From Geobacillus thermocatenulatus (GTDB taxonomy: Bacteria; Bacillota; Bacilli; Bacillales; Anoxybacillaceae), in assembly GCF_002217655.1 (NCBI RefSeq), contig NZ_NEWK01000001.1, positions 382,001-446,000 of the forward strand: a DNA stretch of 64,000 nt. Reading direction: 5' to 3'. The notes beneath the pieces were generated by a model that was given only the letters and a program-made list of their open reading frames with translations, did not search any database and was not told where the DNA came from. Position 1 is the first letter of the stretch. Every line of letters starts with the position of its first letter. This document shows positions 1 through 64,000 of the stretch, piece by piece. Position numbers and translations under genes: made by a program.

Positions 1-2
1 TT

Positions 3-341
3 CCTCCACCAATTATCATGCTTAAAATATGGGGATTAATCACCATTGGGCTATACGCTCTTAGTGTTTGTGTTGTATTGTTGGCATTTGTTTTTCATCA
101 TGCTGGAATTGCATGGATGATTGGGGCTGCAACCAGTATCATATCCTATGGAATTTGGGTCAAGATCCCACAAGCTTCTGCTTGGGCACCTACACTGCAT
201 TTAGTTTTGTTAACTCATTACGGTTTCTCTTCCAAAGCTCCTGCTTACTTTTCTTGTATTTTTTCGATTGTTGGGGGATTCCTTCTTATCATCATAATTG
301 GTGCTATTGGACATTTGCTCGTATTGAAAAGGGAGTTTTAA
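3..341 (+). CDS. Membrane protein, C-terminal part (probable ABC-2 transporter subunit)
   Basis: The reading frame is open to the left edge of the window, so this is probably the 3' part of a longer gene; the first in-window ATG is at 18. It encodes three to four hydrophobic segments separated by short loops and ends in a basic tail, which fits a membrane subunit of an export-type ABC transporter. It is followed after 2 bases by another multi-pass membrane protein in the same direction, so the two are probably co-transcribed. No family motif is clear; the assignment rests on membrane topology and on the pairing with the next gene. Confidence 0.5.
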   Translation, partial: PPPIIMLKIWGLITIGLYALSVCVVLLAFVFHHAGIAWMIGAATSIISYGIWVKIPQASAWAPTLHLVLLTHYGFSSKAPAYFSCIFSIVGGFLLIIIIGAIGHLLVLKREF

Positions 342-343
342 CT

Positions 344-1171
344 ATGGGCAAGACTCGAGAACATATAGTTGGTTTGAGGCTAGTTGGTGCAGAACTTTGC
401 ACGTTTGTTAGGCGAAAGAGATCGTTACTATTTTTTTTGCTTATAGGCGTCTATGTGCTCGTGTCAGAAATCAATTTTCTTTATGGATTCGGGGTCAACA
501 AATCTTCTTTAAATTCTTGGCAATTGATTGTAGCGGTTTTGGAAGGGCCCTCGCTTCATCCACCTATTTTTCAAATCATAGGATGGTTAGTTTTACCCAC
601 AATTTTCGTTCTAGGTATGGGTGAACCATTTTCCTTTTTCCAGTTGCAACGGGTGAAAATTCTGTTATCCAGAATTCCAACACGATGGGATTACTGGTGG
701 GGCAGATTAATAGCTTGGTATGTGTTGGGTGTATTGTTTGTGGCCTTTGTATTAGTAATTAGTATACTTCTGAGCGGGATGGTCGTTTCATCAGATCATT
801 GGAAGATTCCTAGGGCATTGATTTTAAACCAAAAGACACAGCCTTTTCAAACGGTTATCATTTGGAGCTCTTTTAATCTTTTAACAACGATATGGTGGTA
901 TATAACGATCCTTGTCATCTTCTCTATGTTTTTTTCCCATTCAGGGATCGCCACTATAGTCACCTTAGTTGCTGGCTGTATATTGACTTTCATAGGTGCA
1001 AACGATGAGCAATTTATACCATTTTTGCGCCCCTTGTTAGGGGCAAAACTGAATGGTTTATCAGATAACATAATAGATTCGAACTCTTTTATGCATCTAG
1101 TTTACAGTAGTTGTGCTTGGTTTCTGCTCAGTATTGTCGGTTATGTAATTTTTCGCTGCAAAGATTTATAA
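344..1171 (+). CDS. Multi-pass membrane protein, probable ABC-2 permease
   Basis: 275 residues with about six hydrophobic segments and a short basic N-terminus. I start it at the ATG at 344, 2 bases after the preceding stop; the open frame reaches further upstream only by overlapping that gene in another frame. The pairing of two hydrophobic subunits resembles ABC-2 type drug or peptide efflux permeases. The ATPase partner would lie to the left of the window. The codon use is AT-rich, like the rest of the first 12 kb and unlike the region after 13 kb. The substrate cannot be told. Confidence 0.5.
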   Translation: MGKTREHIVGLRLVGAELCTFVRRKRSLLFFLLIGVYVLVSEINFLYGFGVNKSSLNSWQLIVAVLEGPSLHPPIFQIIGWLVLPTIFVLGMGEPFSFFQLQRVKILLSRIPTRWDYWWGRLIAWYVLGVLFVAFVLVISILLSGMVVSSDHWKIPRALILNQKTQPFQTVIIWSSFNLLTTIWWYITILVIFSMFFSHSGIATIVTLVAGCILTFIGANDEQFIPFLRPLLGAKLNGLSDNIIDSNSFMHLVYSSCAWFLLSIVGYVIFRCKDL

Positions 1172-1189
1172 TTTTAACACGAGTGTTGA

Positions 1190-1500
1190 TTATCCAAAAT
1201 TAGACATACGCCTTCCATCAATTTGGGCATACTCAAACAAAGCAGCGGCCATCCCGGATTTCCAATCGAGAGGAAGCGGCCCAGAGAAAAAACGGCGAAC
1301 AAACGAAATGAAGGAAAGAGAGACGTTCGTCCGTTTTTGGGTTGGATCGTAAAGCCATCGCAACAACACATACGCAATGAACGCCGCAAACAGTTGATTG
1401 TATACCGCATTTTCCGTCGTGCCAAACAAGGTCGGGACATTCCGATATTGCTTCACCCAACGGAAAAAGATTGTTTAGTGCAAAATAAGGGTCTTTACCA
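1190..1500 (-). pseudogene. IS4-type transposase, C-terminal fragment
   Basis: The minus-strand frame reads like the last ~95 residues of an IS4-family DDE transposase: an FFRWVKQY start followed by an FGTTENAV segment and a hydrophobic AFIAYVLLRWLYD stretch. A stop lies just upstream in frame, and a different repeat begins at 1523, so the 5' part of the gene is gone. The remnant abuts the permease gene, and the element end probably lies at about 1174-1190. It is GC-richer than the genes beside it. Confidence 0.65.
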
Positions 1501-1522
1501 TTTTCTGTGATTTTCACTCAAT

Positions 1523-1692
1523 CCTGAATCCGTGACAGAAGTGCATCAAAAATGCTGGGAAACCCAATCGTGTCGAGACTTCGACTCCATTTCGAATGTT
1601 CACCTATTAGGTGAAGAACCCCGAGTGCAATATTTTGTTGATTGATCAAGTTTTCTTGGCAGCTTTGAACGCGTCTTTATCACGGATTCAGG
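1523..1692. mobile_element. 170-bp MITE, copy 1 (IS1380-like termini)
   Basis: A 170-bp noncoding element bounded by inverted termini CCTGAATCCGTGA and TCACGGATTCAGG. A second copy of the same length lies at 2645-2814 and differs at about one base. The same terminus begins the truncated transposase element at 4161, which suggests that this miniature element was mobilised in trans by that family. No open frame of note lies inside. Confidence 0.8.
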
Positions 1693-1741
1693 TCAATCCC
1701 AGAAACATGTTAGCTGGATGAAATAGGTTCATCAGTCAGGA

Positions 1742-1868
1742 TGTAAATTATCATTTTATTTCAGCACAAAACTCCCGTTTTTTTGCACATTCTTTCAGAA
1801 AGCCCTCTCCCCTTTTCTGAAGGAATGTGCTAAATTTTTTGTGAATTGTTTCGGATGAAGATTTCCAT
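1742..1868. repeat. Left end of a DUF6431-type element, copy 1
   Basis: 127 bp starting TGTAAATTATC recur at 12625-12751 with the same length and only a few differences. Here they directly precede the broken transposase-like gene at 1896, so they are probably the upstream terminal region of that element. A small hairpin built on GAAAGCCCTC and its surroundings is visible. The other copy has lost its gene. Confidence 0.6.
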
Positions 1869-1895
1869 TCGTTTCAAGGAGAGGGGGGAGGAAGT

Positions 1896-2590
1896 GTGAT
1901 CCAGTTTCACGACTTTGGCATTGACATTCAAACGTATACGGATCGTGGGAAAGGGAACGATTTTCCCGACGTGAACCAATGCCCGCACTGTCCATCCCGC
2001 CGCCCCTTGCATCGTCACGGATACTACCAACGCTATGCGTTGACGGCAGAGGGGGAGTATCACCTTTGGATTGCACGATACGCTCGCGAGAATGCCGCAA
2101 AACCGTGAGTGTGCTGCCTTCTTTCCTCCTCCCGTATGTTCAATATACACGATCGGTCATCTGGAAAGCGGTCAAAACGTGGCTCGAAACGCCAAGGAGA
2201 GGAGCGAAGACCAAACAGGTTGGTTTTCCCACCAAGGAGGTCATCTTGCTTTATGTCCGACGATTTTTACGGAATCTTTCCCGCTTGCATCACGCGGCAG
2301 CGAGAAGGTGGGGGATCATCGGCCCTGTAGGGAACGCAAGAACAGAACGGGCGGTTTGGTGGATGCAGACCTTGGAGGGACGGGGGGTGGGCTCGATCAT
2401 CCAAGACCTGTGGACAAACGAGAGGTGGCATCCGTTTGCGGATCAAATTGCTTCCTGGGACCGGCTCTTTGGCGTGCGCAAAACCGGAATTGGGAGCAGG
2501 AAGTCCTGCTCGTCTTCCCATCCTTTGGCGCCAAATGGCGGGGAGAATGGCCTCCAAAATTCGACATGTGGGAAGTCTATGCCTCATTAA
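1896..2590 (+). pseudogene. Frameshifted IS-encoded protein (DUF6431-like, zinc-ribbon N-terminus)
   Basis: The first frame (1896-2108) encodes a start with a CPHC motif and then HRHGYYQRYA; it stops early. The continuation, containing CRECRKT and PSFLLPYVQYT, lies in the next frame (about 2085-2590). A lost base near 2080 explains both. The layout (zinc ribbon, then a helical domain) matches short IS-associated proteins of the DUF6431 type common in Geobacillus, from memory. It is preceded by the 127-bp terminal repeat and followed closely by MITE copy 2. Confidence 0.55.
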
Positions 2591-2644
2591 TTCACCGGCC
2601 TTCTATATATTTTGCAATAAACAAAAATACATAATATTGTAAAA

Positions 2645-2814
2645 CCTGAATCCGTGACAGAAGTGCATCAAAAATGCTGGGAAACCCAATCGTGTCGAGA
2701 CTTCGACTCCATTTCGAATGTTCACCTATTAGGTGAAGAACCCCGAGTGCAATATTTTGTTGATTGATCCAGTTTTCTTGGCAGCTTTGAACGCGTCTTT
2801 ATCACGGATTCAGG
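2645..2814. mobile_element. 170-bp MITE, copy 2
   Basis: Same length, orientation and termini as the copy at 1523-1692. One substitution is seen near the end (TGATCCAG against TGATCAAG). The near identity suggests recent movement or duplication. It sits just downstream of the broken DUF6431-type gene. Confidence 0.8.
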
Positions 2815-2861
2815 TTTTTGTTTGGTTGTAAATTTATGTTAGTAAATTTACTCAACTACAG

Positions 2862-3470
2862 TTAGTTAGTCGAGTTGTCCGCTGAATTGGGAAGGTGAAA
2901 AGATTGATCCTTCTTCTCCCTTATCAAAACAAAATATAGTTTTATGGTTGCCCATCCAACCAAACCACCAATGGAATTTAATATAAAATCGTCTACGTCC
3001 GCTACTTTGTTTGGAATTCCAGTTAAACAATTAATGAGTAATTGGGTCAATTCAATGCCCAAACTGACGGAAATGACGACAGTCAAAGTTCGAAAAAAGC
3101 CTGTGCTGCGTTTTTTCAATAGTCCTATTAAAATCGGCAACGGGAGAAGGAGAACAATATTCCCCACGACTTGCAAAAGGTTGCCTTGCTTCCACGCAGA
3201 GATAATGGTTTGAAACGGGATCAACTGATAATAGTATTTCCAAGGCATGTCCGGATAGCTTGTTTTATCAAAGCTGATCGTTATCGGGAGTAAGGTCAGT
3301 TTGACAACAGACAAAGAATAAAATATCGTAGTTGCGACAAAAAAGAGTTGTTTAACGGTCATATTCGCTTTCCTTTTTTTCAAAATGAAGCAAGTGATAC
3401 CACATAATATGACAAAAACGATCATAAATAGCGGTGGATGTAAGTCAAATGAGAATCCAATCGTTTTCAT
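2862..3470 (-). CDS. VanZ-like membrane protein
   Basis: About 202 residues with four to five membrane segments and the conserved pattern of the VanZ family: a NIVLLLPLP stretch after the second segment, ELTQLLI in the middle, and DVDDFILNSIGG before the last segment. VanZ itself raises teicoplanin resistance; most family members have unknown roles at the membrane. I prefer the ATG at 3470, six bases after GGTGA, over upstream TTG/GTG codons. It lies between a MITE and a secreted-protein gene on the same strand, in AT-rich sequence. Confidence 0.8.
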   Translation of the reverse strand: MKTIGFSFDLHPPLFMIVFVILCGITCFILKKRKANMTVKQLFFVATTIFYSLSVVKLTLLPITISFDKTSYPDMPWKYYYQLIPFQTIISAWKQGNLLQVVGNIVLLLPLPILIGLLKKRSTGFFRTLTVVISVSLGIELTQLLINCLTGIPNKVADVDDFILNSIGGLVGWATIKLYFVLIREKKDQSFHLPNSADNSTN

Positions 3471-3558
3471 GCATGTCACCAATCCCGGTTCATGAATTTA
3501 CCAACTGTAATCAATTTTTACTTTTCCCTCAAATAAGATCCCGGTGAAGTTTCTGAAT

Positions 3559-3882
3559 CTATTTACCGGAACCTGAACCCGATTTATAAAGGGTGACGCT
3601 ATCCACTTCTGTTGATGAAACCGTACCGCTATCAATATCAGAATCTCCAAAGAATCCTTGTTTCTTTAGATATAAAGTCATGGTTGTTCCTTTTAATCCT
3701 TTTGATGGATATGTTGTCACAACAAACTTTGGCGTCGCACTTGCATCAAACGTGCGGCTGTTAAGCCCTCCGGTCAAACTGTACGTCGATTCGTACGTAC
3801 CGCTTGCTGCAAAAGCTGTCAATACCGAGGAGAATAAAACAACAGCTAAAAAACTGAAAGCCAATATTTTTCTAAACATCAT
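3559..3882 (-). CDS. Small secreted protein of unknown function
   Basis: 107 residues: a short basic N-terminus, a hydrophobic core and an AFAASG-type signal peptidase site near residue 26, then an ~80-residue mature part rich in Ser, Thr and Gly with alternating hydrophobic residues, suggesting beta structure. The tail is SGSGSGK. There are no cysteines. A very strong ribosome site (AAAGGAGG) precedes two adjacent ATGs; the second (3879) has the better spacing. I recognise no family. A lactococcin-972-like secreted bacteriocin is one possibility given the neighbourhood, but no motif proves it. Confidence 0.6.
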   Translation of the reverse strand: MMFRKILAFSFLAVVLFSSVLTAFAASGTYESTYSLTGGLNSRTFDASATPKFVVTTYPSKGLKGTTMTLYLKKQGFFGDSDIDSGTVSSTEVDSVTLYKSGSGSGK

Positions 3883-4100
3883 AAAACCTCCTTTTTATAC
3901 TTCATGCTTTGATCCAAAATACATCACCAATGATTGAGAACACAGGAATTAGCCGGCCGGCTTCACCCTTACTGTACCAAAAATAAAAGAAAAAAACATC
4001 CGTATTTTCCGCAAAATTCATTGCGGAATACCTCCTTTTTGTGCAAAAATTTATAATAGCGTATAGTAACCTTTTTTTGTCAAGAATGAAATGTTTGGTC
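3883..4100. other. Noncoding upstream region of the secreted-protein gene
   Basis: AT-rich sequence with no supported gene. It should contain the promoter of the minus-strand secreted-protein gene. A degenerate insertion-sequence end follows it from 4101. Confidence 0.4.
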
Positions 4101-4160
4101 GGTCAGTCAAGAGTTTGTGGAGAACTCTTCTCGGTTCACCACGTATGTTGTCGACCACCA
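4101..4160. repeat. Truncated IS end related to the 129-bp repeats
   Basis: Starts GTCAGTCAAGAGTTTGTGG and continues with TCGGTTCACCACG. It is a diverged third copy of the terminus found at 12750-12878 and 16320-16448. It is cut off by the IS1380-like terminus at 4161, so a later insertion landed in an older element. Confidence 0.6.
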
Positions 4161-4356
4161 CCTGAATCCGTGACAAAACATCTTTACAATAGTCGCAAAC
4201 CATGGATACGATAAGGGAAAACGATGTTAACGACTTTTCATCAAGTAGGTGAATGTCATGAAAGATTTCCCGATTCGGTTTGTGTTGACAGATGAAGCGA
4301 TTACTCCAAGTGCTGGGCTTGCTCTCGTGGGCTACTTACTACACCAAACGAAATAA
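4161..4356 (+). pseudogene. IS1380-like element, left end and transposase N-terminal fragment
   Basis: Begins with the terminus CCTGAATCCGTGACA shared with the MITEs. A start at 4224 reads MLTTFHQVGECH; after a frameshift the frame from 4258 reads KDFPIRFVLTDEAI and then GLALVGYLLHQTK before a stop at 4354. This matches, from memory, the N-terminus of IS1380-family transposases. The remaining ~400 codons are absent. The joint with the following permease gene lies at about 4357-4490. Confidence 0.6.
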
Positions 4357-5460
4357 ATAGCATGAATTCGAACGTCCATGGTGTGGAAACTCCTTTGCTT
4401 TCCTTGTGTACCAAGGACCTATTCGACATCGGGATGAAAAAATCCTCCCGATTTTCGTCGGGAGGGTGCGAAATGTGAGATCTAATGTGATATTAGAAAA
4501 ACTTAAAAATGATATTAGAAAAGCGGTATAAAGTAGATTAGATAAGGATTCATTTGGACTTTCACCCATTGCCTTATCTATAACCAAATCACTAACTAGA
4601 GAAAAAATAAAGTACATTATTCCAATTGTCAGCAACTTCTGAACATACTCTGGGCTTCTAATCATACGAATTAACTGTACTTTAACAAGTTTTTGAAAAA
4701 CTCGATTGAATCGGAAAATAGTTGTTGCAAACTCACTTAAAGAATTAGTGAATTTGTTGAACCATACAAAATTCTCTAAACTGAAGTTTCCTTTAAGTAA
4801 TGCTTTTATGATTATTCTGTAAGTCACAATTGCAAAAAAAGAAGCCACGCTTAAAATGAAAATAAAAAAAGAAAAAGTCCATTGAAAATTACTAAAATAA
4901 CCTTTTGGAACAATGGTATACAAACATAGTGTTAAGAAGAAAAAAGCAATTGTCCAAATAGGAAATCGTTTTTGATGATTTTTTAATAAAACCAGCAAGA
5001 ATTCTAAATAAGTTCTTAAAAGCTTAATGGTTGCTATACCTATCAGTAAAAGGACGATATTTATCCATTTAGCCTTAAATAAAGCTAGATAGACTACAAT
5101 CGTAATAAGTTCAGTCACATAATTAAGAGACCATCCAGATGCAATATAATGAAAATAGAAAATCTTATTTTCAGTTATTGGGACATTTCTCAGAAAGTTA
5201 ATTATGAATTGAGAACTCTCATACAAATGAATAACACTAAATAAAAGTAGTAATTCAAGTATTAAGTACAACAAACAATAATAGAAGGAAAACTTATTGG
5301 GATCCATTTGAAAAGTAACAAAACATACAAAAAAGATGAGTGACCAAAATAGCACAATCAAAATGTTTTGAATAATTACTTTTTGAGAACTATCCCCTTT
5401 TTTTTCTTCTACAGAAATTCGGTATAGTTTACGGTAAGCTTTATATCTCATAGCAAGCAT
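4339..5460 (-). CDS. Bacteriocin-cluster ABC permease, 3' end damaged
   Basis: About 373 codons, of which the first ~325 encode a basic N-terminus followed by roughly eight membrane segments with Ile/Leu/Phe-rich composition. After SNITLDL the frame runs into unrelated DNA containing a hairpin and IS1380-like debris, giving an Arg- and Cys-containing tail that is probably not native. The start at 5460 is chosen because AAAGGG sits 6 bases upstream. It follows the ATPase gene by 6-12 bases and would be its membrane partner, probably for export of or immunity to the peptide encoded at 6306-6518. Function may be lost through truncation. Confidence 0.65.
   Translation of the reverse strand: MLAMRYKAYRKLYRISVEEKKGDSSQKVIIQNILIVLFWSLIFFVCFVTFQMDPNKFSFYYCLLYLILELLLLFSVIHLYESSQFIINFLRNVPITENKIFYFHYIASGWSLNYVTELITIVVYLALFKAKWINIVLLLIGIATIKLLRTYLEFLLVLLKNHQKRFPIWTIAFFFLTLCLYTIVPKGYFSNFQWTFSFFIFILSVASFFAIVTYRIIIKALLKGNFSLENFVWFNKFTNSLSEFATTIFRFNRVFQKLVKVQLIRMIRSPEYVQKLLTIGIMYFIFSLVSDLVIDKAMGESPNESLSNLLYTAFLISFLSFSNITLDLTFRTLPTKIGRIFSSRCRIGPWYTRKAKEFPHHGRSNSCYLFRLV
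4433..4465 (-). terminator. Hairpin with T-run on the minus strand
   Basis: The minus strand reads CCTCCCGACGAAAATCGGGAGG followed by ATTTTTT in effect: an 8-bp GC-rich stem, short loop and T-run. It could end transcription of the bacteriocin-type operon, although it lies inside the artificial extension of the permease frame and came with foreign DNA. Confidence 0.5.
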
Positions 5461-5472
5461 CCGCATCCCTTT

Positions 5473-6138
5473 TTAATTTATGTACTCTTCTATTAAACGA
5501 CCGCCTTCTAAACGATAAAGACGATCAGCAACCTCTGTTGTATGTTGTAAAATATGACTAGTAAAAAGAGTGGTTTTATTTTCAGCCTTTCTCTTTTTAA
5601 ATAAATTTTTAACCCATTCTGTAGCTTGATAGTCCAAACCTTCAAATATCTCGTCACAAACTAATAATTTTGGGTCATAAAGAATGGCTCCAATTAACTG
5701 TACCTTTTTTTTTGTTCCAAATGATAATTCCGAGAAGTTAGTGCCTAACTCTTTTGTTATATTCAATTCTTCTGACAGCTGATGATAAATATTAATTGTT
5801 TGATTAGCAGGTAATTGATATATATCGATAAGTAGTTCAAAGTACTCCTCTACAGTTAATTTTTCTAAATAATCTTGATGATCTGAAGATACAAAAGCTG
5901 TATTTTTTCTTAAAAAAATTCTATCATCAATATTTTGATTTAGAATTCGTATTTCTCCGCTGTCATATTTCATGAAATTTAACATACAATGTAGAAAGAC
6001 ACTTTTACCAGCCCCATTATTTCCTACAATGGAAATAATAGATGGTTTTTCAACTATTAGGTTTAGATTATTTAAAACAAGCTTATTTCCAAAACTTTTG
6101 GATAAACTGTTAATATAAATAGGTACTACATTATTCAT
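5473..6138 (-). CDS. ABC transporter ATP-binding protein (bacteriocin cluster)
   Basis: 221 residues, a compact ATPase of the export/immunity type. Walker A is GNNGAGKS near residue 40, the Q-loop region follows at FVSSDHQD, the signature is a degenerate LSFGTKKK, Walker B is LLVCDEI with the expected Asp-Glu, and the switch His is in LFTSHI. It lacks a C39 peptidase or membrane domain, so it would not process a double-glycine leader. The gene lies between the peptide gene and the permease gene on the same strand. It likely powers export of or self-protection against the peptide. Confidence 0.85.
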   Translation of the reverse strand: MNNVVPIYINSLSKSFGNKLVLNNLNLIVEKPSIISIVGNNGAGKSVFLHCMLNFMKYDSGEIRILNQNIDDRIFLRKNTAFVSSDHQDYLEKLTVEEYFELLIDIYQLPANQTINIYHQLSEELNITKELGTNFSELSFGTKKKVQLIGAILYDPKLLVCDEIFEGLDYQATEWVKNLFKKRKAENKTTLFTSHILQHTTEVADRLYRLEGGRLIEEYIN

Positions 6139-6217
6139 AATATTTACCCATCCTCTAATTTTATGTTAAACTAATTCTATAGAGAGGTAATAAATCTTAT
6201 AGCAACGTAAAAAGGAA

Positions 6218-6559
6218 AGATAAAGCAATGGGATGTGTTTAGAATTAGCTTAAGTTTATAAGATAGGATGATGAAATAAAATTCATTAGGTTAGCAGACC
6301 TAAAATTAGTCAATTAAACCTGCTGCTTTAAGTGCTTCGTAAATGGCTTGGACAATCCAAGAATGGTCTAAGAACCACTCAACTAATGCAGCAAATCCTT
6401 TCTTATAGGCAGCAATGAATGAATCATAAAGAGACCCAAGTACATTTTTAATTGCTTGGATTGCTTTACCACCATATTTTATAATCGCGTTTGCAATTTT
6501 GTAGATAAGATTCAACATTTTTTATTACCTCCCTTGTTTTATATCCCATTGCTTTATCT
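6218..6559. repeat. 17-bp inverted repeat pair around the peptide gene
   Basis: AGATAAAGCAATGGGAT occurs at 6218-6234 on the plus strand and as its exact reverse complement at 6543-6559. The two lie 84 bp after and 25 bp before the bacteriocin-like gene. The upstream copy is within the probable promoter or leader. They may be operator half-sites or a relic of gene movement. Confidence 0.6.
6306..6518 (-). CDS. Putative leaderless bacteriocin, aureocin A53/lacticin Q-like
   Basis: 70 residues, no cysteine, seven Lys and about five acidic residues, rich in Ala, Ile and Leu, with amphipathic helices. No signal peptide or classical double-glycine leader is seen. The N-terminal part reads KIANAIIKYGGKAIQ, which lines up with AKYGSKAVQ in lacticin Q and AKYGKKAVS in aureocin A53 (remembered sequences). 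The second half has KKGFAALVEWF and WIVQAIYEALKAAGL, resembling the KGKILDWL and DWVVSKIKQILG blocks. The known peptides have about 51-53 residues, so this one carries a middle extension of some 16 residues. A near-ideal GGGAGGT ribosome site lies 8 bases before the ATG. It heads a unit with an ABC ATPase and a permease gene. Confidence 0.7.
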   Translation of the reverse strand: MLNLIYKIANAIIKYGGKAIQAIKNVLGSLYDSFIAAYKKGFAALVEWFLDHSWIVQAIYEALKAAGLID

Positions 6560-6752
6560 TACTACTTTGATATTAACAAGTATATTTTTGGCAAACAATA
6601 GAATTAGAGTTATATTGCGGAAAAACGCAAAACAAAAAAAAAGAGAAGTTCCCTTATTTTGATATTATCCTTCTTGTGTAGACAGTGTAAAAAAGGACTC
6701 ACTGCTATATTGAAGTGACCCCTATCAAGTAGACAGGAATAAAAAAGCACAT

Positions 6753-7591
6753 TTAAGCAGCCTGAATCCTATATTCATAAGGACTCAGGTTATTTAATTT
6801 CTTTTGGAAATGTTGATGGTTATAAAAACGAATATATTTGTGTACAGCATCCTTCACCTCTTCGGCCGTGCGGAAAGAGTACAGATGGAAACACTCTGCC
6901 TTGAAATGGCTGAAGAAGTTTTCCATGCAGGCATTGTCCAAGCAGTTTCCTTTCCTGGACAACTGGCCTTTATATTGTGTTGTATGGACGGGATGTATAC
7001 TGGAACCCCTGATCACTATGTAGGAGGAGTCCATTTATATTCCGTTTTTTATGGCCTTTTTTAGCGTGTCGATGACCAGTTTGATGTCATTTCTTTGGCT
7101 GATATGGTAGGCCACGATTTCATTGTTGTATAAATGGCGGACAAATAGAGCTTTTGCCCATGAAAAATTAAATAGGTAATATCTGTCACCCACTTCTCGT
7201 TTGGCTTTGACGCGCGGAAATCTCGGTTTAGATGATTGCCCGAAATCACATAAGGCTCTTTCTTTCCGTAATAAGGCCGTTTCTTCCGAATCACTGCCCG
7301 GATTGGATTCCCATCTCCCTCATCAGCCTTTGTACTCGTTTATGGTTGATATCCAGTTTGTATTTCCGTTTCATCCAGACTTTGACTCTCCGATACCCAT
7401 AGATTCCTTCCACTTCTTGTAGCTGCTCGTCTTCCAAGTGCTTCTGAGAAGGGCGTTCCTGTCGTTTTACCCACTTGTAATATCCGCTTCGAGACACGCC
7501 TGCTATCCTCACATAATGGTTGAATCGAACCATAACACCCGGCCATTTCTTGAAGATCGCGGAACTTCTTGTGAGCTGGTACTGCTTCCAT
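6753..7591 (-). pseudogene. IS3-family transposase OrfB, multiply frameshifted
   Basis: Successive pieces in different frames reconstruct the DDE integrase of IS150-like elements. The pieces are a SRSGYYKW region with YGYRRVKVWMKRK (7291-7533), the catalytic start KWVTDITYLIF (7061-7294), and the C-terminal part with SRKGNCLDNACMENFFSHFK holding the last catalytic Glu region (6753-7034). At least two frameshifts separate them, so no active transposase is expected. Confidence 0.8.
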
Positions 7592-7600
7592 TCCCCCTTT

Positions 7601-7849
7601 TCACATCTTTAAGAGCTTTTTTAGCATCTCTATTTCCGCCTCAAGACGCTTGATTTTCGTTTCAGGATCTTCTAGTCGAGTTCTCGGTCTTCCTTTATTC
7701 GGTCTTTTCGCTTTGCCCCGTTTTTCCTCCAGACCTTGTATTCCTTCCTGTTCATAGCGTTTCACCCATCGACGTACCATGGACTCATTAATCCCTAATT
7801 CTTTAGCCACCGTTTTATAGCCCATGCCCTCTTTCAAATATAAATCCAC
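7601..7849 (-). CDS. IS3-family OrfA (helix-turn-helix)
   Basis: 82 residues. The N-terminal helix-turn-helix reads YKTVAKELGINESMVRRWV, then a basic linker, then a leucine-zipper-like C-terminus (IKRLEAEIEMLKKLLK). It starts at a GTG with AAAGG just upstream; the preceding in-frame stop is close, so a few N-terminal residues typical of the family may be missing. Near its end lies CTAAAAAAGC, an A6G slippery sequence of the kind IS150 uses for -1 frameshifting into orfB. Confidence 0.75.
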   Translation of the reverse strand: MDLYLKEGMGYKTVAKELGINESMVRRWVKRYEQEGIQGLEEKRGKAKRPNKGRPRTRLEDPETKIKRLEAEIEMLKKLLKM

Positions 7850-7883
7850 CTTTCTTTTTTCTGTCTACTATAAGGGGATCATA

Positions 7884-8072
7884 TCATTTTTGGCTTTTAA
7901 CTTCATCAGAATTCTTTTGCTCTTTCATTGAAAAGACTAGCCTGCCAAATCCACCTGCTACAAACAAAATTAGAAACAATGTCGAGTTTTCCTTGAAAAA
8001 CTCAATTCCAACATACCTACCAATTGTACCTAGCGCTCCTATCAAAAACACGATATCTAATAAGACTTTCAT
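7884..8072 (-). CDS. Small two-helix membrane protein, possible immunity protein
   Basis: 62 residues with two hydrophobic segments (about residues 3-22 and 30-46) and a charged Lys/Glu-rich C-terminus. Its stop codon lies within 3 bases of the insertion-sequence end, so the element either just missed the gene or supplied its stop. Small membrane proteins of this type often give self-immunity in bacteriocin clusters; that role is inferred from context only. No family is recognised. Confidence 0.5.
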   Translation of the reverse strand: MKVLLDIVFLIGALGTIGRYVGIEFFKENSTLFLILFVAGGFGRLVFSMKEQKNSDEVKSQK

Positions 8073-8376
8073 TAGAATCCTCCATTCTCATTATTAATAT
8101 CTCACTAATAGCTTAATTTTTAAAATCGTTGCTACTAACTTATGGTTAAAAAACATATTTCTCTAGCTATCGTATGAAGTTTTAAGTTTATTAATTAAGA
8201 AAACAGGCCGCGGCGTTGGATTTTTCCACCTATGTTTGAAGGAAATTTTAATGATTGGGACAATTATATTTTTTTATTACCTCATAATTCTCAATCAATT
8301 AGTATGCAAATTAGAATTTTAAGCTTCTCATTTTCAATTATCTCGACTCTCCACCAAAAGAACGCAAGCACTAGGG
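8073..8376. other. Noncoding gap between two minus-strand cluster genes
   Basis: 304 bases of AT-rich sequence with no supported gene. It could hold a promoter for the 62-residue protein and downstream genes. A short GC-rich island (GGCCGCGGCG near 8207) stands out but has no evident partner. Confidence 0.4.
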
Positions 8377-9295
8377 CTATTTAGCGACTACATCTAGATT
8401 ATCGTTTAAGAAGATTTCCTCTAAAGAAGGTTCATGTACATTAACTCGATATATGTCAATTTTATGTTTGGTGAATGCCCGAATAATCAGGGGGATTTTT
8501 TCTTCTGAGTCTACGACTAAAGAAGTCCTATTTTCTGTTGTCTTGATGTCACGGCCAACAGTTTCTAGAAACTTTAAAATTAATTCTTTTTGTGGAAATG
8601 GCGAATGCTTAATATCCACATGAATAGAAGACATATAATGGGATCTTAATTCCTCTAATGTTCCTTCATTCAAAATACGACCATTTTTCATGATGGCAAT
8701 TCTTGTACAAATCTTTTCCACTTCATGGAGATTATGAGAAGTCATAAAAATTGTTTTTCCTTCTTTTTGTAGATTTACAATTAATTTTTGAATATTCAAA
8801 CCAGATTCCGCATCAATACCAGATGTTGGCTCATCTAAAAAGATTAAATCCGGATTATGTATAATAGCTTGAGCAATTCCCAATTTTTTCTTCATGCCAA
8901 ATGAAAATTTTCCAGCCTTTTTATGGGCATGTTCCAGTAAGCCGACTCGTTTTAAAATGTATTCACAATGCTCTGTTGAAACCTTATATCCACTTATTTT
9001 TGCGTAATATTTTAAATGATCTATAGCAGTTAATGAGTCATAAAATGTTGAATAGTCAGGTAAAACTCCAATACGGTGCTTAACTTTTTTTAAACTTGGT
9101 TCATCTAACAACTTAAAGCTTCCGGAGGTAGGTTTTATAATACCAGTAATTATATTGATAAACGTAGATTTACCGGCACCGTTTCTTCCTAAAAAAACCA
9201 TAAATTTCCCCATTCTTTACCTTTAAGTCTACATTATCTACCACTGTTTTGGATCCATAAATCTTCGTGATCCCTGTAGCCTCTATCACATTCAT
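8377..9295 (-). pseudogene. ABC transporter ATPase with a 1-base frameshift
   Basis: The natural start is the ATG at 9295, whose first base is also the last base of the upstream permease stop (TAATG). From there the frame reads MNVIEATGITKIYGSKTVVD and reaches NGEIYGF. A run of seven T (about 9191-9197, minus strand) shifts it; six T would restore FLGRNGAGKST. The rest (8377-9213) has the signature FSFGMKKK, Walker B LIFLDEPTSGID, a switch His in MTSHNLHE and a ~70-residue C-terminal domain, as in BcrA/NatA-type export ATPases. It may be inactive, or rescued by slippage on the T-run. A sequencing error in the homopolymer is also possible. Confidence 0.75.
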
Positions 9296-9978
9296 TACAA
9301 ATCCCTCCTGTTAAACAACACAATTCCAAGCATTAATAACCCAATTGCATAAACAAAATTTACCAATATGTAAAAATCACCTAATAAAGCATAATAGTAA
9401 GGAGTAAAGAATTTAAACCAACTAATGAAAACATTATTTGAATGGATTACCAAAAAACTTAACACTGGAAAAGCCAAGGCAAAAACAACACCAAAAAACA
9501 TGGTTATCGCTGGTTTTGGAAAGATAACGGAAAAAACAAGGTTATAGGCGATTGCTACTGAAATAAACCCCATACATTCTAAGATGCCCCACCATAAAAA
9601 GTTTTTAGATACGAATGCAATTAAAACAAAGGATGTAAAAATACAAAAAAACCAAAACAGCCAAATCCCTAAATATTTACCAATAATGATTTTAACCCGA
9701 GAAGTTTTGGTTACAAGAAACCTCATTGTTCGTGTACTCACTTCTCGGTTGATGACATCGTGTGATAAACTTGAAATGAAAAGAAACCCTAATAAAAATA
9801 CAATAGATGCGATACCAGTAGCATATCCATCCTTACCCGTGTTGACATCTAACCGATCTGTTATGGTTGTCATTAAATCTGCCGTCCAATAAGTAACTCC
9901 AAAAATAATGGCAACGATAATAATGGATTTAATACTTTTAAAAAGTCCCTTAAACTCATGGAAACAAATCGTCCGCAT
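9295..9978 (-). CDS. ABC-2 type permease (immunity or efflux)
   Basis: 227 residues with six membrane segments and an N-terminal HEFKGLFKSIKS amphipathic stretch. A cytoplasmic loop with HDVINREVSTRTMRFLVTKTSR is characteristic of ABC-2 permeases of the NatB/BcrB type. AAAGGAGTG lies 8 bases before the ATG at 9978, so that start is preferred over the TTG at 9996. It overlaps the ATPase gene by one base and is probably translationally coupled to it. The upstream spacer shared with the divergent response regulator carries regularly spaced boxes. Confidence 0.8.
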   Translation of the reverse strand: MRTICFHEFKGLFKSIKSIIIVAIIFGVTYWTADLMTTITDRLDVNTGKDGYATGIASIVFLLGFLFISSLSHDVINREVSTRTMRFLVTKTSRVKIIIGKYLGIWLFWFFCIFTSFVLIAFVSKNFLWWGILECMGFISVAIAYNLVFSVIFPKPAITMFFGVVFALAFPVLSFLVIHSNNVFISWFKFFTPYYYALLGDFYILVNFVYAIGLLMLGIVLFNRRDL

Positions 9979-10003
9979 ACCAATCACTCCTTTCAATTTT
10001 TAG

Positions 10004-10058
10004 TATAATAAGAGTAGTTTATTTCCTTATTAACGGAACCTTAACATTTTCTTAAATT
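10004..10058. promoter_or_regulatory. Candidate OmpR-type response-regulator boxes between divergent operons
   Basis: Three TTAA-containing boxes (TTAACG at 10030, TTAACA at 10041, TTAAAT at 10052) are spaced exactly 11 bases apart, the one-turn spacing typical of OmpR/PhoP-family direct-repeat sites. A TATAAT/ATTATA sequence at about 10004-10009 could be a -10 element for the minus-strand transporter operon. That would place the boxes at about -30 to -55, where an activator binds. The neighbouring regulator is the natural candidate. Confidence 0.5.
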
Positions 10059-10075
10059 GTAAAGGAGTTAGTATT

Positions 10076-10786
10076 ATGGAAAATTCAAGAATTTTAATCG
10101 TTGATGATGAAGAATCCATTCTTAATATGCTTAAGCTCGTGTTAAACAAAGAAGGGTTCACATCTGTGCATACTTGTACAAATGGAACGGATGCGTTGCG
10201 TCTACTTGAGCAAAAAAAATTTGACCTTATCATTTTGGATATTATGCTTCCGGATATGTCGGGTTTAGATATATGTCAAGCTATTAGGAAAATATGTGAT
10301 GCCCCTTTATTTTTCATTTCAGCTAAATCATCAGATCTTGATAAATTAACAGGATTTGCACATGGATGTGATGATTACATCACAAAGCCGTTTAACCCTC
10401 TTGAAGTGGTTGCTAGAATAAAGGCACAACTACAACGATATCTTTCTAAGAATAATGAAAAACAAGCAGAAATTTTAGATTTTGGACGTTTTAAGCTTAA
10501 TTTGACATCAGCTGAGCTAATCGTTGAAGACAAACCTGTACCTTGTTCGGCCCAGGTTTACCGACTCCTTGCTTTTTTTTGCAAACATCCTAACCAAGTT
10601 TTTACAAAAGAACAGCTCTATTACCAGGTATGGGGGGATGATCAGTTGACTGACGATAATACTGTCATGGTTCACATTAGAAAAATTAGAGAGAAAATTG
10701 AAAAGGATCCAAGCAATCCACAATACTTAAAAACTGTTAGGGGGATAGGTTATAAATTGGTTACTGAGGAGAAAATGCAACCATGA
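10076..10786 (+). CDS. OmpR-family response regulator
   Basis: 236 residues. The receiver domain (about 1-120) has the acidic pair in VDDEES, the phosphoacceptor Asp55 in LIILDIMLPD, a Ser in FFISAKSS and Lys in ITKPF. The C-terminal winged helix (about 135-230) ends in VHIRKIREKIEKDP and TVRGIGYKL, typical of OmpR/PhoB DNA-binding domains. AAAGGAG lies 9 bases before the ATG. It overlaps the histidine kinase gene by 4 bases (ATGA). It is divergent from an ABC transporter operon that it probably controls, as in peptide-sensing and detoxification modules of Firmicutes. Confidence 0.92.
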   Translation: MENSRILIVDDEESILNMLKLVLNKEGFTSVHTCTNGTDALRLLEQKKFDLIILDIMLPDMSGLDICQAIRKICDAPLFFISAKSSDLDKLTGFAHGCDDYITKPFNPLEVVARIKAQLQRYLSKNNEKQAEILDFGRFKLNLTSAELIVEDKPVPCSAQVYRLLAFFCKHPNQVFTKEQLYYQVWGDDQLTDDNTVMVHIRKIREKIEKDPSNPQYLKTVRGIGYKLVTEEKMQP

Positions 10787-12507
10787 ACCTAAGTAAAAGG
10801 TTAACCTTGCATTTTGTATTACATTTTATCCTCATGTTATGTTTTATTTTGCTATTCATTTTAGGTTCTTTCTTTTTTTTATCTTATTTTATTTTGGAAT
10901 CGGAAATGAAGTCTGATTTTTCGAGGGTGAGTGAAGAGTATTTAGATCTTGCAATCACAATAAAAAATGGCAAAGCAGTTATAAATAAGAGTATAAAGGA
11001 ATCTATTCAGAAAAAAGGGGGATGGCTACAAGTTGTCGATTCGAAAGGTTATGTGATCGGAGAATATAATACACCAAAAGAATTGCCAAAACGCTATAGT
11101 TTTACAGACATTTTATCCATGGATTTAAACAATTTTCGGACCCATTATTGGATTTTAGAGAAAGAAAATTCTTCAGAAGTTACTATCATTTATGGAGAGC
11201 CATTAAAAAGTAAACAGATCTTAAACACACTGTTACGATCAAACTCCTTTCCTAATATCAATACTGATTTTAAAGAGTACTTAGTTAAAAATGATGCATG
11301 GATTCAAATCTACGACGCAAGTGGAAATGTGGTATACAGCTACCATGCGCCTCCAAACTTAAAGTTTACCTATACAGAGATTCTGTCAATGAAAAAAAGA
11401 CCTTGGAATTCTAAAGTAGACATTTCTAGTTATTATTTCAAAGAAAAAGACCGGATTTTTTTAGTGGGCACCTACAATCCCTATTACAGTCCAGACCACA
11501 TTACCGATAGTATCATTAGTGCCTCTTTTTTGAAGAGCTTTCTTATTGTCTTCGGTACACTGATTGTATTCGCTATTATTATTTCAATTTGGTATGGTAA
11601 GAAGTTCGGTAAACCATTGCTTTATATGATGAAATGGATTAATAATATGTCAAAAGGGAATTTCATGGAACCAAAGGACAAAAAAGGGAGGGTACCAATA
11701 TTAAATAAGAAAGGGAGCTTACATAAGCGTTATAAAATATTTAAAGAGGTTGTCCATTCTTTATATACTTTGTCTAAGACTTTGCAGCAAAATGAAGAAA
11801 ATCAGCGAAGGATGGAGAAAACTCGAGAGGAATGGATTACTGGCCTTTCTCATGACTTAAAGACACCATTGAGTTCTTTATATGGTTTTTCTGCTTTATT
11901 AGCGTCTAACCAATATCAATGGTCTTCGGAAGAAATAATGGAAATGGGACGTATCATGAAAGAGAAAGCAGTGTATATGAGCGAGTTAATTGAAGATCTA
12001 AATCTAACATACAGACTGAAAAATAATGCTCTCCCTATTAATAAAGAAAAAACGGACATCGTATCTTTAATCAAAGAATTCCTCTCTACTTTTTCAACAA
12101 CGACCGAAGCTAAAGATAAAGAAATTTATTTTGAGAGTGCTCAAGATACCATCTTTCTTGAGATCGATCTAAAGTGGTTTATGAGAATATTAGATAACCT
12201 ACTGACTAATGCAGTAAAACATAATAAGCCTGGGACAAAAATCAAAGTCAAAGTTGAATCGAACCATCAACGTACGATTATCTCTATAGAAGATAATGGA
12301 ATAGGAATGGATGAAGAAACAGTGAAAAACCTCTTTAATCGTTATTATCGAGGCGGGAATACTCAAGATAATGATAGTGGATCCGGATTAGGAATGGCAA
12401 TAGCTCATCAGCTAGTAGTAGCTCACGGTGGAGAAATTTTAGTGGAAAGTCAGAAACATGTCGGAACCATCATAAGAGTTGCATTCTACCATAAAAATGA
12501 TGTATAA
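10783..12507 (+). CDS. Sensor histidine kinase with duplicated extracellular domain
   Basis: 574 residues. Membrane segment 1 is at about 11-37 and segment 2 at about 249-270, enclosing a ~210-residue extracellular region. That region contains two similar units: residues 81-140 (WLQVVDSKG, then YSFTDILSM) and 173-232 (WIQIYDASG, then FTYTEILSM). A HAMP-like linker follows. His357 lies in GLSHDLKTPL, the N box is DNLLTNAVKHN, G1 is EDNGIGM and G2 is GSGLGMAIAHQL. It forms a two-component pair with the overlapping response regulator. The ligand is unknown; peptide or cell-envelope stress sensing is likely from the neighbours. Confidence 0.9.
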   Translation: MNLSKRLTLHFVLHFILMLCFILLFILGSFFFLSYFILESEMKSDFSRVSEEYLDLAITIKNGKAVINKSIKESIQKKGGWLQVVDSKGYVIGEYNTPKELPKRYSFTDILSMDLNNFRTHYWILEKENSSEVTIIYGEPLKSKQILNTLLRSNSFPNINTDFKEYLVKNDAWIQIYDASGNVVYSYHAPPNLKFTYTEILSMKKRPWNSKVDISSYYFKEKDRIFLVGTYNPYYSPDHITDSIISASFLKSFLIVFGTLIVFAIIISIWYGKKFGKPLLYMMKWINNMSKGNFMEPKDKKGRVPILNKKGSLHKRYKIFKEVVHSLYTLSKTLQQNEENQRRMEKTREEWITGLSHDLKTPLSSLYGFSALLASNQYQWSSEEIMEMGRIMKEKAVYMSELIEDLNLTYRLKNNALPINKEKTDIVSLIKEFLSTFSTTTEAKDKEIYFESAQDTIFLEIDLKWFMRILDNLLTNAVKHNKPGTKIKVKVESNHQRTIISIEDNGIGMDEETVKNLFNRYYRGGNTQDNDSGSGLGMAIAHQLVVAHGGEILVESQKHVGTIIRVAFYHKNDV

Positions 12508-12624
12508 AAAACTAAAAACACTTGATGAGGAGCATTTTTACTCAACAGAAAATTTTATTTAAAAATATATGTTCCACATGTGTTTACTAAAGAACATAGA
12601 AAAAGCTCTGATTTATCCCTTGGG
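12508..12624. other. Short noncoding stretch after the kinase gene
   Basis: AT-rich sequence with no clear gene or strong hairpin. The AT-rich accessory region ends here, and repeats begin at 12625. Confidence 0.4.
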
Positions 12625-12751
12625 TGTAAATTATCATTTTATTTCAGCACAAAACGCCCATTTTTTTGCACATTCTTTCAGGAAGCCCTCTCCCCTTTTC
12701 TGAAGGAATGTGCTAAATTTTTTGTGAATTGTTTCGGACAAAGATTTCCAT
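12625..12751. repeat. Left end of a DUF6431-type element, copy 2 (gene lost)
   Basis: Same 127-bp sequence as 1742-1868 with a few substitutions. Here it is joined directly to the 129-bp inverted repeat rather than to a transposase-like gene. Together the two occupy 254 bp between the kinase gene and the displaced block. Confidence 0.6.
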
Positions 12752-12878
12752 CTCAAGATGAGGGATGAGAGTCCGAAAGCGCTTACGATATCAATTCCTG
12801 AAAATGGTTCGCTAACTAGTGATTGACAACACCCGTAGTGAACCGAAAAAATGTTCTCCACAAAGTCTTGACTGACTC
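12750..12878. repeat. 129-bp inverted repeat, left arm (IS end)
   Basis: Identical over 129 bases to the reverse complement of 16320-16448. Its outer terminus, read toward the repeat interior, begins GAGTCAGTCAAGACTTTGTGG and abuts the interrupted amidase gene at 12879. It shares 20 of the first 29 positions, ungapped, with the palindrome terminus at 49321. The two are probably the opposite inverted ends of one insertion sequence. Confidence 0.85.
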
Positions 12879-14218
12879 AACGGAGATGCTTCTGTCGTCT
12901 TCAAAACCGTGACCGTTCGGTTTTTCGCAATCCGCTCGATGACGGTGGCGCCCAACGAAGGTTCGGCAAACAGCGCCGCGTTCGCGGTTGTCACCTGTTT
13001 TTGCTGTCCTTGGCTGGGGATGGATTTGGCGACAACCGTCTCGTGCACCCAGCCGAGCGTTTTTCCATTGAGGGACACTTTATACCAAAGCGCCCCTGAC
13101 GCATCTTTGGCGCTTGACAGGCTGTTCAGTTTGGTTCCTTTTCTCAGTTGGGTGACGACTTTTGCTTTTAAAGATGGAGCTTGCCGCACATTGGCGACCG
13201 ACACGCTGACCGTCAGCGGCTGGCCTGAGATGCTGGACGTATCTGAGACACCGCTTGGAACCGAAATGGTTGATGACATCGTCAACACTTTTTCCGACAT
13301 CCATCCCCGGACATGTCCGAGATCAACGCGGTACCAAAGTTCCTGACCATTTGTGACGAACAAATCGATCACCTTGACAGATTGACCGCGTGACACTGTG
13401 GCGACGGCGCGGTAATGGATGCTCGCCCCGCGGCGAACCGGGGAGGACTGCACAACGTTCATGAATGTCGGTAAAAGTGTCGGAAGCTGTTTGGGTATGT
13501 AGATCTGTTCTGTTTTCACCCATCCTTTGACTCCCGCCCATTCCACACGCACATACCGTTCTCCAAGCGAATTGGTGAACTCGGCCATGATGGAGACCAC
13601 ATCGCCGTTTGACAATGTTTTCACGACCGGATAGGAAGGGGATGCCCCTTTGCGTATCGCGATGTCGTTGGCGGCGATGACCGCACGCTTTCCGACGAGC
13701 ATGGAAGGCGGCTGGTTGGAGAAGCGGTCCGCACGCGCCCAGCCGGTGACGCCACCGTACTCGATGAGGTACCACGTTTCACCATAGGCGTTTTGAAACT
13801 CGTCTATGACGTTCACTTGTTGGCCGGCGGGAATCGAACCAACGGCCCGATATGAATCGGTTGCCCCTCTTCTCAGCAACGAGTCTTGCTTGGCGAACAT
13901 TACGTTAGGGAAGGCGGCAGAGACATGTCCTTCAGAAAAGTCGTCTGCCCGCGCCCAGCCTATGATGCCCTTGTATTCGATGCGATACCACGTTTCGCCA
14001 GCAGCATTTTGGAACTTGTCGATGACCTTTACTTGTTGGCCGGCGGGAATCGAACCAACGGCCCGATATGAATCCGTCGCTCCTCTCCTCAGCAAAGCAT
14101 TATGCTCAGCGATCATAAGTGTCGGTGAGGATGAGGAAGGACTTCCATTGGCGGCCAAGGCGGCTGATGGCCATAGCGGGCAAGTCGCCAACAAGACGGA
14201 AAGAAGTGTTTTTTTCAA
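12879..14218 (-). pseudogene. 5' half of a split SH3-repeat cell wall amidase gene
   Basis: Signal peptide (MKKTLLSVLLA... to ALAANG), then five complete bacterial SH3 repeats and the first half of a sixth. Repeats 1 and 2 are almost identical, sharing RRGATDSYRAVGSIPAGQQV, also at DNA level. The coding sequence breaks off after TTEASP at 12879, where the 129-bp repeat begins; the apparent frame continues ~20 codons into the repeat. The missing half of the sixth SH3 repeat begins with FDWVQVASASGKTGW at 49312. Keeping one AACGGAGA copy joins the two in frame (1340 + 1096 bases = 812 codons). The fragment may still be secreted as a wall-binding protein without catalytic domain. Confidence 0.88.
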
Positions 14219-14412
14219 GGATTCGATCCCCCCTTTTTTCTCAAGTTTGCGTTTTCTATACTATCATAGCGAATTTTGCCGTTTTATCCAACCCGAATTC
14301 AGTCCTATTATGCAAAAAAATGAAAAGTTTTGTTGAAAAAGAGAGAAAAAAAGCGGAGGACATGATAGGGCGTGCTCTTTCATCATCATTGCGTGATATA
14401 CGCTGGAAATGG

Positions 14413-14445
14413 AAAAAGGCGCTCCATTGCGTTTGGGAGCACCTT
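14413..14445 (-). terminator. Rho-independent terminator of the LCP gene
   Basis: On the minus strand AAGGTGCTCC pairs with GGAGCGCCTT across a short loop and is followed by TTTTTCC. It lies 12-45 bases after the LCP stop codon. Confidence 0.6.
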
Positions 14446-14456
14446 CTTTGCGATCG

Positions 14457-15464
14457 TTAATTTTGGCTTTGTGTGGATGGTGAATCGCTGCGCGTGAGGG
14501 AGGCGTTGGACGTCTCGAGCGCTTGCTGCAGCGTTTCATTGATTGAGCTGACCGACTGCTCGTCGGGGATGTAGTAGTATACGCCGTTGATCGTTTCGTC
14601 GTATCCTTTCAAATGCAAATTTTCTACATCTGCGTTTTTCATTTTTTGATAGACATAGATGAACGACAACAAATCGGATGGAGGGATGTTCGTCCGCACA
14701 TGATCCCCTAAATCGGCGATGACGTCATCCAGCTTCGGCAGCGAGGTGATGGACGTGCTTTTGTCGATAATCGCGCGGATGACTTGTTTTTGCCGCTCGT
14801 TTCGGCCAAAGTCGCCTCGGGGGTCCGATTTTCTCATGCGCACATAGGCGAGTGCTTCGTTGCCGTTCAACTCTTGTTTGCCTTTATGGAACGTATGCCA
14901 TTTGAGCGAACCTGTCAGCTGGGCTCTGAATGTAAACGGAACATCCACCGTGACGCCGCCTAAGGAATCGACAATTTTTTCGAACCCTTCAAAATCCGTC
15001 GTCACGTAATAGTCGATCGGAACATCGATCAGCTCATTGACGGCCGCAATCGTCGATTGAATGCCGCCATGACTGTAGGAATGGGTGATTTTGTCTTTCC
15101 GCCCTTCGCTCGGGATGTAAACGCGCGTGTCGCGCGGAATGCTCAACAAATACACTTTGTTCGTCTTCGGATTGACGGTCAACAACATGACAACATCAGA
15201 TCGCCCTTCCTCATCGTGGTACTGGTTTTCCACTCCAACCAACAGCACGGTAAACGGATCTTTGCGCATTTCAATATTTCTTGCAGGCTTGCTTGATGGA
15301 TCAAGTTCTTGGTAAATTTTGTTTGTTGCCTGTTTTGTCTCGGAGTAAATATTGTAGCCAAAGGCGCCGACTCCCCCGAGCAAAAGAAGAAACACGAGCA
15401 AAAAGAATCGGCGGAGCCGCTTTTTTTTCTTCCGCTTTTTCACCGTTTTTCTTGTATGATTCAT
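14457..15464 (-). CDS. tagU: LytR-CpsA-Psr (LCP) family wall-polymer ligase
   Basis: 335 residues: a strongly basic cytoplasmic start, one membrane anchor (about 21-42), then the extracellular LCP domain. Hallmarks visible are LLVGVENQ, the RSDVVMLLTVNP start with its Arg/Asp pair, the SIPRDTRVYIP loop, DYYVTTDFEGF, and VRMRKSDPRGDFGRNERQ with the conserved Arg and Asp residues. LCP enzymes transfer wall teichoic acid or other undecaprenyl-linked polymers to peptidoglycan; here the SCWP is the probable substrate. The neighbour yvyE and the reconstructed neighbour degS give the same order as tagU-yvyE-degS in B. subtilis. The tail is Ser/Gln-rich. Confidence 0.9.
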   Translation of the reverse strand: MNHTRKTVKKRKKKKRLRRFFLLVFLLLLGGVGAFGYNIYSETKQATNKIYQELDPSSKPARNIEMRKDPFTVLLVGVENQYHDEEGRSDVVMLLTVNPKTNKVYLLSIPRDTRVYIPSEGRKDKITHSYSHGGIQSTIAAVNELIDVPIDYYVTTDFEGFEKIVDSLGGVTVDVPFTFRAQLTGSLKWHTFHKGKQELNGNEALAYVRMRKSDPRGDFGRNERQKQVIRAIIDKSTSITSLPKLDDVIADLGDHVRTNIPPSDLLSFIYVYQKMKNADVENLHLKGYDETINGVYYYIPDEQSVSSINETLQQALETSNASLTRSDSPSTQSQN

Positions 15465-15497
15465 CGTTTAACCCTTCTTTCCTTGTACGGTTTCGTT

Positions 15498-16139
15498 TCA
15501 GGAAGACGGAAGCAACCGCTCGGCATACTCCATTGCTCCCGCTTGAATGTCCGCCCTTCCGTTTGTCAGTTCGGTCATCCACTCGCCGAACGAAGACTGG
15601 CCGTCCTCGGGAACGAGAACGTCAAACGCAACGCGGTCGGCATATAGGATATTTTTAATCGTATATACGGAAGAGCGCAGCTCATTTTCCACCTTCCCAA
15701 GCCACGAATAGTCGATCGTGACATGCATGACGCGCATGAGCCGACGCTCGACGATGCCGGCGGCGTTCAGCCCCTCGGAGACGGCGCGGCTGTATGCACG
15801 CACCAGGCCGCCCGCACCGAGCTTGATGCCGCCGAAGTAGCGGGTGACAACGGCGACGGTGTCTTTCAATCCTTTTTTCTTCAGCACCTCAAGCATCGGC
15901 ACCCCTGCGGTGCCGCTCGGCTCGCCGTCATCGTTCGCTTTTTGGATTTGGTCATGCTCGCCGATCAAATAGGCGGAGCAGTTGTGAGTAGCGTCCCAAT
16001 GCTTCTTCTTGATTTGTTGAATAAAGGCGACGGCCTCTTCCTCGGTTTCGGCGCGATTGATATAGCAGATGAACCGTGATTTTTCGATCACGATCTCGCG
16101 TTCACCGTATCCTTTGACCGTGTAATATGTTTGCAACAA
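15498..16139 (-). CDS. yvyE: YigZ/IMPACT family protein YvyE
   Basis: About 213 residues in two domains. The N-terminal IMPACT/UPF0029 fold shows KSRFICYINRAETEEEA, the conserved NDDGEPSGTAG and RYFGGIKLGAGGLVRAYS. The C-terminal half is a ferredoxin-like domain of the YigZ type. Its role is unclear; homologues bind nucleic acid or act on translation. The start is uncertain: no good ATG has a ribosome site, and the TTG at 16139, 7 bases after GAGGTG, gives a natural N-terminus close to QTYYTVKG. In Bacillus it lies divergent to degS; here its upstream region ends at the 129-bp repeat instead. Confidence 0.9.
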   Translation of the reverse strand: MLQTYYTVKGYGEREIVIEKSRFICYINRAETEEEAVAFIQQIKKKHWDATHNCSAYLIGEHDQIQKANDDGEPSGTAGVPMLEVLKKKGLKDTVAVVTRYFGGIKLGAGGLVRAYSRAVSEGLNAAGIVERRLMRVMHVTIDYSWLGKVENELRSSVYTIKNILYADRVAFDVLVPEDGQSSFGEWMTELTNGRADIQAGAMEYAERLLPSS

Positions 16140-16319
16140 AGCAAAACACCTCAACATACAAAAAACGCGAAAACGGTTTAATGTTGTTCATTTTTTTTGC
16201 ATGAATGGCTAGCGCTCTACTCTCATTATGGTAAACTGAAAATAAAAGAGCAATAGATAGGGCATGCTTTTATTATTATAAATCGACAACTTTTTTCCTT
16301 CAAACAAATTTTGCTGGCG
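16140..16319. promoter_or_regulatory. Displaced yvyE upstream region, likely the old yvyE-degS intergenic spacer
   Basis: 180 bases of AT-rich noncoding DNA with promoter-like TATGGTAAACT. It ends in TTGCTGGCG (16311-16319), which recurs at 49573-49581, 49 bases upstream of the degS start. By reconstruction this was the spacer between the divergent yvyE and degS genes, so it may contain the original degS promoter. Confidence 0.6.
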
Positions 16320-16448
16320 GAGTCAGTCAAGACTTTGTGGAGAACATTTTTTCGGTTCACTACGGGTGTTGTCAATCACTAGTTAGCGAACCATTTTCAG
16401 GAATTGATATCGTAAGCGCTTTCGGACTCTCATCCCTCATCTTGAGAT
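16320..16448. repeat. 129-bp inverted repeat, right arm (IS end)
   Basis: Exact reverse complement of 12750-12878. The outer terminus GAGTCAGTC follows TTGCTGGCG directly. The inner edge at 16448 runs into a truncated TnpB gene, whereas the left arm runs into the DUF6431-type terminal repeat, so the two arms have different inner neighbours. Confidence 0.85.
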
Positions 16449-16454
16449 TGGCTG

Positions 16455-17405
16455 TTGAATCATCCCAAGCTGAATCAAGCGACGAGCAAATTATTTAAAG
16501 CGTTTTCGTCGCAGCGGTTTCCTTCCGCCGTCGTGAATCAGACGATTCGAGAAGTGAAGTCCCAAAAGAAAAATCAAAAGGCAAAGACATTTCAAAAACG
16601 ATGGTGTTGCTTCAACAACCAAAACTTAAAAATAGTAAAGAAGGGGGATTTCTATACGGTTTCCTTCCCCACGCTGGAGAAGCGAATCGGCGTGCCAGTG
16701 GTCACGCGCCCCTATCAAGAAGCGTGGCTGAATCGGCTGCTCGATGGAACCGCCAAACAAGGGGCCGCCAAGCTCTACAAAAAGAGAAAGAAATGGTACT
16801 TGGCGATCTCGATCACCTTTGAAGTCAAGCCGCGACACGAAACAAAGGTGATGGGGGTTGACGTTGGGCTTCGCTATATCGCCGTGGCCAGCGTGGGAAC
16901 GAAATCACGGTTTTTCAAAGGGAACCGATGCGCCTTTGTACGTCGACGATATGCGGCTTTGCGGCGAAGGCTGGGCCAAGCCAAGAAGCTCCAGATGATT
17001 CGCAAAATCGGCCGTAAAGAGTCCCGCTGGATGAAGGATCAAAATCACAAAATCAGCCGTCAAATCGTAAATTTTGCCCTCGCCAACGGTGTTGGCGTGA
17101 TTCGGATGGAAGAGTTGACAGGGATTCGGAAACGGGCAACATCGGCCAAAGAAGCGGGGCGAAGCCTTCATGCTTGGGCGTTCCATCAATTGCAAACGAT
17201 GATCGCCTATAAAGCGGAAATGGCGGGCATTCGCGTGGAGTGGGTGAATCCAACCTACACGAGCCAAGCGTGTAAATGTGGTCATCGGGAAAAGGGAAAT
17301 CGTCATGGCATCCACTTTCAGTGTAAAAAATGCGGATACACCATCCACGCCGACTTGAATGGCGCGATCAACATCGCCAAAGCGATTTCGGGCTTTGCCG
17401 TCTAA
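16455..17405 (+). pseudogene. TnpB (IS605-family OrfB), N-terminus missing
   Basis: 316 residues from a TTG that follows an in-frame stop. The frame begins abruptly with LNHPKLNQATSKLFKAF, without the roughly 50-60 N-terminal residues expected of TnpB. The RuvC-like nuclease core is intact: Asp in MGVDVGLRY, Glu in GVIRMEELTG, a CKCG...CKKCG zinc ribbon, and the last Asp in HADLNGAINIA. TnpB is an RNA-guided nuclease that promotes retention of IS200/IS605 elements. The 5' end was removed where the 129-bp repeat now lies, so function is doubtful. Confidence 0.85.
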
Positions 17406-17567
17406 CCTAGCGCACTGGTCACAGGTGCGCCGCCCATTGGGGTACATCCTAACCCGATGGGACGGGGTGATGGCACACCCTTGAAGCTTTTGCGTTGTCC
17501 GAACCAGAAATGGATGAGGACGCAAACGACCCAAGAATCCCACGCCTTTAGGCGTGTGGAGTGTCAA
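17406..17567 (+). ncRNA. IS605 right end with probable omega RNA scaffold
   Basis: Downstream of TnpB lies structured noncoding DNA ending in a hairpin (CCACGCC TTTA GGCGTGTGG) and AGTGTCAA, typical of the right end of Geobacillus IS605-group elements. In TnpB systems the omega RNA covers this region and its guide is the first ~16 bases past the element. Here that would be GATTCCGAACAGCTTG at 17568, which belongs to the interrupted amylopullulanase gene. Confidence 0.55.
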
Positions 17568-18705
17568 GATTCCGAACAGCTTGAACGGCTGGAACACAGG
17601 GGCCTGGGAGATGTCGCGCAACGGTGCGGTGACGCCCGATTGGCAATTTACCGTCGAGGTGCAGGAAGGGGAAACGATCACCTATAAGTATGTGAAAGGC
17701 GGATCGTGGGATCAAGAGGGGTTGGCCGACCATACGCGTGAGGACGACAACGATGATGACGTGAGCTACTACGGCTATGGGGCGATTGGCACCGACTTGA
17801 AAGTGACGGTCCACAATGAAGGAAACAATACGATGATTGTGCAAGACCGAATTTTGCGCTGGATCGATATGCCGGTCGTCATCGAAGAGGTGCAAAAACA
17901 AGGGAGTCAAGTGACGATCAAGGGCAATGCCATTAAAAACGGTGTTTTGACGATCAATGGCGAGCGGGTGCCGATTGATGGCCGGATGGCATTCTCGTAC
18001 ACGTTTACGCCGGCCAGCCATCAAAAAGAAGTGTCGATTCATATTGAACCATCGGCTGAAAGCAAAACAGCCATTTTCAACAACGACGGCGGAGCGATTG
18101 CGAAAAACACGAAAGATTATGTGCTGAATTTAGAAACGAAGCAATTGCGCGAAGGGAAGTTGACAACGCCGCCAAGCAACGGCGATTCTCCGGAAAGCGA
18201 TTGGCCGGGCAGCGAAACGCCGTCCCATGACGGAGGGGCAACGCCAGGCAACGGCACCTCTCCGGGCAGCGGTGGTCCATCGGATGGCACATCCCCTGGG
18301 GGGAGCGTTCCGCCGGGCGGCACAGCTCCTCCGGGAAACGGAGCGCCTCCATCAGCACCGCCGCAAAAACCGTCTCCATCGAAACCAAAAGAGAAACCGA
18401 GAAAGCCAACCACTCCTCCAAGCCAAGTGAAAAAAGTCTACTGGGATGGCGTGGAGTTGAAAAAAGGGCAAATCGGCCGCTTGACAGTGCAAAAGCCGAT
18501 CAATCTATGGAAACGGGCGAAGGATGGGCGCCTTGTGTTCGTCCGCATCTTACAGCCTGGGGAGGTGTACCGCGTCTACGGGTATGACGCGCGCTTCGGC
18601 GGGCAGTACGCGGTCGGCGGCGGGTATTACGTGACCGACATCGACACGCACATCCGCTACGAAACGCCGTCGAAGGAGAAGTTGAAGTTGGTGAATGGGG
18701 AGTAA
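17568..18705 (+). pseudogene. 3' fragment of an amylopullulanase-type gene
   Basis: The frame enters directly from the IS605 end, so everything upstream (signal peptide and catalytic domains) is missing. What remains: a starch-binding-type domain (SLNGWNTGAWEMSRNG, GETITYKYVKGGSW), an Ig-like spacer, a long Gly/Pro/Ser linker (about residues 205-285), and a C-terminal ~85-residue surface module starting VYWDGVELKKGQIGRLTV and ending YETPSKEKLKLVN. This order matches the C-terminal region of the large secreted Geobacillus amylopullulanase, from memory. A GTG at 17554 could start a cytoplasmic remnant but no signal sequence exists. The same end module occurs in three proteins just downstream. 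Confidence 0.8.
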
Positions 18706-18750
18706 GCAAGAAAGCGAGACTGTCCGAATCAATAGGGCAGACTCGCTTTT
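18637..18750. repeat. 114-bp direct repeat, copy 1 (gene end plus terminator)
   Basis: Covers the last ~23 codons of the amylopullulanase fragment and its terminator hairpin (AAGCGAGACTGTCC pairing with GGGCAGACTCGCTT, then T-run). It is repeated without difference at 20582-20695. The 1831 bases between the copies hold the AbiE genes and were probably inserted or looped in here. Confidence 0.9.
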
Positions 18751-18918
18751 ATATGTGAAAATAACGGCAGGAATTTTACTTATGGTCGGCATATAATAAT
18801 AAGTGAATGCATTAAGGTGAAAAAAGAGGGATATGGTGAGTAATCGAGAATAAGTATATTAAACGTTTGCAATGAGTGATAAATGCCGACGTTTAGATGA
18901 AAAGAGTGGTGATCATGA

Positions 18919-19527
18919 ATGAATAAAGAAGTAAGCAAAATCATAAAAGATATTTTTATGCGTCAAAAAGGATTTGCGAAGACAGAAGACTTAACCAGAG
19001 AAGGAGTGAGCAAATATTATATTCGAAAGTTCGAGCAAAATGGAGAAATCATTAGGATCAAACGTGGGCTGTACCGTTATGCTGCATTTGAAAGTGATCA
19101 AAATGAAGAAGTGATTGAAGTATCAAAAGTGATCCCGAATGGCGTTCTTTGTCTTTTGTCGGCATTGTCTTTTTATGAGTTAACCACTTATAACCCGTGG
19201 GAGTACCAAATTGCTATTGAAAGAAAATCAAGGAAACCCCGTTTGCCCGATTATCCGCCAATTAAAATTTTCTATTTTTCAAAAAAACAGTTTGAATATG
19301 GAATTGAAGAAGTGGAAATAGGCGGCCATAAAATAAGCATTTATAATCGTGAAAAAACGATTTGCGACATTATTCGATACAGAGAAAAAATAGGAATCGA
19401 TTTAATGAAAGAAGGTTTGCGAAATTATTTACAAAGTTCTGAAAAAAATATAAGCAAACTGGTGGAATGTGCTGAGAAAATGCGCATCAAGACGGTTTTA
19501 TTAAAATACTTAGAGGTGCTTTTATAA
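18919..19527 (+). CDS. AbiEi-type antitoxin / transcriptional regulator
   Basis: 202 residues. The N-terminal winged-helix part reads GFAKTEDLTREGVSKYYIRKFEQNGEIIRIKRGLYRY, the classic AbiEi_4 pattern. The C-terminal domain includes ICDIIRYREKIG and the helical end seen in type IV antitoxins that repress their own operon and neutralise the AbiEii nucleotidyltransferase. The start ATG at 18919 is preceded only by a weak GTGGTGAT site. The stop overlaps the next start by one base (TAATG). AT-rich codon use differs from the flanking genes, so acquisition by transfer is likely. It appears intact. Confidence 0.85.
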   Translation: MNKEVSKIIKDIFMRQKGFAKTEDLTREGVSKYYIRKFEQNGEIIRIKRGLYRYAAFESDQNEEVIEVSKVIPNGVLCLLSALSFYELTTYNPWEYQIAIERKSRKPRLPDYPPIKIFYFSKKQFEYGIEEVEIGGHKISIYNREKTICDIIRYREKIGIDLMKEGLRNYLQSSEKNISKLVECAEKMRIKTVLLKYLEVLL

Positions 19528-20349
19528 TGGGAAATGTTAAAAATATACCTGCTTCAGTTGGAGAAAGACTAAAGAATATTGCCAAACAAAGTGGAAAAAC
19601 CTTTGATTTCATTTTACTGTTGTATTTTCAAGAAAGGTTGCTATACCGACTTTCCATTTCTAATTATCGGGATAAATTTGTTCTAAAAGGCGGTCTCTTT
19701 TTATTTTCCTTAACACAATTTCAATCTAGGCCAACCAAAGATATTGACTTTTTAGCTAGACAAATTTCAAATGATATTCAATATATCAAAACTGCGTTTG
19801 AGTCCATTTGTACGTTAACTGCTGAAGAAGATGGAGTCGAATTTAATGTAAAGGGCATTACGGCTGAACGAATTAAGGAGGGTGCTGATTATGAAGGAAT
19901 TCGTATTAAAATTCCGGCAGCACTTGGCAAAATAAAAAAGCAATTGCAACTGGATATTGGATTTGGTGATGTCGTGATCCTAAAACCACAAGAGATGCAG
20001 TATCCTACTTTACTTTATTAAATATGAAGCCCCCGGAAATTCGAGTCTACTCCACTTATTCAGTAATAGCTGAAAACGCGTCTTATGGGAAGCCATATTT
20101 GAAACCTTTCAAAGACGTCGAACGAATTTAGAAAAAGAACATCCTGTGTTTTCACCTTCTTTCGCAGAAGATGAGAGCCGAAACAAACAGTGGAAGGCAT
20201 TTTTGCAAAGAACGGGTATAAAAGAAGATCTACAGTTTCCCTTCGTCATGGAGAAAATTCGAGATTTTCTTTTTCCTGTATATGAATCAATTTTAAAAGA
20301 AAATGAATATTGGAAAATGTGGAATAGCCGGGCTCTTAAATGGGAGTAA
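19527..20349 (+). pseudogene. AbiEii-type toxin, frameshifted and internally deleted
   Basis: The first 164 codons give the start of an AbiEii nucleotidyltransferase: FVLKGGLFLFSL and RPTKDIDFLA carry the G-G and D-x-D active-site region. The frame stops at about 20021. The next piece (PPEIRVYSTYSVIAE) is in another frame, and the following piece (LWEAIFETFQRRRTNLEK to the end at 20349) in a third. The central part between these pieces is shortened by an estimated 40-60 codons. The nucleotidyltransferase is therefore probably dead while its antitoxin survives, a common decay path for such pairs. Confidence 0.8.
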
Positions 20350-20581
20350 CGAAGAAGACAACAGCTCAAAAATTAGAAAAGCATAGGGTAGACTACATGA
20401 ATTGAGCAGTAATATTTGAGAGCCTGACAAAAACGAGACAAGAAAAACTGGCTGACGGTGATCAACGTGTACCGCTTTTTCAGCGGTACGACGAATTCAT
20501 TCGCGACGAGGTCATGGGGATTGGCTGGCCGCTGATTGGCAATTTGGACGGCATAAGCAAAGATGAACGGACAACGTGTAA
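20350..20581. other. Remnant DNA between the AbiE pair and repeat copy 2
   Basis: 232 bases without an intact gene. One plus-strand frame gives a phrase with VPLFQRYDEFIRDE and GIGWPLIGNLDGISKDE, which looks like a broken coding sequence from a larger protein. I cannot name the family. It ends exactly at the duplicated 114-bp segment. Confidence 0.4.
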
Positions 20582-20695
20582 GACATCGACACGCACATCC
20601 GCTACGAAACGCCGTCGAAGGAGAAGTTGAAGTTGGTGAATGGGGAGTAAGCAAGAAAGCGAGACTGTCCGAATCAATAGGGCAGACTCGCTTTT
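20582..20695. repeat. 114-bp direct repeat, copy 2 (bidirectional terminator)
   Basis: Identical to 18637-18750. Its hairpin lies 7 bases beyond the stop of the convergent minus-strand gene at 20702 and so may also end that transcript. The upstream part is a useless copy of the amylopullulanase 3' end. Confidence 0.9.
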
Positions 20696-20701
20696 TGCAC
20701 G

Positions 20702-21445
20702 TTATTGTGCACTCGTGATCGTAACCGCCAACCCGTCTGCATCATAGGAAAGGGCAATCACAAGGCCGTCTTTGTGGAAGGCGAGTGCAGGCGGGTAGCC
20801 TTGGGTAGAATCGGACTGTTCATACTTGTTTCCAAATAGCGTGATGAGCTGTTGTTTCAGATTGTTGTAAATCGCTGTGAGCTGATCGTTTGTATACTCC
20901 TTTCCGGCATCGAACGAGTAGCCGTAGAAGGCCAGCTTTCCGTTCTCAAATCCATAGACGAGCAGCGTATCGTATCCAAAAAGAGAAGTCGAATAGACCC
21001 AGGCTTGGCCGCCGTCTATATTTTCTTGTAGGATCAATTTTGCGGTTTCCAACTTCTTGACTTGAGAAGCGGACATGCCGAGCTTGACTCCGCGGAACAG
21101 TTGCTCCATTTTGACTTGATTGAGTTTGGCTTTGGACGGCGTTTCGTATTTTACCCGAGCATCGCGATCGACATAATATCCACCGCCCAGCCCTAACATG
21201 CCCGGTTTAAACGTGTAAATGCGGTACGTTCCGCCGGCTTTTAACGTTTTTATGTAAACTTTCTTCTCTCCTTGCAACTTATAAAGCTCGGTATCTTTTA
21301 AAACGGTCAACTTGCCGATCTGTCCCTGCACCAATTCCATGCCGTTCCACCAAACTTTTGCTTGCGCATCGTGGGCGTGAAACGGCGACAGAAGGATTCC
21401 GGCGCTTAGTGCTGAGACGGCTAGAAATTTTTTTATGATCTTCAT
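20702..21445 (-). CDS. Secreted protein with N-terminal surface module
   Basis: 247 residues: signal peptide (KKFLAVSALSAG to AHDAQA), then the shared ~85-residue module (VWWNGMELVQGQIGKLTV, a GGGYYV core, YETPSKAKLNQV), then a ~130-residue domain of alternating strands and helices (LFRGVKLGMSASQVKKLE, LLVYGFENGKLAFYGY) of a type seen in Bacillus secreted proteins of unknown role. The ATG at 21445 is 9 bases after GAGGAG. It is divergent from the CAP-domain gene at 21668. The module suggests a wall-associated location. Confidence 0.7.
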   Translation of the reverse strand: MKIIKKFLAVSALSAGILLSPFHAHDAQAKVWWNGMELVQGQIGKLTVLKDTELYKLQGEKKVYIKTLKAGGTYRIYTFKPGMLGLGGGYYVDRDARVKYETPSKAKLNQVKMEQLFRGVKLGMSASQVKKLETAKLILQENIDGGQAWVYSTSLFGYDTLLVYGFENGKLAFYGYSFDAGKEYTNDQLTAIYNNLKQQLITLFGNKYEQSDSTQGYPPALAFHKDGLVIALSYDADGLAVTITSAQ

Positions 21446-21667
21446 CAAGTATGCTCCTCTCTTAACAAAGATAGAAGAATAATATGATCCATTTTATCCT
21501 ATCTTTCACTCTTTAGCCAAGTCTGTTGGAAATCTTGTTTGACGAAATATTGACCTTTGCACCGCCAAAGCACCCTCTTTTTCTTCGAAATCATTCTTTT
21601 TTCTCTTTTCTTTTGACGGAAAGACATCTATGATGAAAGAAAAAGAGAAAGGAAGGAGCGGGCGGAA

Positions 21668-22900
21668 GTGAGGAAATGGATGCAGGCGGCGGCAATTGGA
21701 ATGCTGTTGGCTGTGGCTGGATGGCTTTTGATGCCCAGTTCATCAACGGTTAAAGCGGAGGATTGCGGGGAGCTTGTCGGAACGGAAAAAGTGTGGTGGG
21801 ACGGCGTTGAACTGAAGCCCGGGCAAATCGGCCGGTTGACGGTCACAGCGCCGACAGAGCTATGGTTGTCGAACAAAGCTGTCAAGACGCTGCCAAGCGG
21901 CGCGGTGTACCGCGTGTACGCGCTGGGCGGCGGTTATTTCGATGTCGGCCGAGGATATGCGATCAAGAACGATGCCCGCGTCCGCTATGAAACGCCGTCA
22001 AAAGAGAAATTGGCCGCTGTTTTATGCGTGCAGCGAGTGAAGGCGAACATGGTCGATGTCACGATGAACGGGGTGGCGATCGGCGATCCGCGCGCGAAGG
22101 TCGAAGCGATGTACGGCAAGGCGAAGCGGAAGACGAAAAACGCCTACGGCCTATATTGGGAGGCGTATGATCAGGGCGGCTACCAAAACTTTTTGCTGGT
22201 GAGCTATGACCGTGATCGGGTGGCGGCGATGTACACGAATCAGCCGATTGTCCAAACGAAAAAAGGAACGGGCATCGGAACGGCGAAAACGGTGGTAGAA
22301 GCGCGCTACGGCCGGCCGCTTGCGGTGATTCAAAAAAAGGATGGCCTTTACAGCATCCAAAATGATGAATATGATACGTATCTTGTCAACGGCCGCTACA
22401 TCACCTTCTTTTATGACCGATACAACAACAACCGGGTGGATGGCGTGCTTGTCGTCAATCGGACGCTCGAGGATGAAAAGCCCGGGTTTTACGGAACGCC
22501 GACGGAGGAGCTGCGTACGGCCTATGAATATCAAATTTTGGATCTCGCGAATGCTGCGCGCCGCTTGCACGGGCTTCCGGCGCTCGCGTGGGATGCGAAG
22601 GCGGCGGCGGCCGCCCGTGAACATAGCGAAGATATGGCGGTTCATCACTACTTCTCTCACACGAATTTGCAAGGATTGTCGCCGTTTGACCGCTTGAAGC
22701 GCCATGGCATCGCGTATCGCGTGGCGGGAGAGAACATCGCCTACGGACAATACGATGCGATTTTCGTTCATGAAGCGTGGATGCACTCGCTCGGTCATCG
22801 GCAAAACCTTTTATACCCGGATTTTACCCGTCTCGGCGTCGGGGTGGCGTTCAATTCATTCCATCAACCCTACTACTCTCAAGAGTTTTATGCTCCGTGA
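21668..22900 (+). CDS. Secreted CAP-domain protein with N-terminal surface module
   Basis: 410 residues starting at GTG after AAGGAGCGG. The signal peptide is followed by the shared surface module (VWWDGVELKPGQIGRLTV, then YETPSKEKLAAV). A middle CAP-associated domain shows GDPRAKVEAMYGKAKRKTK and a second GIGTAKTVVEARYG. The C-terminal CAP/SCP-PR1 domain (about 280-410) carries LDLANAARRLHGLPALAWD, AREHSEDMA, HYFSHTN, GENIAYG and GHRQNLL. This resembles YkwD/YlbC-type secreted proteins found in sporeformers. The enzymatic role of bacterial CAP proteins is unsettled. A clear terminator follows. Confidence 0.85.
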   Translation: MRKWMQAAAIGMLLAVAGWLLMPSSSTVKAEDCGELVGTEKVWWDGVELKPGQIGRLTVTAPTELWLSNKAVKTLPSGAVYRVYALGGGYFDVGRGYAIKNDARVRYETPSKEKLAAVLCVQRVKANMVDVTMNGVAIGDPRAKVEAMYGKAKRKTKNAYGLYWEAYDQGGYQNFLLVSYDRDRVAAMYTNQPIVQTKKGTGIGTAKTVVEARYGRPLAVIQKKDGLYSIQNDEYDTYLVNGRYITFFYDRYNNNRVDGVLVVNRTLEDEKPGFYGTPTEELRTAYEYQILDLANAARRLHGLPALAWDAKAAAAAREHSEDMAVHHYFSHTNLQGLSPFDRLKRHGIAYRVAGENIAYGQYDAIFVHEAWMHSLGHRQNLLYPDFTRLGVGVAFNSFHQPYYSQEFYAP

Positions 22901-22930
22901 CCGTGGATGATGTTTTCGCTTCTACAGAGC

Positions 22931-22957
22931 GTCCCAGCAGTGCTGGGACATTTTTTT
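22931..22957 (+). terminator. Terminator of the CAP-domain gene
   Basis: GTCCCAGCA and TGCTGGGAC form a 9-bp perfect stem on a one-base loop, followed by A and seven T. It begins 31 bases after the stop codon. Confidence 0.85.
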
Positions 22958-23055
22958 GACCAAATAGATGGAAAAAGATCCCCCTTTTTGTAGAAGTTTG
23001 TCGTATAATAGAATCAGTGGCGACAAAATGATAGAAAGAGAGGAAAATAGGACCA

Positions 23056-25014
23056 GTGGCAAAAGTGAAAAACATCATCCGCATGGGGATCGGGGCGGTG
23101 TTGGCCGCGTGGACGGCGCTGCAGGCGGCAGAAGCGGATGCCGGGGCGAATGTCGTCTACTGGGAAGGCATGCGCCTCGTGCAAGGGCAGATTGGAAAAT
23201 TGGAGATCGTGAAACCGATTAACCTCTGGAAACGGGAAAACGGGGCGCTGACGTTTGTCCGCGTGCTGCAGCCTGGAGAACAGTACCGGGTGTATTCGTA
23301 TGACGAGGCGTTTGGCGGCCAATACGGGGTTGGCGGTGGATATTACGTCACCAATATCAAAGGGCATGTCGTGTATAAAACGCCGTCGAGGGAGAAGCTG
23401 AAGCTTGTCAATCCGGGGAAGTATGGGGCAAGACAGTTGGCGGTCGGCACGGTGGTAAAGGAGGTGTCGACGCGCATCGCCTCTGGGGTGGAAAAAGAGG
23501 AAATGGAAATCGTCGGAACGCGCGGCAAGCAGCACGTATACAAGCTTGACATCGATACGTCGAATGAGAGGCTGGCCATTGAGACGGCGCTGTCCAATGA
23601 TCAAGTGCTTGGCATTGAACCGGTGCTTGAGCAGGCAAAACGGTACGATGGCCGCGACGGAATCGTGCTGGCGGCGGTGAACGGCGATTATTTCAAACAG
23701 GATGGTTCGCCGACCGATTTGATGGTGCACCGTGGAGAAATCGTGATGACGAATACGACGCCGGCGGCGGAACGGACGATTTTTGGCATCAGCGCTGATG
23801 GGAAGCCGATGATCGGAAACCCTGATGTTCAAATTCGCGTTCGAATTGGAGAAGGAAGCTCATACCCCGTCGATGGCATCAACAAGCCGCGGCGTGCCCA
23901 TCAGTTGATGTTGTACACTCCGTATTTCGCTGCGTCGACGAAAACAAATGCCCTTGGGACGGAAGTCGTGCTGACGAATGTGCAAGGAGTGTTGAACGGG
24001 AATGGAACGGTCACCGGAACGGTGAAGAAAGTGGTGGTCGGCCAAGGCAATGAACCGCTTCAACCTGGGGAGCTCGTGCTGTCGGGCCACGGCCGGGCGA
24101 GCGACTATTTGCGGCAGGCGAAAGAAGGGGATGCGGTGGAAATTTCCCTTCAATATGATCAGCCCGAATGGAATGGGGTGAAAGAAGCGGTTGGCGGCCG
24201 CTACCGGTTGGTCTCGAATGGACAGGCGCAATCGTTCGCCATTGCCGGTGTGCATCCTCGCACGGCGGTCGGCATTGACAAGAACGGGAATGTCATGCTC
24301 GTCGTTGTCGATGGCCGCCAGCCTGCCCATAGCCAAGGCATGACATTGAATGAGCTGGCCAAACTGATGCATGAGCTTGGCGCCGTCGATGCGATGACGC
24401 TCGATGGCGGCGGTTCTTCGACCTTTGTCGTCCGCCAGCCAAACGGGCAGCTCAAAGTTGAAAACAAGCCGTCTGATGGATTTGCGCGCCCGGTGGCGAG
24501 TGCGCTTCTTGTTGTGTACAAAGAGATGCAGGAGAACGGAGAACAGGAGGAAGTGCTTGACGACTTTGAAACGGAGTCAAAGTGGAGTGCATCGGGTGTC
24601 AACTATGTGTCTGCGGCGGTTGAGCGGACGACAGAAACGGTGAGGGAAGGAAAGCAGGCGTTGAAAATTTCCTACGATTTCCGCGGGATGCCAGGGACAT
24701 CCGGCGTCTATGCTAGTCGGGAGGAACCGATTTGGATTTCGAAACGGCCGCAAGCGATCGGCATGTGGGTGTATGGAGACGGAAGCGGCCATTGGCTGCG
24801 CGCCCAGTTGCGGGATGGAAGCGGGCGCCGCATCTGGATCGATTTTGTCCGCCATGTCGATTGGACCGGTTGGAAATATGTAGAAGCTGCTGTGCCCAGC
24901 GATGTCGCGCTTCCGCTCATGCTAGAGATGCCGGTGCGTTATATGGAAACGGATATCGGGCGGAAAAACGCCGGATCGATTTACATCGACGGCCTTCGCG
25001 CCATCTTCCGCTGA
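23056..25014 (+). CDS. Secreted phosphodiester glycosidase-domain protein with surface module
   Basis: 652 residues from a GTG. A signal sequence is followed by the shared module (VYWEGMRLVQGQIGKLEI to YKTPSREKLKLVN). Residues ~125-490 form a NAGPA/DUF2233 phosphodiester glycosidase domain: AAVNGDYFKQDGSPTDLMV, HPRTAVGIDKNGNVMLVVVDGR, and AMTLDGGGSSTFVV near the active site. The last ~145 residues are a carbohydrate-binding jelly-roll-like domain (DDFETESKWSASG to SIYIDGLRAI). The family removes sugar groups from phosphodiester-linked glycans. A wall polymer substrate is plausible given the neighbouring SCWP and S-layer genes, but this is inference. Confidence 0.8.
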   Translation: MAKVKNIIRMGIGAVLAAWTALQAAEADAGANVVYWEGMRLVQGQIGKLEIVKPINLWKRENGALTFVRVLQPGEQYRVYSYDEAFGGQYGVGGGYYVTNIKGHVVYKTPSREKLKLVNPGKYGARQLAVGTVVKEVSTRIASGVEKEEMEIVGTRGKQHVYKLDIDTSNERLAIETALSNDQVLGIEPVLEQAKRYDGRDGIVLAAVNGDYFKQDGSPTDLMVHRGEIVMTNTTPAAERTIFGISADGKPMIGNPDVQIRVRIGEGSSYPVDGINKPRRAHQLMLYTPYFAASTKTNALGTEVVLTNVQGVLNGNGTVTGTVKKVVVGQGNEPLQPGELVLSGHGRASDYLRQAKEGDAVEISLQYDQPEWNGVKEAVGGRYRLVSNGQAQSFAIAGVHPRTAVGIDKNGNVMLVVVDGRQPAHSQGMTLNELAKLMHELGAVDAMTLDGGGSSTFVVRQPNGQLKVENKPSDGFARPVASALLVVYKEMQENGEQEEVLDDFETESKWSASGVNYVSAAVERTTETVREGKQALKISYDFRGMPGTSGVYASREEPIWISKRPQAIGMWVYGDGSGHWLRAQLRDGSGRRIWIDFVRHVDWTGWKYVEAAVPSDVALPLMLEMPVRYMETDIGRKNAGSIYIDGLRAIFR

Positions 25015-25117
25015 TGCGCTCGCCTTCCCTGCTTGCCCAGAAGGATGGTGAATGGACAAGAGATGTTGCTCATCGATAGGGGTTCCGAAGTCGAGAACGT
25101 CCTTGCATGTTGCTCTT

Positions 25118-25257
25118 CTAGAAGGCTGGTGAAAAACGACTGATTTCGCCGAACCCATTGTTTTGGGCCGAAAGAGAAGCATTGATTTTGCAAGACTTCT
25201 CTATTTGAGAAAAAAGTCCATTTTCCGAGATTTTTCACGAAATCACCAGCCTTCTAG
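25118..25257. mobile_element. 140-bp element with perfect 15-bp terminal inverted repeats
   Basis: CTAGAAGGCTGGTGA at 25118 is mirrored by TCACCAGCCTTCTAG ending at 25257. The interior is noncoding and includes a smaller hairpin around TCTATTTGAGA. It fills the gap after the phosphodiester glycosidase gene. Diverged relatives appear at 48051-48187 and, partly, near 52980. Confidence 0.7.
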
Positions 25258-25333
25258 GCATTTGCATTTCTCTGAAAAGTATTGTATATATTAGAAAATG
25301 GGCGGATCGGCAAACCACAAGGGAGGCAAAAGT

Positions 25334-25735
25334 TTGACGATGGATGAGCAAACATTGTTGGAGCAGTTGCGGAAACATCCGCCGAAGCTGGTCGGAGGAT
25401 ATAAAAAACAAGGATGGGCGATCAAAGTGTTGGAGCGAATCGCCAATCCGGATGTGGAAGACGAAGGGGACGGCCGGGTGACGGCCAAAGCGGTGCTGCA
25501 GGCGCAAGACGGCACATATTACCCGGCTTTTTTGACAATTGACCTCCATCAACAAGGAAGAGTCGTCGGCGTCTATTTTATCGCTGAAAACAAGGAACAA
25601 TTCGATTTGATTCCGTTCGAATGGGCGAAAGAGTTTCTTGGCAAGCCAGAGCAGGAAATCGTTCCGTTTCGCTACCGGACGCTGAGCAAAATCGACGGCG
25701 ACAAGCAGCAAACCCATTGGCCGGACTTTCGTTGA
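25334..25735 (+). CDS. Conserved hypothetical protein, cytoplasmic
   Basis: About 133 residues, hydrophilic, no signal peptide, with a helical N-terminus (DEQTLLEQLRKHPPKLVGG) and a strand-rich middle (YYPAFLTIDLHQQGRVVGVYF). GGGAGG precedes a TTG at 25334 by 7 bases; an ATG two codons later is the alternative. A TATATT -10-like box upstream at about 25287 argues against the longer frame starting at 25298. I do not recognise the family. Confidence 0.6.
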   Translation: MTMDEQTLLEQLRKHPPKLVGGYKKQGWAIKVLERIANPDVEDEGDGRVTAKAVLQAQDGTYYPAFLTIDLHQQGRVVGVYFIAENKEQFDLIPFEWAKEFLGKPEQEIVPFRYRTLSKIDGDKQQTHWPDFR

Positions 25736-25899
25736 TCAAGGCTGGCTCTGACAGTCAAAAAGGTGGCTGAAGAGTCGGCCTGATTTTATGCTTTGAAGGG
25801 CTTACGTTCGATTTTTTTTCAGAACATATTTTCATTTTGTGTCTTTTCCAGTAAAATTGAAATACATGTTTCCTATTTTCATAGATAGCAGGTGAAAGT

Positions 25900-26640
25900 G
25901 TGAGGAGAAAACGGAGAAAAGCATTTTCCGTCATTGGATGGCTAGGGGTGTTTTGGTTGTCGTTTTCGCTGTTGGCTGTTCAGGCGGAAGCGGCCCCGTT
26001 CCCGAATGTGGAGCGGCTTGAACAGCATGCCGCCCAGCTTGAGCGGGCGATGAAAGCGGATCAATGGTCCAAGCCGTACCGTCTCTTCAACCAAGTTAAA
26101 CGCGATTATGAGGCGGCAAAAAAAGAAGTGGCGCGCGTGCGTCCACAAACGGCAAGGGCGCAGTTGGAAAAACGGATTGCGGCCGGAGAACAGACGATGA
26201 AAAAGGCTTCCGCCTATATCAGCGCGGTCGAAAGCGGGGAGCGATTGCGCGCCTTGACGGCCAACGTCGACCGGGCGCTGCGGACGGGGGATGTGGATGT
26301 TGTGTACGATTCCTATGGTCCGCTGGAATATCAAATTCGCAAAACAGCGATTCTCATCGGCCGTGTTCCGGGAGCGTTGCTGCGCGAAAAGATGGAAGGA
26401 TGGTTTCAACGCCCGGCTTTGTCTGTCAAGCTGCGTGCCTATGATCCCATCAATATTATGAAAGCCATGGACAAACTGCTTGATGCGTATGATGAAGGGG
26501 ATATCGCGCGGGCAGAGCGGTTGCTGTCGCTTTGCGACCGGTGGCTGCCAAACGTGGTGGATGCGGCGACGCGCAAGCAGCTGGCGGTGTATATCGATGA
26601 TTTTAAAGCGCCGGTTGTCTTAGATGTCGATATCGAATAA
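25900..26640 (+). CDS. Secreted helical protein, possibly SbsC-like
   Basis: 246 residues from a GTG placed 6 bases after AGGTGA. It has a basic start, a hydrophobic core and an AEAAPF cleavage region at about 32. The mature part is almost entirely helical with repeating blocks (RLEQHAAQLERAMKADQWSKPYRLFNQVKRDYE, broken here by recurring Lys/Arg heptads). This layout resembles the N-terminal helical part of S-layer protein SbsC of G. stearothermophilus, from memory. It is followed after 31 bases by a CtpA-type protease gene, and the two probably form an operon near the S-layer export genes. Confidence 0.55.
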   Translation: MRRKRRKAFSVIGWLGVFWLSFSLLAVQAEAAPFPNVERLEQHAAQLERAMKADQWSKPYRLFNQVKRDYEAAKKEVARVRPQTARAQLEKRIAAGEQTMKKASAYISAVESGERLRALTANVDRALRTGDVDVVYDSYGPLEYQIRKTAILIGRVPGALLREKMEGWFQRPALSVKLRAYDPINIMKAMDKLLDAYDEGDIARAERLLSLCDRWLPNVVDAATRKQLAVYIDDFKAPVVLDVDIE

Positions 26641-26671
26641 ACCGGCGCATGTCGGGAGAGGAGAGACGGAT

Positions 26672-28084
26672 ATGAATGTGATTCAGCGATGGGCGGCGGC
26701 TCTTCTATTGCTTGCGGCTTCATGTTCGGTTTGGAGTCTGCCGGCGGAGGCGGCGACGGCTCCGGCGTCAACGAAGGTGCTCGAAGAAGTGCGGGAAATT
26801 GTCCGCCAGTATTATGTGGAACCAGTGAGCGATCAAGTGCTGAAGGCGAGCACCCCGCAAGATATTGTCAAACAGCTTGATCCGTATTCTGCCTATATGA
26901 CAAAGGAAGAATACGAGGAATTTTTAAAGGGGATTGATATGGAGTCTGTCGGCATCGGCGTGATGATTGAGGAAGATGAGGACGGCGTCCACATCATGTC
27001 TGTCTTGGACAATGGACCAGCCGCCCGCGCCGGACTGCAGCCGGGCGATGTGATTCAGGCTGTTGACGGGCAGCCGATAACGAATGAGACAATGGAAAAA
27101 GTATTGAGCTTGATCGCAGGGGAAGAAGGAACGACGGTGGCCGTAACTGTTTGGCGGCCGTCGACCGAGGCAACCGTCAGCGTCACCATCAAGCGGGAAA
27201 AAATCGATTGGCCGAACGTGGAGTTCAAACGGCTGGCAGGGAATATCGGCTATATTCAGCTATATAGTTTTGATGAGACAGCATCTGGTGAGATCGAACG
27301 CGCCATCCGCTCGTTAAGCGGGGTGAAAGGGTGGATTTTTGACCTCCGCAACAATCCGGGGGGATATGTGGAAACGGCGCAGCAAATCGCCGGCTTTTTC
27401 CCGAATGTGAAACAGGCGTTTCAGCTGCGCGACCGTTCGAATCACCCAGAAGTGTATGCCGCTGTCAAACAGCCGGTGCAAATGACGGGTCCGATCCGGC
27501 TGCTTGTCAACGCGTCGAGCGCGAGCGCGTCGGAAATGTTGGCGGCGGCGGTGAAGGAGCAAAAGGCGGCCGTTTTGTATGGGCAACGGACGTTTGGTAA
27601 AGGATCGATGCAGGAAATGTTTGAGCTGTCGGACGGCAGCATGTTGAAGTTGACCGTCGCCCACTTTTTCTCGCCAAAAGGGACGCCGATTCATCAAGTT
27701 GGGGTGAAGCCGGATGTGCCGACGGTTGTCGGTAAAGAGATGTATGCCGCTCACCGCGATTTGCTGATTGGCCAGCTGAAAGGGTATCAGTCGCTCGGCA
27801 AGCTGCGCAATGCGCCGGTCGATAAGACGTTTGTCGTCCGCTTCTCTCGTCCGCTCGCCAATACGGCGGTAAGCGGAGTAAAATTGTATCAATTAGGTGG
27901 ACAGGAAGTAACGGTGACGGCGCAAATCCGCCGGGGGACGGAGCTTTTGATCAAACCGGCAGCGAAGCTGGCCAAAGGGCAGAGCTATGTATTGGTCATT
28001 CCGCGGGTGTTAAAAAGCAAAGACGGCGTGGCGATGAAAAAAGGCGCTTACATGGAGATTCAAACCGCTTCTTCTACGAAATAA
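26672..28084 (+). CDS. Secreted S41 (CtpA-type) protease with C-terminal Ig-like domain
   Basis: 470 residues; GGAGAGG lies before the ATG at 26672. Signal peptide, a short helical region, a PDZ domain (GIGVMIEEDEDGVHIMSV, ARAGLQPGDVIQAVDGQPI), then the S41 core with FDLRNNPGG, the catalytic Ser in NASSASASEML and the catalytic Lys in GQRTFGKGSMQ. After about residue 385 an extra ~85-residue domain (VDKTFVVRFSRPL to YMEIQT) looks like the SbsA Ig-like/Big_5 fold used in S-layer proteins. Processing of secreted wall or S-layer proteins is a reasonable guess. A terminator separates it from the convergent slaP. Confidence 0.85.
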   Translation: MNVIQRWAAALLLLAASCSVWSLPAEAATAPASTKVLEEVREIVRQYYVEPVSDQVLKASTPQDIVKQLDPYSAYMTKEEYEEFLKGIDMESVGIGVMIEEDEDGVHIMSVLDNGPAARAGLQPGDVIQAVDGQPITNETMEKVLSLIAGEEGTTVAVTVWRPSTEATVSVTIKREKIDWPNVEFKRLAGNIGYIQLYSFDETASGEIERAIRSLSGVKGWIFDLRNNPGGYVETAQQIAGFFPNVKQAFQLRDRSNHPEVYAAVKQPVQMTGPIRLLVNASSASASEMLAAAVKEQKAAVLYGQRTFGKGSMQEMFELSDGSMLKLTVAHFFSPKGTPIHQVGVKPDVPTVVGKEMYAAHRDLLIGQLKGYQSLGKLRNAPVDKTFVVRFSRPLANTAVSGVKLYQLGGQEVTVTAQIRRGTELLIKPAAKLAKGQSYVLVIPRVLKSKDGVAMKKGAYMEIQTASSTK

Positions 28085-28207
28085 GGCCCTCCCGTCCAGA
28101 TGCGTTGGACAGCCGTCTGCCCTTGATATGGTGCAAAGTTCGGCTGCTTCGACTAAGGCGCGGCCGACAGCGGGAGCGCGGTCGTTTTGAACGGAACGAT
28201 GCAAAGA

Positions 28208-28254
28208 AAGCTGGCCTCCATCGGTCGTTTGGCGACCATGGGGGCCAGCTTTTT
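28208..28254. terminator. Terminator between convergent ctpA-like gene and slaP
   Basis: AAGCTGGCC and GGCCAGCTT make a 9-bp stem, with an inner GGTCG/CGACC pair in the loop region, followed by T-run on the plus strand. The T-run is on the protease-gene side. It ends 6 bases before the slaP stop. Confidence 0.75.
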
Positions 28255-28259
28255 GCCGA

Positions 28260-29153
28260 TTACGTTTCGCTTGATTTCGTTTCTTGCCTTTCGCTCTGTG
28301 CCGGGGAGGATGGGATTGTCACCTTCCAGGACGTCCAATCCGGTTCTGCTTTGTGCAGCAATTCCGGTGGGAAGAGGAACGTCCATGGTTTGCTCGTGTG
28401 GGCTTTCACTTCCAGATGGCACGGAAATAATCCGCGGGCGACCATGTCGCCAGCATGATCCCGCACTTCAAGCGGGATTTGTTCAAAATGGATATGTTTG
28501 TCGCTGCCGTTGCGAATGAGCAACGTGACGGCTAGTTCACCGGAAGGCAGCTGTTTCGCTTCAATGCCCATGAAGTTCACTTCCCCAGGAGCGGGAGGCG
28601 GAGCCGAGTCAACGAGGGCTTGCAGCTGTTGGCGCTGCTTAGCCGACAGCGCCTGCTCCCAGCTTTCCTCTAGGTCGAGCCGATGCCGCGGTGTCAGTTC
28701 AAAGGCGATCTTCCATCCATCTTGAGGCAACTGATCGACGAGCTTGTCCTCGGCGGCGAACAAAAACCGCCACGGGCGAGCCGTCATCGGCGGCAGCTCG
28801 CCGAAAGCGTTCATATCAAACTCTTTGCGGGCGATCGCCGTGCCATCCTCGTCAAGTAGCAACAGGCGGATTCGTTCAAAGCGAATCGGCTTCGGCAACG
28901 TGTTGCGCAAAATGGCGACAGCGACAAACCCATCGTTGTATTCGACCAGCTTGACGCCGGAAATGGAAATTTGGTTTGGCTGAAGCGGCGGCAGCTGTTC
29001 GTGGTAAAAGCGATAGACGTACGTTTCCTCTGGAGACAGTTGCCAGTCCGGATGAAACGACAGCGTCGTTTTCGTTCTGCCCTCCGGCTGTTCGACATGC
29101 TGCGCCGGCAGCTCGGCCTCCGGTTGCGTGCGTTGTTTTCGTCGGAAAATCAT
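28260..29153 (-). CDS. slaP: Accessory Sec system S-layer assembly protein SlaP
   Basis: 297 residues, cytoplasmic, no signal sequence. It contains two copies of the SLAP domain: around 30-145 (LSFHPDWQLSPEETYVYRF, PNQISISGVKL, PMTARPWRFLF) and around 160-275 (RHRLDLEESWEQALSAK, PGEVNFMGIEAKQL, SKPWTFLFPPEL). In Bacillus anthracis SlaP works with SecA2 to secrete S-layer proteins. Here it lies 38 bases downstream of secA2 in the same direction, which supports the call. The C-terminal tail is Ser/Glu-rich. Confidence 0.88.
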   Translation of the reverse strand: MIFRRKQRTQPEAELPAQHVEQPEGRTKTTLSFHPDWQLSPEETYVYRFYHEQLPPLQPNQISISGVKLVEYNDGFVAVAILRNTLPKPIRFERIRLLLLDEDGTAIARKEFDMNAFGELPPMTARPWRFLFAAEDKLVDQLPQDGWKIAFELTPRHRLDLEESWEQALSAKQRQQLQALVDSAPPPAPGEVNFMGIEAKQLPSGELAVTLLIRNGSDKHIHFEQIPLEVRDHAGDMVARGLFPCHLEVKAHTSKPWTFLFPPELLHKAEPDWTSWKVTIPSSPAQSERQETKSSET

Positions 29154-29191
29154 AGGGAACCTCCTTTACGAGGCGGCGTGCTGCACCGCGG

Positions 29192-31582
29192 TTATGGTTC
29201 GTTCGCGGCGGCCGCTTCGTCATCGATGACAAACTGGCTTTTCAAGTAGTTCATGGCTGTGGTGCAAATGCTGGCGTCGATCGCTTGTTGCAGCGCGACG
29301 AATTCGCGATAGGCGTCCATTTCAAAGGCGCGGTACGGATCCTCTTGGCCGTAGCTGCGCAAATGAATCCCCTCTTTCAATACATTCAGTTGATTTAAGT
29401 GGCGAATCCAGTGGGCGTCGATGGTTTCGACCATCAAATGTTTAAGCCGCATCGTTTGTTCTTCGTCGCACGGAAGATCGGTGAGCGCCGCTTCAAGCGA
29501 TTGGTATTCGTCCCAAACAAGCAGGGCGATTTCTTCTTTTTGCTTATGGCGAAGATCCTCAATCGGATAGGTAAATTGGAAAAAGGCACGGCGCAGCTCG
29601 TTGTGCAGTCCTTCGATGTTCCACTCTTCAAACAAAACGTCTTCCGGACAATAACGATCGATCGTTTGTGTGATATAGCGCTGAATGTGTCGAAGGAGCT
29701 CGGACAGCACCTCTGCTTGCTTCAGCGCCAAGACGCGATCGCGCATATGGTAGATGACTTTGCTTTGTTGATCGATCACGGTGTCCAGTTTCAACAAATG
29801 CAAACGCGCTGAATAATGGGCGTTTTCAATCGTGGTTTGCACTTTTTGGACGAACTTGATCGGGTCGGGCGACACGATGAGCCCGGTTTCATCCGTCTTG
29901 ACTTTGCTTCGCCATTTTTCCAGTTCCTCTTGATCGTACAGCCGAAATAAATCATCCTCCAGCGAAATGATAAACTGGGAAGACCCCGGATCCCCTTGGC
30001 GTCCTGCCCGGCCGCGCAGCTGCATATCAATGCGATGGCTTTCATGCCGCTCTGTGCCGATGATGTGCAGCCCGCCAAGTTCCTTGACGCCTTCTCCAAG
30101 CAAAATGTCGGTCCCGCGCCCGGCCATATTGGTCGCGATCATCACTTGCCCTTTTTGCCCAGCGGTCGCGATGATGCGCGCTTCTTCTTCCTCCGTTTTG
30201 GCATTGAGCAGGTGGTGAGGGATGCCTGCTTTCGAAAACGCTGCTGACAACCGTTCCGACTGTGCGACCGATGTCGTGCCGATGAGAACGGGACGGCCGA
30301 TGGCATTCATTTTTTTCACTTCGTCAATAATTTTCCGTACTTTCGCCTCGTACGTCTGGTAGACGAGATCGTCCCAGTCGGTGCGGCGAGATGGCCGGTT
30401 TGTCGGAATCGTCATAACGCGCAGCCGGTACGTTTGCCAAAATTCTTCTTTCGACGGCGTAGCGCTGCCGGTCATCCCGGCTAGCTTCTCATACATGCGA
30501 AAATAGTTTTGAATCGTAATCGTGGCTTGGATGTCGTTTTCTTCGGTGATGTCCACGCCTTCTTTCGCTTCAATCGCTTGATGCAGGCCGTCGCTGAACG
30601 AGCGCCCTTCCATCACCCGGCCAGTGAACGGGTCAACGATCATCACTTTGCCGTTTTTGACGATGTAATCGACATCTCGCCGCATGATAAACCAAGCGCG
30701 CAGCGACTGCATCGCGTGATGGAGCAGCACGTGATGCTCCCAGTCGTATAGGTTGTCGATGCCAAACGCCCGCTCGATTTTTTGCGCCCCTTCTTCGGTG
30801 AGGAAAATTTGTTTCGTCTCCAAAGACCGTTCATACTCTTTTCCTTCTTCAAAGGTGCGGACGATGCGCGCCATAATCGGGAACAATTCGGCTCCGATCC
30901 CCGATTTATTGGCGATGATGAGCGGGGTGCGCGCTTCGTCGATTAAAATGCTGTCGATTTCATCGATGATGGCGTAATATAGCGGGCGCTGCACTTTATC
31001 TTCGAGGCGGTGCACCATGTTGTCGCGCAAATAATCAAAGCCGAACTCGGTGCCGGTGCCGTACGTAATATCGGCCGCGTACGCTTCTTTTTTCTCGCTG
31101 GCCGTCATTTGCGACACATTCAGGCCGACGGTTAAGCCGAGAAAGCGGAACACACGGCCCATTTGTTCGTAGTCCCGGCGCGCCAAATATTCATTGGCTG
31201 TAATAATGTGGACGCCTTTTCCAAGGAGGGCGTGCAAGTAGCTTGGCAAAGTCGCCGCCAGCGTCTTTCCTTCCCCGGTCTGCATTTCGGCGATGTTTCC
31301 TTCATGCATGGCGAGTCCGCCCATCAGCTGCACGTCATAATGGCGTAGACCGAGCACGCGCCGCGCCGCCTCCCGGACGACGGCAAACGCCTCGGTTTTG
31401 ATGTCATCGAGCGTCTCACCGCATTCGAGCCGTTCTTTGAAGGCAACCGTTTTTTGGCGCAGTTGTTCATCGCTCAGCGAAGAAATGGTTGGTTCCCATT
31501 CATTGATTTGCGCCGCCAGCTTGGCAAGACGCTGCACGTCTCGCGCGCTTTCATCAAATAGTTGCTTTACTTTTGCAAACAT
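29192..31582 (-). CDS. secA2: Accessory secretion ATPase SecA2
   Basis: 796 residues, shorter than housekeeping SecA (about 840) and without the C-terminal zinc-binding tail. The DEAD motor is intact: [16 protein letters not shown] Walker [18 protein letters not shown] Walker [23 protein letters not shown] and [13 protein letters not shown]. The preprotein-crosslinking and scaffold regions follow, ending [13 protein letters not shown]. It powers export of a subset of proteins through SecYEG; with SlaP this means S-layer proteins. The downstream slaP and the polymer cluster upstream form a surface-layer neighbourhood. Confidence 0.93.
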
Positions 31583-31853
31583 ATGTCCATTCCTTTCCTA
31601 GACAGGCATGATTCACACCAAGTGCTCTAAAACCTAATTATAGCACAAGATGTTTCCTGTGGAGAGGAATTGTAAAATATGGAACCGTCCATCGGATTGA
31701 TGCTCGACGGTTCTTGCATCAAGCGGGCGGAACGAAATTTTCCATCATTGGCGAAAAAAAGAGGTGTAAAAAAAGATTGATTTACTCATCGTATATGGTA
31801 ACATAAAGATGATGTGTGTTTTCCGCGATTTTATAAGGCCAAGGTGATTGTAC
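31583..31853. promoter_or_regulatory. Divergent spacer between secA2 and the SCWP operon
   Basis: 271 bases. It should hold promoters for both directions. TATGGTAACATAAAGAT at about 31794-31810 offers a -10-like sequence for the transferase gene. An inverted motif around GACGGTTC (GAACCGTCCATCGG and CGACGGTTCTTGC, about 31682-31716) could be an operator or terminator. Confidence 0.4.
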
Positions 31854-32936
31854 ATGAATCTGGAAGCATTTGCCGCATGTTTGGCTTCGTTTATCACGGT
31901 ATTGGTCATCACCCCGTTCGTGATCAAGCTCGCGGTCAAAATTGGCGCGGTCGATCGGCCGAACGGGAGAAAAGTGCATGCAAAGGTCATGCCAAGGCTT
32001 GGCGGATTGGCGATTTTTATCGGTGTCGCCGTCGGCTATTTTGTCGGCGGGGTGTATAAAGAGCAAGTGACGGGGATGACGGTCGGCGCCATCATCATCG
32101 TGCTCGTCGGGATGCTCGATGATTTGTACGAGCTGTCGCCAAAAGTGAAGCTGGCCGGCCAGCTGCTGGCGGCGTTCGTCGTTGTTGCTTCCGGGCTGAA
32201 GGTCGATCTTTTGACCGTTCCGTTTGTCGGCACGTTTGAGTTGGGGCTGTGGAGCTACCCGATCACGATCTTTTGGATTGTCGCGATTACGAACGCCATC
32301 AACTTGATCGATGGATTGGATGGATTGTCCGCGGGCATTTCCGCCATTGGGATTGCGGCCATTGCCGTCATGGCGGGCATGGCGGGCAAAATGCTCATTT
32401 TCACGCTCTGCTTGATCATCTTAGGCAGCGTCATCGCTTTCTTGTTTTACAACTTCCACCCGGCGAAAATTTTCATGGGGGATACCGGCGCGTTGTTTTT
32501 AGGATATGCGATTTCCGTCCTGTCGGTGCTAGGGCTTTACAAAAGCGTGACGCTCTTCAGCTTCGTCGTTCCGGTGATCATTTTGGGTGTGCCGATTTTC
32601 GATACGACATTTGCCATTATTCGCCGCATTGTGAATAAAAAGCCGATCTCGGCGCCGGATAAGTCGCATCTTCATCATCGGCTGCTGGCCCTTGGCTTTT
32701 CACATCGCAACACGGTGCTGCTCATTTATGCATTTGGCTTGATGTTTGCCATCAGCGCGATTTTGTTCTCCGCCTCGACGTTATGGCAGTCCATTCTCAT
32801 CGTCTTTGCCTTGATCGTCTTCGGGGAACTGCTTGCTGAACTGATCGGCTTGGTCAATGATCAGTACAAGCCGTTTATGACCTTTATTCGCAAGCTGCTT
32901 CGGGGAAGCCGAAAAGTATACGGAAATGACCGATAA
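31854..32936 (+). CDS. tagO: Undecaprenyl-phosphate GlcNAc-1-phosphate transferase (TagO/WecA type)
   Basis: 360 residues, about eleven membrane segments. The ATG at 31854 lies 7 bases after AAGGTGAT. Family motifs: DRPNGRKVHAKVMPRLGG after the first segment, GMLDDLYELSPKVKL with the catalytic Asp pair, NAINLIDGLDGLSAG, FHPAKIFMGDTGALFLGY, and the His motif DKSHLHHRLLALGFSHR. It transfers GlcNAc-1-P to undecaprenyl phosphate at the inner membrane face, the first step of wall teichoic acid or SCWP linkage-unit synthesis. It heads the polymer region and has its own terminator. Confidence 0.93.
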   Translation: MNLEAFAACLASFITVLVITPFVIKLAVKIGAVDRPNGRKVHAKVMPRLGGLAIFIGVAVGYFVGGVYKEQVTGMTVGAIIIVLVGMLDDLYELSPKVKLAGQLLAAFVVVASGLKVDLLTVPFVGTFELGLWSYPITIFWIVAITNAINLIDGLDGLSAGISAIGIAAIAVMAGMAGKMLIFTLCLIILGSVIAFLFYNFHPAKIFMGDTGALFLGYAISVLSVLGLYKSVTLFSFVVPVIILGVPIFDTTFAIIRRIVNKKPISAPDKSHLHHRLLALGFSHRNTVLLIYAFGLMFAISAILFSASTLWQSILIVFALIVFGELLAELIGLVNDQYKPFMTFIRKLLRGSRKVYGNDR

Positions 32937-32947
32937 ATAGCAGATGG

Positions 32948-32983
32948 GCCGTTTGTGTCATGAAAGGGACAAACGGCTTTTTT
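32948..32983 (+). terminator. Terminator after the TagO-type gene
   Basis: GCCGTTTGT and ACAAACGGC form a 9-bp perfect stem followed by six T, beginning 12 bases after the stop codon. It suggests that the following sugar genes need their own promoter. Confidence 0.85.
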
Positions 32984-33169
32984 CAGGAATGGCCCGTCTT
33001 TGGAAAATTATACCCTTCTTTTTCGTTTTTTATGCAGCTTCTTCCGTTCCTTCGCTGATTTTTTGCGGCAAGACCAAGATTGCCACAAAACTGTCATTAT
33101 ATATTGACGCAAATGTGATAAACTAAACATGTTTATTCTATATATTTTTTGGATGTGGAGGAACTTGCG

Positions 33170-34288
33170 ATGAATGTGCCAATGCTGGATTTGAGCGAAC
33201 AGTATGAACAATTGAAGCCGGAGATCATGAGCGTATTGGATGAAGTGATGTGCTCTTCCCGCTTTATTTTAGGAGATTATGTCAAAAAGCTAGAAGCAGA
33301 TATTGCCGCCTACAGCCGGGCTAGACATGGGATCGGCTGCGGCAACGGAAGCGATGCGATACATATTGCTTTGCAAGCGGCCGGCGTTGGGTCGGGCGAT
33401 GAAGTCATCACGACGGCGTTCACGTTTTTCGCGACGGCAGGATCGATTGCGCGCGTCGGCGCCAAACCGGTGTTTGTCGATATCGATCCGGTGACGTTCA
33501 ACATCGATCCAGCGCAAATTGAAGCGGCGGTGACGGAGAAGACGAAAGCCATCATCCCGGTGCATTTGTACGGCCAAATGGCGGATATGGAGGCGATTGC
33601 CGCGATTGCCAAGCGGCACGGATTGGCGGTCATTGAGGACGCCGCCCAGGCGATCGGCGCGAAATACAACGGGAAATGCGTTGGCGAGCTTGGGACGGCG
33701 GCGACGTACAGCTTCTTCCCGACGAAAAACTTGGGCGCCTACGGGGATGGCGGCATGATCATTACGAATGATGACGAACTGGCGGAAAAATGCCGGGTCA
33801 TTCGCGTTCATGGCAGCAAGCCGAAATATTACCATCATGTACTTGGCTACAACAGCCGCCTCGATGAGATGCAAGCGGCGATTTTAAGCGTCAAATTCCC
33901 GCATCTGGATCGGTGGACGGAACAGCGGCGCAAGCATGCGGCGACGTATACGCACCTGCTTGAGGAGGCGGTCGGCGACCTTGTTGTGACGCCGAAAGAA
34001 GTCGACGGGCGCTATCATGTGTTCCATCAATACACGATTCGAGCGCCGAAGCGCGACGAGCTGCAAGCGTTTTTGAAAGAACAGGGGATCGCGACGATGG
34101 TGTACTATCCGCTGCCGCTGCATTTGCAGCCGGTGTTTGCTTCGCTCGGGTACAAGGAGGGACAGCTGCCGGAAGCGGAAAAAGCGGCGAAAGAAGCGTT
34201 GTCGCTGCCGATGTTCCCAGAGCTGAAAGAGGAGCAGCAACAGTACGTCGTGGAGAAAATCGCAGAGTTTTACCGTCATTTCGCTTGA
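33170..34288 (+). CDS. wbpE: DegT/WbpE-type sugar aminotransferase
   Basis: 372 residues; TGGAGG sits 7 bases before the ATG at 33170. PLP-dependent DegT/DnrJ/EryC1 fold: GNGSDAIHIAL near the phosphate site, VFVDIDPVTFNID, VIEDAAQAIGAKYNG, and the Schiff-base Lys in FFPTKNLGAYGDGG. Next to homologues of WbpA, WbpB and WbpD, the expected reaction is transamination of UDP-2-acetamido-2-deoxy-3-oxo-glucuronate with glutamate to give UDP-GlcNAc(3NH2)A. This matches the diacetamido-mannuronic acid reported in G. stearothermophilus SCWP. The symbol is by pathway analogy. Confidence 0.85.
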   Translation: MNVPMLDLSEQYEQLKPEIMSVLDEVMCSSRFILGDYVKKLEADIAAYSRARHGIGCGNGSDAIHIALQAAGVGSGDEVITTAFTFFATAGSIARVGAKPVFVDIDPVTFNIDPAQIEAAVTEKTKAIIPVHLYGQMADMEAIAAIAKRHGLAVIEDAAQAIGAKYNGKCVGELGTAATYSFFPTKNLGAYGDGGMIITNDDELAEKCRVIRVHGSKPKYYHHVLGYNSRLDEMQAAILSVKFPHLDRWTEQRRKHAATYTHLLEEAVGDLVVTPKEVDGRYHVFHQYTIRAPKRDELQAFLKEQGIATMVYYPLPLHLQPVFASLGYKEGQLPEAEKAAKEALSLPMFPELKEEQQQYVVEKIAEFYRHFA

Positions 34289-34394
34289 TCATCCAACCGG
34301 CCAAAGGAAACGTCACTTGCGCACAGCCATGGCGTTTTCTTTGGCGTTGGATCATTTGTTTTGTTCTCAACACTTTGTTATTTTATGATAAGGG

Positions 34395-35144
34395 ATGGTG
34401 GCCGGATTGACGGCGGAAAAACGACCGTTTGTGCTATATGAATATTTGCGCTTTTTTTGGCAGCGAAAATGGTGGTTTCTTGTCGTTCCGCTTGCAACGA
34501 TCGTGTTGACCGTCATCGCAGGGCGGCTTTTGCTGCAGGGGGAGAAGTATACGGGGAAGGCTGTCGTGTTTACCGGATCGATTGACGTAAAAGAGTTGAC
34601 GGATCCGAAAAATATAGAAGCGAAGTTTCCTGAGGTGAAAAACTTGGATGTCGTCGTTCCCGAGGAACAGTACGTGCAAATCACGGTTAAAGGCGACGAT
34701 GAACAAGACGTGAGTCGAGAATTGAAGCTTGTCGTGTCGGAATACAGCCAGGAGCTCAAGCGCCATTCGCAAGAGCGGATTGATGTCACGACGAAATACT
34801 TGCGTGCGTTGGAAGAACGGGAGCGCGCCTTGCAGAAAAAAGTCGATTATTATAGCGAACAAATACAGTCGGGCCGCTTGAGTCCAGAACAATTCGATGA
34901 CATCAGCGACTTGTTGGTGGAGTCGGAAAACAATTTGACTGAAGTGATGGAGCGAGTCAATCGCATCCGCGGCAATCTCGTCTTTTACGAAAAACCGGCC
35001 GTATTGTCGGAAACGGTGGCGAAATCGAAAACGTATACGGGGCAGCTGATGGCCGTCGGCCTTGTCCTCGGCCTGTTTTTGACGGTCGTTTGGCTCGTGC
35101 TTTGGAAGTATATATTGGACGCGAGGAGGTACTATTCTTCATGA
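34395..35144 (+). CDS. Wzz/YveK-like chain-length determinant protein
   Basis: 249 residues. One membrane segment near 26-50 (WWFLVVPLATIVLTVIAG), an extracytoplasmic ~150-residue region with a coiled-coil (LEERERALQKKVDYYSEQI), and a second membrane segment near 215-240. This is the two-segment layout of polysaccharide co-polymerases that set polymer chain length with Wzx/Wzy. No tyrosine kinase partner is encoded nearby. The stop overlaps the next start by 4 bases (ATGA), so both are cotranslated. Confidence 0.75.
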   Translation: MVAGLTAEKRPFVLYEYLRFFWQRKWWFLVVPLATIVLTVIAGRLLLQGEKYTGKAVVFTGSIDVKELTDPKNIEAKFPEVKNLDVVVPEEQYVQITVKGDDEQDVSRELKLVVSEYSQELKRHSQERIDVTTKYLRALEERERALQKKVDYYSEQIQSGRLSPEQFDDISDLLVESENNLTEVMERVNRIRGNLVFYEKPAVLSETVAKSKTYTGQLMAVGLVLGLFLTVVWLVLWKYILDARRYYSS

Positions 35145-36154
35145 TCCGTTTTGCCATTGTCGGCATGGGGCATATCGCCAAAAAACATATCGATGCCATT
35201 GAAAAGGCGGACGGCGCCGAGCTGGCGGCCGTGTGCGACACGAATCCGGAACGTTTGCGCGACGTGTCCGATGTTCCTGTTTACACTGATATCGAGACGA
35301 TGTTGAAGGAAAACGAACAGATCGATGTCGTCAACATTTGCGTTCCGTCCGGATTGCACGCGCCGCTGGCCAAGCTGGCGGCTCGCTATCTCCGTCATAT
35401 CATTGTGGAAAAACCGATGGCGCTCCGTGCGAGCGACGCCGAAGAGATGATCCGCGCGGCGAAAGAAAGCGGCGTGAAGCTCGCGGTCGTTCATCCCAAT
35501 CGCTTCCGTCCGGCGATTCGGAAGCTGAAAGAGGCGATGGAGCGGGGGATGTTCGGAAAACTGAGCCATGCGAACGCCACGGTGCGCTGGAATCGAAATC
35601 AAGCCTATTATGATCAGGCAGCATGGCGGGGGACAAAAGAGTTTGACGGCGGTGTCTTGATGAATCAAGCCATTCACAATTTGGATTTGCTGCTTTGGCT
35701 GATGGGGCCGGTCAAGTCCGTGCAAGCGATGGCGGCGACTCGTCTGCGCAAGATTGAGACGGAAGACGTCGCGGCGGCGGTTGTCGAGTTCGAGAGCGGG
35801 GCGCTTGGCGTCATTGAGGCAGCGACGACGATTTATCCGCAAAACCTGGAGGAATCGATCGCCATTTTCGGCGAAACGGCATCGGTGAAAATCGGCGGCC
35901 GGACGGCCAACTTTATCGAAACGTGGGAAGCGGAAGGCGTCAGCGAGGAAGAACGGGCAAAGCTCATCGATGAGATCAACGCCGACCCGTTTGGCAAGCC
36001 GGGGCACCAATGGATCATTGAAGATATGGTGCAAGCGATTCGCGAAGACCGCGAACCGATCGTCACGGGTTTGGACGGATTGGCTCCTGTTCGGCTGATC
36101 GAAGCCATTTTGCGTTCGGCGGAAACGGGGACAAGAGTGCAACTATCTGAGTAG
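35141..36154 (+). CDS. wbpB: Gfo/Idh/MocA oxidoreductase, WbpB/WlbA type
   Basis: 337 residues; AGGAGG precedes the ATG at 35141. N-terminal Rossmann fold IVGMGHIAKKHIDAIEKADG, then the conserved EKPMALRASDAEEM with the catalytic-region Lys and HPNRFRPAIRKL, then FDGGVLMNQAIHNLDLLLWLMG. WbpB-type enzymes oxidise C3 of UDP-GlcNAcA with NAD for the following aminotransferase. Its order in the operon (B, A, D, with E just upstream) supports that role. Product specificity is inferred from the cluster. Confidence 0.85.
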   Translation: MIRFAIVGMGHIAKKHIDAIEKADGAELAAVCDTNPERLRDVSDVPVYTDIETMLKENEQIDVVNICVPSGLHAPLAKLAARYLRHIIVEKPMALRASDAEEMIRAAKESGVKLAVVHPNRFRPAIRKLKEAMERGMFGKLSHANATVRWNRNQAYYDQAAWRGTKEFDGGVLMNQAIHNLDLLLWLMGPVKSVQAMAATRLRKIETEDVAAAVVEFESGALGVIEAATTIYPQNLEESIAIFGETASVKIGGRTANFIETWEAEGVSEEERAKLIDEINADPFGKPGHQWIIEDMVQAIREDREPIVTGLDGLAPVRLIEAILRSAETGTRVQLSE

Positions 36155-36169
36155 AAAGGAATGAGGGCA

Positions 36170-37483
36170 ATGAACTACGCGGAACGGCTGTTGCAAAAGT
36201 TTGAGAAACGCGACGCGGTCATCGGCGTGGTCGGTCTTGGCTACGTCGGCTTGCCGCTGGCGGTCGAAAAAGCGAAAGCGGGGTTTCATGTCATCGGCTT
36301 TGACATCCAACAAAGCCGCGTCGATCAAGTAAACAACGGGATCAACTACATCGGCGATGTCGTCGATGAAGATCTGCATGAGATGGTCAAACAAGGGCGG
36401 CTTGTGGCGACGACCGATTACGCGCGGATCGCGGAAGTCGATGCCGTGGCGATCGCGGTGCCGACCCCGCTCGATGAGCATCATCAGCCGGATACGTCCT
36501 ATGTTGAAAACTCGGCAAACGAAGTTGCCAAATACGCCCATGAAGGGATGCTTGTCGTGTTGGAATCGACCACCTATCCAGGCACGACGGAAGAAATCGT
36601 GAAACCGGCGCTCGAGAAAAAAGGGCTGATCGTCGGGGAGACGGTGTTCGTCGCCTATTCGCCGGAGCGGGTTGACCCGGGCAACAAGCAGTTTAAGACG
36701 AAAAATACGCCGAAAGTCGTCGGCGGCGTGACCAAAACGTGCACGAAAGTGGCGGCGGCGATGTATCGCGCCGTGCTTGAAGGCGATGTGCATGAAGTGT
36801 CGAGTCCGGCGGTGGCGGAAATGGAGAAAATTTTTGAGAACACGTTCCGCCATATCAACATCGCATTGGCGAACGAAATGGCCATTTTGTGCGAGCGGAT
36901 GGGCATTGACGTTTGGGAAGTGATCGATGCAGCGAAGACGAAGCCGTACGGATTTATGGCGTTTTACCCGGGCCCGGGGCTTGGCGGCCATTGCATTCCG
37001 ATCGACCCGTTTTATTTGACATGGAAAGCGCGCGAATACAATTACCATACACGCTTGATTGAGCTGGCCGGCGAAATCAACAACGCGATGCCGGAATATG
37101 TCGTCAACCGCGCGATGCTCATTTTGAACGAAGAAGGGAAGGCGCTGCGCGGCTCGAAAGTGACGGTGCTTGGCGTCGCCTATAAAAAAGACATCGACGA
37201 TGTGCGCGAATCGCCGGTGTTGAAAATCGTCGAGCTGCTCGAACAATACGGGGCGGAATTGGCCGTCGTCGACCCGTATGTGCCGTCGTTCCGGGCGTGC
37301 AACCGCGTCATTGAGACGGTCGAACTGACGCCGGAACTGCTCGAGCAGTCGGATCTTGTCTTGATCACGACCGACCACTCCAACATTGACTATGAGATGG
37401 TTGCTCGCCATAGCCGGGTCGTATTTGATACGCGCAACGCCATGAAAGACGTGTCGAAGCCAGTGAAATACGTCAAATTGTAA
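36170..37483 (+). CDS. wbpA: UDP-GlcNAc 6-dehydrogenase (WbpA type)
   Basis: 437 residues. GAAAGGA fits the ATG at 36170 better than the ATG at 36161. N-terminal Rossmann motif VVGLGYVGLPLAVEKAKAG, the VESTTYPGTTEE region, the hexapeptide-like PGPGLGGHCIPIDPFYL with the catalytic Cys, and the C-terminal domain with TVLGVAYKKDIDDVRESP. These are the marks of UDP-sugar dehydrogenases of the WbpA/WecC group, which make UDP-GlcNAcA from UDP-GlcNAc by two NAD-dependent oxidations. It starts the uronic acid branch of the SCWP precursor path. Confidence 0.9.
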   Translation: MNYAERLLQKFEKRDAVIGVVGLGYVGLPLAVEKAKAGFHVIGFDIQQSRVDQVNNGINYIGDVVDEDLHEMVKQGRLVATTDYARIAEVDAVAIAVPTPLDEHHQPDTSYVENSANEVAKYAHEGMLVVLESTTYPGTTEEIVKPALEKKGLIVGETVFVAYSPERVDPGNKQFKTKNTPKVVGGVTKTCTKVAAAMYRAVLEGDVHEVSSPAVAEMEKIFENTFRHINIALANEMAILCERMGIDVWEVIDAAKTKPYGFMAFYPGPGLGGHCIPIDPFYLTWKAREYNYHTRLIELAGEINNAMPEYVVNRAMLILNEEGKALRGSKVTVLGVAYKKDIDDVRESPVLKIVELLEQYGAELAVVDPYVPSFRACNRVIETVELTPELLEQSDLVLITTDHSNIDYEMVARHSRVVFDTRNAMKDVSKPVKYVKL

Positions 37484-37500
37484 GCGAAGGAGACGAAACC

Positions 37501-38232
37501 ATGAACGTTGTCGATCCCTCTGTCGTTTGCGGTGAACGTGTCGAAATCGGCCATTTCACGGTCGTCGAGGCGAATGTCAAAATCGGAAACGACGTCAAAA
37601 TCGGCCATCGCGTCACGATTCATGAAGGAACCGTCATCGGCGATGGCGTGACGATCGCCGACGGTGCGGTGCTCGGCAAACCGCCGAAGCCGGCGAAAAC
37701 GAGCACCGTCAAGCTGTCGGGCGAGTTGCCGCCGCTTGTCATCGGCGACCATTGCACGATCGGCGCCAACGCTGTCATCTATCGAGGAGCAGTGATCGGC
37801 GCCTACACATTGATCGCGGATTTGGCGAGCGTGCGCGAAAACGTGCACATCGGCCAATATGTAATCGTCGGGCGCGGGGTGTGCGTTGAAAATCACGTCC
37901 AAATCGGCGATCGGACGAAAATCCAATCGAACTCATACATCACCGCGTATACAACGCTCGAAGACCATGTGTTCATCGCCCCGTGCGTCACGACGACCAA
38001 TGACAACTACATGGGGCGGACGGAAGAACGGTTTGCCAAAATCAAAGGGGCGACCGTCAAGCGCGGGGCGCGCGTCGGGGGCGGGGCGATTTTGCTGCCG
38101 GGCGTGACGGTGGCGGAAGAGACGTTTGTCGCCGCTGGGGCGCTCGTCACGAAAGATACGGAGCCGAAGACGGTCGTGAAAGGATTCCCGGCGCGCTTCA
38201 GCAAAATGGTCGACGAGCGGGAGTTGTTATAA
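37501..38232 (+). CDS. wbpD: Hexapeptide-repeat acetyltransferase (WbpD/WlbB type)
   Basis: 243 residues built of left-handed beta-helix repeats ([IV]-G-x-x-x-x) throughout, for example KIGNDVKIGHRVTIHEG and IGDGVTIADGAVLGK. TITAYTTLEDHVFIAPCV-like and TTTNDNYMGR segments mark the WlbB/WbpD group. It would N-acetylate UDP-GlcNAc(3NH2)A at C3 with acetyl-CoA. AAGGAG lies upstream of the ATG. It is followed by the flippase gene after a single base. Confidence 0.85.
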   Translation: MNVVDPSVVCGERVEIGHFTVVEANVKIGNDVKIGHRVTIHEGTVIGDGVTIADGAVLGKPPKPAKTSTVKLSGELPPLVIGDHCTIGANAVIYRGAVIGAYTLIADLASVRENVHIGQYVIVGRGVCVENHVQIGDRTKIQSNSYITAYTTLEDHVFIAPCVTTTNDNYMGRTEERFAKIKGATVKRGARVGGGAILLPGVTVAEETFVAAGALVTKDTEPKTVVKGFPARFSKMVDERELL

Positions 38233-38233
38233 A

Positions 38234-39682
38234 TTGTTCTCGGCATTCAAGCGTTTAGGAGCGGATTCGCTCCTTTACGCGTTTATGAACGTCGGCACGA
38301 AGCTGATTGCCTTTTTGATGCTGCCGATTTATACAAGCTATTTGTCCAAGGCGCAGTACGGGGCGGTCTACTTGATCGACCAATGGACGTCGATGCTGAC
38401 GTTTCTCGTCATTTTCGGTACGGATTCGGCGCTCTCTTTTTACTATTACGATACGGACGACAAAGAGAAGCGCCTTTTGTATGTGCGCAACGTCATGTAC
38501 TTCCGGTTGTTTGTCGTCGGCCTCTTATTTTTGGCTGTCGTTTTGGCCGGTCCGTGGATCGCAGGCGCGCTGTTTCAAGAACCTCGCTATGTCGATTTGC
38601 TGTACATCAGCATCGCGACGCTATTGCTCGATACGATTTTCGTCATGGCGACCACGGTGCTGCGGTTTGAATTTCAGACGAAAAAAGTCGTGATTTGGAC
38701 GCTCGTGAAAATGCTGCTTGTCGCTGTGCTGTCGTATGCGGCGCTCCGGTGGTTTGCGGCGACGCCGGAAGGGCTGCTCATCGGCCGGCTCGTGAGCAGC
38801 GCGCTCGTGTTTTTGCTCATGCTTCATTTGACCGTCAAGTATATGGTGTGGCGCGTGCGCTTTGACGTGTTAAAGGAGCTGCTTGCCTACGCCGCCCCGC
38901 TCGTGCCGACTTCGCTCGCCTTTTGGGTGATCGCCAACGTCAGTACGTTTTTCATTCAACGGTTTGCGTCGTTAGAGGAAGTTGGGGTGTTTGGGGTTGC
39001 CTTGCGTCTCGCGACCGTGATCACGCTCATCACGAGCGGCGTGCAGATGGCGTGGCGTCCGTATTCGATGTCGATGAAAGACCGGTCGGAAAGCCGTGCG
39101 CTGTTTGCGAAAGTGTATATGGCGCTTTTGCTGATCGGGGCGTTTGGGCTGCTTTTGATCGCCACGGCGAGCCCGTGGCTTGTGGCAACCTTTTTCAAAC
39201 CGGAATATCGGGATGCAGCGTCCTATATCCCGTTTTTATCGGCCGTCACGTTTTTGAACTTTTATTATCTGATTGTTTCCACCGGCTTGTTTTTGACAAA
39301 GGAAACGGGCTATATTTCGCGGGTGTTCACGCTGGCGGCGCTTCTTCACCTTGCGTTGAACGCCGTGTTGGTGCCGCTTTGGCTCAGCTGGGGGGCGATT
39401 GCGGCCAGCCTCATGACGTATATGGCCGCTGTGGCTTTCATTTTTCGCAAAAGCCAGCAAGTGTATCCTGTGCCAGTGTCGTGGAAAAAAATGGCTTTGG
39501 TTTTGAGCGGAACATTGCTCGCCCTCATCGTCATCGTCTACGTTCAGCAGGCGCCGTTTGCGGACGGCTGGGTGCTCGCTGGGTGGGGCTTGTTTGCCGC
39601 CACGCTCTTTGTCAGCCGGGTTGATCGTGATTTGCGCCGTCCGGTGCGCACGATCGAGGGCGAAAATGCGCAAAATACTTGA
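38234..39682 (+). CDS. Polysaccharide flippase (Wzx/RfbX type)
   Basis: 482 residues, about fourteen membrane segments, starting at a TTG one base after the previous stop; the ribosome site is weak, so translational coupling is likely. The N-terminal ADSLLYAFMNVGTKLIAFLMLPIYTSYLS pattern (Gly/Lys after the first helix) is that of MATE-like MOP polysaccharide transporters. It should flip the undecaprenyl-linked repeat unit outward. The next gene begins 32 bases later. Confidence 0.88.
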   Translation: MFSAFKRLGADSLLYAFMNVGTKLIAFLMLPIYTSYLSKAQYGAVYLIDQWTSMLTFLVIFGTDSALSFYYYDTDDKEKRLLYVRNVMYFRLFVVGLLFLAVVLAGPWIAGALFQEPRYVDLLYISIATLLLDTIFVMATTVLRFEFQTKKVVIWTLVKMLLVAVLSYAALRWFAATPEGLLIGRLVSSALVFLLMLHLTVKYMVWRVRFDVLKELLAYAAPLVPTSLAFWVIANVSTFFIQRFASLEEVGVFGVALRLATVITLITSGVQMAWRPYSMSMKDRSESRALFAKVYMALLLIGAFGLLLIATASPWLVATFFKPEYRDAASYIPFLSAVTFLNFYYLIVSTGLFLTKETGYISRVFTLAALLHLALNAVLVPLWLSWGAIAASLMTYMAAVAFIFRKSQQVYPVPVSWKKMALVLSGTLLALIVIVYVQQAPFADGWVLAGWGLFAATLFVSRVDRDLRRPVRTIEGENAQNT

Positions 39683-39714
39683 TAACCGCTCATCTGATCT
39701 AGGAGGTGTTTCGG

Positions 39715-40773
39715 ATGAAAATCGCCACCGTGTTAGGCGCCAGACCGCAGTTTATCAAGGCTGCCCCCGTCTCGCGCGTCTTGCGGAAACAATATACCGA
39801 AGTGCTGATCCATACCGGGCAGCACTATGACCCGAATATGTCGGCCATTTTTTTTGAGGAGTTGAACATTCCGACCCCTGACTACTATCTTGGGGTGGGT
39901 TCAGGCAGCCATGGAAAGCAAACGGGCGAAATGCTGATGAAAATTGAAGAAATTGTCATGCAAGAAAAACCGGATTATGTGCTCGTCTATGGCGATACGA
40001 ACTCGACGCTCGCGGGCGCTCTTGTCGCAGCGAAGCTCCATATTCCCGTCATCCACGTCGAAGCCGGGCTGCGCAGCTTTAACAAGCAGATGCCGGAAGA
40101 AATCAATCGCATCATGACCGATCATGTCTCCGAGCTCTTATTTTGCCCAACGGAGACGGCCGTGGAAAATTTACGAAAAGAAAATATTACGCGAAACGTC
40201 TGGAATGTCGGCGACGTCATGTATGACGCCATTTTGTACAACAAAGAACTCGCACAGCGTCAATCGACGATTTTGGCTGATTTGTCGCTGGCGGAACAAT
40301 CCTACTACTTGATCACCATTCACCGAGCGGAAAATACCGATGATCCCGACAAATTGAAAGCCATTTTGGCTGCTTTTCGGGATATTGACGGGACGAAAGT
40401 GTGGCCGATTCATCCGCGGACGCGGCATAAGCTTGAAGAGTACGGCTTGGATGCTTCGGCGATTCCAGGGCTTCGGCTGATCGATCCAGTCGGTTATTTG
40501 GATATGCTTCGGCTAGAGAGCGGCGCGAAAAAAATCATCACCGATTCAGGCGGCGTGCAAAAGGAGGCGTATTTCTTGCGCGTGCCTTGCGTGACGGTGC
40601 GCGAACAAACCGAATGGGTGGAAACGCTCGAAGGCGGGGCGAACATCTTAACCGGCACGGACCGTGAGAAGATCGTCGCGGCGGTCCACAAGGAGGTCGC
40701 CCCCGTTTATGCGGACGTCTTTGGCGATGGGCATGCGGCGGAGAAAATCGTGGCGGCGATCGGACAGCGATAA
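39715..40773 (+). CDS. wbpI: UDP-sugar 2-epimerase, WbpI/MnaA type
   Basis: 352 residues; TAGGAGG fits the ATG at 39715. Motifs LGARPQFIKAAPVSR, TGQHYDPNMS, YGDTNSTLAGAL, HVEAGLRSFNKQMPEEINR, THRAENTD-like and DSGGVQKEA are those of non-hydrolysing 2-epimerases. The GVGSGSHGKQTGEML phrase resembles WbpI, which epimerises UDP-GlcNAc(3NAc)A to UDP-ManNAc(3NAc)A, rather than plain WecB/MnaA. Since WbpA/B/D/E homologues precede it, the WbpI assignment is favoured; MnaA activity remains possible. Confidence 0.82.
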   Translation: MKIATVLGARPQFIKAAPVSRVLRKQYTEVLIHTGQHYDPNMSAIFFEELNIPTPDYYLGVGSGSHGKQTGEMLMKIEEIVMQEKPDYVLVYGDTNSTLAGALVAAKLHIPVIHVEAGLRSFNKQMPEEINRIMTDHVSELLFCPTETAVENLRKENITRNVWNVGDVMYDAILYNKELAQRQSTILADLSLAEQSYYLITIHRAENTDDPDKLKAILAAFRDIDGTKVWPIHPRTRHKLEEYGLDASAIPGLRLIDPVGYLDMLRLESGAKKIITDSGGVQKEAYFLRVPCVTVREQTEWVETLEGGANILTGTDREKIVAAVHKEVAPVYADVFGDGHAAEKIVAAIGQR

Positions 40774-40785
40774 GGGTGCGTCGGC

Positions 40786-42174
40786 ATGTTGGACGTGTTG
40801 ATTGGGTTGATGGTTCTTGTCGCCTCTACCTTGATGTTTCGCTATGCAGCGGGGACGCTTTCCTTGACGGCGCCGAATCTCGTGTCGATTGTGTACTATT
40901 ACTCGTTCCTTCTGTCAAGCTTCATCGGTGCGTTGCTGATCGCCTTGGGGATGGACGATTACTACATGATTCGCAAGCTGTTTCGGCCCGAGGAATACCG
41001 GCAGATTGGATTTGCTGTCGTATGCTTTGTCATGATCGCGTTCCCGCTGTCGATGGTGATCGTTTCAAGGCTGTTGGGGTTTGAAGCGAGGCAGGAGTTT
41101 CGCGCCTATTTGCAAAAGCCACTTTCCCCGTTGGCCGGAGCGACGGGCAGCCAAGTGTTTTATGCGTTTTTGGCGCTGTCGCTGCTCAGTTTTGCCGCCA
41201 TTGCGTATATGATTTGGAAAACGCCGACGATTCCGGTGTTTGCGCTCTTGACAGGGACGGACGAGAGCTTGGCTGCCTTGCGTGTTGAGGCTTCGCGCCA
41301 TTTTGCTGGAAACGTGCTTGTTCGCAATATTTTTGCCATTACGCTCACGCCGCTTTTGTCGTTTATCGCTTATTTGTTTGTCGTGCTGACGAACGAGCTT
41401 CGATGGAAGCTTTTGTTTATTTGTCTGTTTGTCGGGGCGGTGTTCGTCAATGTGTATGATTTGGCCAAATCGCCGATTTTCTTTTATGTGATGATGTTTT
41501 TGCTGATTCGCATTTACATTGGAAAAACAAGACTGTCGGCGGCGAAATTGGCGTTGTATGGGGGAGTGGGGGCGGCGGTGCTCGTCGGCATGTACATCGT
41601 CATTCAAGGGGTTCAGGATGCCAAGACTTTTTTGTCTTACAACAAGGGTCCGATCGGCCGCATGATTTTGGCGCAAATCGCACCGATGTTTCTCCATTTG
41701 AATTTGTTCGGCGAAGCGCTGCCATTTCTTTATGGAAAAAGCTTGCCCTCGATTTTGACGGGATTGTTTGACGTCGAGAACATCCGCTCCGCCCGGCTCG
41801 TAATGGCGCATGTGTTCCCGGAGCGGATCGCAGACGGGACAGGGGGGGTTTTAAACACCCTTTTTGTCGCGGAGGCGTATGCGAACTTTGGTTATGTGGG
41901 AATCGTCATCGGCACGCTGTATGTCGGCATCGTGACGCAGCTGTTGTACATTGGGTTTCTGCGGCTGCCAAAAAATCCTTTGTGTTTAAGTTTGTTCGTT
42001 TATTTTTCCATGAACATCCCCCGCACGCTCGTCGGCGGGTTCACCGACTTTTTGTTCAATCCGACCTGGGTGCTGCTCGTGGCGTTGTTTGGCGGAATGG
42101 CGTTATGGCTGCGGGTGCAGGGGGATTTACGGGCATGGTTTGCAGCGAAAAGGCGAATCACGGATGAGGGATGA
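40786..42174 (+). CDS. Wzy-like polysaccharide polymerase
   Basis: 462 residues with about twelve membrane segments and a large extracytoplasmic loop in the second half (DVENIRSARLVMAHVFPERIADGTGGVLNT, interrupted here by no membrane stretch). The VLNTLFVAEAYANFGYVG phrase is typical of O-antigen polymerase-type proteins of Gram-positive clusters. It would join repeat units at the outer membrane leaflet. It is followed after 3 bases by a glycosyltransferase gene. Confidence 0.75.
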   Translation: MLDVLIGLMVLVASTLMFRYAAGTLSLTAPNLVSIVYYYSFLLSSFIGALLIALGMDDYYMIRKLFRPEEYRQIGFAVVCFVMIAFPLSMVIVSRLLGFEARQEFRAYLQKPLSPLAGATGSQVFYAFLALSLLSFAAIAYMIWKTPTIPVFALLTGTDESLAALRVEASRHFAGNVLVRNIFAITLTPLLSFIAYLFVVLTNELRWKLLFICLFVGAVFVNVYDLAKSPIFFYVMMFLLIRIYIGKTRLSAAKLALYGGVGAAVLVGMYIVIQGVQDAKTFLSYNKGPIGRMILAQIAPMFLHLNLFGEALPFLYGKSLPSILTGLFDVENIRSARLVMAHVFPERIADGTGGVLNTLFVAEAYANFGYVGIVIGTLYVGIVTQLLYIGFLRLPKNPLCLSLFVYFSMNIPRTLVGGFTDFLFNPTWVLLVALFGGMALWLRVQGDLRAWFAAKRRITDEG

Positions 42175-42177
42175 AGG

Positions 42178-43290
42178 ATGAAAACCGTGTTGATTTATTA
42201 CCCGTTTTCACTGGCCGCGGAACGAAACAGCGGATCAAAGCTGCGGCCGTATGAAATGCATCAAGCGTTTTTGCGCTGGGGAGCGAAAGAGGGAGTGGAC
42301 GTTCTTCTGATCGCCGGCACGTCAGCCGAGCGGGAGAAGCAATTTCAAGAGCTCCGCAGCCAAGGCAAGCTCGATGACGTCTGGTTTTGCTATATGGAAA
42401 ACCAGACGATTCCGCTTTGGCTCACGGACCCAGGGCACCGGCCGCAACGTCCGTTCGTCGACCGGGACGTTCTCCGCTACTTGAAAGCCCGCAATGTTCC
42501 GATCGGCGTCTTTTACCGCGATGTGTATTGGAAGTTCCCTGATTTGTATCCGCTCCGTGGTTGGAAAAAAGCGGTCATGCACATGATGTACCGTTGGGAA
42601 GAACGGTTTTACGAGCGGTACTGCGATGTCATCTTTTTGCCGAGCCTCGAAATGGGAACATACGTCGCGATCCGGCGTCCGATGGTTGATTTGCCGCCTG
42701 GGGGGAAACAAAAGCCACTGCAGCGGACTGAAGAGGCGAAACAGCCGCTGAATGCCATTTATGTTGGCGGCATCAACAATGCCGACTATGGGCTTCCGCT
42801 TCTGCTGGAAGCGATTCGCTTGGCCAATCGCCGCAAGCCGCTTGTTTCGCTCACCGTCGTCTGCCGAAAAGACGAGTACGAGCGACAGCCGCTTGCGGTG
42901 AAAGAAGAGCTTGCCGCCTTACAAGTGCGCGTCGAGCACGTCAGCGGCGAAGTGCTCGACCGTTTGTATGCGGAGATGGATTTCGCCTTCATCCCGCGGC
43001 GGAGGAGCGAATACAACGATTTTTCCGTCCCGGTTAAGCTCGTCGACTACCTGTCGAGCGGCTTGCCGATTGTCGCCACCGCTTGCCCGGCGCAAAAGCG
43101 GTTGATTGAAGCGGATGGGTACGGCGTCATTTGCGATGACACCCCCGCGTCGATGGCGGAAGCGATCGCCAAGATGGCTGACGTACTCGAGGAATGCCGC
43201 TCGCGCATTGCTCAGACGTTTATGGCGAAACATTCATGGGAAGCGAGAGTGGAAAAGGTGAAAGAGATGTTAGTGGGGGGCCTCCGATGA
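42178..43290 (+). CDS. Glycosyltransferase, GT4-like (GT-B fold)
   Basis: 370 residues, cytoplasmic. The N-terminal half reads YYPFSLAAERNSGSKLRPYEM; the C-terminal half has NAIYVGGINNADYGLPLLLEA and the sugar-nucleotide region DFSVPVKLVDYLSSGLPIVATACPAQK with the conserved acidic and Gly residues. It probably adds one sugar of the SCWP repeat unit. It overlaps the next gene by 4 bases (ATGA). Confidence 0.8.
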   Translation: MKTVLIYYPFSLAAERNSGSKLRPYEMHQAFLRWGAKEGVDVLLIAGTSAEREKQFQELRSQGKLDDVWFCYMENQTIPLWLTDPGHRPQRPFVDRDVLRYLKARNVPIGVFYRDVYWKFPDLYPLRGWKKAVMHMMYRWEERFYERYCDVIFLPSLEMGTYVAIRRPMVDLPPGGKQKPLQRTEEAKQPLNAIYVGGINNADYGLPLLLEAIRLANRRKPLVSLTVVCRKDEYERQPLAVKEELAALQVRVEHVSGEVLDRLYAEMDFAFIPRRRSEYNDFSVPVKLVDYLSSGLPIVATACPAQKRLIEADGYGVICDDTPASMAEAIAKMADVLEECRSRIAQTFMAKHSWEARVEKVKEMLVGGLR

Positions 43291-44369
43291 AAATCGCCTT
43301 ATTGGCTCCAAGCAAATCGATCCATACGCATAAGTGGGCCCGCTTTTACCAAACGCAAGGCATTGATGTGAAAGTCGTCACGTTCAAAGACCATTACGGG
43401 CCGGAACAAGCGAAAGAAGTCGAGACGGTCGTGCTGCCGAAATGGCTGCCGGGGAAGTTGTCGTATTTTTCCACGGTGTTTTCGTTAAAGCGGCTGCTCG
43501 CCTCGTTTCAGCCCGATATTTTGCATGCCCATTACGCCTCAAGCTATGGGTTGATCGGGGCGCTTGCGGGGTACCACCCGTTTTACGTCTCCGTCTGGGG
43601 GCGCGACGTGTACCAGTTTCCAAACGCCAACCGCTGGAACCGGCGGATGCTGGAATATACGTTGCGGAAAGCTGATGTCATTTGTTCGACAAGCTATGTG
43701 ATGGCGGAAGAAACCGGGAAGTACACGGACAAGCCGATTGAGGTGACGCCGTTTGGGGTTGATGTCGCCCGCTTCAAACCGTTGCCGAAACAGCCGAAGC
43801 GGACCGTGACGATCGGCACGGTGAAAGCTCTTTCCGACAAGTACGGGATCGCCGATTTGATCCGGGCGTTCGCCATTGTGCACGAGCGTCATCCGCAAAC
43901 GGAGCTGTTGATCGTCGGCGACGGGCCGCAGCGGAGTGAATACGAGGAGCTGTGCGCCCGACTCGGCATCCAATCGGTGACGACGTTTGCCGGCAAAGTC
44001 CCGAACGAACAAGTGCCGCTGTATATCAATCAAATGGATATTTTCTCCGTGCCTTCGACGGAAGACAGCGAAAGTTTCGGCGTTGCCGCCGTCGAGGCGA
44101 TGGCGTGCGGCGTTCCCGTTGTCGTGTCCAACGTCGGCGGACTGCCGGAAGTCGTCCGTGAAGGAACGACGGGGTTGATTGTGCCGAAAAACAGTCCGGA
44201 AAAGCTCGCGGAGGCGTTCGAACAGCTGCTGCTTGATGGAGAGCGAAGGCGGCGAATGGGAGAGAACGGCGTCAACCATGTCCATGAACATTATGATTGG
44301 ACGGAAAATGCGATGCGCATGATCCGATTGTATGAACAAACGTTGAAAGGCGGTGGAGGGAGTCGATGA
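43287..44369 (+). CDS. Glycosyltransferase family 4
   Basis: 360 residues; the ATG at 43287 overlaps the preceding stop, which rules out the longer frame. GT-B fold: KIALLAPSKSIHTHKWARF, DILHAHYASSYGLIG, and the C-terminal SVPSTEDSESFGVAAVEAMACGVPVV (EX7E motif), interrupted only by normal loops, and NVGGLPEVV. It retains or transfers sugars from UDP/GDP donors onto the lipid-linked SCWP intermediate. Confidence 0.88.
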   Translation: MKIALLAPSKSIHTHKWARFYQTQGIDVKVVTFKDHYGPEQAKEVETVVLPKWLPGKLSYFSTVFSLKRLLASFQPDILHAHYASSYGLIGALAGYHPFYVSVWGRDVYQFPNANRWNRRMLEYTLRKADVICSTSYVMAEETGKYTDKPIEVTPFGVDVARFKPLPKQPKRTVTIGTVKALSDKYGIADLIRAFAIVHERHPQTELLIVGDGPQRSEYEELCARLGIQSVTTFAGKVPNEQVPLYINQMDIFSVPSTEDSESFGVAAVEAMACGVPVVVSNVGGLPEVVREGTTGLIVPKNSPEKLAEAFEQLLLDGERRRRMGENGVNHVHEHYDWTENAMRMIRLYEQTLKGGGGSR

Positions 44370-44628
44370 GGAACAAAGCCGTCATGTCAGCCGCCGCGGT
44401 TGGGGCTCGTTTGTTGCCAAAAGCGGAGGCGAAGTCACGAAGCCGGCGGCTTTCTGTTGGCCAGTTCATGATGGCTGTCAGTTCGCGGCAACGATTATCC
44501 ATCCAAGGACAGCGGGATGATGCCAGGGGGGCGTTTCCCTTTTTCCACGCCTCGGTTGCGATCGCCTCTTGGTGCTCGACACGGAACATACGTTTGCGGT
44601 TTTTTGGAAAAGTGGTGTGGAGCGGACC
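44370..44628. other. 259-bp spacer inside the glycosyltransferase operon
   Basis: It is unusually long for this tight operon. An open frame from 44366 overlaps the previous stop and could encode 88 residues, but its composition (Arg/Ala/Ser-rich, no domain) looks like noncoding DNA. It may be a relic of a deleted gene. No promoter or terminator is evident. Confidence 0.4.
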
Positions 44629-45885
44629 ATGAGGATCATTTACTTATGCCAACACTTCCCGCCGGAAACAGGTGCGCCGCAAATTCGTGTGTATGAGGTG
44701 AGCAAAGAGCTGATCAAACGGGGGCATGAAGTGGAAGTACTGACGGCATTCCCGCATCATCCGCACGGCGTCATCCCCAAGCCATACCGCGGCCTGTTTT
44801 ATTTGTTCGAACAATGGGACGGCATTCCCGTTCATCGAACATGGATTTATCCGTCGCCAAAGGGGAGCTTTTGGAAACGGCTCGCTTCGTATTTTTCGTT
44901 TACGTTCAGCTCGTTTTATTCGCTGCTTGTGAAAGCGAAGCCGACGGATGTGATCATTTGCAATTCCCCGCCGTTGTTTTTAGGGATCACCGGGTACGTG
45001 GGAGCGAAGTTGAAACGGGCGAAGTTTGTTTTCAACGTCGCCGACATTTGGCCGGAATCGGCCGTGGAGCTCGGCATTTTGAAAAATCGGCTGTTCATTC
45101 GAATGGCGAGATGGCTCGAGCTGTTTTTATACCGGAAGGCGTGGAAAATCGCCGCCGCGACGGAAGGCATTCGCGATTATATGATTGCGCAAGGGAAGGC
45201 GCCTGAGGATGTCTTTTTATTGCCGAACGGCGTCAACACGGATGTGTTTCGCCCGTTGCCAAAAAGCAAGGAGTTGCTTGCGAAATTAGGGCTCGAAGGA
45301 AAAGTCGTCTTTACGTACGCCGGAACGATGGGATATGCCCAAGGGCTCGATTCGGTGCTGCGGGCGGCGGCCCTCGTCAAAGCGAAAGACGAGCGGGCGC
45401 ATTTCCTGTTTGTCGGCGACGGCCAAGAGCGGGAAAAGCTGATGGCGCTGAAAGAAGAGCTCGGCCTTGACAACGTGACGTTTTACGGATCCGTTCCGGT
45501 TGAGAAGATGCCGGAGATTTTCTCCATCACCGATTACAGCATCGTTTCGTTGCGCAACATCGACTTGTTTAAAGGAGCAAGGCCGTCGAAAATTTTCCCG
45601 GCGATCGCCACCGGAACCCCGGTGCTGTATTGCGGCGAAGGGGAGAGCGCAGAGATTTTAGAAACATACCATTGCGGAAAAATCGCTCCTCCCGAAAATC
45701 CCGAACAGATCGCCGCGGCGGTTCTCGAGTTGCTTTGCCTTCCGAGAGAGGAATACGAAACGATGGCGGCAAATGGACGCAAGTTGGCGGTGGAGCAATA
45801 CTCATGGATTCGCATTGTTGACGATTTGCTTCACGCCCTTGGCGATGAAACGAAACGTGAATCGGTCAGATGGACAGAAAAATAG
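44629..45885 (+). CDS. Glycosyltransferase family 4 (WbuB-like)
   Basis: 418 residues; GGAG lies before the ATG at 44629, and the upstream part of the open frame is not needed. N-terminus MRIIYLCQHFPPETGAPQIRV broken by no gap, NVADIWPESAVELGIL in the middle, LPNGVNTDVF, and FKGARPSKIFPAIATGTPVLYCGEGE. This is the WbuB/WcaI-like branch that often uses N-acetyl-aminosugars such as FucNAc or ManNAc-type donors. It ends the polymer operon before a strong terminator. Confidence 0.85.
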   Translation: MRIIYLCQHFPPETGAPQIRVYEVSKELIKRGHEVEVLTAFPHHPHGVIPKPYRGLFYLFEQWDGIPVHRTWIYPSPKGSFWKRLASYFSFTFSSFYSLLVKAKPTDVIICNSPPLFLGITGYVGAKLKRAKFVFNVADIWPESAVELGILKNRLFIRMARWLELFLYRKAWKIAAATEGIRDYMIAQGKAPEDVFLLPNGVNTDVFRPLPKSKELLAKLGLEGKVVFTYAGTMGYAQGLDSVLRAAALVKAKDERAHFLFVGDGQEREKLMALKEELGLDNVTFYGSVPVEKMPEIFSITDYSIVSLRNIDLFKGARPSKIFPAIATGTPVLYCGEGESAEILETYHCGKIAPPENPEQIAAAVLELLCLPREEYETMAANGRKLAVEQYSWIRIVDDLLHALGDETKRESVRWTEK

Positions 45886-45892
45886 AATGAAG

Positions 45893-45929
45893 AAAGGGCG
45901 TTCCGTTCACAAAGAAGGACGCCCTTTTT
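45893..45929 (+). terminator. Terminator of the SCWP operon
   Basis: AAAGGGCGTTC and GGACGCCCTTT pair around a 15-base loop, followed by a T-run. It lies directly after the last glycosyltransferase gene and before the convergent SpoIID/LytB gene. Confidence 0.8.
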
Positions 45930-45986
45930 GTTTCCGCCATGTCGAGATGGAGAGCAAAACCCCGTATGACATCATGGACTCTGTCA

Positions 45987-47318
45987 CTAGAACGAGACTT
46001 GAGCGCCGGGGAAGTAGTGTTCTAAAATTTGTTCTGCCGTCCATCCACGCTCGGCGAATGCCTTCGCTCCGTATTGGCTCATGCCGATTCGGTGCCCCCA
46101 GCCTTTTCCCGTGACGGTGATCGAGCTGATCCCTGACGGCGAGGCGGAAAGCGGCATGATGCCATCCGTTGTTTGCACGTTGATTCCTTCGACGCCGGCG
46201 AGCGAAACCGTTCCGTTCTCGGTTTGGACGGAATAAGATGACAAGGAAGAGGCGGCGACGCGCCCATTAGTCGTTTGAATCGACACGGATGGACCGCTTT
46301 TTTGCACTTGAATGTCAAACCAGTTGGACGGCAAGATGCCGTAAAATTGATTGCTGTCCAGCGGGAACAGCTTGCGGATGGTTGTTTCATTGCCTTTCAC
46401 TGTTTTGGCACCGGCCGAGGTTTCAATCGTGACAGCCCCCACTTCCCCGTTCGCGCCGGTTTTGGCGATCGAGACGTCGTATAACACAACCGATGGATCG
46501 GTGATGCCGAACGACCGCAGCAGCACAGACGGGGAGAAGGTGAACGACCAACGGCTGTACGGCGATGATTCATATGGGTCATCGACGCTCGCCAAATATG
46601 GGTAGGCGGTTTGCGACGAGTTCCAGACGTCGCTTACGTTGGCGGTTCTGCCGCCGCTTGTCGAGTGGTAATACGTTTCAATGACACTGCCATTATATTT
46701 AAGATACAATCCCCTTGTCGCATCCACTGCCTCGTTCGATCGAGAAGATTCTCCATCATATCCTTTGTACGTCTGTGTGTTTGGATTGGTCGTCAAACTT
46801 GTTTTATGTTTATAGGCATAGTTTCGGGCGGCAATGGCTTGCGCCTTCAGCGCCTCAAGCGGCCAAGAGGCCGGCATCTCGCTCGGCACGACGCCTTTTA
46901 AATAATCCTCCATCTCTAAAAGATTGACAGCGTACAAGGCGCCATTTTGCAGACGAATGTCAACGCTTCCCCGATACCGAGTTTGGTTCACCTTGACAAG
47001 GGACAACGGCGCCGCGCCGATCGTTTCCTGAATGGCAAATCCAGAACTCGAAACATCCGTCTTTCCGTTGTACGTGGCCAATACGTTCGAAGAGGAAGAA
47101 CGAAATGTCAAAGTTGTCCCGCTCGGCAACGGGGTGATCGTCAGCGTCTCTTTATTGAAAATTTGGTAATTCCCTTCAACGGCGACGGTCACAGATGTCC
47201 CTTTATATAAAAGGACTTGCACAGGATTGTTGTACGTTTTCACCCCAGCGGCGTTCGAGGCGGAAGGAGAGACGATGAGCCAAAACAGGCCGACGGCCAA
47301 CCACGCTAGTTTTTTCAC
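45987..47318 (-). CDS. SpoIID/LytB-domain secreted protein
   Basis: 443 residues with a signal peptide (KKLAWLAVGLFWLIV to SNAAG). The SpoIID/LytB core spans about 110-300: YAVNLLEMEDYLKGVVPSEMP, LEALKAQAIAARNYA, GYDGESSRSNEAVDAT, YYHSTSGGRT and DVWNSS. A later block ends GWGHRIGMSQYGAKAFAERG. SpoIID is a lytic transglycosylase for denuded glycan; LytB (CwbA) stimulates the LytC amidase. Because it is 3 bases from an SH3 protein gene and near the amidase fragment, it looks like the LytB partner of that amidase. Confidence 0.88.
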   Translation of the reverse strand: MKKLAWLAVGLFWLIVSPSASNAAGVKTYNNPVQVLLYKGTSVTVAVEGNYQIFNKETLTITPLPSGTTLTFRSSSSNVLATYNGKTDVSSSGFAIQETIGAAPLSLVKVNQTRYRGSVDIRLQNGALYAVNLLEMEDYLKGVVPSEMPASWPLEALKAQAIAARNYAYKHKTSLTTNPNTQTYKGYDGESSRSNEAVDATRGLYLKYNGSVIETYYHSTSGGRTANVSDVWNSSQTAYPYLASVDDPYESSPYSRWSFTFSPSVLLRSFGITDPSVVLYDVSIAKTGANGEVGAVTIETSAGAKTVKGNETTIRKLFPLDSNQFYGILPSNWFDIQVQKSGPSVSIQTTNGRVAASSLSSYSVQTENGTVSLAGVEGINVQTTDGIMPLSASPSGISSITVTGKGWGHRIGMSQYGAKAFAERGWTAEQILEHYFPGAQVSF

Positions 47319-47321
47319 CGT

Positions 47322-47999
47322 CTACTTCACCTCACCAAATTCAGCGGCCATCCAACCCCGCCGCCCATCAGACAGCTGCACGTTGTACCATTTCTCTCCT
47401 TTGTTGTTGGTAAACGGCTGGATATAGACCATCTCTGTTCCTTTTGGAACGGTCGCAATAATCGGATAAGCAGTCGTCGCTCCTTTTCGAATATTGACCG
47501 CGGCGGTGGCGATGACGTGCTTGGTGCTGTCGCTGCTGACAGCGGATGTCGAGACATCTCCTGAATGGATCCATCCTTTCAGCGATGAAGATAGGACGAC
47601 GTTGTACCACAGTCCTTGGGAAGTAAGGTGCGCCCCGACGACTTGCAGTGAAGCCCCTGCCTGTTTATAAGTGATGACGCGGTAGCTCGTTGACGCTCCG
47701 CTGCGGACGGCCGCATTGTTTTTCGCTACATAGACGACAGAAGGCAAAGAAGGCGAAGCGGGTTTGCTGGCAAGTTGTTGTTGAAGCTGCTGAATTTGTT
47801 GTTGCTGGGCGGCCAGTTGTGCTTTCAAGTTGGCAATGTCGTTTTTCATCGGGTTGAGCTGGGATGTCACCCAGTCGACGCTCGCTAACACGACTTCTTC
47901 CGATGCTTTCATCGCCGATGGCGTAAACAAGAGGGCGCCTGCCGTCATTCCGACCGCCAGGCTGGCAGCAACGGCCCATTTGGCTTTTCGTTTCATCAT
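47322..47999 (-). CDS. Membrane-anchored coiled-coil protein with two SH3b domains
   Basis: About 225 residues. Signal-anchor (AVAASLAVGMTAGALLF), a coiled coil (about 58-88) rich in Gln, then SH3b domains at about 93-150 (NNAAVRSGASTSYRVITY) and 160-225 (AVNIRKGATTAYPIIATVPKG, ending GWMAAEF). GGGGGAG favours the second of the ATGs near 48005. Such SH3b domains bind peptidoglycan peptides. It lies upstream of the SpoIID/LytB gene and probably shares its transcript. Confidence 0.8.
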   Translation of the reverse strand: MMKRKAKWAVAASLAVGMTAGALLFTPSAMKASEEVVLASVDWVTSQLNPMKNDIANLKAQLAAQQQQIQQLQQQLASKPASPSLPSVVYVAKNNAAVRSGASTSYRVITYKQAGASLQVVGAHLTSQGLWYNVVLSSSLKGWIHSGDVSTSAVSSDSTKHVIATAAVNIRKGATTAYPIIATVPKGTEMVYIQPFTNNKGEKWYNVQLSDGRRGWMAAEFGEVK

Positions 48000-48050
48000 G
48001 TTCATCTCCCCCGTTTTTGGATATGGAAAGAAAGGAGAATAATAGCTTTC

Positions 48051-48187
48051 CTAAAAGGCCGGTGAAACACAACGGATTCGCTCGGTTCATGGGGAATCGC
48101 AAGGAATGAAAACGCGATGTTGCCGTGTTTCTCAGTTTGAGAAACACCATTGCCAAAGCTTTATATCCGTTGCATCATCGGCCTTCT
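48051..48187. repeat. Diverged copy of the 140-bp inverted-terminus element
   Basis: CTAAAAGGCCGGTGA at the left and ATCGGCCTTCTCA near 48187 are imperfect versions of the termini at 25118-25257. The interior TCTCAGTTTGAGAAAC resembles TCTATTTGAGA there. It fills most of the gap between the SH3 protein gene and the amidase fragment. Confidence 0.45.
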
Positions 48188-48216
48188 CATGCTATTATTC
48201 TCCGAATGCGAACAAA

Positions 48217-49312
48217 CTAGAATTGGTTGAAATACTCTTCCAATCCTTCACGAATGCCAACGGCTGCTTTTTGGCGGAACGCTTTCGTTTTGAGCAGCGC
48301 CTCTTCATTCGGATTGGAGATGAAGGCGAGCTCAACGAGAATGCTCGGCAGCTCATTTTTCCGGTTGACGTAAAAGTCTTGTGTTTTATGGCCGCGGTCA
48401 TATGTTCCGAGTTGTTGGACAAGATGTTTTTGCACAATGGCGGCCAACTGCTCGCTTTTTGGCCCATTGAAGTTGCTCGATACGTTGTAGTACGTCGTCG
48501 TTCCGCGAGATGTCCGCGAGTACGAGTCGGCGTGAATGCTGATAAAGGCGTCGTAGTCCGAGCTGTTGGCGATCCACGTCCGTTCCGACAGCTCCAAAAA
48601 GATATCGGTGCTTCGTGTCAATTTCACGATCGCTCCGGCCCGCTCCAATTCTTCTTTTACCAATAAGGCGGTGTCGAGCGTAATATCTTTTTCCCGCGTG
48701 CCGCCAGGGCCGATCGCCCCCGTGTCGTGCGCCCCGTGCCCTGCGTCAATGATGATTTTTTTGCCCTTAAGTCCGGTCTCGAGAATTTTCAGCGCCAATC
48801 GGTCGCTGTAATGGCGAAGGGTGAACGTGTACCCCGGTTCAAGGGTGATGAGCAGGCTGCTGCCCGTCCACTCCACAGTTTGTATGCCTGGAATGTCGGT
48901 CGACGGGACTTCAGCGTAGGAAAACGAGCCGGTGATTTTCAGACGATTGCCCGGCAACAACGAATAGGAGACGCGGAAATTAGAAGTTTTTTTCCACGTC
49001 AAATAGGCATCTTCGTTGATGGTCGAAAACGTCGGTTCAACGAGACTATTTAAGGCGACGGTAGAGGTGCTCGATTCCTCCACCCATCCGCGGACGCCAT
49101 TGGATGTTTCGACATTCAGCCAGCCATGATATTCATAAAGAACAGCAAGCCGTTCATTCGCTGCCAGCGTCTTCAGCGATTGATAGTTTGAAGAGGCGCC
49201 TCGGCGCAGCGGAGCGCCCGCCTGTTTGACGTATACGTAGGATGGAGCGTTGACTTCAAAGGCCGGCATCCATCCTGTTTTCCCCGATGCAGATGCGACT
49301 TGCACCCAGTCG
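48217..49312 (-). pseudogene. 3' half of the split N-acetylmuramoyl-L-alanine amidase gene
   Basis: Begins inside the sixth SH3 repeat (FDWVQVASASGKTGWMPAFEV), then a seventh SH3 repeat (LRRGASSNYQSLKTLAANE), an AMIN-like beta domain, and Amidase_3. The zinc ligands and catalytic Glu are present: IIIDAGHGAHDTGA, GTREKDITLD, ISIHADSYS and LVELAFISN. The 5' half, with signal peptide and five more SH3 repeats, is at 12879-14218. The apparent start within the palindrome (49434) gives no signal peptide, so the enzyme is unlikely to be exported. In the ancestor it would be an 811-residue LytC-like autolysin. Confidence 0.9.
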
Positions 49313-49320
49313 AACGGAGA

Positions 49321-49572
49321 GTGTGAGTAAAATATTTGTGGGTGACATTCCGAAATGATCCCCGACGAGGGTTGCGAACTTTTGTTCGCGACACTCGTCG
49401 GGGCCACCAAGCGAAGCGCGGTAGAAAAAAGCAAATGTCATGCAAAATTGCATGACATTTGCTTTTTTCTACCGCGCTTCGCTTGGTGGCCCCGACGAGT
49501 GTCGCGAACAAAAGTTCGCAACCCTCGTCGGGGATCATTTCGGAATGTCACCCACAAATATTTTACTCACAC
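49321..49572. mobile_element. 252-bp near-perfect palindrome, scar of the lost block
   Basis: Two 125-base arms, exact reverse complements, meet at a 2-base centre (AA at 49446-49447). Each arm starts GTGTGAGTAAAATATTTGTGG and contains its own hairpin (CCCCGACGAG... CTCGTCGGGG, about 49361-49404 on the left). The terminus matches the 129-bp repeat terminus at 20 of 29 positions. The flanks differ: AACGGAGA on the left (49313-49320) and TTGCTGGCG on the right (49573-49581). Both recur at the edges of the displaced block. So the palindrome is a fusion of two inserted copies, not one insertion. Confidence 0.9.
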
Positions 49573-49621
49573 TTGCTGGCGCCCATGCGCACCGCTTGGC
49601 AGCGCTGTTGGAGGTTGGCAA

Positions 49622-50803
49622 ATGGCTGAAGCAAAGCATTGGGACGTGAAGCAGTTAGATCGGATTGTCGAAAAAATGATCGACACCGTTCAACATAGCA
49701 AAGACGAAATTTTTCGCATCGGGGAGCAGTCGCGTCAAGAGCACGACCATTTGCTGCGCGAACTTGAGGAGGTGAAACGGCTGACCGTGCAGGCGATCGA
49801 AGAAGCGGATCAGCTGGATAGGAAGGCGCGTCAAGCGCGCCGCCGCCTGTCGGAAGTGAGCCAAAACTTTTCCACCCACTCGGAGCAAGATATTCGCGAG
49901 GCGTATGAAGCGGCGCATGAGCTGCATATGAAGCTGACGATGGTGCGGGAGCGGGAGAAACAGCTGCGGCTGCGCCGCGACGAGCTGGAGCGGAGATTGG
50001 CAAGTCTTGCGCTAATTATCGAACGTGCCGATTATTTAGTTGGACAAATTACGGTCGTGCTCCACTACTTAAACAGCGATTTCCGCCAGGTCGGCGAGCT
50101 GATTGAAGGTGCGAAGCAAAAACAGGAATTTGGACTGAAAATCATCGAAGCCCAGGAAGAAGAGCGGCGTCGGCTGTCGCGGGAAATCCATGACGGTCCG
50201 GCGCAGCTGCTTGCGCATGTCCTGCTTCGATCGGATCTCGTCGAAAAGGTGATCAAAGAGCGAGGGACAGAGGCGGCGATCGCCGAAATTCGCGATTTTC
50301 GCAAAATGGTGCGTTCGGCTTTGTCCGAAGTGCGCCGCATCATTTACGATTTGCGGCCGATGGCGCTTGATGATTTAGGATTGGTGCCAACGCTAAAAAA
50401 ATATTTGCAAACGACCGAAGAATATAATAACGGAGTCCATATTTCCTTTGTGCATATCGGCGAAGAAATTCGGCTGCCGTCGCGGATGGAGGCGGCCGTG
50501 TTTCGGCTTGTCCAAGAGTCGGTGCAAAATGCCTTAAAGCACGCCGAAGCGCGCCACATCGACGTCAAAATGGAAGTGACGTGCCGCCATCTGCTTGTTA
50601 GCGTCAAGGACGATGGCAAAGGATTTGATCCATCGGTCAAAAAAGAAAATGCGTTCGGCTTGATTGGCATGCGGGAGCGGGTGGAGCTGCTCGGCGGCAC
50701 GCTCGACATCCGCTCAAAGATTGGCAGCGGAACGACCGTGTTCATTCGCGTTCCGCTCGACCGTTCGACTGACGAAACGAACAAGGAGGAGAGGAAACGA
50801 TGA
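49622..50803 (+). CDS. degS: Sensor histidine kinase DegS
   Basis: 393 residues, soluble, no membrane segments. GGAGG lies 8 bases before the ATG at 49622; the longer frame runs back into the palindrome and is not native. The N-terminal half is a long coiled-coil sensor (DegS domain). The HisKA_3 motif is [21 protein letters not shown] with the phospho-His, and the ATPase part has [19 protein letters not shown] and [14 protein letters not shown]. It phosphorylates DegU, controlling exoenzymes, competence and motility. Its ancestral upstream region is now 33 kb away. Confidence 0.96.
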
Positions 50804-51474
50804 AAACACGCATCGCGATTATCGACGATCACCAGCTGTTTCGCGAGGGCATCAAGCGCATTTTAGAATTTGAGGGCGATTTTGAAGTCGTGGCGGAAGG
50901 CAGCGACGGAAGCGAGGTGCTTTCGATCGTCGAAACATACCGCCCGGACTTGGTGCTCATGGACATTAACATGCCGGACATCAACGGCGTGGAGGCGACG
51001 AAACAGCTGATCGAAGCTTACCCTGATACGAAAGTCGTCGTGCTGTCGATTCATGACGATGAACACTATGTCATGCGCGCCTTGCAGACGGGAGCGACCG
51101 GGTATTTGTTGAAGGAGATGGATGCCGATACGCTCATTGAGGCGGTGAGAATCGTCGCGGAAGGCGGTTCGTACTTGCATCCGAAAGTGACGCACAACTT
51201 GATTCGCGAATACCGCCGCTTGACGACGGAAAAAGGCGGCGCAGTGATGAAGCAGGAGGTGCGCCGTCCGCTGCATTTGCTGACGCGGCGCGAGTGCGAA
51301 GTGCTGCAGCTGTTGGCCGACGGCAAAAGCAACCGCGCCATCGGCGAAGCGCTGTACATCAGTGAGAAGACCGTCAAAAACCACGTCAGCAGCATCTTGC
51401 AAAAATTAAACGTCAACGACCGGACGCAAGCCGTTGTGGTTGCGATCAAAAACGGCTGGGTCGAGGTGCGCTGA
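50800..51474 (+). CDS. degU: Response regulator DegU
   Basis: 224 residues; overlaps degS by 4 bases (ATGA). NarL-type: acidic pair in IIDDHQLF, phosphoacceptor Asp in [16 protein letters not shown], Ser in VVLSIHDDE, and Lys in YLLKEMD. The C-terminal LuxR helix-turn-helix is [35 protein letters not shown] with the usual recognition helix. It regulates degradative enzymes, competence and flagellar genes such as those that follow. Confidence 0.97.
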
Positions 51475-51673
51475 ACGGAATGAGGCTCTAGACAGTCTTG
51501 ACAACGGTGTGTTGATGGATGAAGGGGATTCCTCCAGCACCGATGCGCCGTTTGGCGGCGAAGGAGCGGCTTGGGCAAAGCGGTTGCATGAGGATCAACG
51601 ATGTTCCGCTTCACGGCCTGCCCGTGTTCTTTGCCTTCTCATGTATCGAGCGGTGGTGGACAGCCAGTCTTTT

Positions 51674-51682
51674 TGGTATAAT
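51674..51682 (+). promoter_or_regulatory. Extended -10 promoter element for degV
   Basis: TGGTATAAT gives a TGn-extended -10 sequence 36 bases before the degV start. No good -35 is visible at 16-18 bases upstream, which is tolerated with an extended -10. It suggests that degV is transcribed apart from degSU. Confidence 0.5.
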
Positions 51683-51717
51683 GGCAGAAAAGGCTGAATC
51701 AGGAAGGAATGGCGCCC

Positions 51718-52563
51718 GTGAAAATTGCGATTGTCACTGATAGCACGGCTTATTTGCCGAAAGACGTGCGCGAGCGGCTCGGCATCCGGATGATTCCGCT
51801 GAGCGTCATTTTTGGGGACGAAACATATCGCGAAGAGATTGATATGACGGCGGATGAATTTTTTGTCAAAATCAAGCAGCACCCGAAGCTGCCGACGACA
51901 TCGCAGCCGTCGGTCGGTGAATTTGTCGACTTGTTCACTGCCATTCGTGAGGAAGGGTACGACGCTGTCATCAGCATCCACCTCTCAAGCGGCATCAGCG
52001 GCACGTACCAAGGGGCGGTGACGGCGGGAACGATGGTGGATGGCCTGCGCGTTTACGCCTATGATTCGGAAATCAGCTGCATGGCGCAAGGGTTTTACGC
52101 CATCGAAGCCGCCGAGATGGCGCAAGCGGGGAAAACGCCGGACGAGATTCTCGCCCGCCTCGATGAGATGAAGCGAACGCTGCGCGCCTATTTTATGGTC
52201 GACGACTTGGCCCACCTCCAGCGCGGCGGGCGGCTGACCGGGGCGCAGGCGTTCATTGGGGGGCTCTTGCAAATCAAACCGCTTCTTCGCTTTGAAAACA
52301 AAGTGATCGTGCCGTTTGAAAAAATCCGCACGCGCAAAAAGGCAGTCCAGCGCATCGAGGAGCTGTTTGACGAAGATGCGGACAAAGGCGTTCCGCTCAA
52401 AGCCGCCATCATCCACGCCAACCAACCCGATGAAGCCACCCGCTGGCGCGATGAGCTGTCCGCCCGCTATCCGCACGTCGAGTTTCTCATCAGCTATTTC
52501 GGCCCCGTCATCGCCACCCACGTCGGCGAAGGGGCGCTCGGGTTGACATGGTATCAGCCATAA
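51718..52563 (+). CDS. degV: DegV family fatty-acid-binding protein
   Basis: 281 residues. AGGAAGGA favours the GTG at 51718, giving the family-typical start MKIAIVTDSTAYLP. DegV domain: HPKLPTTSQPSVGEF, ISIHLSSGISGTYQ, the YDSEISC loop, DDLAHLQRGGRLTGAQAFIGGLLQIKP. DegV/FakB proteins bind fatty acids, some handing them to a FakA kinase. Its place after degU is the same as yviA in B. subtilis. Confidence 0.92.
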   Translation: MKIAIVTDSTAYLPKDVRERLGIRMIPLSVIFGDETYREEIDMTADEFFVKIKQHPKLPTTSQPSVGEFVDLFTAIREEGYDAVISIHLSSGISGTYQGAVTAGTMVDGLRVYAYDSEISCMAQGFYAIEAAEMAQAGKTPDEILARLDEMKRTLRAYFMVDDLAHLQRGGRLTGAQAFIGGLLQIKPLLRFENKVIVPFEKIRTRKKAVQRIEELFDEDADKGVPLKAAIIHANQPDEATRWRDELSARYPHVEFLISYFGPVIATHVGEGALGLTWYQP

Positions 52564-53138
52564 GCTGAGGCCGCAAAGCGCGTCTCGAGGCGCTGCAGCC
52601 GAGCACAAGGCGGAACGGTGTGCTCCGCCTTGTGCGGCGGCGAATTTGTTTTACATTCGTTTTCTCACCTCCTTATGAAACGGACTGGAGATGTGGGACT
52701 GGCTGAACTTGTCGAACGTTTTCCTTTCCTGAAAAATTTGTCGCTATTTCCCCGGGAATGTTGTCGAAACACGTTGTCGATCGACTACATGACTCTCCTG
52801 TGAATCTTCGCTGGCGTCAGGTTTCGCGGCATCCATTTCTTTCGAAGACCGATATGTCGTGAAAAAGACGGTTAAACCACATCCTGATTTTCCATTTGGA
52901 AAGGCCTTTTCACCTCCACTTTCTTTTCTGATTGAATGTTGCCGTTTTGTGCATGGTGTCTGTTTTTTATTACCAGCCTTCTAAAGAATGTCGCGAAATC
53001 GCTCTTTCTGTCCCTTTATGCGCTTCAAGCCTCTCAACTTGGGGAGAGGGTGTTTTCCAAGGCGTTTTTGCCGCGTCACCCGCTCTGTTAGGATCTCAGA
53101 GACATGCTTTTCCTGAATGACAAAAGGAGTGATGCTCA
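52564..53138. other. 575-bp gap between degV and comFA
   Basis: A strong hairpin (GCACAAGGCGGA at 52603 with TCCGCCTTGTGC to 52635) lies just after degV and may act as a terminator, though its T-run is poor. The rest has no supported gene. The sequence near 52925-52990 (GAATGTTGCCG, then ACCAGCCTTCTAAAG) resembles one end of the 140-bp element. AAAGGAG at about 53123 serves comFA. Confidence 0.55.
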
Positions 53139-54530
53139 TTGTACATCCCCCCATCAACCGCTGCTTCGCCGCTTGTCGTCTGGCTCAATGGCCAGCGCCT
53201 ACCCCGAGAGCAGCTGCCGTTTCCCGATGGAGAAGTCGCTGCCGCCATCCAGACCGGTTCGCTATGCGAACAGCCTGGGCTCATCAACACAGCGCGCGGC
53301 TGGCGCTGCGTCCGTTGCGGAAACGACGATCCCTATCTGTTCGCCTCGTTTCCGTGCGCCCGCTGCGGATCGGATTGCGCGTATTGCCGCAAGTGTCTCG
53401 TGATGGGGCGCATCAGCTCCTGCACCCGCCTTGTTCATGCGGCGCTGCCGCTTCCATACGGCCGTTACGAAGCGCCGCTTTCCTGGGACGGGGAACTGTC
53501 CGCCGCTCAAGCGGAGGCGGCCCAGACAGTCCGCCAAGCGGTGCTGGATCGAAGAGAGCTGATCGTTTGGGCCGTATGCGGGGCGGGGAAAACCGAGATC
53601 TTGTTTCCCGCCATCGCTGCCGCCTTGGAGGAAGGTTGGCGCGTTGGCCTCGCCACGCCAAGGGTCGACGTCGTCCGCGAGCTCGCCCCGCGTTTTCAAC
53701 GGGCGTTCCCGCGCGTTCCGCTCGCTGTTTGGCACGGCGGAAGCGACGAGCGCGGGCAAATCGCCCCGCTTGTTCTTTCGACGACCCACCAACTGTTGCG
53801 CGCCTACCGCGCATTTGACGTCATGATCGTCGATGAAGTCGACGCCTTCCCGTATTCGGTCGAACCGATGCTTGAATACGCCGTCAGTCAAGCGCGGAAA
53901 GAACGCTCAAGCCTCATCTATCTCACCGCCACCCCGTCCCGCGCTTGGCAGCGCGACATCGCGAGAGGCAAACGGAACGCCGTCGTCATCCCCGCCCGCT
54001 ACCACGGTCATCCGCTCCCCGTCCCCGTGTTTGAATGGTGCGGCAATTGGCGCAAACGACTCGAGCGCGGCCGCTTGCCTGAAAACGTCTTCTCATGGGT
54101 TCTCCAGCGCCTTGAACAAGGAAAGCAAGCGTTTTTGTTCGTCCCACACATCGATGAGCTTGAAACGGTCGTCCGCCTGTTGCAACGAGTCGATGCCCGC
54201 ATCGTCGGCGTCCACGCCGAAGCCCCGGATCGCGCCGAACATGTGCAGGCGTTTCGCGACGGGCGCGTTCCGCTGCTTGTGACGACGACGATTCTTGAGC
54301 GCGGCGTGACGGTGCCGAACATCGATGTCGCCGTTCTCGGCGCCGAAGACCGCATCTTTACGGAAAGCGCTCTCGTGCAAATCGCCGGCCGCGTCGGCCG
54401 CCATGCGGCGTTTCCTGGTGGCGATGTCCGCTTTTTTCACCACGGGAAAACGAGCGAGATGGTGCGGGCGCGCCGCCACATCCTCCGCATGAACGAAGAA
54501 GCGAAGAAAAGGGGGCTGCTGTGTTCATGA
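53139..54530 (+). CDS. comFA: Competence DNA uptake helicase ComFA
   Basis: 463 residues from a TTG with AAAGGAG 9 bases upstream. An N-terminal four-Cys zinc region (CVRCGNDD, CARCGSDCAYCRKC) is followed by a superfamily-2 helicase: GAGKTEI Walker A, VDEVDAFPY (DEVD box), LTATPS and a C-terminal part with TTTILERGVTVPN and QIAGRVGRH. ComFA helps pull transforming DNA across the membrane. It is directly followed by comFC with no comFB between them. Confidence 0.95.
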   Translation: MYIPPSTAASPLVVWLNGQRLPREQLPFPDGEVAAAIQTGSLCEQPGLINTARGWRCVRCGNDDPYLFASFPCARCGSDCAYCRKCLVMGRISSCTRLVHAALPLPYGRYEAPLSWDGELSAAQAEAAQTVRQAVLDRRELIVWAVCGAGKTEILFPAIAAALEEGWRVGLATPRVDVVRELAPRFQRAFPRVPLAVWHGGSDERGQIAPLVLSTTHQLLRAYRAFDVMIVDEVDAFPYSVEPMLEYAVSQARKERSSLIYLTATPSRAWQRDIARGKRNAVVIPARYHGHPLPVPVFEWCGNWRKRLERGRLPENVFSWVLQRLEQGKQAFLFVPHIDELETVVRLLQRVDARIVGVHAEAPDRAEHVQAFRDGRVPLLVTTTILERGVTVPNIDVAVLGAEDRIFTESALVQIAGRVGRHAAFPGGDVRFFHHGKTSEMVRARRHILRMNEEAKKRGLLCS

Positions 54531-55219
54531 ACTGCCTTCTTTGCCATTCCCCGTACAATCCGATCGCGAGCTGGCGCCAGCTTCTTCTCCTCGAAGAACC
54601 AGACGTCCTTTGCCCGCGCTGCCGCGGGACGTTCGCCGTCATTCGCGGCCGCCTTTGCGAGATGTGCGGACGACTGCTTGAGGAGGCGGCGCCATCCGTG
54701 TGCGCCGACTGCCTTCGGTGGCAGGAAGACGAACAGTGGGGGAGGGCGCTCGTGAAAAACCGATCCGTCTATCTATACAACGACTGGATGAAAGACGTCG
54801 TCGCCTTATGGAAATTCCGCGGCGACTATGTCATCGTCGAGGCGTTCCGCCGTCCGTTTGTCCAAGCGTTTCGCCGCCATTTCGGCCGCGATTGGTGCAT
54901 CGTCCCGATCCCGCTGAGCCCCGAACGGCTTCATGAGCGCGGCTTCAACCAAGCGGAAGCGCTCGCCCGCCTGCTCCCATCCCCGTATTTCCCTTGGCTT
55001 TCCCGCAAACATTCCGAAAAGCAATCGAAAAAGTCGCGCCGCGAGCGGCTGGAGACCGACAACCCGTTTTTCCTTGCCGATCATCCGCCGCTTGACGGAA
55101 AACGAATCGTTCTCATCGATGACATTTACACAACGGGCATCACCGTCCGCCACGCGGCCCGCATCCTGCTTGAGGCAGGGGCGGCGGAGGTGGGAGCGTT
55201 GACGTTGGTGCGGGCGTGA
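54527..55219 (+). CDS. comFC: Competence protein ComFC
   Basis: About 230 residues; the ATG at 54527 overlaps the comFA stop. An N-terminal Cys-rich zinc part (CLLCHSPYN, CPRCRGTF, CEMCGRL, CADCLRW) precedes the phosphoribosyltransferase-like domain with VLIDDIYTTGITV as IVLIDDIYTTGITVRHAA. It binds single-stranded DNA and ComFA in other Firmicutes. A sigma-D promoter lies right after its stop, so the flagellar genes are separately expressed. Confidence 0.95.
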   Translation: MNCLLCHSPYNPIASWRQLLLLEEPDVLCPRCRGTFAVIRGRLCEMCGRLLEEAAPSVCADCLRWQEDEQWGRALVKNRSVYLYNDWMKDVVALWKFRGDYVIVEAFRRPFVQAFRRHFGRDWCIVPIPLSPERLHERGFNQAEALARLLPSPYFPWLSRKHSEKQSKKSRRERLETDNPFFLADHPPLDGKRIVLIDDIYTTGITVRHAARILLEAGAAEVGALTLVRA

Positions 55220-55225
55220 GCAGGC

Positions 55226-55253
55226 TAAACATTTGCCTGCGGGATGCCGATAT
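55226..55253 (+). promoter_or_regulatory. Sigma-D promoter upstream of the FliK-like gene
   Basis: TAAA at 55226, a 16-base spacer and GCCGATAT at 55246-55253 match the sigma-D consensus (TAAA, about 15, GCCGATAT). It lies 39 bases before the FliK-like start codon. Confidence 0.85.
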
Positions 55254-55291
55254 AAACAGTAGCAACCGAATGGAGCGGAAGGTGAACGGGG

Positions 55292-57436
55292 ATGGAAATT
55301 CGCAACGTTTTGACTAGGCAATCGATAACGTCGCCAAATCAAACGCTGGTGGTGCAAAAAGGGGAAACATACGATGCCGTCATCAAAGAAAGCCAAGGCG
55401 GCGCCGCCGTTGTCGTGATCAAAGGGATCGAAGTGCAGGTGCGAACGGAAGGGGAATGGCCGCAGGAAGGGCGTGTGGCCATCAAGATCGTCGGGGAACA
55501 AGACGGAGTTCCAGTGGCGCGAATCGTTCCCCGTCCCCCCCAAGAGACGGACAAACAAGCGGTTCATTTTTCTGCTTCTGAACCGTTATCGCCTGAGCTG
55601 AGACAGGTCGGGGCTTGGCTGCAAAAACATGGACAATCGCTCACAAAAGAGATCGTTTCCACCTTGCGTACCTTTTTCACCGAAGCCCCAGGCACCGCAG
55701 AGCAAAAACTCGATACCGTCCGCGCGGTTATCAATAAGCATTTAGAACTGACGGGCGTTCATCTTGCGGCCGTCCATGAGGCGCTGCATGGGAAGCCGCT
55801 CGGAGAGAGGCTCGTAGATATGGTAGAGGAGCTGAAGGTGAATGAACAAAAGAAATTCCGCGTTTCTATGGAAGGAAAATTGGACGGCAGTGCGTCAACT
55901 TCTATGTCCCGTGTTGATTTTCCACAAGAATTCGTTCAACCATTGCTGCAACGATTAACAGCTCTTTTGTCTGAAACGCATCAAAAGGGAAATGGCACAG
56001 AGATGACGCAAGCGATCCATTTATTGCGCGACAAGGTTCTTCGTGCTATCGAGCAACTGAAAAAAGAGCCGCATCTTGAACAAGCGCTTGACTTGATTCA
56101 AAAGGAGATTGGAGAAGGAGTTCAGATTCATCCAGCCTGGAGTCAGGCGTTCAACGAAGCATTGACGGAAGCGCGCCAGTCGATGGAGAACGGGAGAGAA
56201 CTTGCTGCCCGGAAAGTGTTATTCGATATGTTGAGTGACATGGAACAAACCTTTTCTTCGGGATCATCGGACCATGTTCCGCTTAATGGAGCATGGATGC
56301 AAGCGAGTGTGCCGATGCAAACGAAGGACTTTCTCGTGCAAACGGTCACAGCCAAAATGGCACAGACGTCCCGTGACTTTCAGATTGTGAAGCGCCATGT
56401 GATGCGCCATTTGGAGACGGTGCTGCACTGGATGGAACAAGGAGGACAAGCCGCCCGCTTGCAGACAAAACAGTACTTGGAAAGCGCCATTAAGCAGTTG
56501 GATAACGTCATTTTAAAAAGTAATTTGATGCTGTTTACGGACATGGCGACGGAAAAGCAGTTGATGAAGGCGAGCTCCCAGCTGGCCGAAGCGAAAAAGC
56601 GGCTTCGTCAAGGGGATGAGCAAGGAGCTCGAAAATTGGTCAATGGGGTAAAAGAGACCCTGGCGAATATGGAACTGAAACTTTCCGAAGCAAAAGTGAA
56701 ACATTTTGTCGCTGGCTTGGGCGAACCGCAGACGGATTTGTCAGAAACATTTTTCCGGCAAATGAACGAAGCGGCGCAGCCGTTCGTTGACGGGCCATCC
56801 GCACGGCAATTGTTTGAAGCACTCCGCCGCTTTGGCTTTACACACGATTATGAGGCGGCTGAGTCGCTCGTGCAGAAAGATGCCAACGGGGAAGGGACGC
56901 CACAGAACATGAAGGCAATGCTTCTGCAGCTCGCGCAAAGCGGAAATGAGCCCATCGCCCGACAGGCGGAACAGGCGTTAACGAATTTGACGGGTCAACA
57001 GCTGCTAAACCGATGGGACGCAGGAGTGGGCATGCAAAGCCTGTTCTTCTCCTTGCCGTTGCGATGGCAACATGACGTGCGGAACGTCAACGTCTATGTC
57101 AACGCCCGCCAAGATGGCGAGCGAATCGATTGGGAAAACTGTCAGCTCTATTTCTTGCTGGAAACGAAAAAGCTAGGAGACCTCGGCATTTTGCTTCAGG
57201 CGAATGAGCGAAACTTATCGATTACCCTTCGCAACGACCGCGATGACTTTGCTGAAAAAGCCGCGCCGTTCATCGATATGGCGAAAAAGCGATTGGAGGA
57301 GATCGGCTACCACGTCAAAACGGTCAACGTCGACAAGCTGACGAATGAAACGAAGCGGGAGGAAGAAGAAAAACGGGCGTCATCCGTTCGCCTGTACGGA
57401 CCGTTTACGGAAAGAGGGTATGATTTCACGATATGA
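55292..57436 (+). CDS. FliK-like flagellar hook-length-type protein (YlqG-like)
   Basis: 714 residues, cytoplasmic. The N-terminal ~75 residues form a small beta domain (LVVQKGETYDAVIKES). The middle is long, helical and Gln/Glu-rich. The C-terminal ~110 residues have the flagellar hook-length control fold: WQHDVRNVNVYVNARQDGER, LYFLLETKKLGDLGILLQA and LSITLRNDRDDF. The pairing with an FlhB-tail-like gene, overlapping by 4 bases, mirrors ylqG-ylqH of B. subtilis. The sigma-D promoter upstream places it in late flagellar expression. Its exact task is unknown. Confidence 0.7.
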   Translation: MEIRNVLTRQSITSPNQTLVVQKGETYDAVIKESQGGAAVVVIKGIEVQVRTEGEWPQEGRVAIKIVGEQDGVPVARIVPRPPQETDKQAVHFSASEPLSPELRQVGAWLQKHGQSLTKEIVSTLRTFFTEAPGTAEQKLDTVRAVINKHLELTGVHLAAVHEALHGKPLGERLVDMVEELKVNEQKKFRVSMEGKLDGSASTSMSRVDFPQEFVQPLLQRLTALLSETHQKGNGTEMTQAIHLLRDKVLRAIEQLKKEPHLEQALDLIQKEIGEGVQIHPAWSQAFNEALTEARQSMENGRELAARKVLFDMLSDMEQTFSSGSSDHVPLNGAWMQASVPMQTKDFLVQTVTAKMAQTSRDFQIVKRHVMRHLETVLHWMEQGGQAARLQTKQYLESAIKQLDNVILKSNLMLFTDMATEKQLMKASSQLAEAKKRLRQGDEQGARKLVNGVKETLANMELKLSEAKVKHFVAGLGEPQTDLSETFFRQMNEAAQPFVDGPSARQLFEALRRFGFTHDYEAAESLVQKDANGEGTPQNMKAMLLQLAQSGNEPIARQAEQALTNLTGQQLLNRWDAGVGMQSLFFSLPLRWQHDVRNVNVYVNARQDGERIDWENCQLYFLLETKKLGDLGILLQANERNLSITLRNDRDDFAEKAAPFIDMAKKRLEEIGYHVKTVNVDKLTNETKREEEEKRASSVRLYGPFTERGYDFTI

Positions 57437-57729
57437 TAGCGAACTATTTCAACCAAAAAAAGCAGAGATATATGAACGGCCCAACGGCGGCTGTCATCCG
57501 CTATGACGAATCGTCGGGCCAGTCGCCGACTGTCGTTGCTCAAGGGAGCGGACATGTGGCGCAGAAAATCATTGAACTGGCGAAACAGCATCACGTCCCG
57601 ATTCAAGAAGACCCACTGCTCGTGCAAAACTTGCTTCAGCTTGATCTAGGCGACCGCATCCCGCCGCAATTGTATGGGGTCATTGCCGAAATTTTGATTT
57701 TGATTGAAGAAATTGAAAAAAATGCTTAA
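57433..57729 (+). CDS. FlhB C-terminal-domain-like protein (YlqH-like)
   Basis: 98 residues. TAAVIRYDESSGQSPTVVAQG and AQKIIELAKQHHVPIQEDPLLVQNLL follow the cytoplasmic FlhB/EscU tail pattern, without the NPTH autocleavage site or membrane part. The C-terminus (DRIPPQLYGVIAEILILIEEIE) matches the end of such domains. YlqH/FlhX proteins can partly replace the FlhB tail in export switching. It overlaps the previous gene (ATGA). Confidence 0.82.
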   Translation: MIANYFNQKKQRYMNGPTAAVIRYDESSGQSPTVVAQGSGHVAQKIIELAKQHHVPIQEDPLLVQNLLQLDLGDRIPPQLYGVIAEILILIEEIEKNA

Positions 57730-57753
57730 ACATTGTCGACTCATCGCCGATAT
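57727..57753 (+). promoter_or_regulatory. Sigma-D promoter upstream of fliS
   Basis: TAAA at 57727, a 15-base spacer and GCCGATAT at 57746-57753 match the sigma-D consensus exactly. It overlaps the stop codon of the FlhB-like gene and lies inside the longest fliS frame. It therefore argues for the fliS start at 57770 and for separate expression of fliS and flagellin. Confidence 0.88.
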
Positions 57754-57769
57754 AAAAAACAGAGGGCAA

Positions 57770-58210
57770 ATGGGGGGCACGGCGTTGGACTTTTTAACCG
57801 AGGAATGGATTTACCAAAAAAACTCGCAGCAACTGACGGCATTGCTATATGAAGGATTGCTGGAATGTTTGGAAGAGGCCATCGCGGCCCTTGAACAAAA
57901 AGACTATTGGAAAGCGAACAAGCAGCTGCAAAAAGGAAACGACATCCTTCGCCGCCTCGGCGTGGGATTGCGCTATGACGCGGGCATCATCGCTCATCAG
58001 TTGGATGCGCTCTACAACTATATGGCTGAGCGCCTCATCGAGGCGAATATGAAAAAAGACGTGAAGATTGTTCAGGAAGTGTTGCGATTAACGACTACGA
58101 TTGCCACCGCTTGGAACGAGGCGCTCAAAAGCGGCGCCTCTTCTGCGCAAACGGCGCGAAATCCTAAAACAGCAGCGTATGAGCAGTTCATCGCCTATGA
58201 GCAATCTTAA
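57770..58210 (+). CDS. fliS: Flagellin export chaperone FliS
   Basis: 146 residues from the ATG at 57770, preceded by AGAGGG and by the sigma-D promoter; upstream ATG/TTG codons would lie in or before the promoter. The helical-bundle pattern reads FLTEEWIYQKNSQQLTALLYEGLLECLEEAI, with the FliS-typical L-x-L-Y-x-G motif, and later LGVGLRYDAGIIAHQLDALYNYMAERL. FliS binds the flagellin C-terminus and prevents premature assembly. It lies 18 bases before a flagellin gene. Confidence 0.85.
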   Translation: MGGTALDFLTEEWIYQKNSQQLTALLYEGLLECLEEAIAALEQKDYWKANKQLQKGNDILRRLGVGLRYDAGIIAHQLDALYNYMAERLIEANMKKDVKIVQEVLRLTTTIATAWNEALKSGASSAQTARNPKTAAYEQFIAYEQS

Positions 58211-58228
58211 GCAAAGGAGTCGGTTTCG

Positions 58229-59056
58229 ATGCGAATCAACCATAACATTCAGGCGCTCAACGCCTACCGCAATTTGGCGGCCAATCAATCGAGTATTTCG
58301 AAAAACTTGGAGCGCCTCTCCTCCGGCTTGCGCATCAACCGTGCGGCTGACGACGCAGCGGGGCTTGCCATTTCGGAAAAAATGCGCTCGCAAATTCGCG
58401 GCCTGCAAATGGCGGAACGGAACGCGCTCGATGCGATTTCGCTCATTCAAACAGCGGAAGGGGCGTTAAACGAAGTCCACAGCATCCTGCAGCGGATGCG
58501 CGAGCTGGCTGTGCAGGCGGCGAATGGGACGAACCAAGATACGGACCGCGAAGCGCTTGACAGCGAGTTTCAGCAGTTGATTGAAGAAATTGATCGTATT
58601 GGGCAAGATACGCAATTTAACAAAATGAATATTCTTGCTGCTGATCAAAATATCGATATCCAACTTGGAGCCAACAATGGGCAAACGTTGACATTATCTT
58701 GGAAACAGCAATTGAAAAACTCTCTTGGCGAGGATGCTACAGACATTAGCAATTTAAATATTAAAACGATTACTGATGCCCAGAATGCGATCACAACATT
58801 GGATAATGCCATCATCTCCGTATCCAAATCCCGTTCTAAGATGGGCGCTTACCAAAACCGCCTCGAGCATACCATTAACAACTTGACAACCGCGAATGAA
58901 AACTTAACTTCCGCCGAATCCCGCATCCGCGATACGGATATGGCGATGGAGATGGCCGAGTTTACGAAAAACAACATCTTGACGCAGGCGGCGCAGGCGA
59001 TGCTCGCGCAGTCGAACCAGCTGCCGCAAGGGATTTTGCAGCTGCTGAAAAGCTGA
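58229..59056 (+). CDS. hag: Flagellin
   Basis: 275 residues; AAAGGAG precedes the ATG. The D0/D1 N-terminal part is canonical (MRINHNIQALNAYRNL, LSSGLRINRAADDAAGLAISEKM split by no gap). The C-terminal D1/D0 part reads SRIRDTDMAMEMAEFTKNNIL, then QAAQAMLAQSNQLPQGILQLL. The central surface domain is short (about 100 residues) and its codons are more AT-rich, typical of the variable part. It forms the flagellar filament. A further hag after csrA, as in Bacillus, may exist outside the window. Confidence 0.95.
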   Translation: MRINHNIQALNAYRNLAANQSSISKNLERLSSGLRINRAADDAAGLAISEKMRSQIRGLQMAERNALDAISLIQTAEGALNEVHSILQRMRELAVQAANGTNQDTDREALDSEFQQLIEEIDRIGQDTQFNKMNILAADQNIDIQLGANNGQTLTLSWKQQLKNSLGEDATDISNLNIKTITDAQNAITTLDNAIISVSKSRSKMGAYQNRLEHTINNLTTANENLTSAESRIRDTDMAMEMAEFTKNNILTQAAQAMLAQSNQLPQGILQLLKS

Positions 59057-59068
59057 TTGAATCCGCAT

Positions 59069-59098
59069 CGGGCGGGGCATAAACGCCTCGCCCTTTTG
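59069..59098 (+). terminator. Terminator after flagellin
   Basis: GGGCGGGG and CCTCGCCC pair (one G-T) around a short loop and are followed by TTTT, 13 bases after the stop codon. Confidence 0.7.
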
Positions 59099-59139
59099 CT
59101 ATGGTTGTGCGATAATGGGGGTAGCGAGAGGTGATGGCG

Positions 59140-59577
59140 ATGGAAGTGCAAAAAGTGACGCGCACAGGGCTGGCGAATGTGGGCCGTAAAAATGACGTTC
59201 CCACGGAATCAGTGTCCTTCACCGAAGTGATGGCGAAAACACGCCGCGATGTTGTATGGGAGCGAATCAACGAACAAGTCCGGCAAATCGAGGAGCAAGG
59301 GAAAAAGCTCGCCGAGTCGCGGACGGTGGAGGATTTGCGCAAATACAAACAGCTCGTCAAGTCGTTTTTGGACGACGCTGTGAAAAACGGCCTCCAGCTC
59401 GAGGAACAACGTGGATTCAGCCGCGGCGGGCGCGCGCGCATTTATAAGCTCGTGAAGGAAGTCGATCAAAAGCTCGTTGAACTGACGAATGAAGTGTTGC
59501 AAAAAGAACAGCGTGGACTTGAGATTTTGCGGCTTGTCGGCGAGATTCAAGGGCTGATCATCAATATTTACACATGA
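59140..59577 (+). CDS. YaaR-like protein (DUF327)
   Basis: 145 residues; GAGAGGTG fits the ATG at 59140. A disordered N-terminus is followed by long helices: SFTEVMAKTRRDVVWERI, LRKYKQLVKSFLDDAVKNG, and DQKLVELTNEVLQKEQRGLEILRLVGEIQGLIINIY. This is the DUF327/YaaR pattern. The function is unknown. In B. subtilis yaaR lies elsewhere, so its place among flagellar genes is of interest. Confidence 0.82.
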   Translation: MEVQKVTRTGLANVGRKNDVPTESVSFTEVMAKTRRDVVWERINEQVRQIEEQGKKLAESRTVEDLRKYKQLVKSFLDDAVKNGLQLEEQRGFSRGGRARIYKLVKEVDQKLVELTNEVLQKEQRGLEILRLVGEIQGLIINIYT

Positions 59578-59812
59578 CGGACTCGTTTGCGGGTACAAGA
59601 GCGATTCTACAATGTTGCGTTGGTCATCAACATGGTTTCATTATCGACCTGCTTGTGGCTGTGGAAGATGGCTAACGGCGCTGCATGCCGAGATGCGGCG
59701 CTGACAGGGGGATGATGTCGGCGCCAAGCGGGTGATCACGAGAAGAGGCCGCTATTCGACCTAATCACTTTTATAAGGCGGCTTCATAGGCCATGATCGG
59801 GAGGGATGCGCG

Positions 59813-60223
59813 ATGGCGGAACTAGTCAATTGTTCAAAGTGCGGGCGGTTGTTTGTGAGATTATCGACACGTGACGTGTGCGAATCGTGCTATCAAGAAG
59901 AAGAGCGGCAATTTGAACGCGTTTACGCGTTTTTGCGCAAGCGGGAAAACCGCACGGCGACGATGGCGCAAGTGGTGGAGGCGACAGGCGTGGAGGAGAA
60001 GCTGATCATCAAATGGATTCGCGCGGGGCGGCTGCAGCTCGTCCATTTTCCGAATCTCGGCTATCCGTGCGACTCGTGCGGCGCGCTGATCCGTGAAGGG
60101 CGGCTGTGCGCCAAGTGTCTCGGCCAGCTGCAGGCTGACTTGCGGAGGGCGGAGAGGGAAAAGGAAGCAGAAGATCGTTCCCGCCGCGCCACTTATTACA
60201 GTCAAGATCGTAAAGAGCGCTAA
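59813..60223 (+). CDS. yvyF: Flagellar operon protein YvyF
   Basis: 136 residues. It has Cys-pair zinc motifs at the start (NCSKCGRLF, VCESCYQEEE) and after the middle (YPCDSCGALI, LCAKCLGQ), with a MerR-like helix-turn-helix between them (MAQVVEATGVEEKLIIKWIRAGRL). This matches the flagellar operon protein family named after B. subtilis YvyF. GGGAGGG lies upstream. The sigma-D promoter for flgM begins at its stop codon. Confidence 0.9.
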   Translation: MAELVNCSKCGRLFVRLSTRDVCESCYQEEERQFERVYAFLRKRENRTATMAQVVEATGVEEKLIIKWIRAGRLQLVHFPNLGYPCDSCGALIREGRLCAKCLGQLQADLRRAEREKEAEDRSRRATYYSQDRKER

Positions 60224-60247
60224 ACATTTTCCCTAACGCTCCGATAT
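60221..60247 (+). promoter_or_regulatory. Sigma-D promoter upstream of flgM
   Basis: TAAA at 60221, a 15-base spacer and TCCGATAT at 60240-60247; one base differs from GCCGATAT. The TAAA box is partly the yvyF stop codon. It lies 47 bases before the flgM start, as in Bacillus. Confidence 0.82.
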
Positions 60248-60294
60248 AAACAATAGCACGATGTGAACCGTGTCTCTCAAGCGAGGTGAACGCG

Positions 60295-60561
60295 ATGAAA
60301 ATCGACCATATCGGATCGACGGGCGTGAACCCGTACCAACGCCAGCTCGCCAAAACGGAGCGGTTGGCGGCGGGGAAGACGAAGGGCGATCAAGTGGAGA
60401 TTTCCAAAGAGGCGAAAGAGCTGCAAGAAGCGGCAAGCTGGGAACGGGCGCGGCAGGCGAAGCTGGAGGAGCTGCGCCAACAAATTGAGACCGGCGCCTA
60501 CCAAGTCGACCCGCGGGCGGTCGCCGAACGGATGATTGACTATTACCGAAACCAACGATAA
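60295..60561 (+). CDS. flgM: Anti-sigma-D factor FlgM
   Basis: 88 residues; GAGGTGAA precedes the ATG at 60295. N-terminus MKIDHIGSTGVNPYQRQ, a flexible middle with DQVEISKEAKELQEA, and the sigma-binding C-terminus LRQQIETGAYQVDPRAVAERMIDYY. It holds sigma-D inactive until the hook-basal body is finished. It heads the flgM-flgN-flgK-flgL run. Confidence 0.95.
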   Translation: MKIDHIGSTGVNPYQRQLAKTERLAAGKTKGDQVEISKEAKELQEAASWERARQAKLEELRQQIETGAYQVDPRAVAERMIDYYRNQR

Positions 60562-60576
60562 AGGAAGCGGATGGCG

Positions 60577-61044
60577 ATGATAGTTGCCCCTCTCATTCAT
60601 CTGTTGCGGATGCACATTGAGCTTTACGAAAGCTTGCTGGCGCTGTCGCGGCGGAAGACGGAAGCGCTGAAGAAAAACGACATCGAGGCGCTGTCGGCTT
60701 TGCTTGCCGATGAACAGAAGCATATTTTGGCCATCCGCCAGCTCGAAGAACGGCGGCAGCGCTGGCTGAAGGAGACGCTCGGCGATGAGGCGGCGACCCT
60801 CTCCCGATGCATGGATCTGGCAAAAGGCAAGGAGCGCGAGGAGCTGAGGGAATGCCAAGCGCGGCTTCAGACGGCCGTGAAGGCCGTGGCGGAGGCGAAT
60901 GAGCTCAATCGCCAGCTCATCGAACAGTCGCTCCAGTTTGTCACCGCGATGATCGAGACGTTCGCCCCGACGCCATCCACGTACAGCCGCACGCAACAAT
61001 ATGCCTCTTCGCCCGAGCGACCGCTGTTTGAATCGAAAGCGTAA
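60577..61044 (+). CDS. flgN: Flagellar chaperone FlgN (YvyG)
   Basis: 155 residues from the ATG at 60577 (AAGGAAG 9 bases upstream; the ATG at 60571 is the alternative). All-helical: LIHLLRMHIELYESLLALSRRKTEALKKNDIEAL and later NELNRQLIEQSLQFVTAMIE match FlgN. It should deliver the hook-filament junction proteins FlgK and FlgL, encoded next. The C-terminus is short and disordered. Confidence 0.9.
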   Translation: MIVAPLIHLLRMHIELYESLLALSRRKTEALKKNDIEALSALLADEQKHILAIRQLEERRQRWLKETLGDEAATLSRCMDLAKGKEREELRECQARLQTAVKAVAEANELNRQLIEQSLQFVTAMIETFAPTPSTYSRTQQYASSPERPLFESKA

Positions 61045-61056
61045 GGAGGAAGAACG

Positions 61057-62652
61057 ATGCTCTCGACATTCCACGGCCTTGAAGCCGCCCGGCGCGGCAT
61101 GATGGCCCAACAAGCCGCCTTGTACACGACAAGCCATAACATCGCCAACGCCAATACGGAAGGGTATACACGGCAGCGCGTTCAACTGCAGCCGACGCCG
61201 CCGTTCCCGACGCCCGGCCTCAACCGCCCGAACATTCCGGGGCAGATGGGGACAGGGGTGGAAGCGTCGTCGGTCGAACGGGTGCGCGAATATTTCCTTG
61301 ACATCCAATACCGCGGCGAAAACAGCAAGCTCGGCTATTGGGAAGCGCGCGCGGATGCGGTGTCGAAGATGGAAGACATCATGAACGAGCCGTCCGACAG
61401 CGGGCTGGCGAAAACGATGGACCAGTTTTGGCAGGCGCTGCAAGATTTGAGCACCCAACCGGAGAACGAAGGGGCGCGCTCCGTCGTCCGCCAGCGCGGG
61501 TTGGCGGTTGTCGAGACGTTCCATTACTTGTCCAATTCCTTGGCGCAAATCCGCACGGACATCGGCACGCAAATCGGCACGACGGTGACGGAAATCAACT
61601 CCCTTCTCAACCAAATCAGCGCGTTGAATGAACGGATCGCCGAAATCGAACCGAACGGCTATTTGCCGAACGACTTGTATGACGAGCGCGACCGGTTGAT
61701 CGATCAGCTGTCACAGTATATGGAGATCGGCGTGGAAAAGCATCCAACCGGCGGAAACGCTTTGCCCATGGCGGAAGGAACGTACGATGTTTACGTGATG
61801 AACGGGAGTGCGAAAGTGTATCTCGTTCAAGGGCGCACGGCGTCTGTTGTGTCATTTCCTGACGGCAGCGATGTCGACGGCGACGGGGTGAAGGAAATGC
61901 CCCCCGCTTCAGGCGTTAATACGCTTGATGTCAGCGGGACGACCATTTCCTTCACGGCTCTTTCCAACGGCAAGCTGCGCGGGTTGATTGAAGGATACGG
62001 CTATCAGGCGGGAACGGACGCCAGCGGCCAGCCGATCGTCAAAGGGCTGTATCCAGACATGCTCGCCAACTTGGACAAGCTCGCCTATACGTTCGGCACG
62101 GTGTTCAACGCCGTTCATCAACAGGGCTACGGGTTAAACGGAAACACGAATCACCCGTTTTTTGACGGGATCAGTGCCGTGAGCGGCGCGGCGAACACGA
62201 TCAAGCTCGCTGCCGACATCGACGATTTGGCGAACATCGCGGCGTCGACGAAAAGCGGGGAAACAGGGAACGGCAACAACGCCATCAACCTCGCCAACGT
62301 CCGCAGCCTGCTTTTGTCCAATGCGACCGTTTCGCTGCAAGACGGCGTCTCCGTCAACTTGGCCTCCCTGAATTTGCCGCTTTCCTCAGGCACGGTCGAA
62401 ACGAACTACCAAGGCTGGATCGGCCAGCTTGGCGTCGACGGCGAGCAGGCGAACCGGATGAAAACGAACAGCGAAACGCTGCGCCAGTCGGTGGAGGAAA
62501 AGCGGCAGTCAGTGAGCTCCGTGTCGCTCGATGAAGAGATGATGAACATGATCAAATTCCAGCACGCCTACAACGCCGCGGCAAGGCAAATCACGGTGAT
62601 TGACGAAATGCTCGATAAACTCATCAACGGCATGGGCGTCGTCGGAAGGTAG
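61057..62652 (+). CDS. flgK: Hook-filament junction protein FlgK (HAP1)
   Basis: 531 residues; AAGGAGG upstream. N-terminal rod/hook motif FHGLEAARRGMMAQQAALYTTSHNIANANTEGYTRQ with the ANA.T.GYTRQ core, the FlgK-specific FWQALQDLSTQPENEGARSVV, and the C-terminal EEMMNMIKFQHAYNAAARQITVIDEMLDKLI. It joins the hook to the filament together with FlgL. It lies 12 bases after flgN. Confidence 0.96.
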   Translation: MLSTFHGLEAARRGMMAQQAALYTTSHNIANANTEGYTRQRVQLQPTPPFPTPGLNRPNIPGQMGTGVEASSVERVREYFLDIQYRGENSKLGYWEARADAVSKMEDIMNEPSDSGLAKTMDQFWQALQDLSTQPENEGARSVVRQRGLAVVETFHYLSNSLAQIRTDIGTQIGTTVTEINSLLNQISALNERIAEIEPNGYLPNDLYDERDRLIDQLSQYMEIGVEKHPTGGNALPMAEGTYDVYVMNGSAKVYLVQGRTASVVSFPDGSDVDGDGVKEMPPASGVNTLDVSGTTISFTALSNGKLRGLIEGYGYQAGTDASGQPIVKGLYPDMLANLDKLAYTFGTVFNAVHQQGYGLNGNTNHPFFDGISAVSGAANTIKLAADIDDLANIAASTKSGETGNGNNAINLANVRSLLLSNATVSLQDGVSVNLASLNLPLSSGTVETNYQGWIGQLGVDGEQANRMKTNSETLRQSVEEKRQSVSSVSLDEEMMNMIKFQHAYNAAARQITVIDEMLDKLINGMGVVGR

Positions 62653-62662
62653 GTGAACGGTG

Positions 62663-63556
62663 ATGCGCATTACGCAAAGCATGTTGGCGAACAATACGCT
62701 TAAGCAGATTGCCCGAAGCTACGCCAATTTGGACAAATACCAAACCCAGCTCTCGACAGGGAAAAAAATCACCCGCCCATCCGATGACCCTGTCGTCGCC
62801 ATGAAAGGAATCGCCTATCGCTCGAATTTGGCGGAAGTCGAGCAGTTCAAACGCAACTTCTCGGAAGCGTACAACTGGGTGGAAAACTCCGATTCGGCGC
62901 TTGACAAGGCGACGCAGGCGCTGCAGCGCATCCGCGAGCTCACCGTGCAGGCGAGCAACGACACATACGAAGAAACGCAGCGCCAGGCGATCGCCAAAGA
63001 AGTGCGCCAGTTGACGGAACATTTGGTCACGATCGCCAATACGAAAGTCGGCGACAAATACATCTTCAACGGGGCGAAAACGACGGAGCCGCCTGTGACG
63101 GTGAACCCGGACGGCACGATTTCCGTGTCGGCAAACAGCCAACAGCTGAACATTGAGCTCGCCAAAGGCATTTACATTCCGGTCAACATTCCGCCGAGCA
63201 CAGCGTTTGGCGCGGGCGGCGGATTGTTTTCCGACTTGCAAAACTTGGCCGTTTCCCTCGAAAATCCAAGCACGACCGGCGATGATGTAGCGGGCTATTT
63301 AGACAAACTCGACAGCCACTTGACGAATTTGCTCGGCGTCCGCGCCGAACTCGGCGCGCGCATGAACCGGATCGAGCTGATGGAAGACCGCATCGACAGC
63401 CAGCAGGTGATCGCGGAAAAAATGTTGTCGGACAACGAAGACGTTGATCTGGAAAAAGTCATCACTGATTTGAAAACGCAAGAAAGCGTCCACCGTGCGG
63501 CGTTGGCCGTCGGCGCGCGCGTCATTCAGCCGACGCTCGTTGACTTTTTGCGTTAA
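62663..63556 (+). CDS. flgL: Hook-filament junction protein FlgL (HAP3)
   Basis: 297 residues from the ATG at 62663, with GGTGAACGG upstream. Flagellin-like N-terminus (MRITQSMLANNTLKQIARSYANL, LSTGKKITRPSDDPVVAMKG) and C-terminus (VDLEKVITDLKTQESVHRAALAVGARVIQPTLVDFL). It forms the ring of junction subunits next to FlgK. A short gap leads to yviE. Confidence 0.95.
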   Translation: MRITQSMLANNTLKQIARSYANLDKYQTQLSTGKKITRPSDDPVVAMKGIAYRSNLAEVEQFKRNFSEAYNWVENSDSALDKATQALQRIRELTVQASNDTYEETQRQAIAKEVRQLTEHLVTIANTKVGDKYIFNGAKTTEPPVTVNPDGTISVSANSQQLNIELAKGIYIPVNIPPSTAFGAGGGLFSDLQNLAVSLENPSTTGDDVAGYLDKLDSHLTNLLGVRAELGARMNRIELMEDRIDSQQVIAEKMLSDNEDVDLEKVITDLKTQESVHRAALAVGARVIQPTLVDFLR

Positions 63557-63590
63557 ACTAGCGTAACGCCCGCCGAAAGGAGCGATGGCT

Positions 63591-64000
63591 GTGCGCATTC
63601 CGCAGCTTAGGATGGAAGCGACGTACGCCAAGCTGGCGATCTCAAGCGAACGGGCGCGGCTTGACATCACCCAGCCGCCCGCGGAGATGACGATCGAGCA
63701 ACCGCCCGCTGACATGCGCATCGCCGCCATTCCCGCCCGCCTGACGATCGACCAGACCGAGGCGTGGGCGGCGGTCAACAACAAGCACGTGTTTCGGCTG
63801 ATCGAAGACGCGGCCGCTGACGGACGGCAAGCGGTGCTCGACTTCATCGAGCGCGCCGCCATTCAAGGCGATGAACTGATGCGCATTGAATACGGCGGTG
63901 ATCCCCTCGTGGAACAGGCGGAGGCCAACAGCGAAGGCCCGCCGCTTGAGTTGGGCATCGCCCTCGTCCCGCCGCCGTTTAGCGTCAAGGTCGACTATGA
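63591..64000 (+). CDS. yviE: YviE-like protein (DUF6470), cut by window end
   Basis: At least 136 residues, open at the right edge. AAAGGAG fits the GTG at 63591 (MRIPQLRMEATYAKL), not the ATG at 63585. Repeated short strands such as LDITQPPAEMTIEQPPADM match the YviE family. In Bacillus yviE precedes fliW and csrA after flgL. Its function is unknown. Confidence 0.88.
   Translation, partial: MRIPQLRMEATYAKLAISSERARLDITQPPAEMTIEQPPADMRIAAIPARLTIDQTEAWAAVNNKHVFRLIEDAAADGRQAVLDFIERAAIQGDELMRIEYGGDPLVEQAEANSEGPPLELGIALVPPPFSVKVDY

Follow-up and report, generated by a model that had tools for sequence, protein, structure and literature searches.

An ISLre2-interrupted amidase gene in a Geobacillus thermocatenulatus assembly, with its front half most probably misplaced by a contig-joining error

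The SH3-repeat N-acetylmuramoyl-L-alanine amidases of Geobacillus (Amidase_3 type) are encoded by one open frame of 748-830 codons in 8 of the 13 other genomes of the genus sampled here; in the remaining five no close match to this gene was found, only distant amidases. The insertion sequences of the ISLre2 family that occur in Geobacillus, for instance ISGka4, are described as being flanked by 9-bp direct repeats (PMC8024623). The closest technical parallel is provided by de Bruijn assemblies of the SPAdes type, in which contigs end where repeats have collapsed; the largest word length (k) of SPAdes is 127 (PMC5481147). When their contigs are joined without gaps, such assemblies keep k bases of the repeat as a stub at each join, lose 16S rRNA genes to stubs, lack the interiors of insertion sequences and place neighbors sometimes rightly and sometimes wrongly. 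The locus described here differs from the amidases of its relatives in that the gene is interrupted and its two halves lie 34 kb apart in the assembly. It is proposed, at a probability of about 0.96 and from sequence comparison, that a contig-joining error and not biology explains this arrangement: the amidase gene would have been interrupted by an ISLre2 element, and its front half would have been misplaced among short-read contigs.

The window analyzed is a stretch of 64,000 nucleotides (C1:382001-446000) of an assembly that comprises 3,563,800 bases in two contigs (C1 and C2) and is rated 100% complete. Both parts of the amidase gene lie on the minus strand, the N-terminal half (N-half) running from 14218 to 12879 and the C-terminal half (C-half) from 49318 to 48217; the features of the locus are collected in Table 1. 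The preliminary description of this DNA had proposed that these are halves of a single gene, each bearing AACGGAGA at its edge, and this was confirmed: when one copy of AACGGAGA is kept, 1340 and 1096 bases are joined into 812 codons including the stop, and the frame reads without a stop through TTEASPFDWVQVAS to the C-terminus. The Amidase_3 domain (PF01520, 178 bits) is found in the C-half and SH3_3 repeats (PF08239) in both halves, with five such stretches in the N-half, which is broken off within a repeat; three more matches to the amidase domain exist elsewhere in the genome. The alignment to other Geobacillus amidases that had been suggested as a check showed the joined protein to be 88.8-96.2% identical to the whole genes of the eight relatives and ungapped across the junction in all of them, and therefore the halves are parts of one gene. 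The residues of the joined protein that are missing in G003 (72) and G001 (74) lie elsewhere than at the junction. The opposite notion, that two ancestrally separate genes have edges alike by chance, is close to one of the cases named as capable of refuting the proposal; it is contradicted by these single, junction-free frames and can be discarded.

Table 1. Features of the two amidase parts and their borders (window coordinates; R and P, the two ends of the ISLre2 element)
Feature	Position	Strand	Remarks
End of repeated element 'Q', 127 bp	12625..12751	+	abuts ISLre2 end; putative end of left-hand contig
ISLre2 end R, 127 bp	12752..12878	-	tip at 12878; putative left end of misplaced contig
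AACGGAGA, 8-bp target duplication copy	12879..12886		N-half side; single copy in relatives
Amidase, N-terminal part	12879..14218	-	start region and SH3_3 repeats
LytR-CpsA-Psr (LCP) family gene	14457..15464	-	PF03816; on putative misplaced contig
UPF0029/DUF1949 gene	15498..16157	-	PF01205 and PF09186; presumably yvyE-like; on putative misplaced contig
TTGCTGGCG, 9-bp target duplication, second ISLre2 copy	16311..16319		yvyE side
ISLre2 end R, 127 bp	16320..16446	+	putative right end of misplaced contig
tnpB, IS200/IS605-type, 5' truncated by join	16447..17568	+	NF040570; putative start of next contig
Amidase, C-terminal part	48217..49320	-	partial SH3, SH3_3, Amidase_3 (PF01520); beside ancestral downstream neighbors
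AACGGAGA, 8-bp target duplication copy	49313..49320		C-half side
ISLre2 end P, 127 bp	49321..49447	+	putative end of C-half contig
ISLre2 end P, 125 bp (with TT of duplication, 127)	49448..49572	-	putative end of degS contig
TTGCTGGCG, 9-bp target duplication, second ISLre2 copy	49573..49581		degS side

The borders of the two parts carry repeats that the preliminary description had missed, namely a perfect inverted repeat of 129 bp flanking the block of the N-half (12750-12878 and 16320-16448), a perfect palindrome with arms of 126 bp beside the C-half (49320-49573), and, as a further direct-repeat pair, two copies of TTGCTGGCG (16311-16319 and 49573-49581). The repeats at the segment borders represent both ends (R and P) of an ISLre2-family insertion sequence. 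Its transposase is represented by the interior frames of the loci L035 and L039, which match PF06782 at 142.9 and 156.3 bits (cut-off 24.3); the best NCBIfam model for these frames, which are partial, is NF033529, with 95.9 and 89.7 bits, under the cut-off of 200. The likeness to described elements is drawn at the level of the family: the transposase belongs to the same PF06782/NF033529 family, 9-bp direct repeats are present in seven of the eight copies with both flanks identified, and a length of about 1.7 kb, as in ISLre2-family elements of Geobacillus, is seen in most end pairs listed for the relatives. The copy in the amidase gene, with its 8-bp repeat, differs in this respect.

The arrangement in the relatives was obtained from 19 kb around the gene in each of the eight genomes carrying it whole, and the order is the same in all eight: degS and the next gene (which we take to be degU) lead into the stretch equivalent to 16319-12879, and this leads into the sequence from 49320 downwards. 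The former stretch contains the yvyE-like gene, the LCP gene and the N-half, contiguous with the C-half, and the latter contains the C-half, an SH3 gene and a SpoIID/LytB gene and goes on to about 40 kb. On the degS side, adjacent alignments have 9 bp in common in all eight relatives, which corresponds to TTGCTGGCG in the window; at the amidase site, the overlap amounts to 8 bp in seven and to 9 bp in L076, which corresponds to AACGGAGA. These overlaps indicate that each target site is present once in the relatives, and that the window has two insertion sites with duplicated targets; the empty-site string itself was displayed for six of the eight, that is, all except L076 and L080. The insertion with an 8-bp target duplication that had been proposed is thus supported, with ISLre2 ends at both edges and an empty site in the eight relatives. 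AACGGAGA occurs five times in the window against a shuffle mean of 2.4, and the 8-mer alone is weak evidence; the pair becomes convincing because both copies directly adjoin the tip of one and the same insertion sequence and because the relatives have the site only once.

In comparison with the relatives, only the 3,441-bp segment between the two insertion sites is out of place. Alignments in the same order, interspersed with insertions and repeats, extend as far as 17568, where the tnpB element has its right edge, in four of the eight (G006, G009, G010 and G011); in G012 they extend to about 18.4 kb, and G001, G003 and G013 were covered up to an earlier point, at which the retrieved sequence or the contig ended. 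From 16447 onwards, the alignment falls inside a tnpB that continues upstream in L079. The possibility that broken-off counterparts of tnpB or of the adjacent region lie elsewhere in the genome was considered and dropped: the tnpB start region has six other matching places in the genome, none of them a complementary stump for 16447, and a 6.2-kb stretch that adjoins 17568 in G009 (with a frame that we read as an alpha-amylase) has no match in this genome beyond 214 bp within the window.

These data bear directly on the course of events first envisaged, in which one insertion with a target duplication was followed by later events separating the halves over 34 kb. The duplication and the insertion are real; however, after simple insertion into a gene on the minus strand, the N-half should have higher coordinates than the C-half, and the window shows the opposite, with the C-half 34 kb higher. 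Halves on the same strand in such an outside-in order are not the product of an insertion. Moreover, the C-half is unmoved relative to degS and its downstream genes, only the short segment with the N-half being displaced, and the borders of this segment coincide with cuts 127 bp inside the element. The proposed physical separation therefore found no support, and this course of events is judged to have hardly any chance of being correct.

The nature of these cuts is apparent from the remaining copies. Sixteen ISLre2 ends are present in the genome at 100% identity, and in 15 of them (seven R and eight P) the natural interior is missing, the end stopping after 124-128 bases. When the bases of the target duplication that are common to another copy are counted toward 127, 14 of the 15 cuts fall exactly at a position allowed for k = 127, including the ends of 124, 125 and 126 bases, whose flanks share three, two and one bases; the fifteenth is cut one base over, and the piece adjoining it happens to start with that base. 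That the cut shifts with bases shared by chance at unrelated sites argues for an assembly graph of word length 127 and not for a biological process. At their inner edges, the ends are joined to diverse partners: R ends adjoin a P end, the end of another element, the middle of a tnpB or an amidohydrolase-like gene, and P ends adjoin an R end, a second P end or other DNA. Eight copies have a matching duplication on both sides, the halves being abutting in four and apart in four, and one of the latter pairs is split over the two contigs.

Two of the separated pairs deserve mention in their own right. The end stubs at C1:255030 and C2:227546 share the 9-bp duplication ATAATAATG; the R stub continues, probably through another wrong join, directly into a gene whose translation reads like an amidohydrolase. 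The ends at C1:1517243 and C1:1534624 have the same duplication, AAAGTCGAT, and lie 17 kb apart. The R end at C1:1534624, which is one of the 16 identical ends, keeps a partial interior, is fused to a different frame and fits the overall picture less neatly.

In the 13 relatives, the R-P pairs among the matches listed (counted by eye; G011 has at least 40 matches) comprise 37 at 1.5-1.6 kb and four at 0.4-0.8 kb, and none with abutting ends; among the listed matches, abutting R and P ends at full identity occur in this assembly only. A full-length ISLre2 copy with identical ends was not found in the assembly, as is expected if such copies were collapsed and left out. In an old, diverged copy at C2:1643495-1643719 (75% across the two ends), the ends lie almost directly side by side, and hence real short derivatives can exist. 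The abutting R-P unit of 254 bp, in contrast to a stable MITE-like family with a fixed center, has a center that varies with its flanks. A mobile short R-P element with a central cleavage site, perhaps acted upon by a TnpB-type nuclease or by transposase excision with imprecise end joining, fitted the first data; it was dropped because no such element appears among the matches listed for the relatives, 16S genes are missing and the variants of the center follow the rule of the flanks. A composite element of the form R-block-R with a 2-bp AT target duplication was likewise rejected, the AT being better read as a chance coincidence at two contig joins.

The missing ribosomal genes come from outside the locus and concern the assembly as a whole. 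No match to 16S (SSU) rRNA was obtained in this assembly despite its rating of 100% complete, whereas four of the relatives gave nine (G007), seven (G009), eight (G011) and four (G012). No DNA match falls inside the 16S gene, and the eight places that reach into it are all stubs, consisting of gene starts that break off 68-126 bases from GGAGAG: at 124 in four, at 126 in two, and at 105 and 68 in one each. The four 124-base stubs, together with the TTT that precedes GGAGAG, give 127, and one copy differs in front of this TTT; the other four fit less neatly. The stub in L165 is followed, about 230 bases past its break, by a 5S gene. An Rfam search covering seven of the eight stub loci (all but L171) detected an LSU fragment in L167 only and 5S genes in L165, L167, L168 and L172; the sequence following the stubs of L165, L169 and L172 is presumably the 3' end of the 23S gene. 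Any unusual junction in this genome should consequently be suspected of being a contig join.

A real rearrangement must be weighed against these observations. It could be imagined that the 3.4-kb segment was cut at the centers of two inverted short ISLre2-derived elements and reinserted 33 kb away, the donor site being healed as a palindrome; the target duplications agree, there is no doubt about the ancestral order, and the R ends lie with the segment and the P ends at the donor. However, at least four separate elements would have had to break cleanly at the very same position and be fused to unrelated partners, and the cut shifts by 1-3 bp according to the bases that the flanks share by chance, as it does in an assembly graph. 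Similar stubs are found in rRNA genes, and such short elements are absent from the matches listed for the 13 relatives, so that a rearrangement of this kind appears very improbable. A process specific to the strain, in which ISLre2 would be cut at the inner edges of its ends of about 127 bp, the transposase removed and the ends rejoined, sometimes to wrong partners, thereby moving half of an autolysin gene, is given still less credence.

These observations are best explained by a contig-joining error. In the living genome, the order would most likely be degS, ISLre2, yvyE-like gene, LCP gene, N-half, ISLre2, C-half, SH3 gene and SpoIID/LytB gene, with two full-length ISLre2 copies of about 1.7 kb, in opposite orientations, flanking the 3.4-kb segment and one of them interrupting the amidase. 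A short-read assembly would have been blocked at these identical copies and, being unable to cross them, would have ended its contigs 127 bp inside the element. In a later step, the contigs would have been laid end to end, gap-free, so that the degS contig was joined to the C-half contig (P to P), whereas the 3,695-bp contig with the N-half was set at a distance of about 33 kb, where it came to lie between two further contig ends. As the window contains no gap letters (N), the joining step must have dropped the gaps. The three joins that create the separation (12751/12752, 16446/16447 and 49447/49448) bear the signature of contig-to-contig joins at k = 127. The block 12752-16446 (3,695 bases, with the front half, the LCP gene and the yvyE-like gene) is best read as one wrongly placed contig, the two P ends at 49321..49447 and 49448..49572 would together form a false perfect palindrome, and the distance of 34 kb between the halves is almost certainly to be ascribed to the assembly. 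An assembly error was the alternative already named in the preliminary description, and the evidence for it lies within the assembly itself. As in gap-free assemblies at k = 127, k-base ends shortened by shared flank bases are accompanied by rRNA genes reduced to stubs; in the present case, the type of assembler and the joining program were deduced from the sequence. Against this reading counts the 8-bp duplication in the amidase, given the 9 bp of the other seven paired copies and the published value for the family.

What would remain as true biology is modest, namely one amidase gene interrupted by ISLre2. The two insertions, in the amidase (8-bp repeat) and between degS and the yvyE-like gene (9-bp repeat), are considered real, that in the amidase as far as the contigs show. 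The loss of the amidase, and thus of an autolysin, may fairly be supposed from the insertion, since the C-half would be without the N-terminal region that precedes the SH3 repeats. In more general terms, a two-contig genome rated '100% complete' can be a gapless chain of short-read contigs, which is an ordinary but useful warning, as joins at insertion sequences then look like genes split in two, perfect palindromes, mobile elements of small size or segments that have moved. A test that needs no reads is available: repeat stubs of one common length (here 127) together with rRNA genes that survive only as stubs.

To the left of the locus, window positions 8300-12560 have a low G+C content (about 32-34%) and contain an ABC transporter, a response regulator and a sensor kinase; this region matches a plasmid of Parageobacillus thermoglucosidasius (NZ_AP025622.1) at 85% identity over 97% and may be a contig of plasmid or accessory origin that was set into the chromosome. 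The sequence of the 'Q' end recurs elsewhere in the genome, two of these places sharing one interior. The repeated element with the tip TGTAAATTATC runs into its interior at 1739-1868 and is cut at 127 bp at 12625-12751. Finally, an element of about 170 bp with inverted ends (CCTGAATCCGTGA and TCACGGATTCAGG) is present in two copies, at 1523-1692 and 2645-2814, the first 125 bp of which are identical, with one mismatch after them, and it looks like a real short mobile element.
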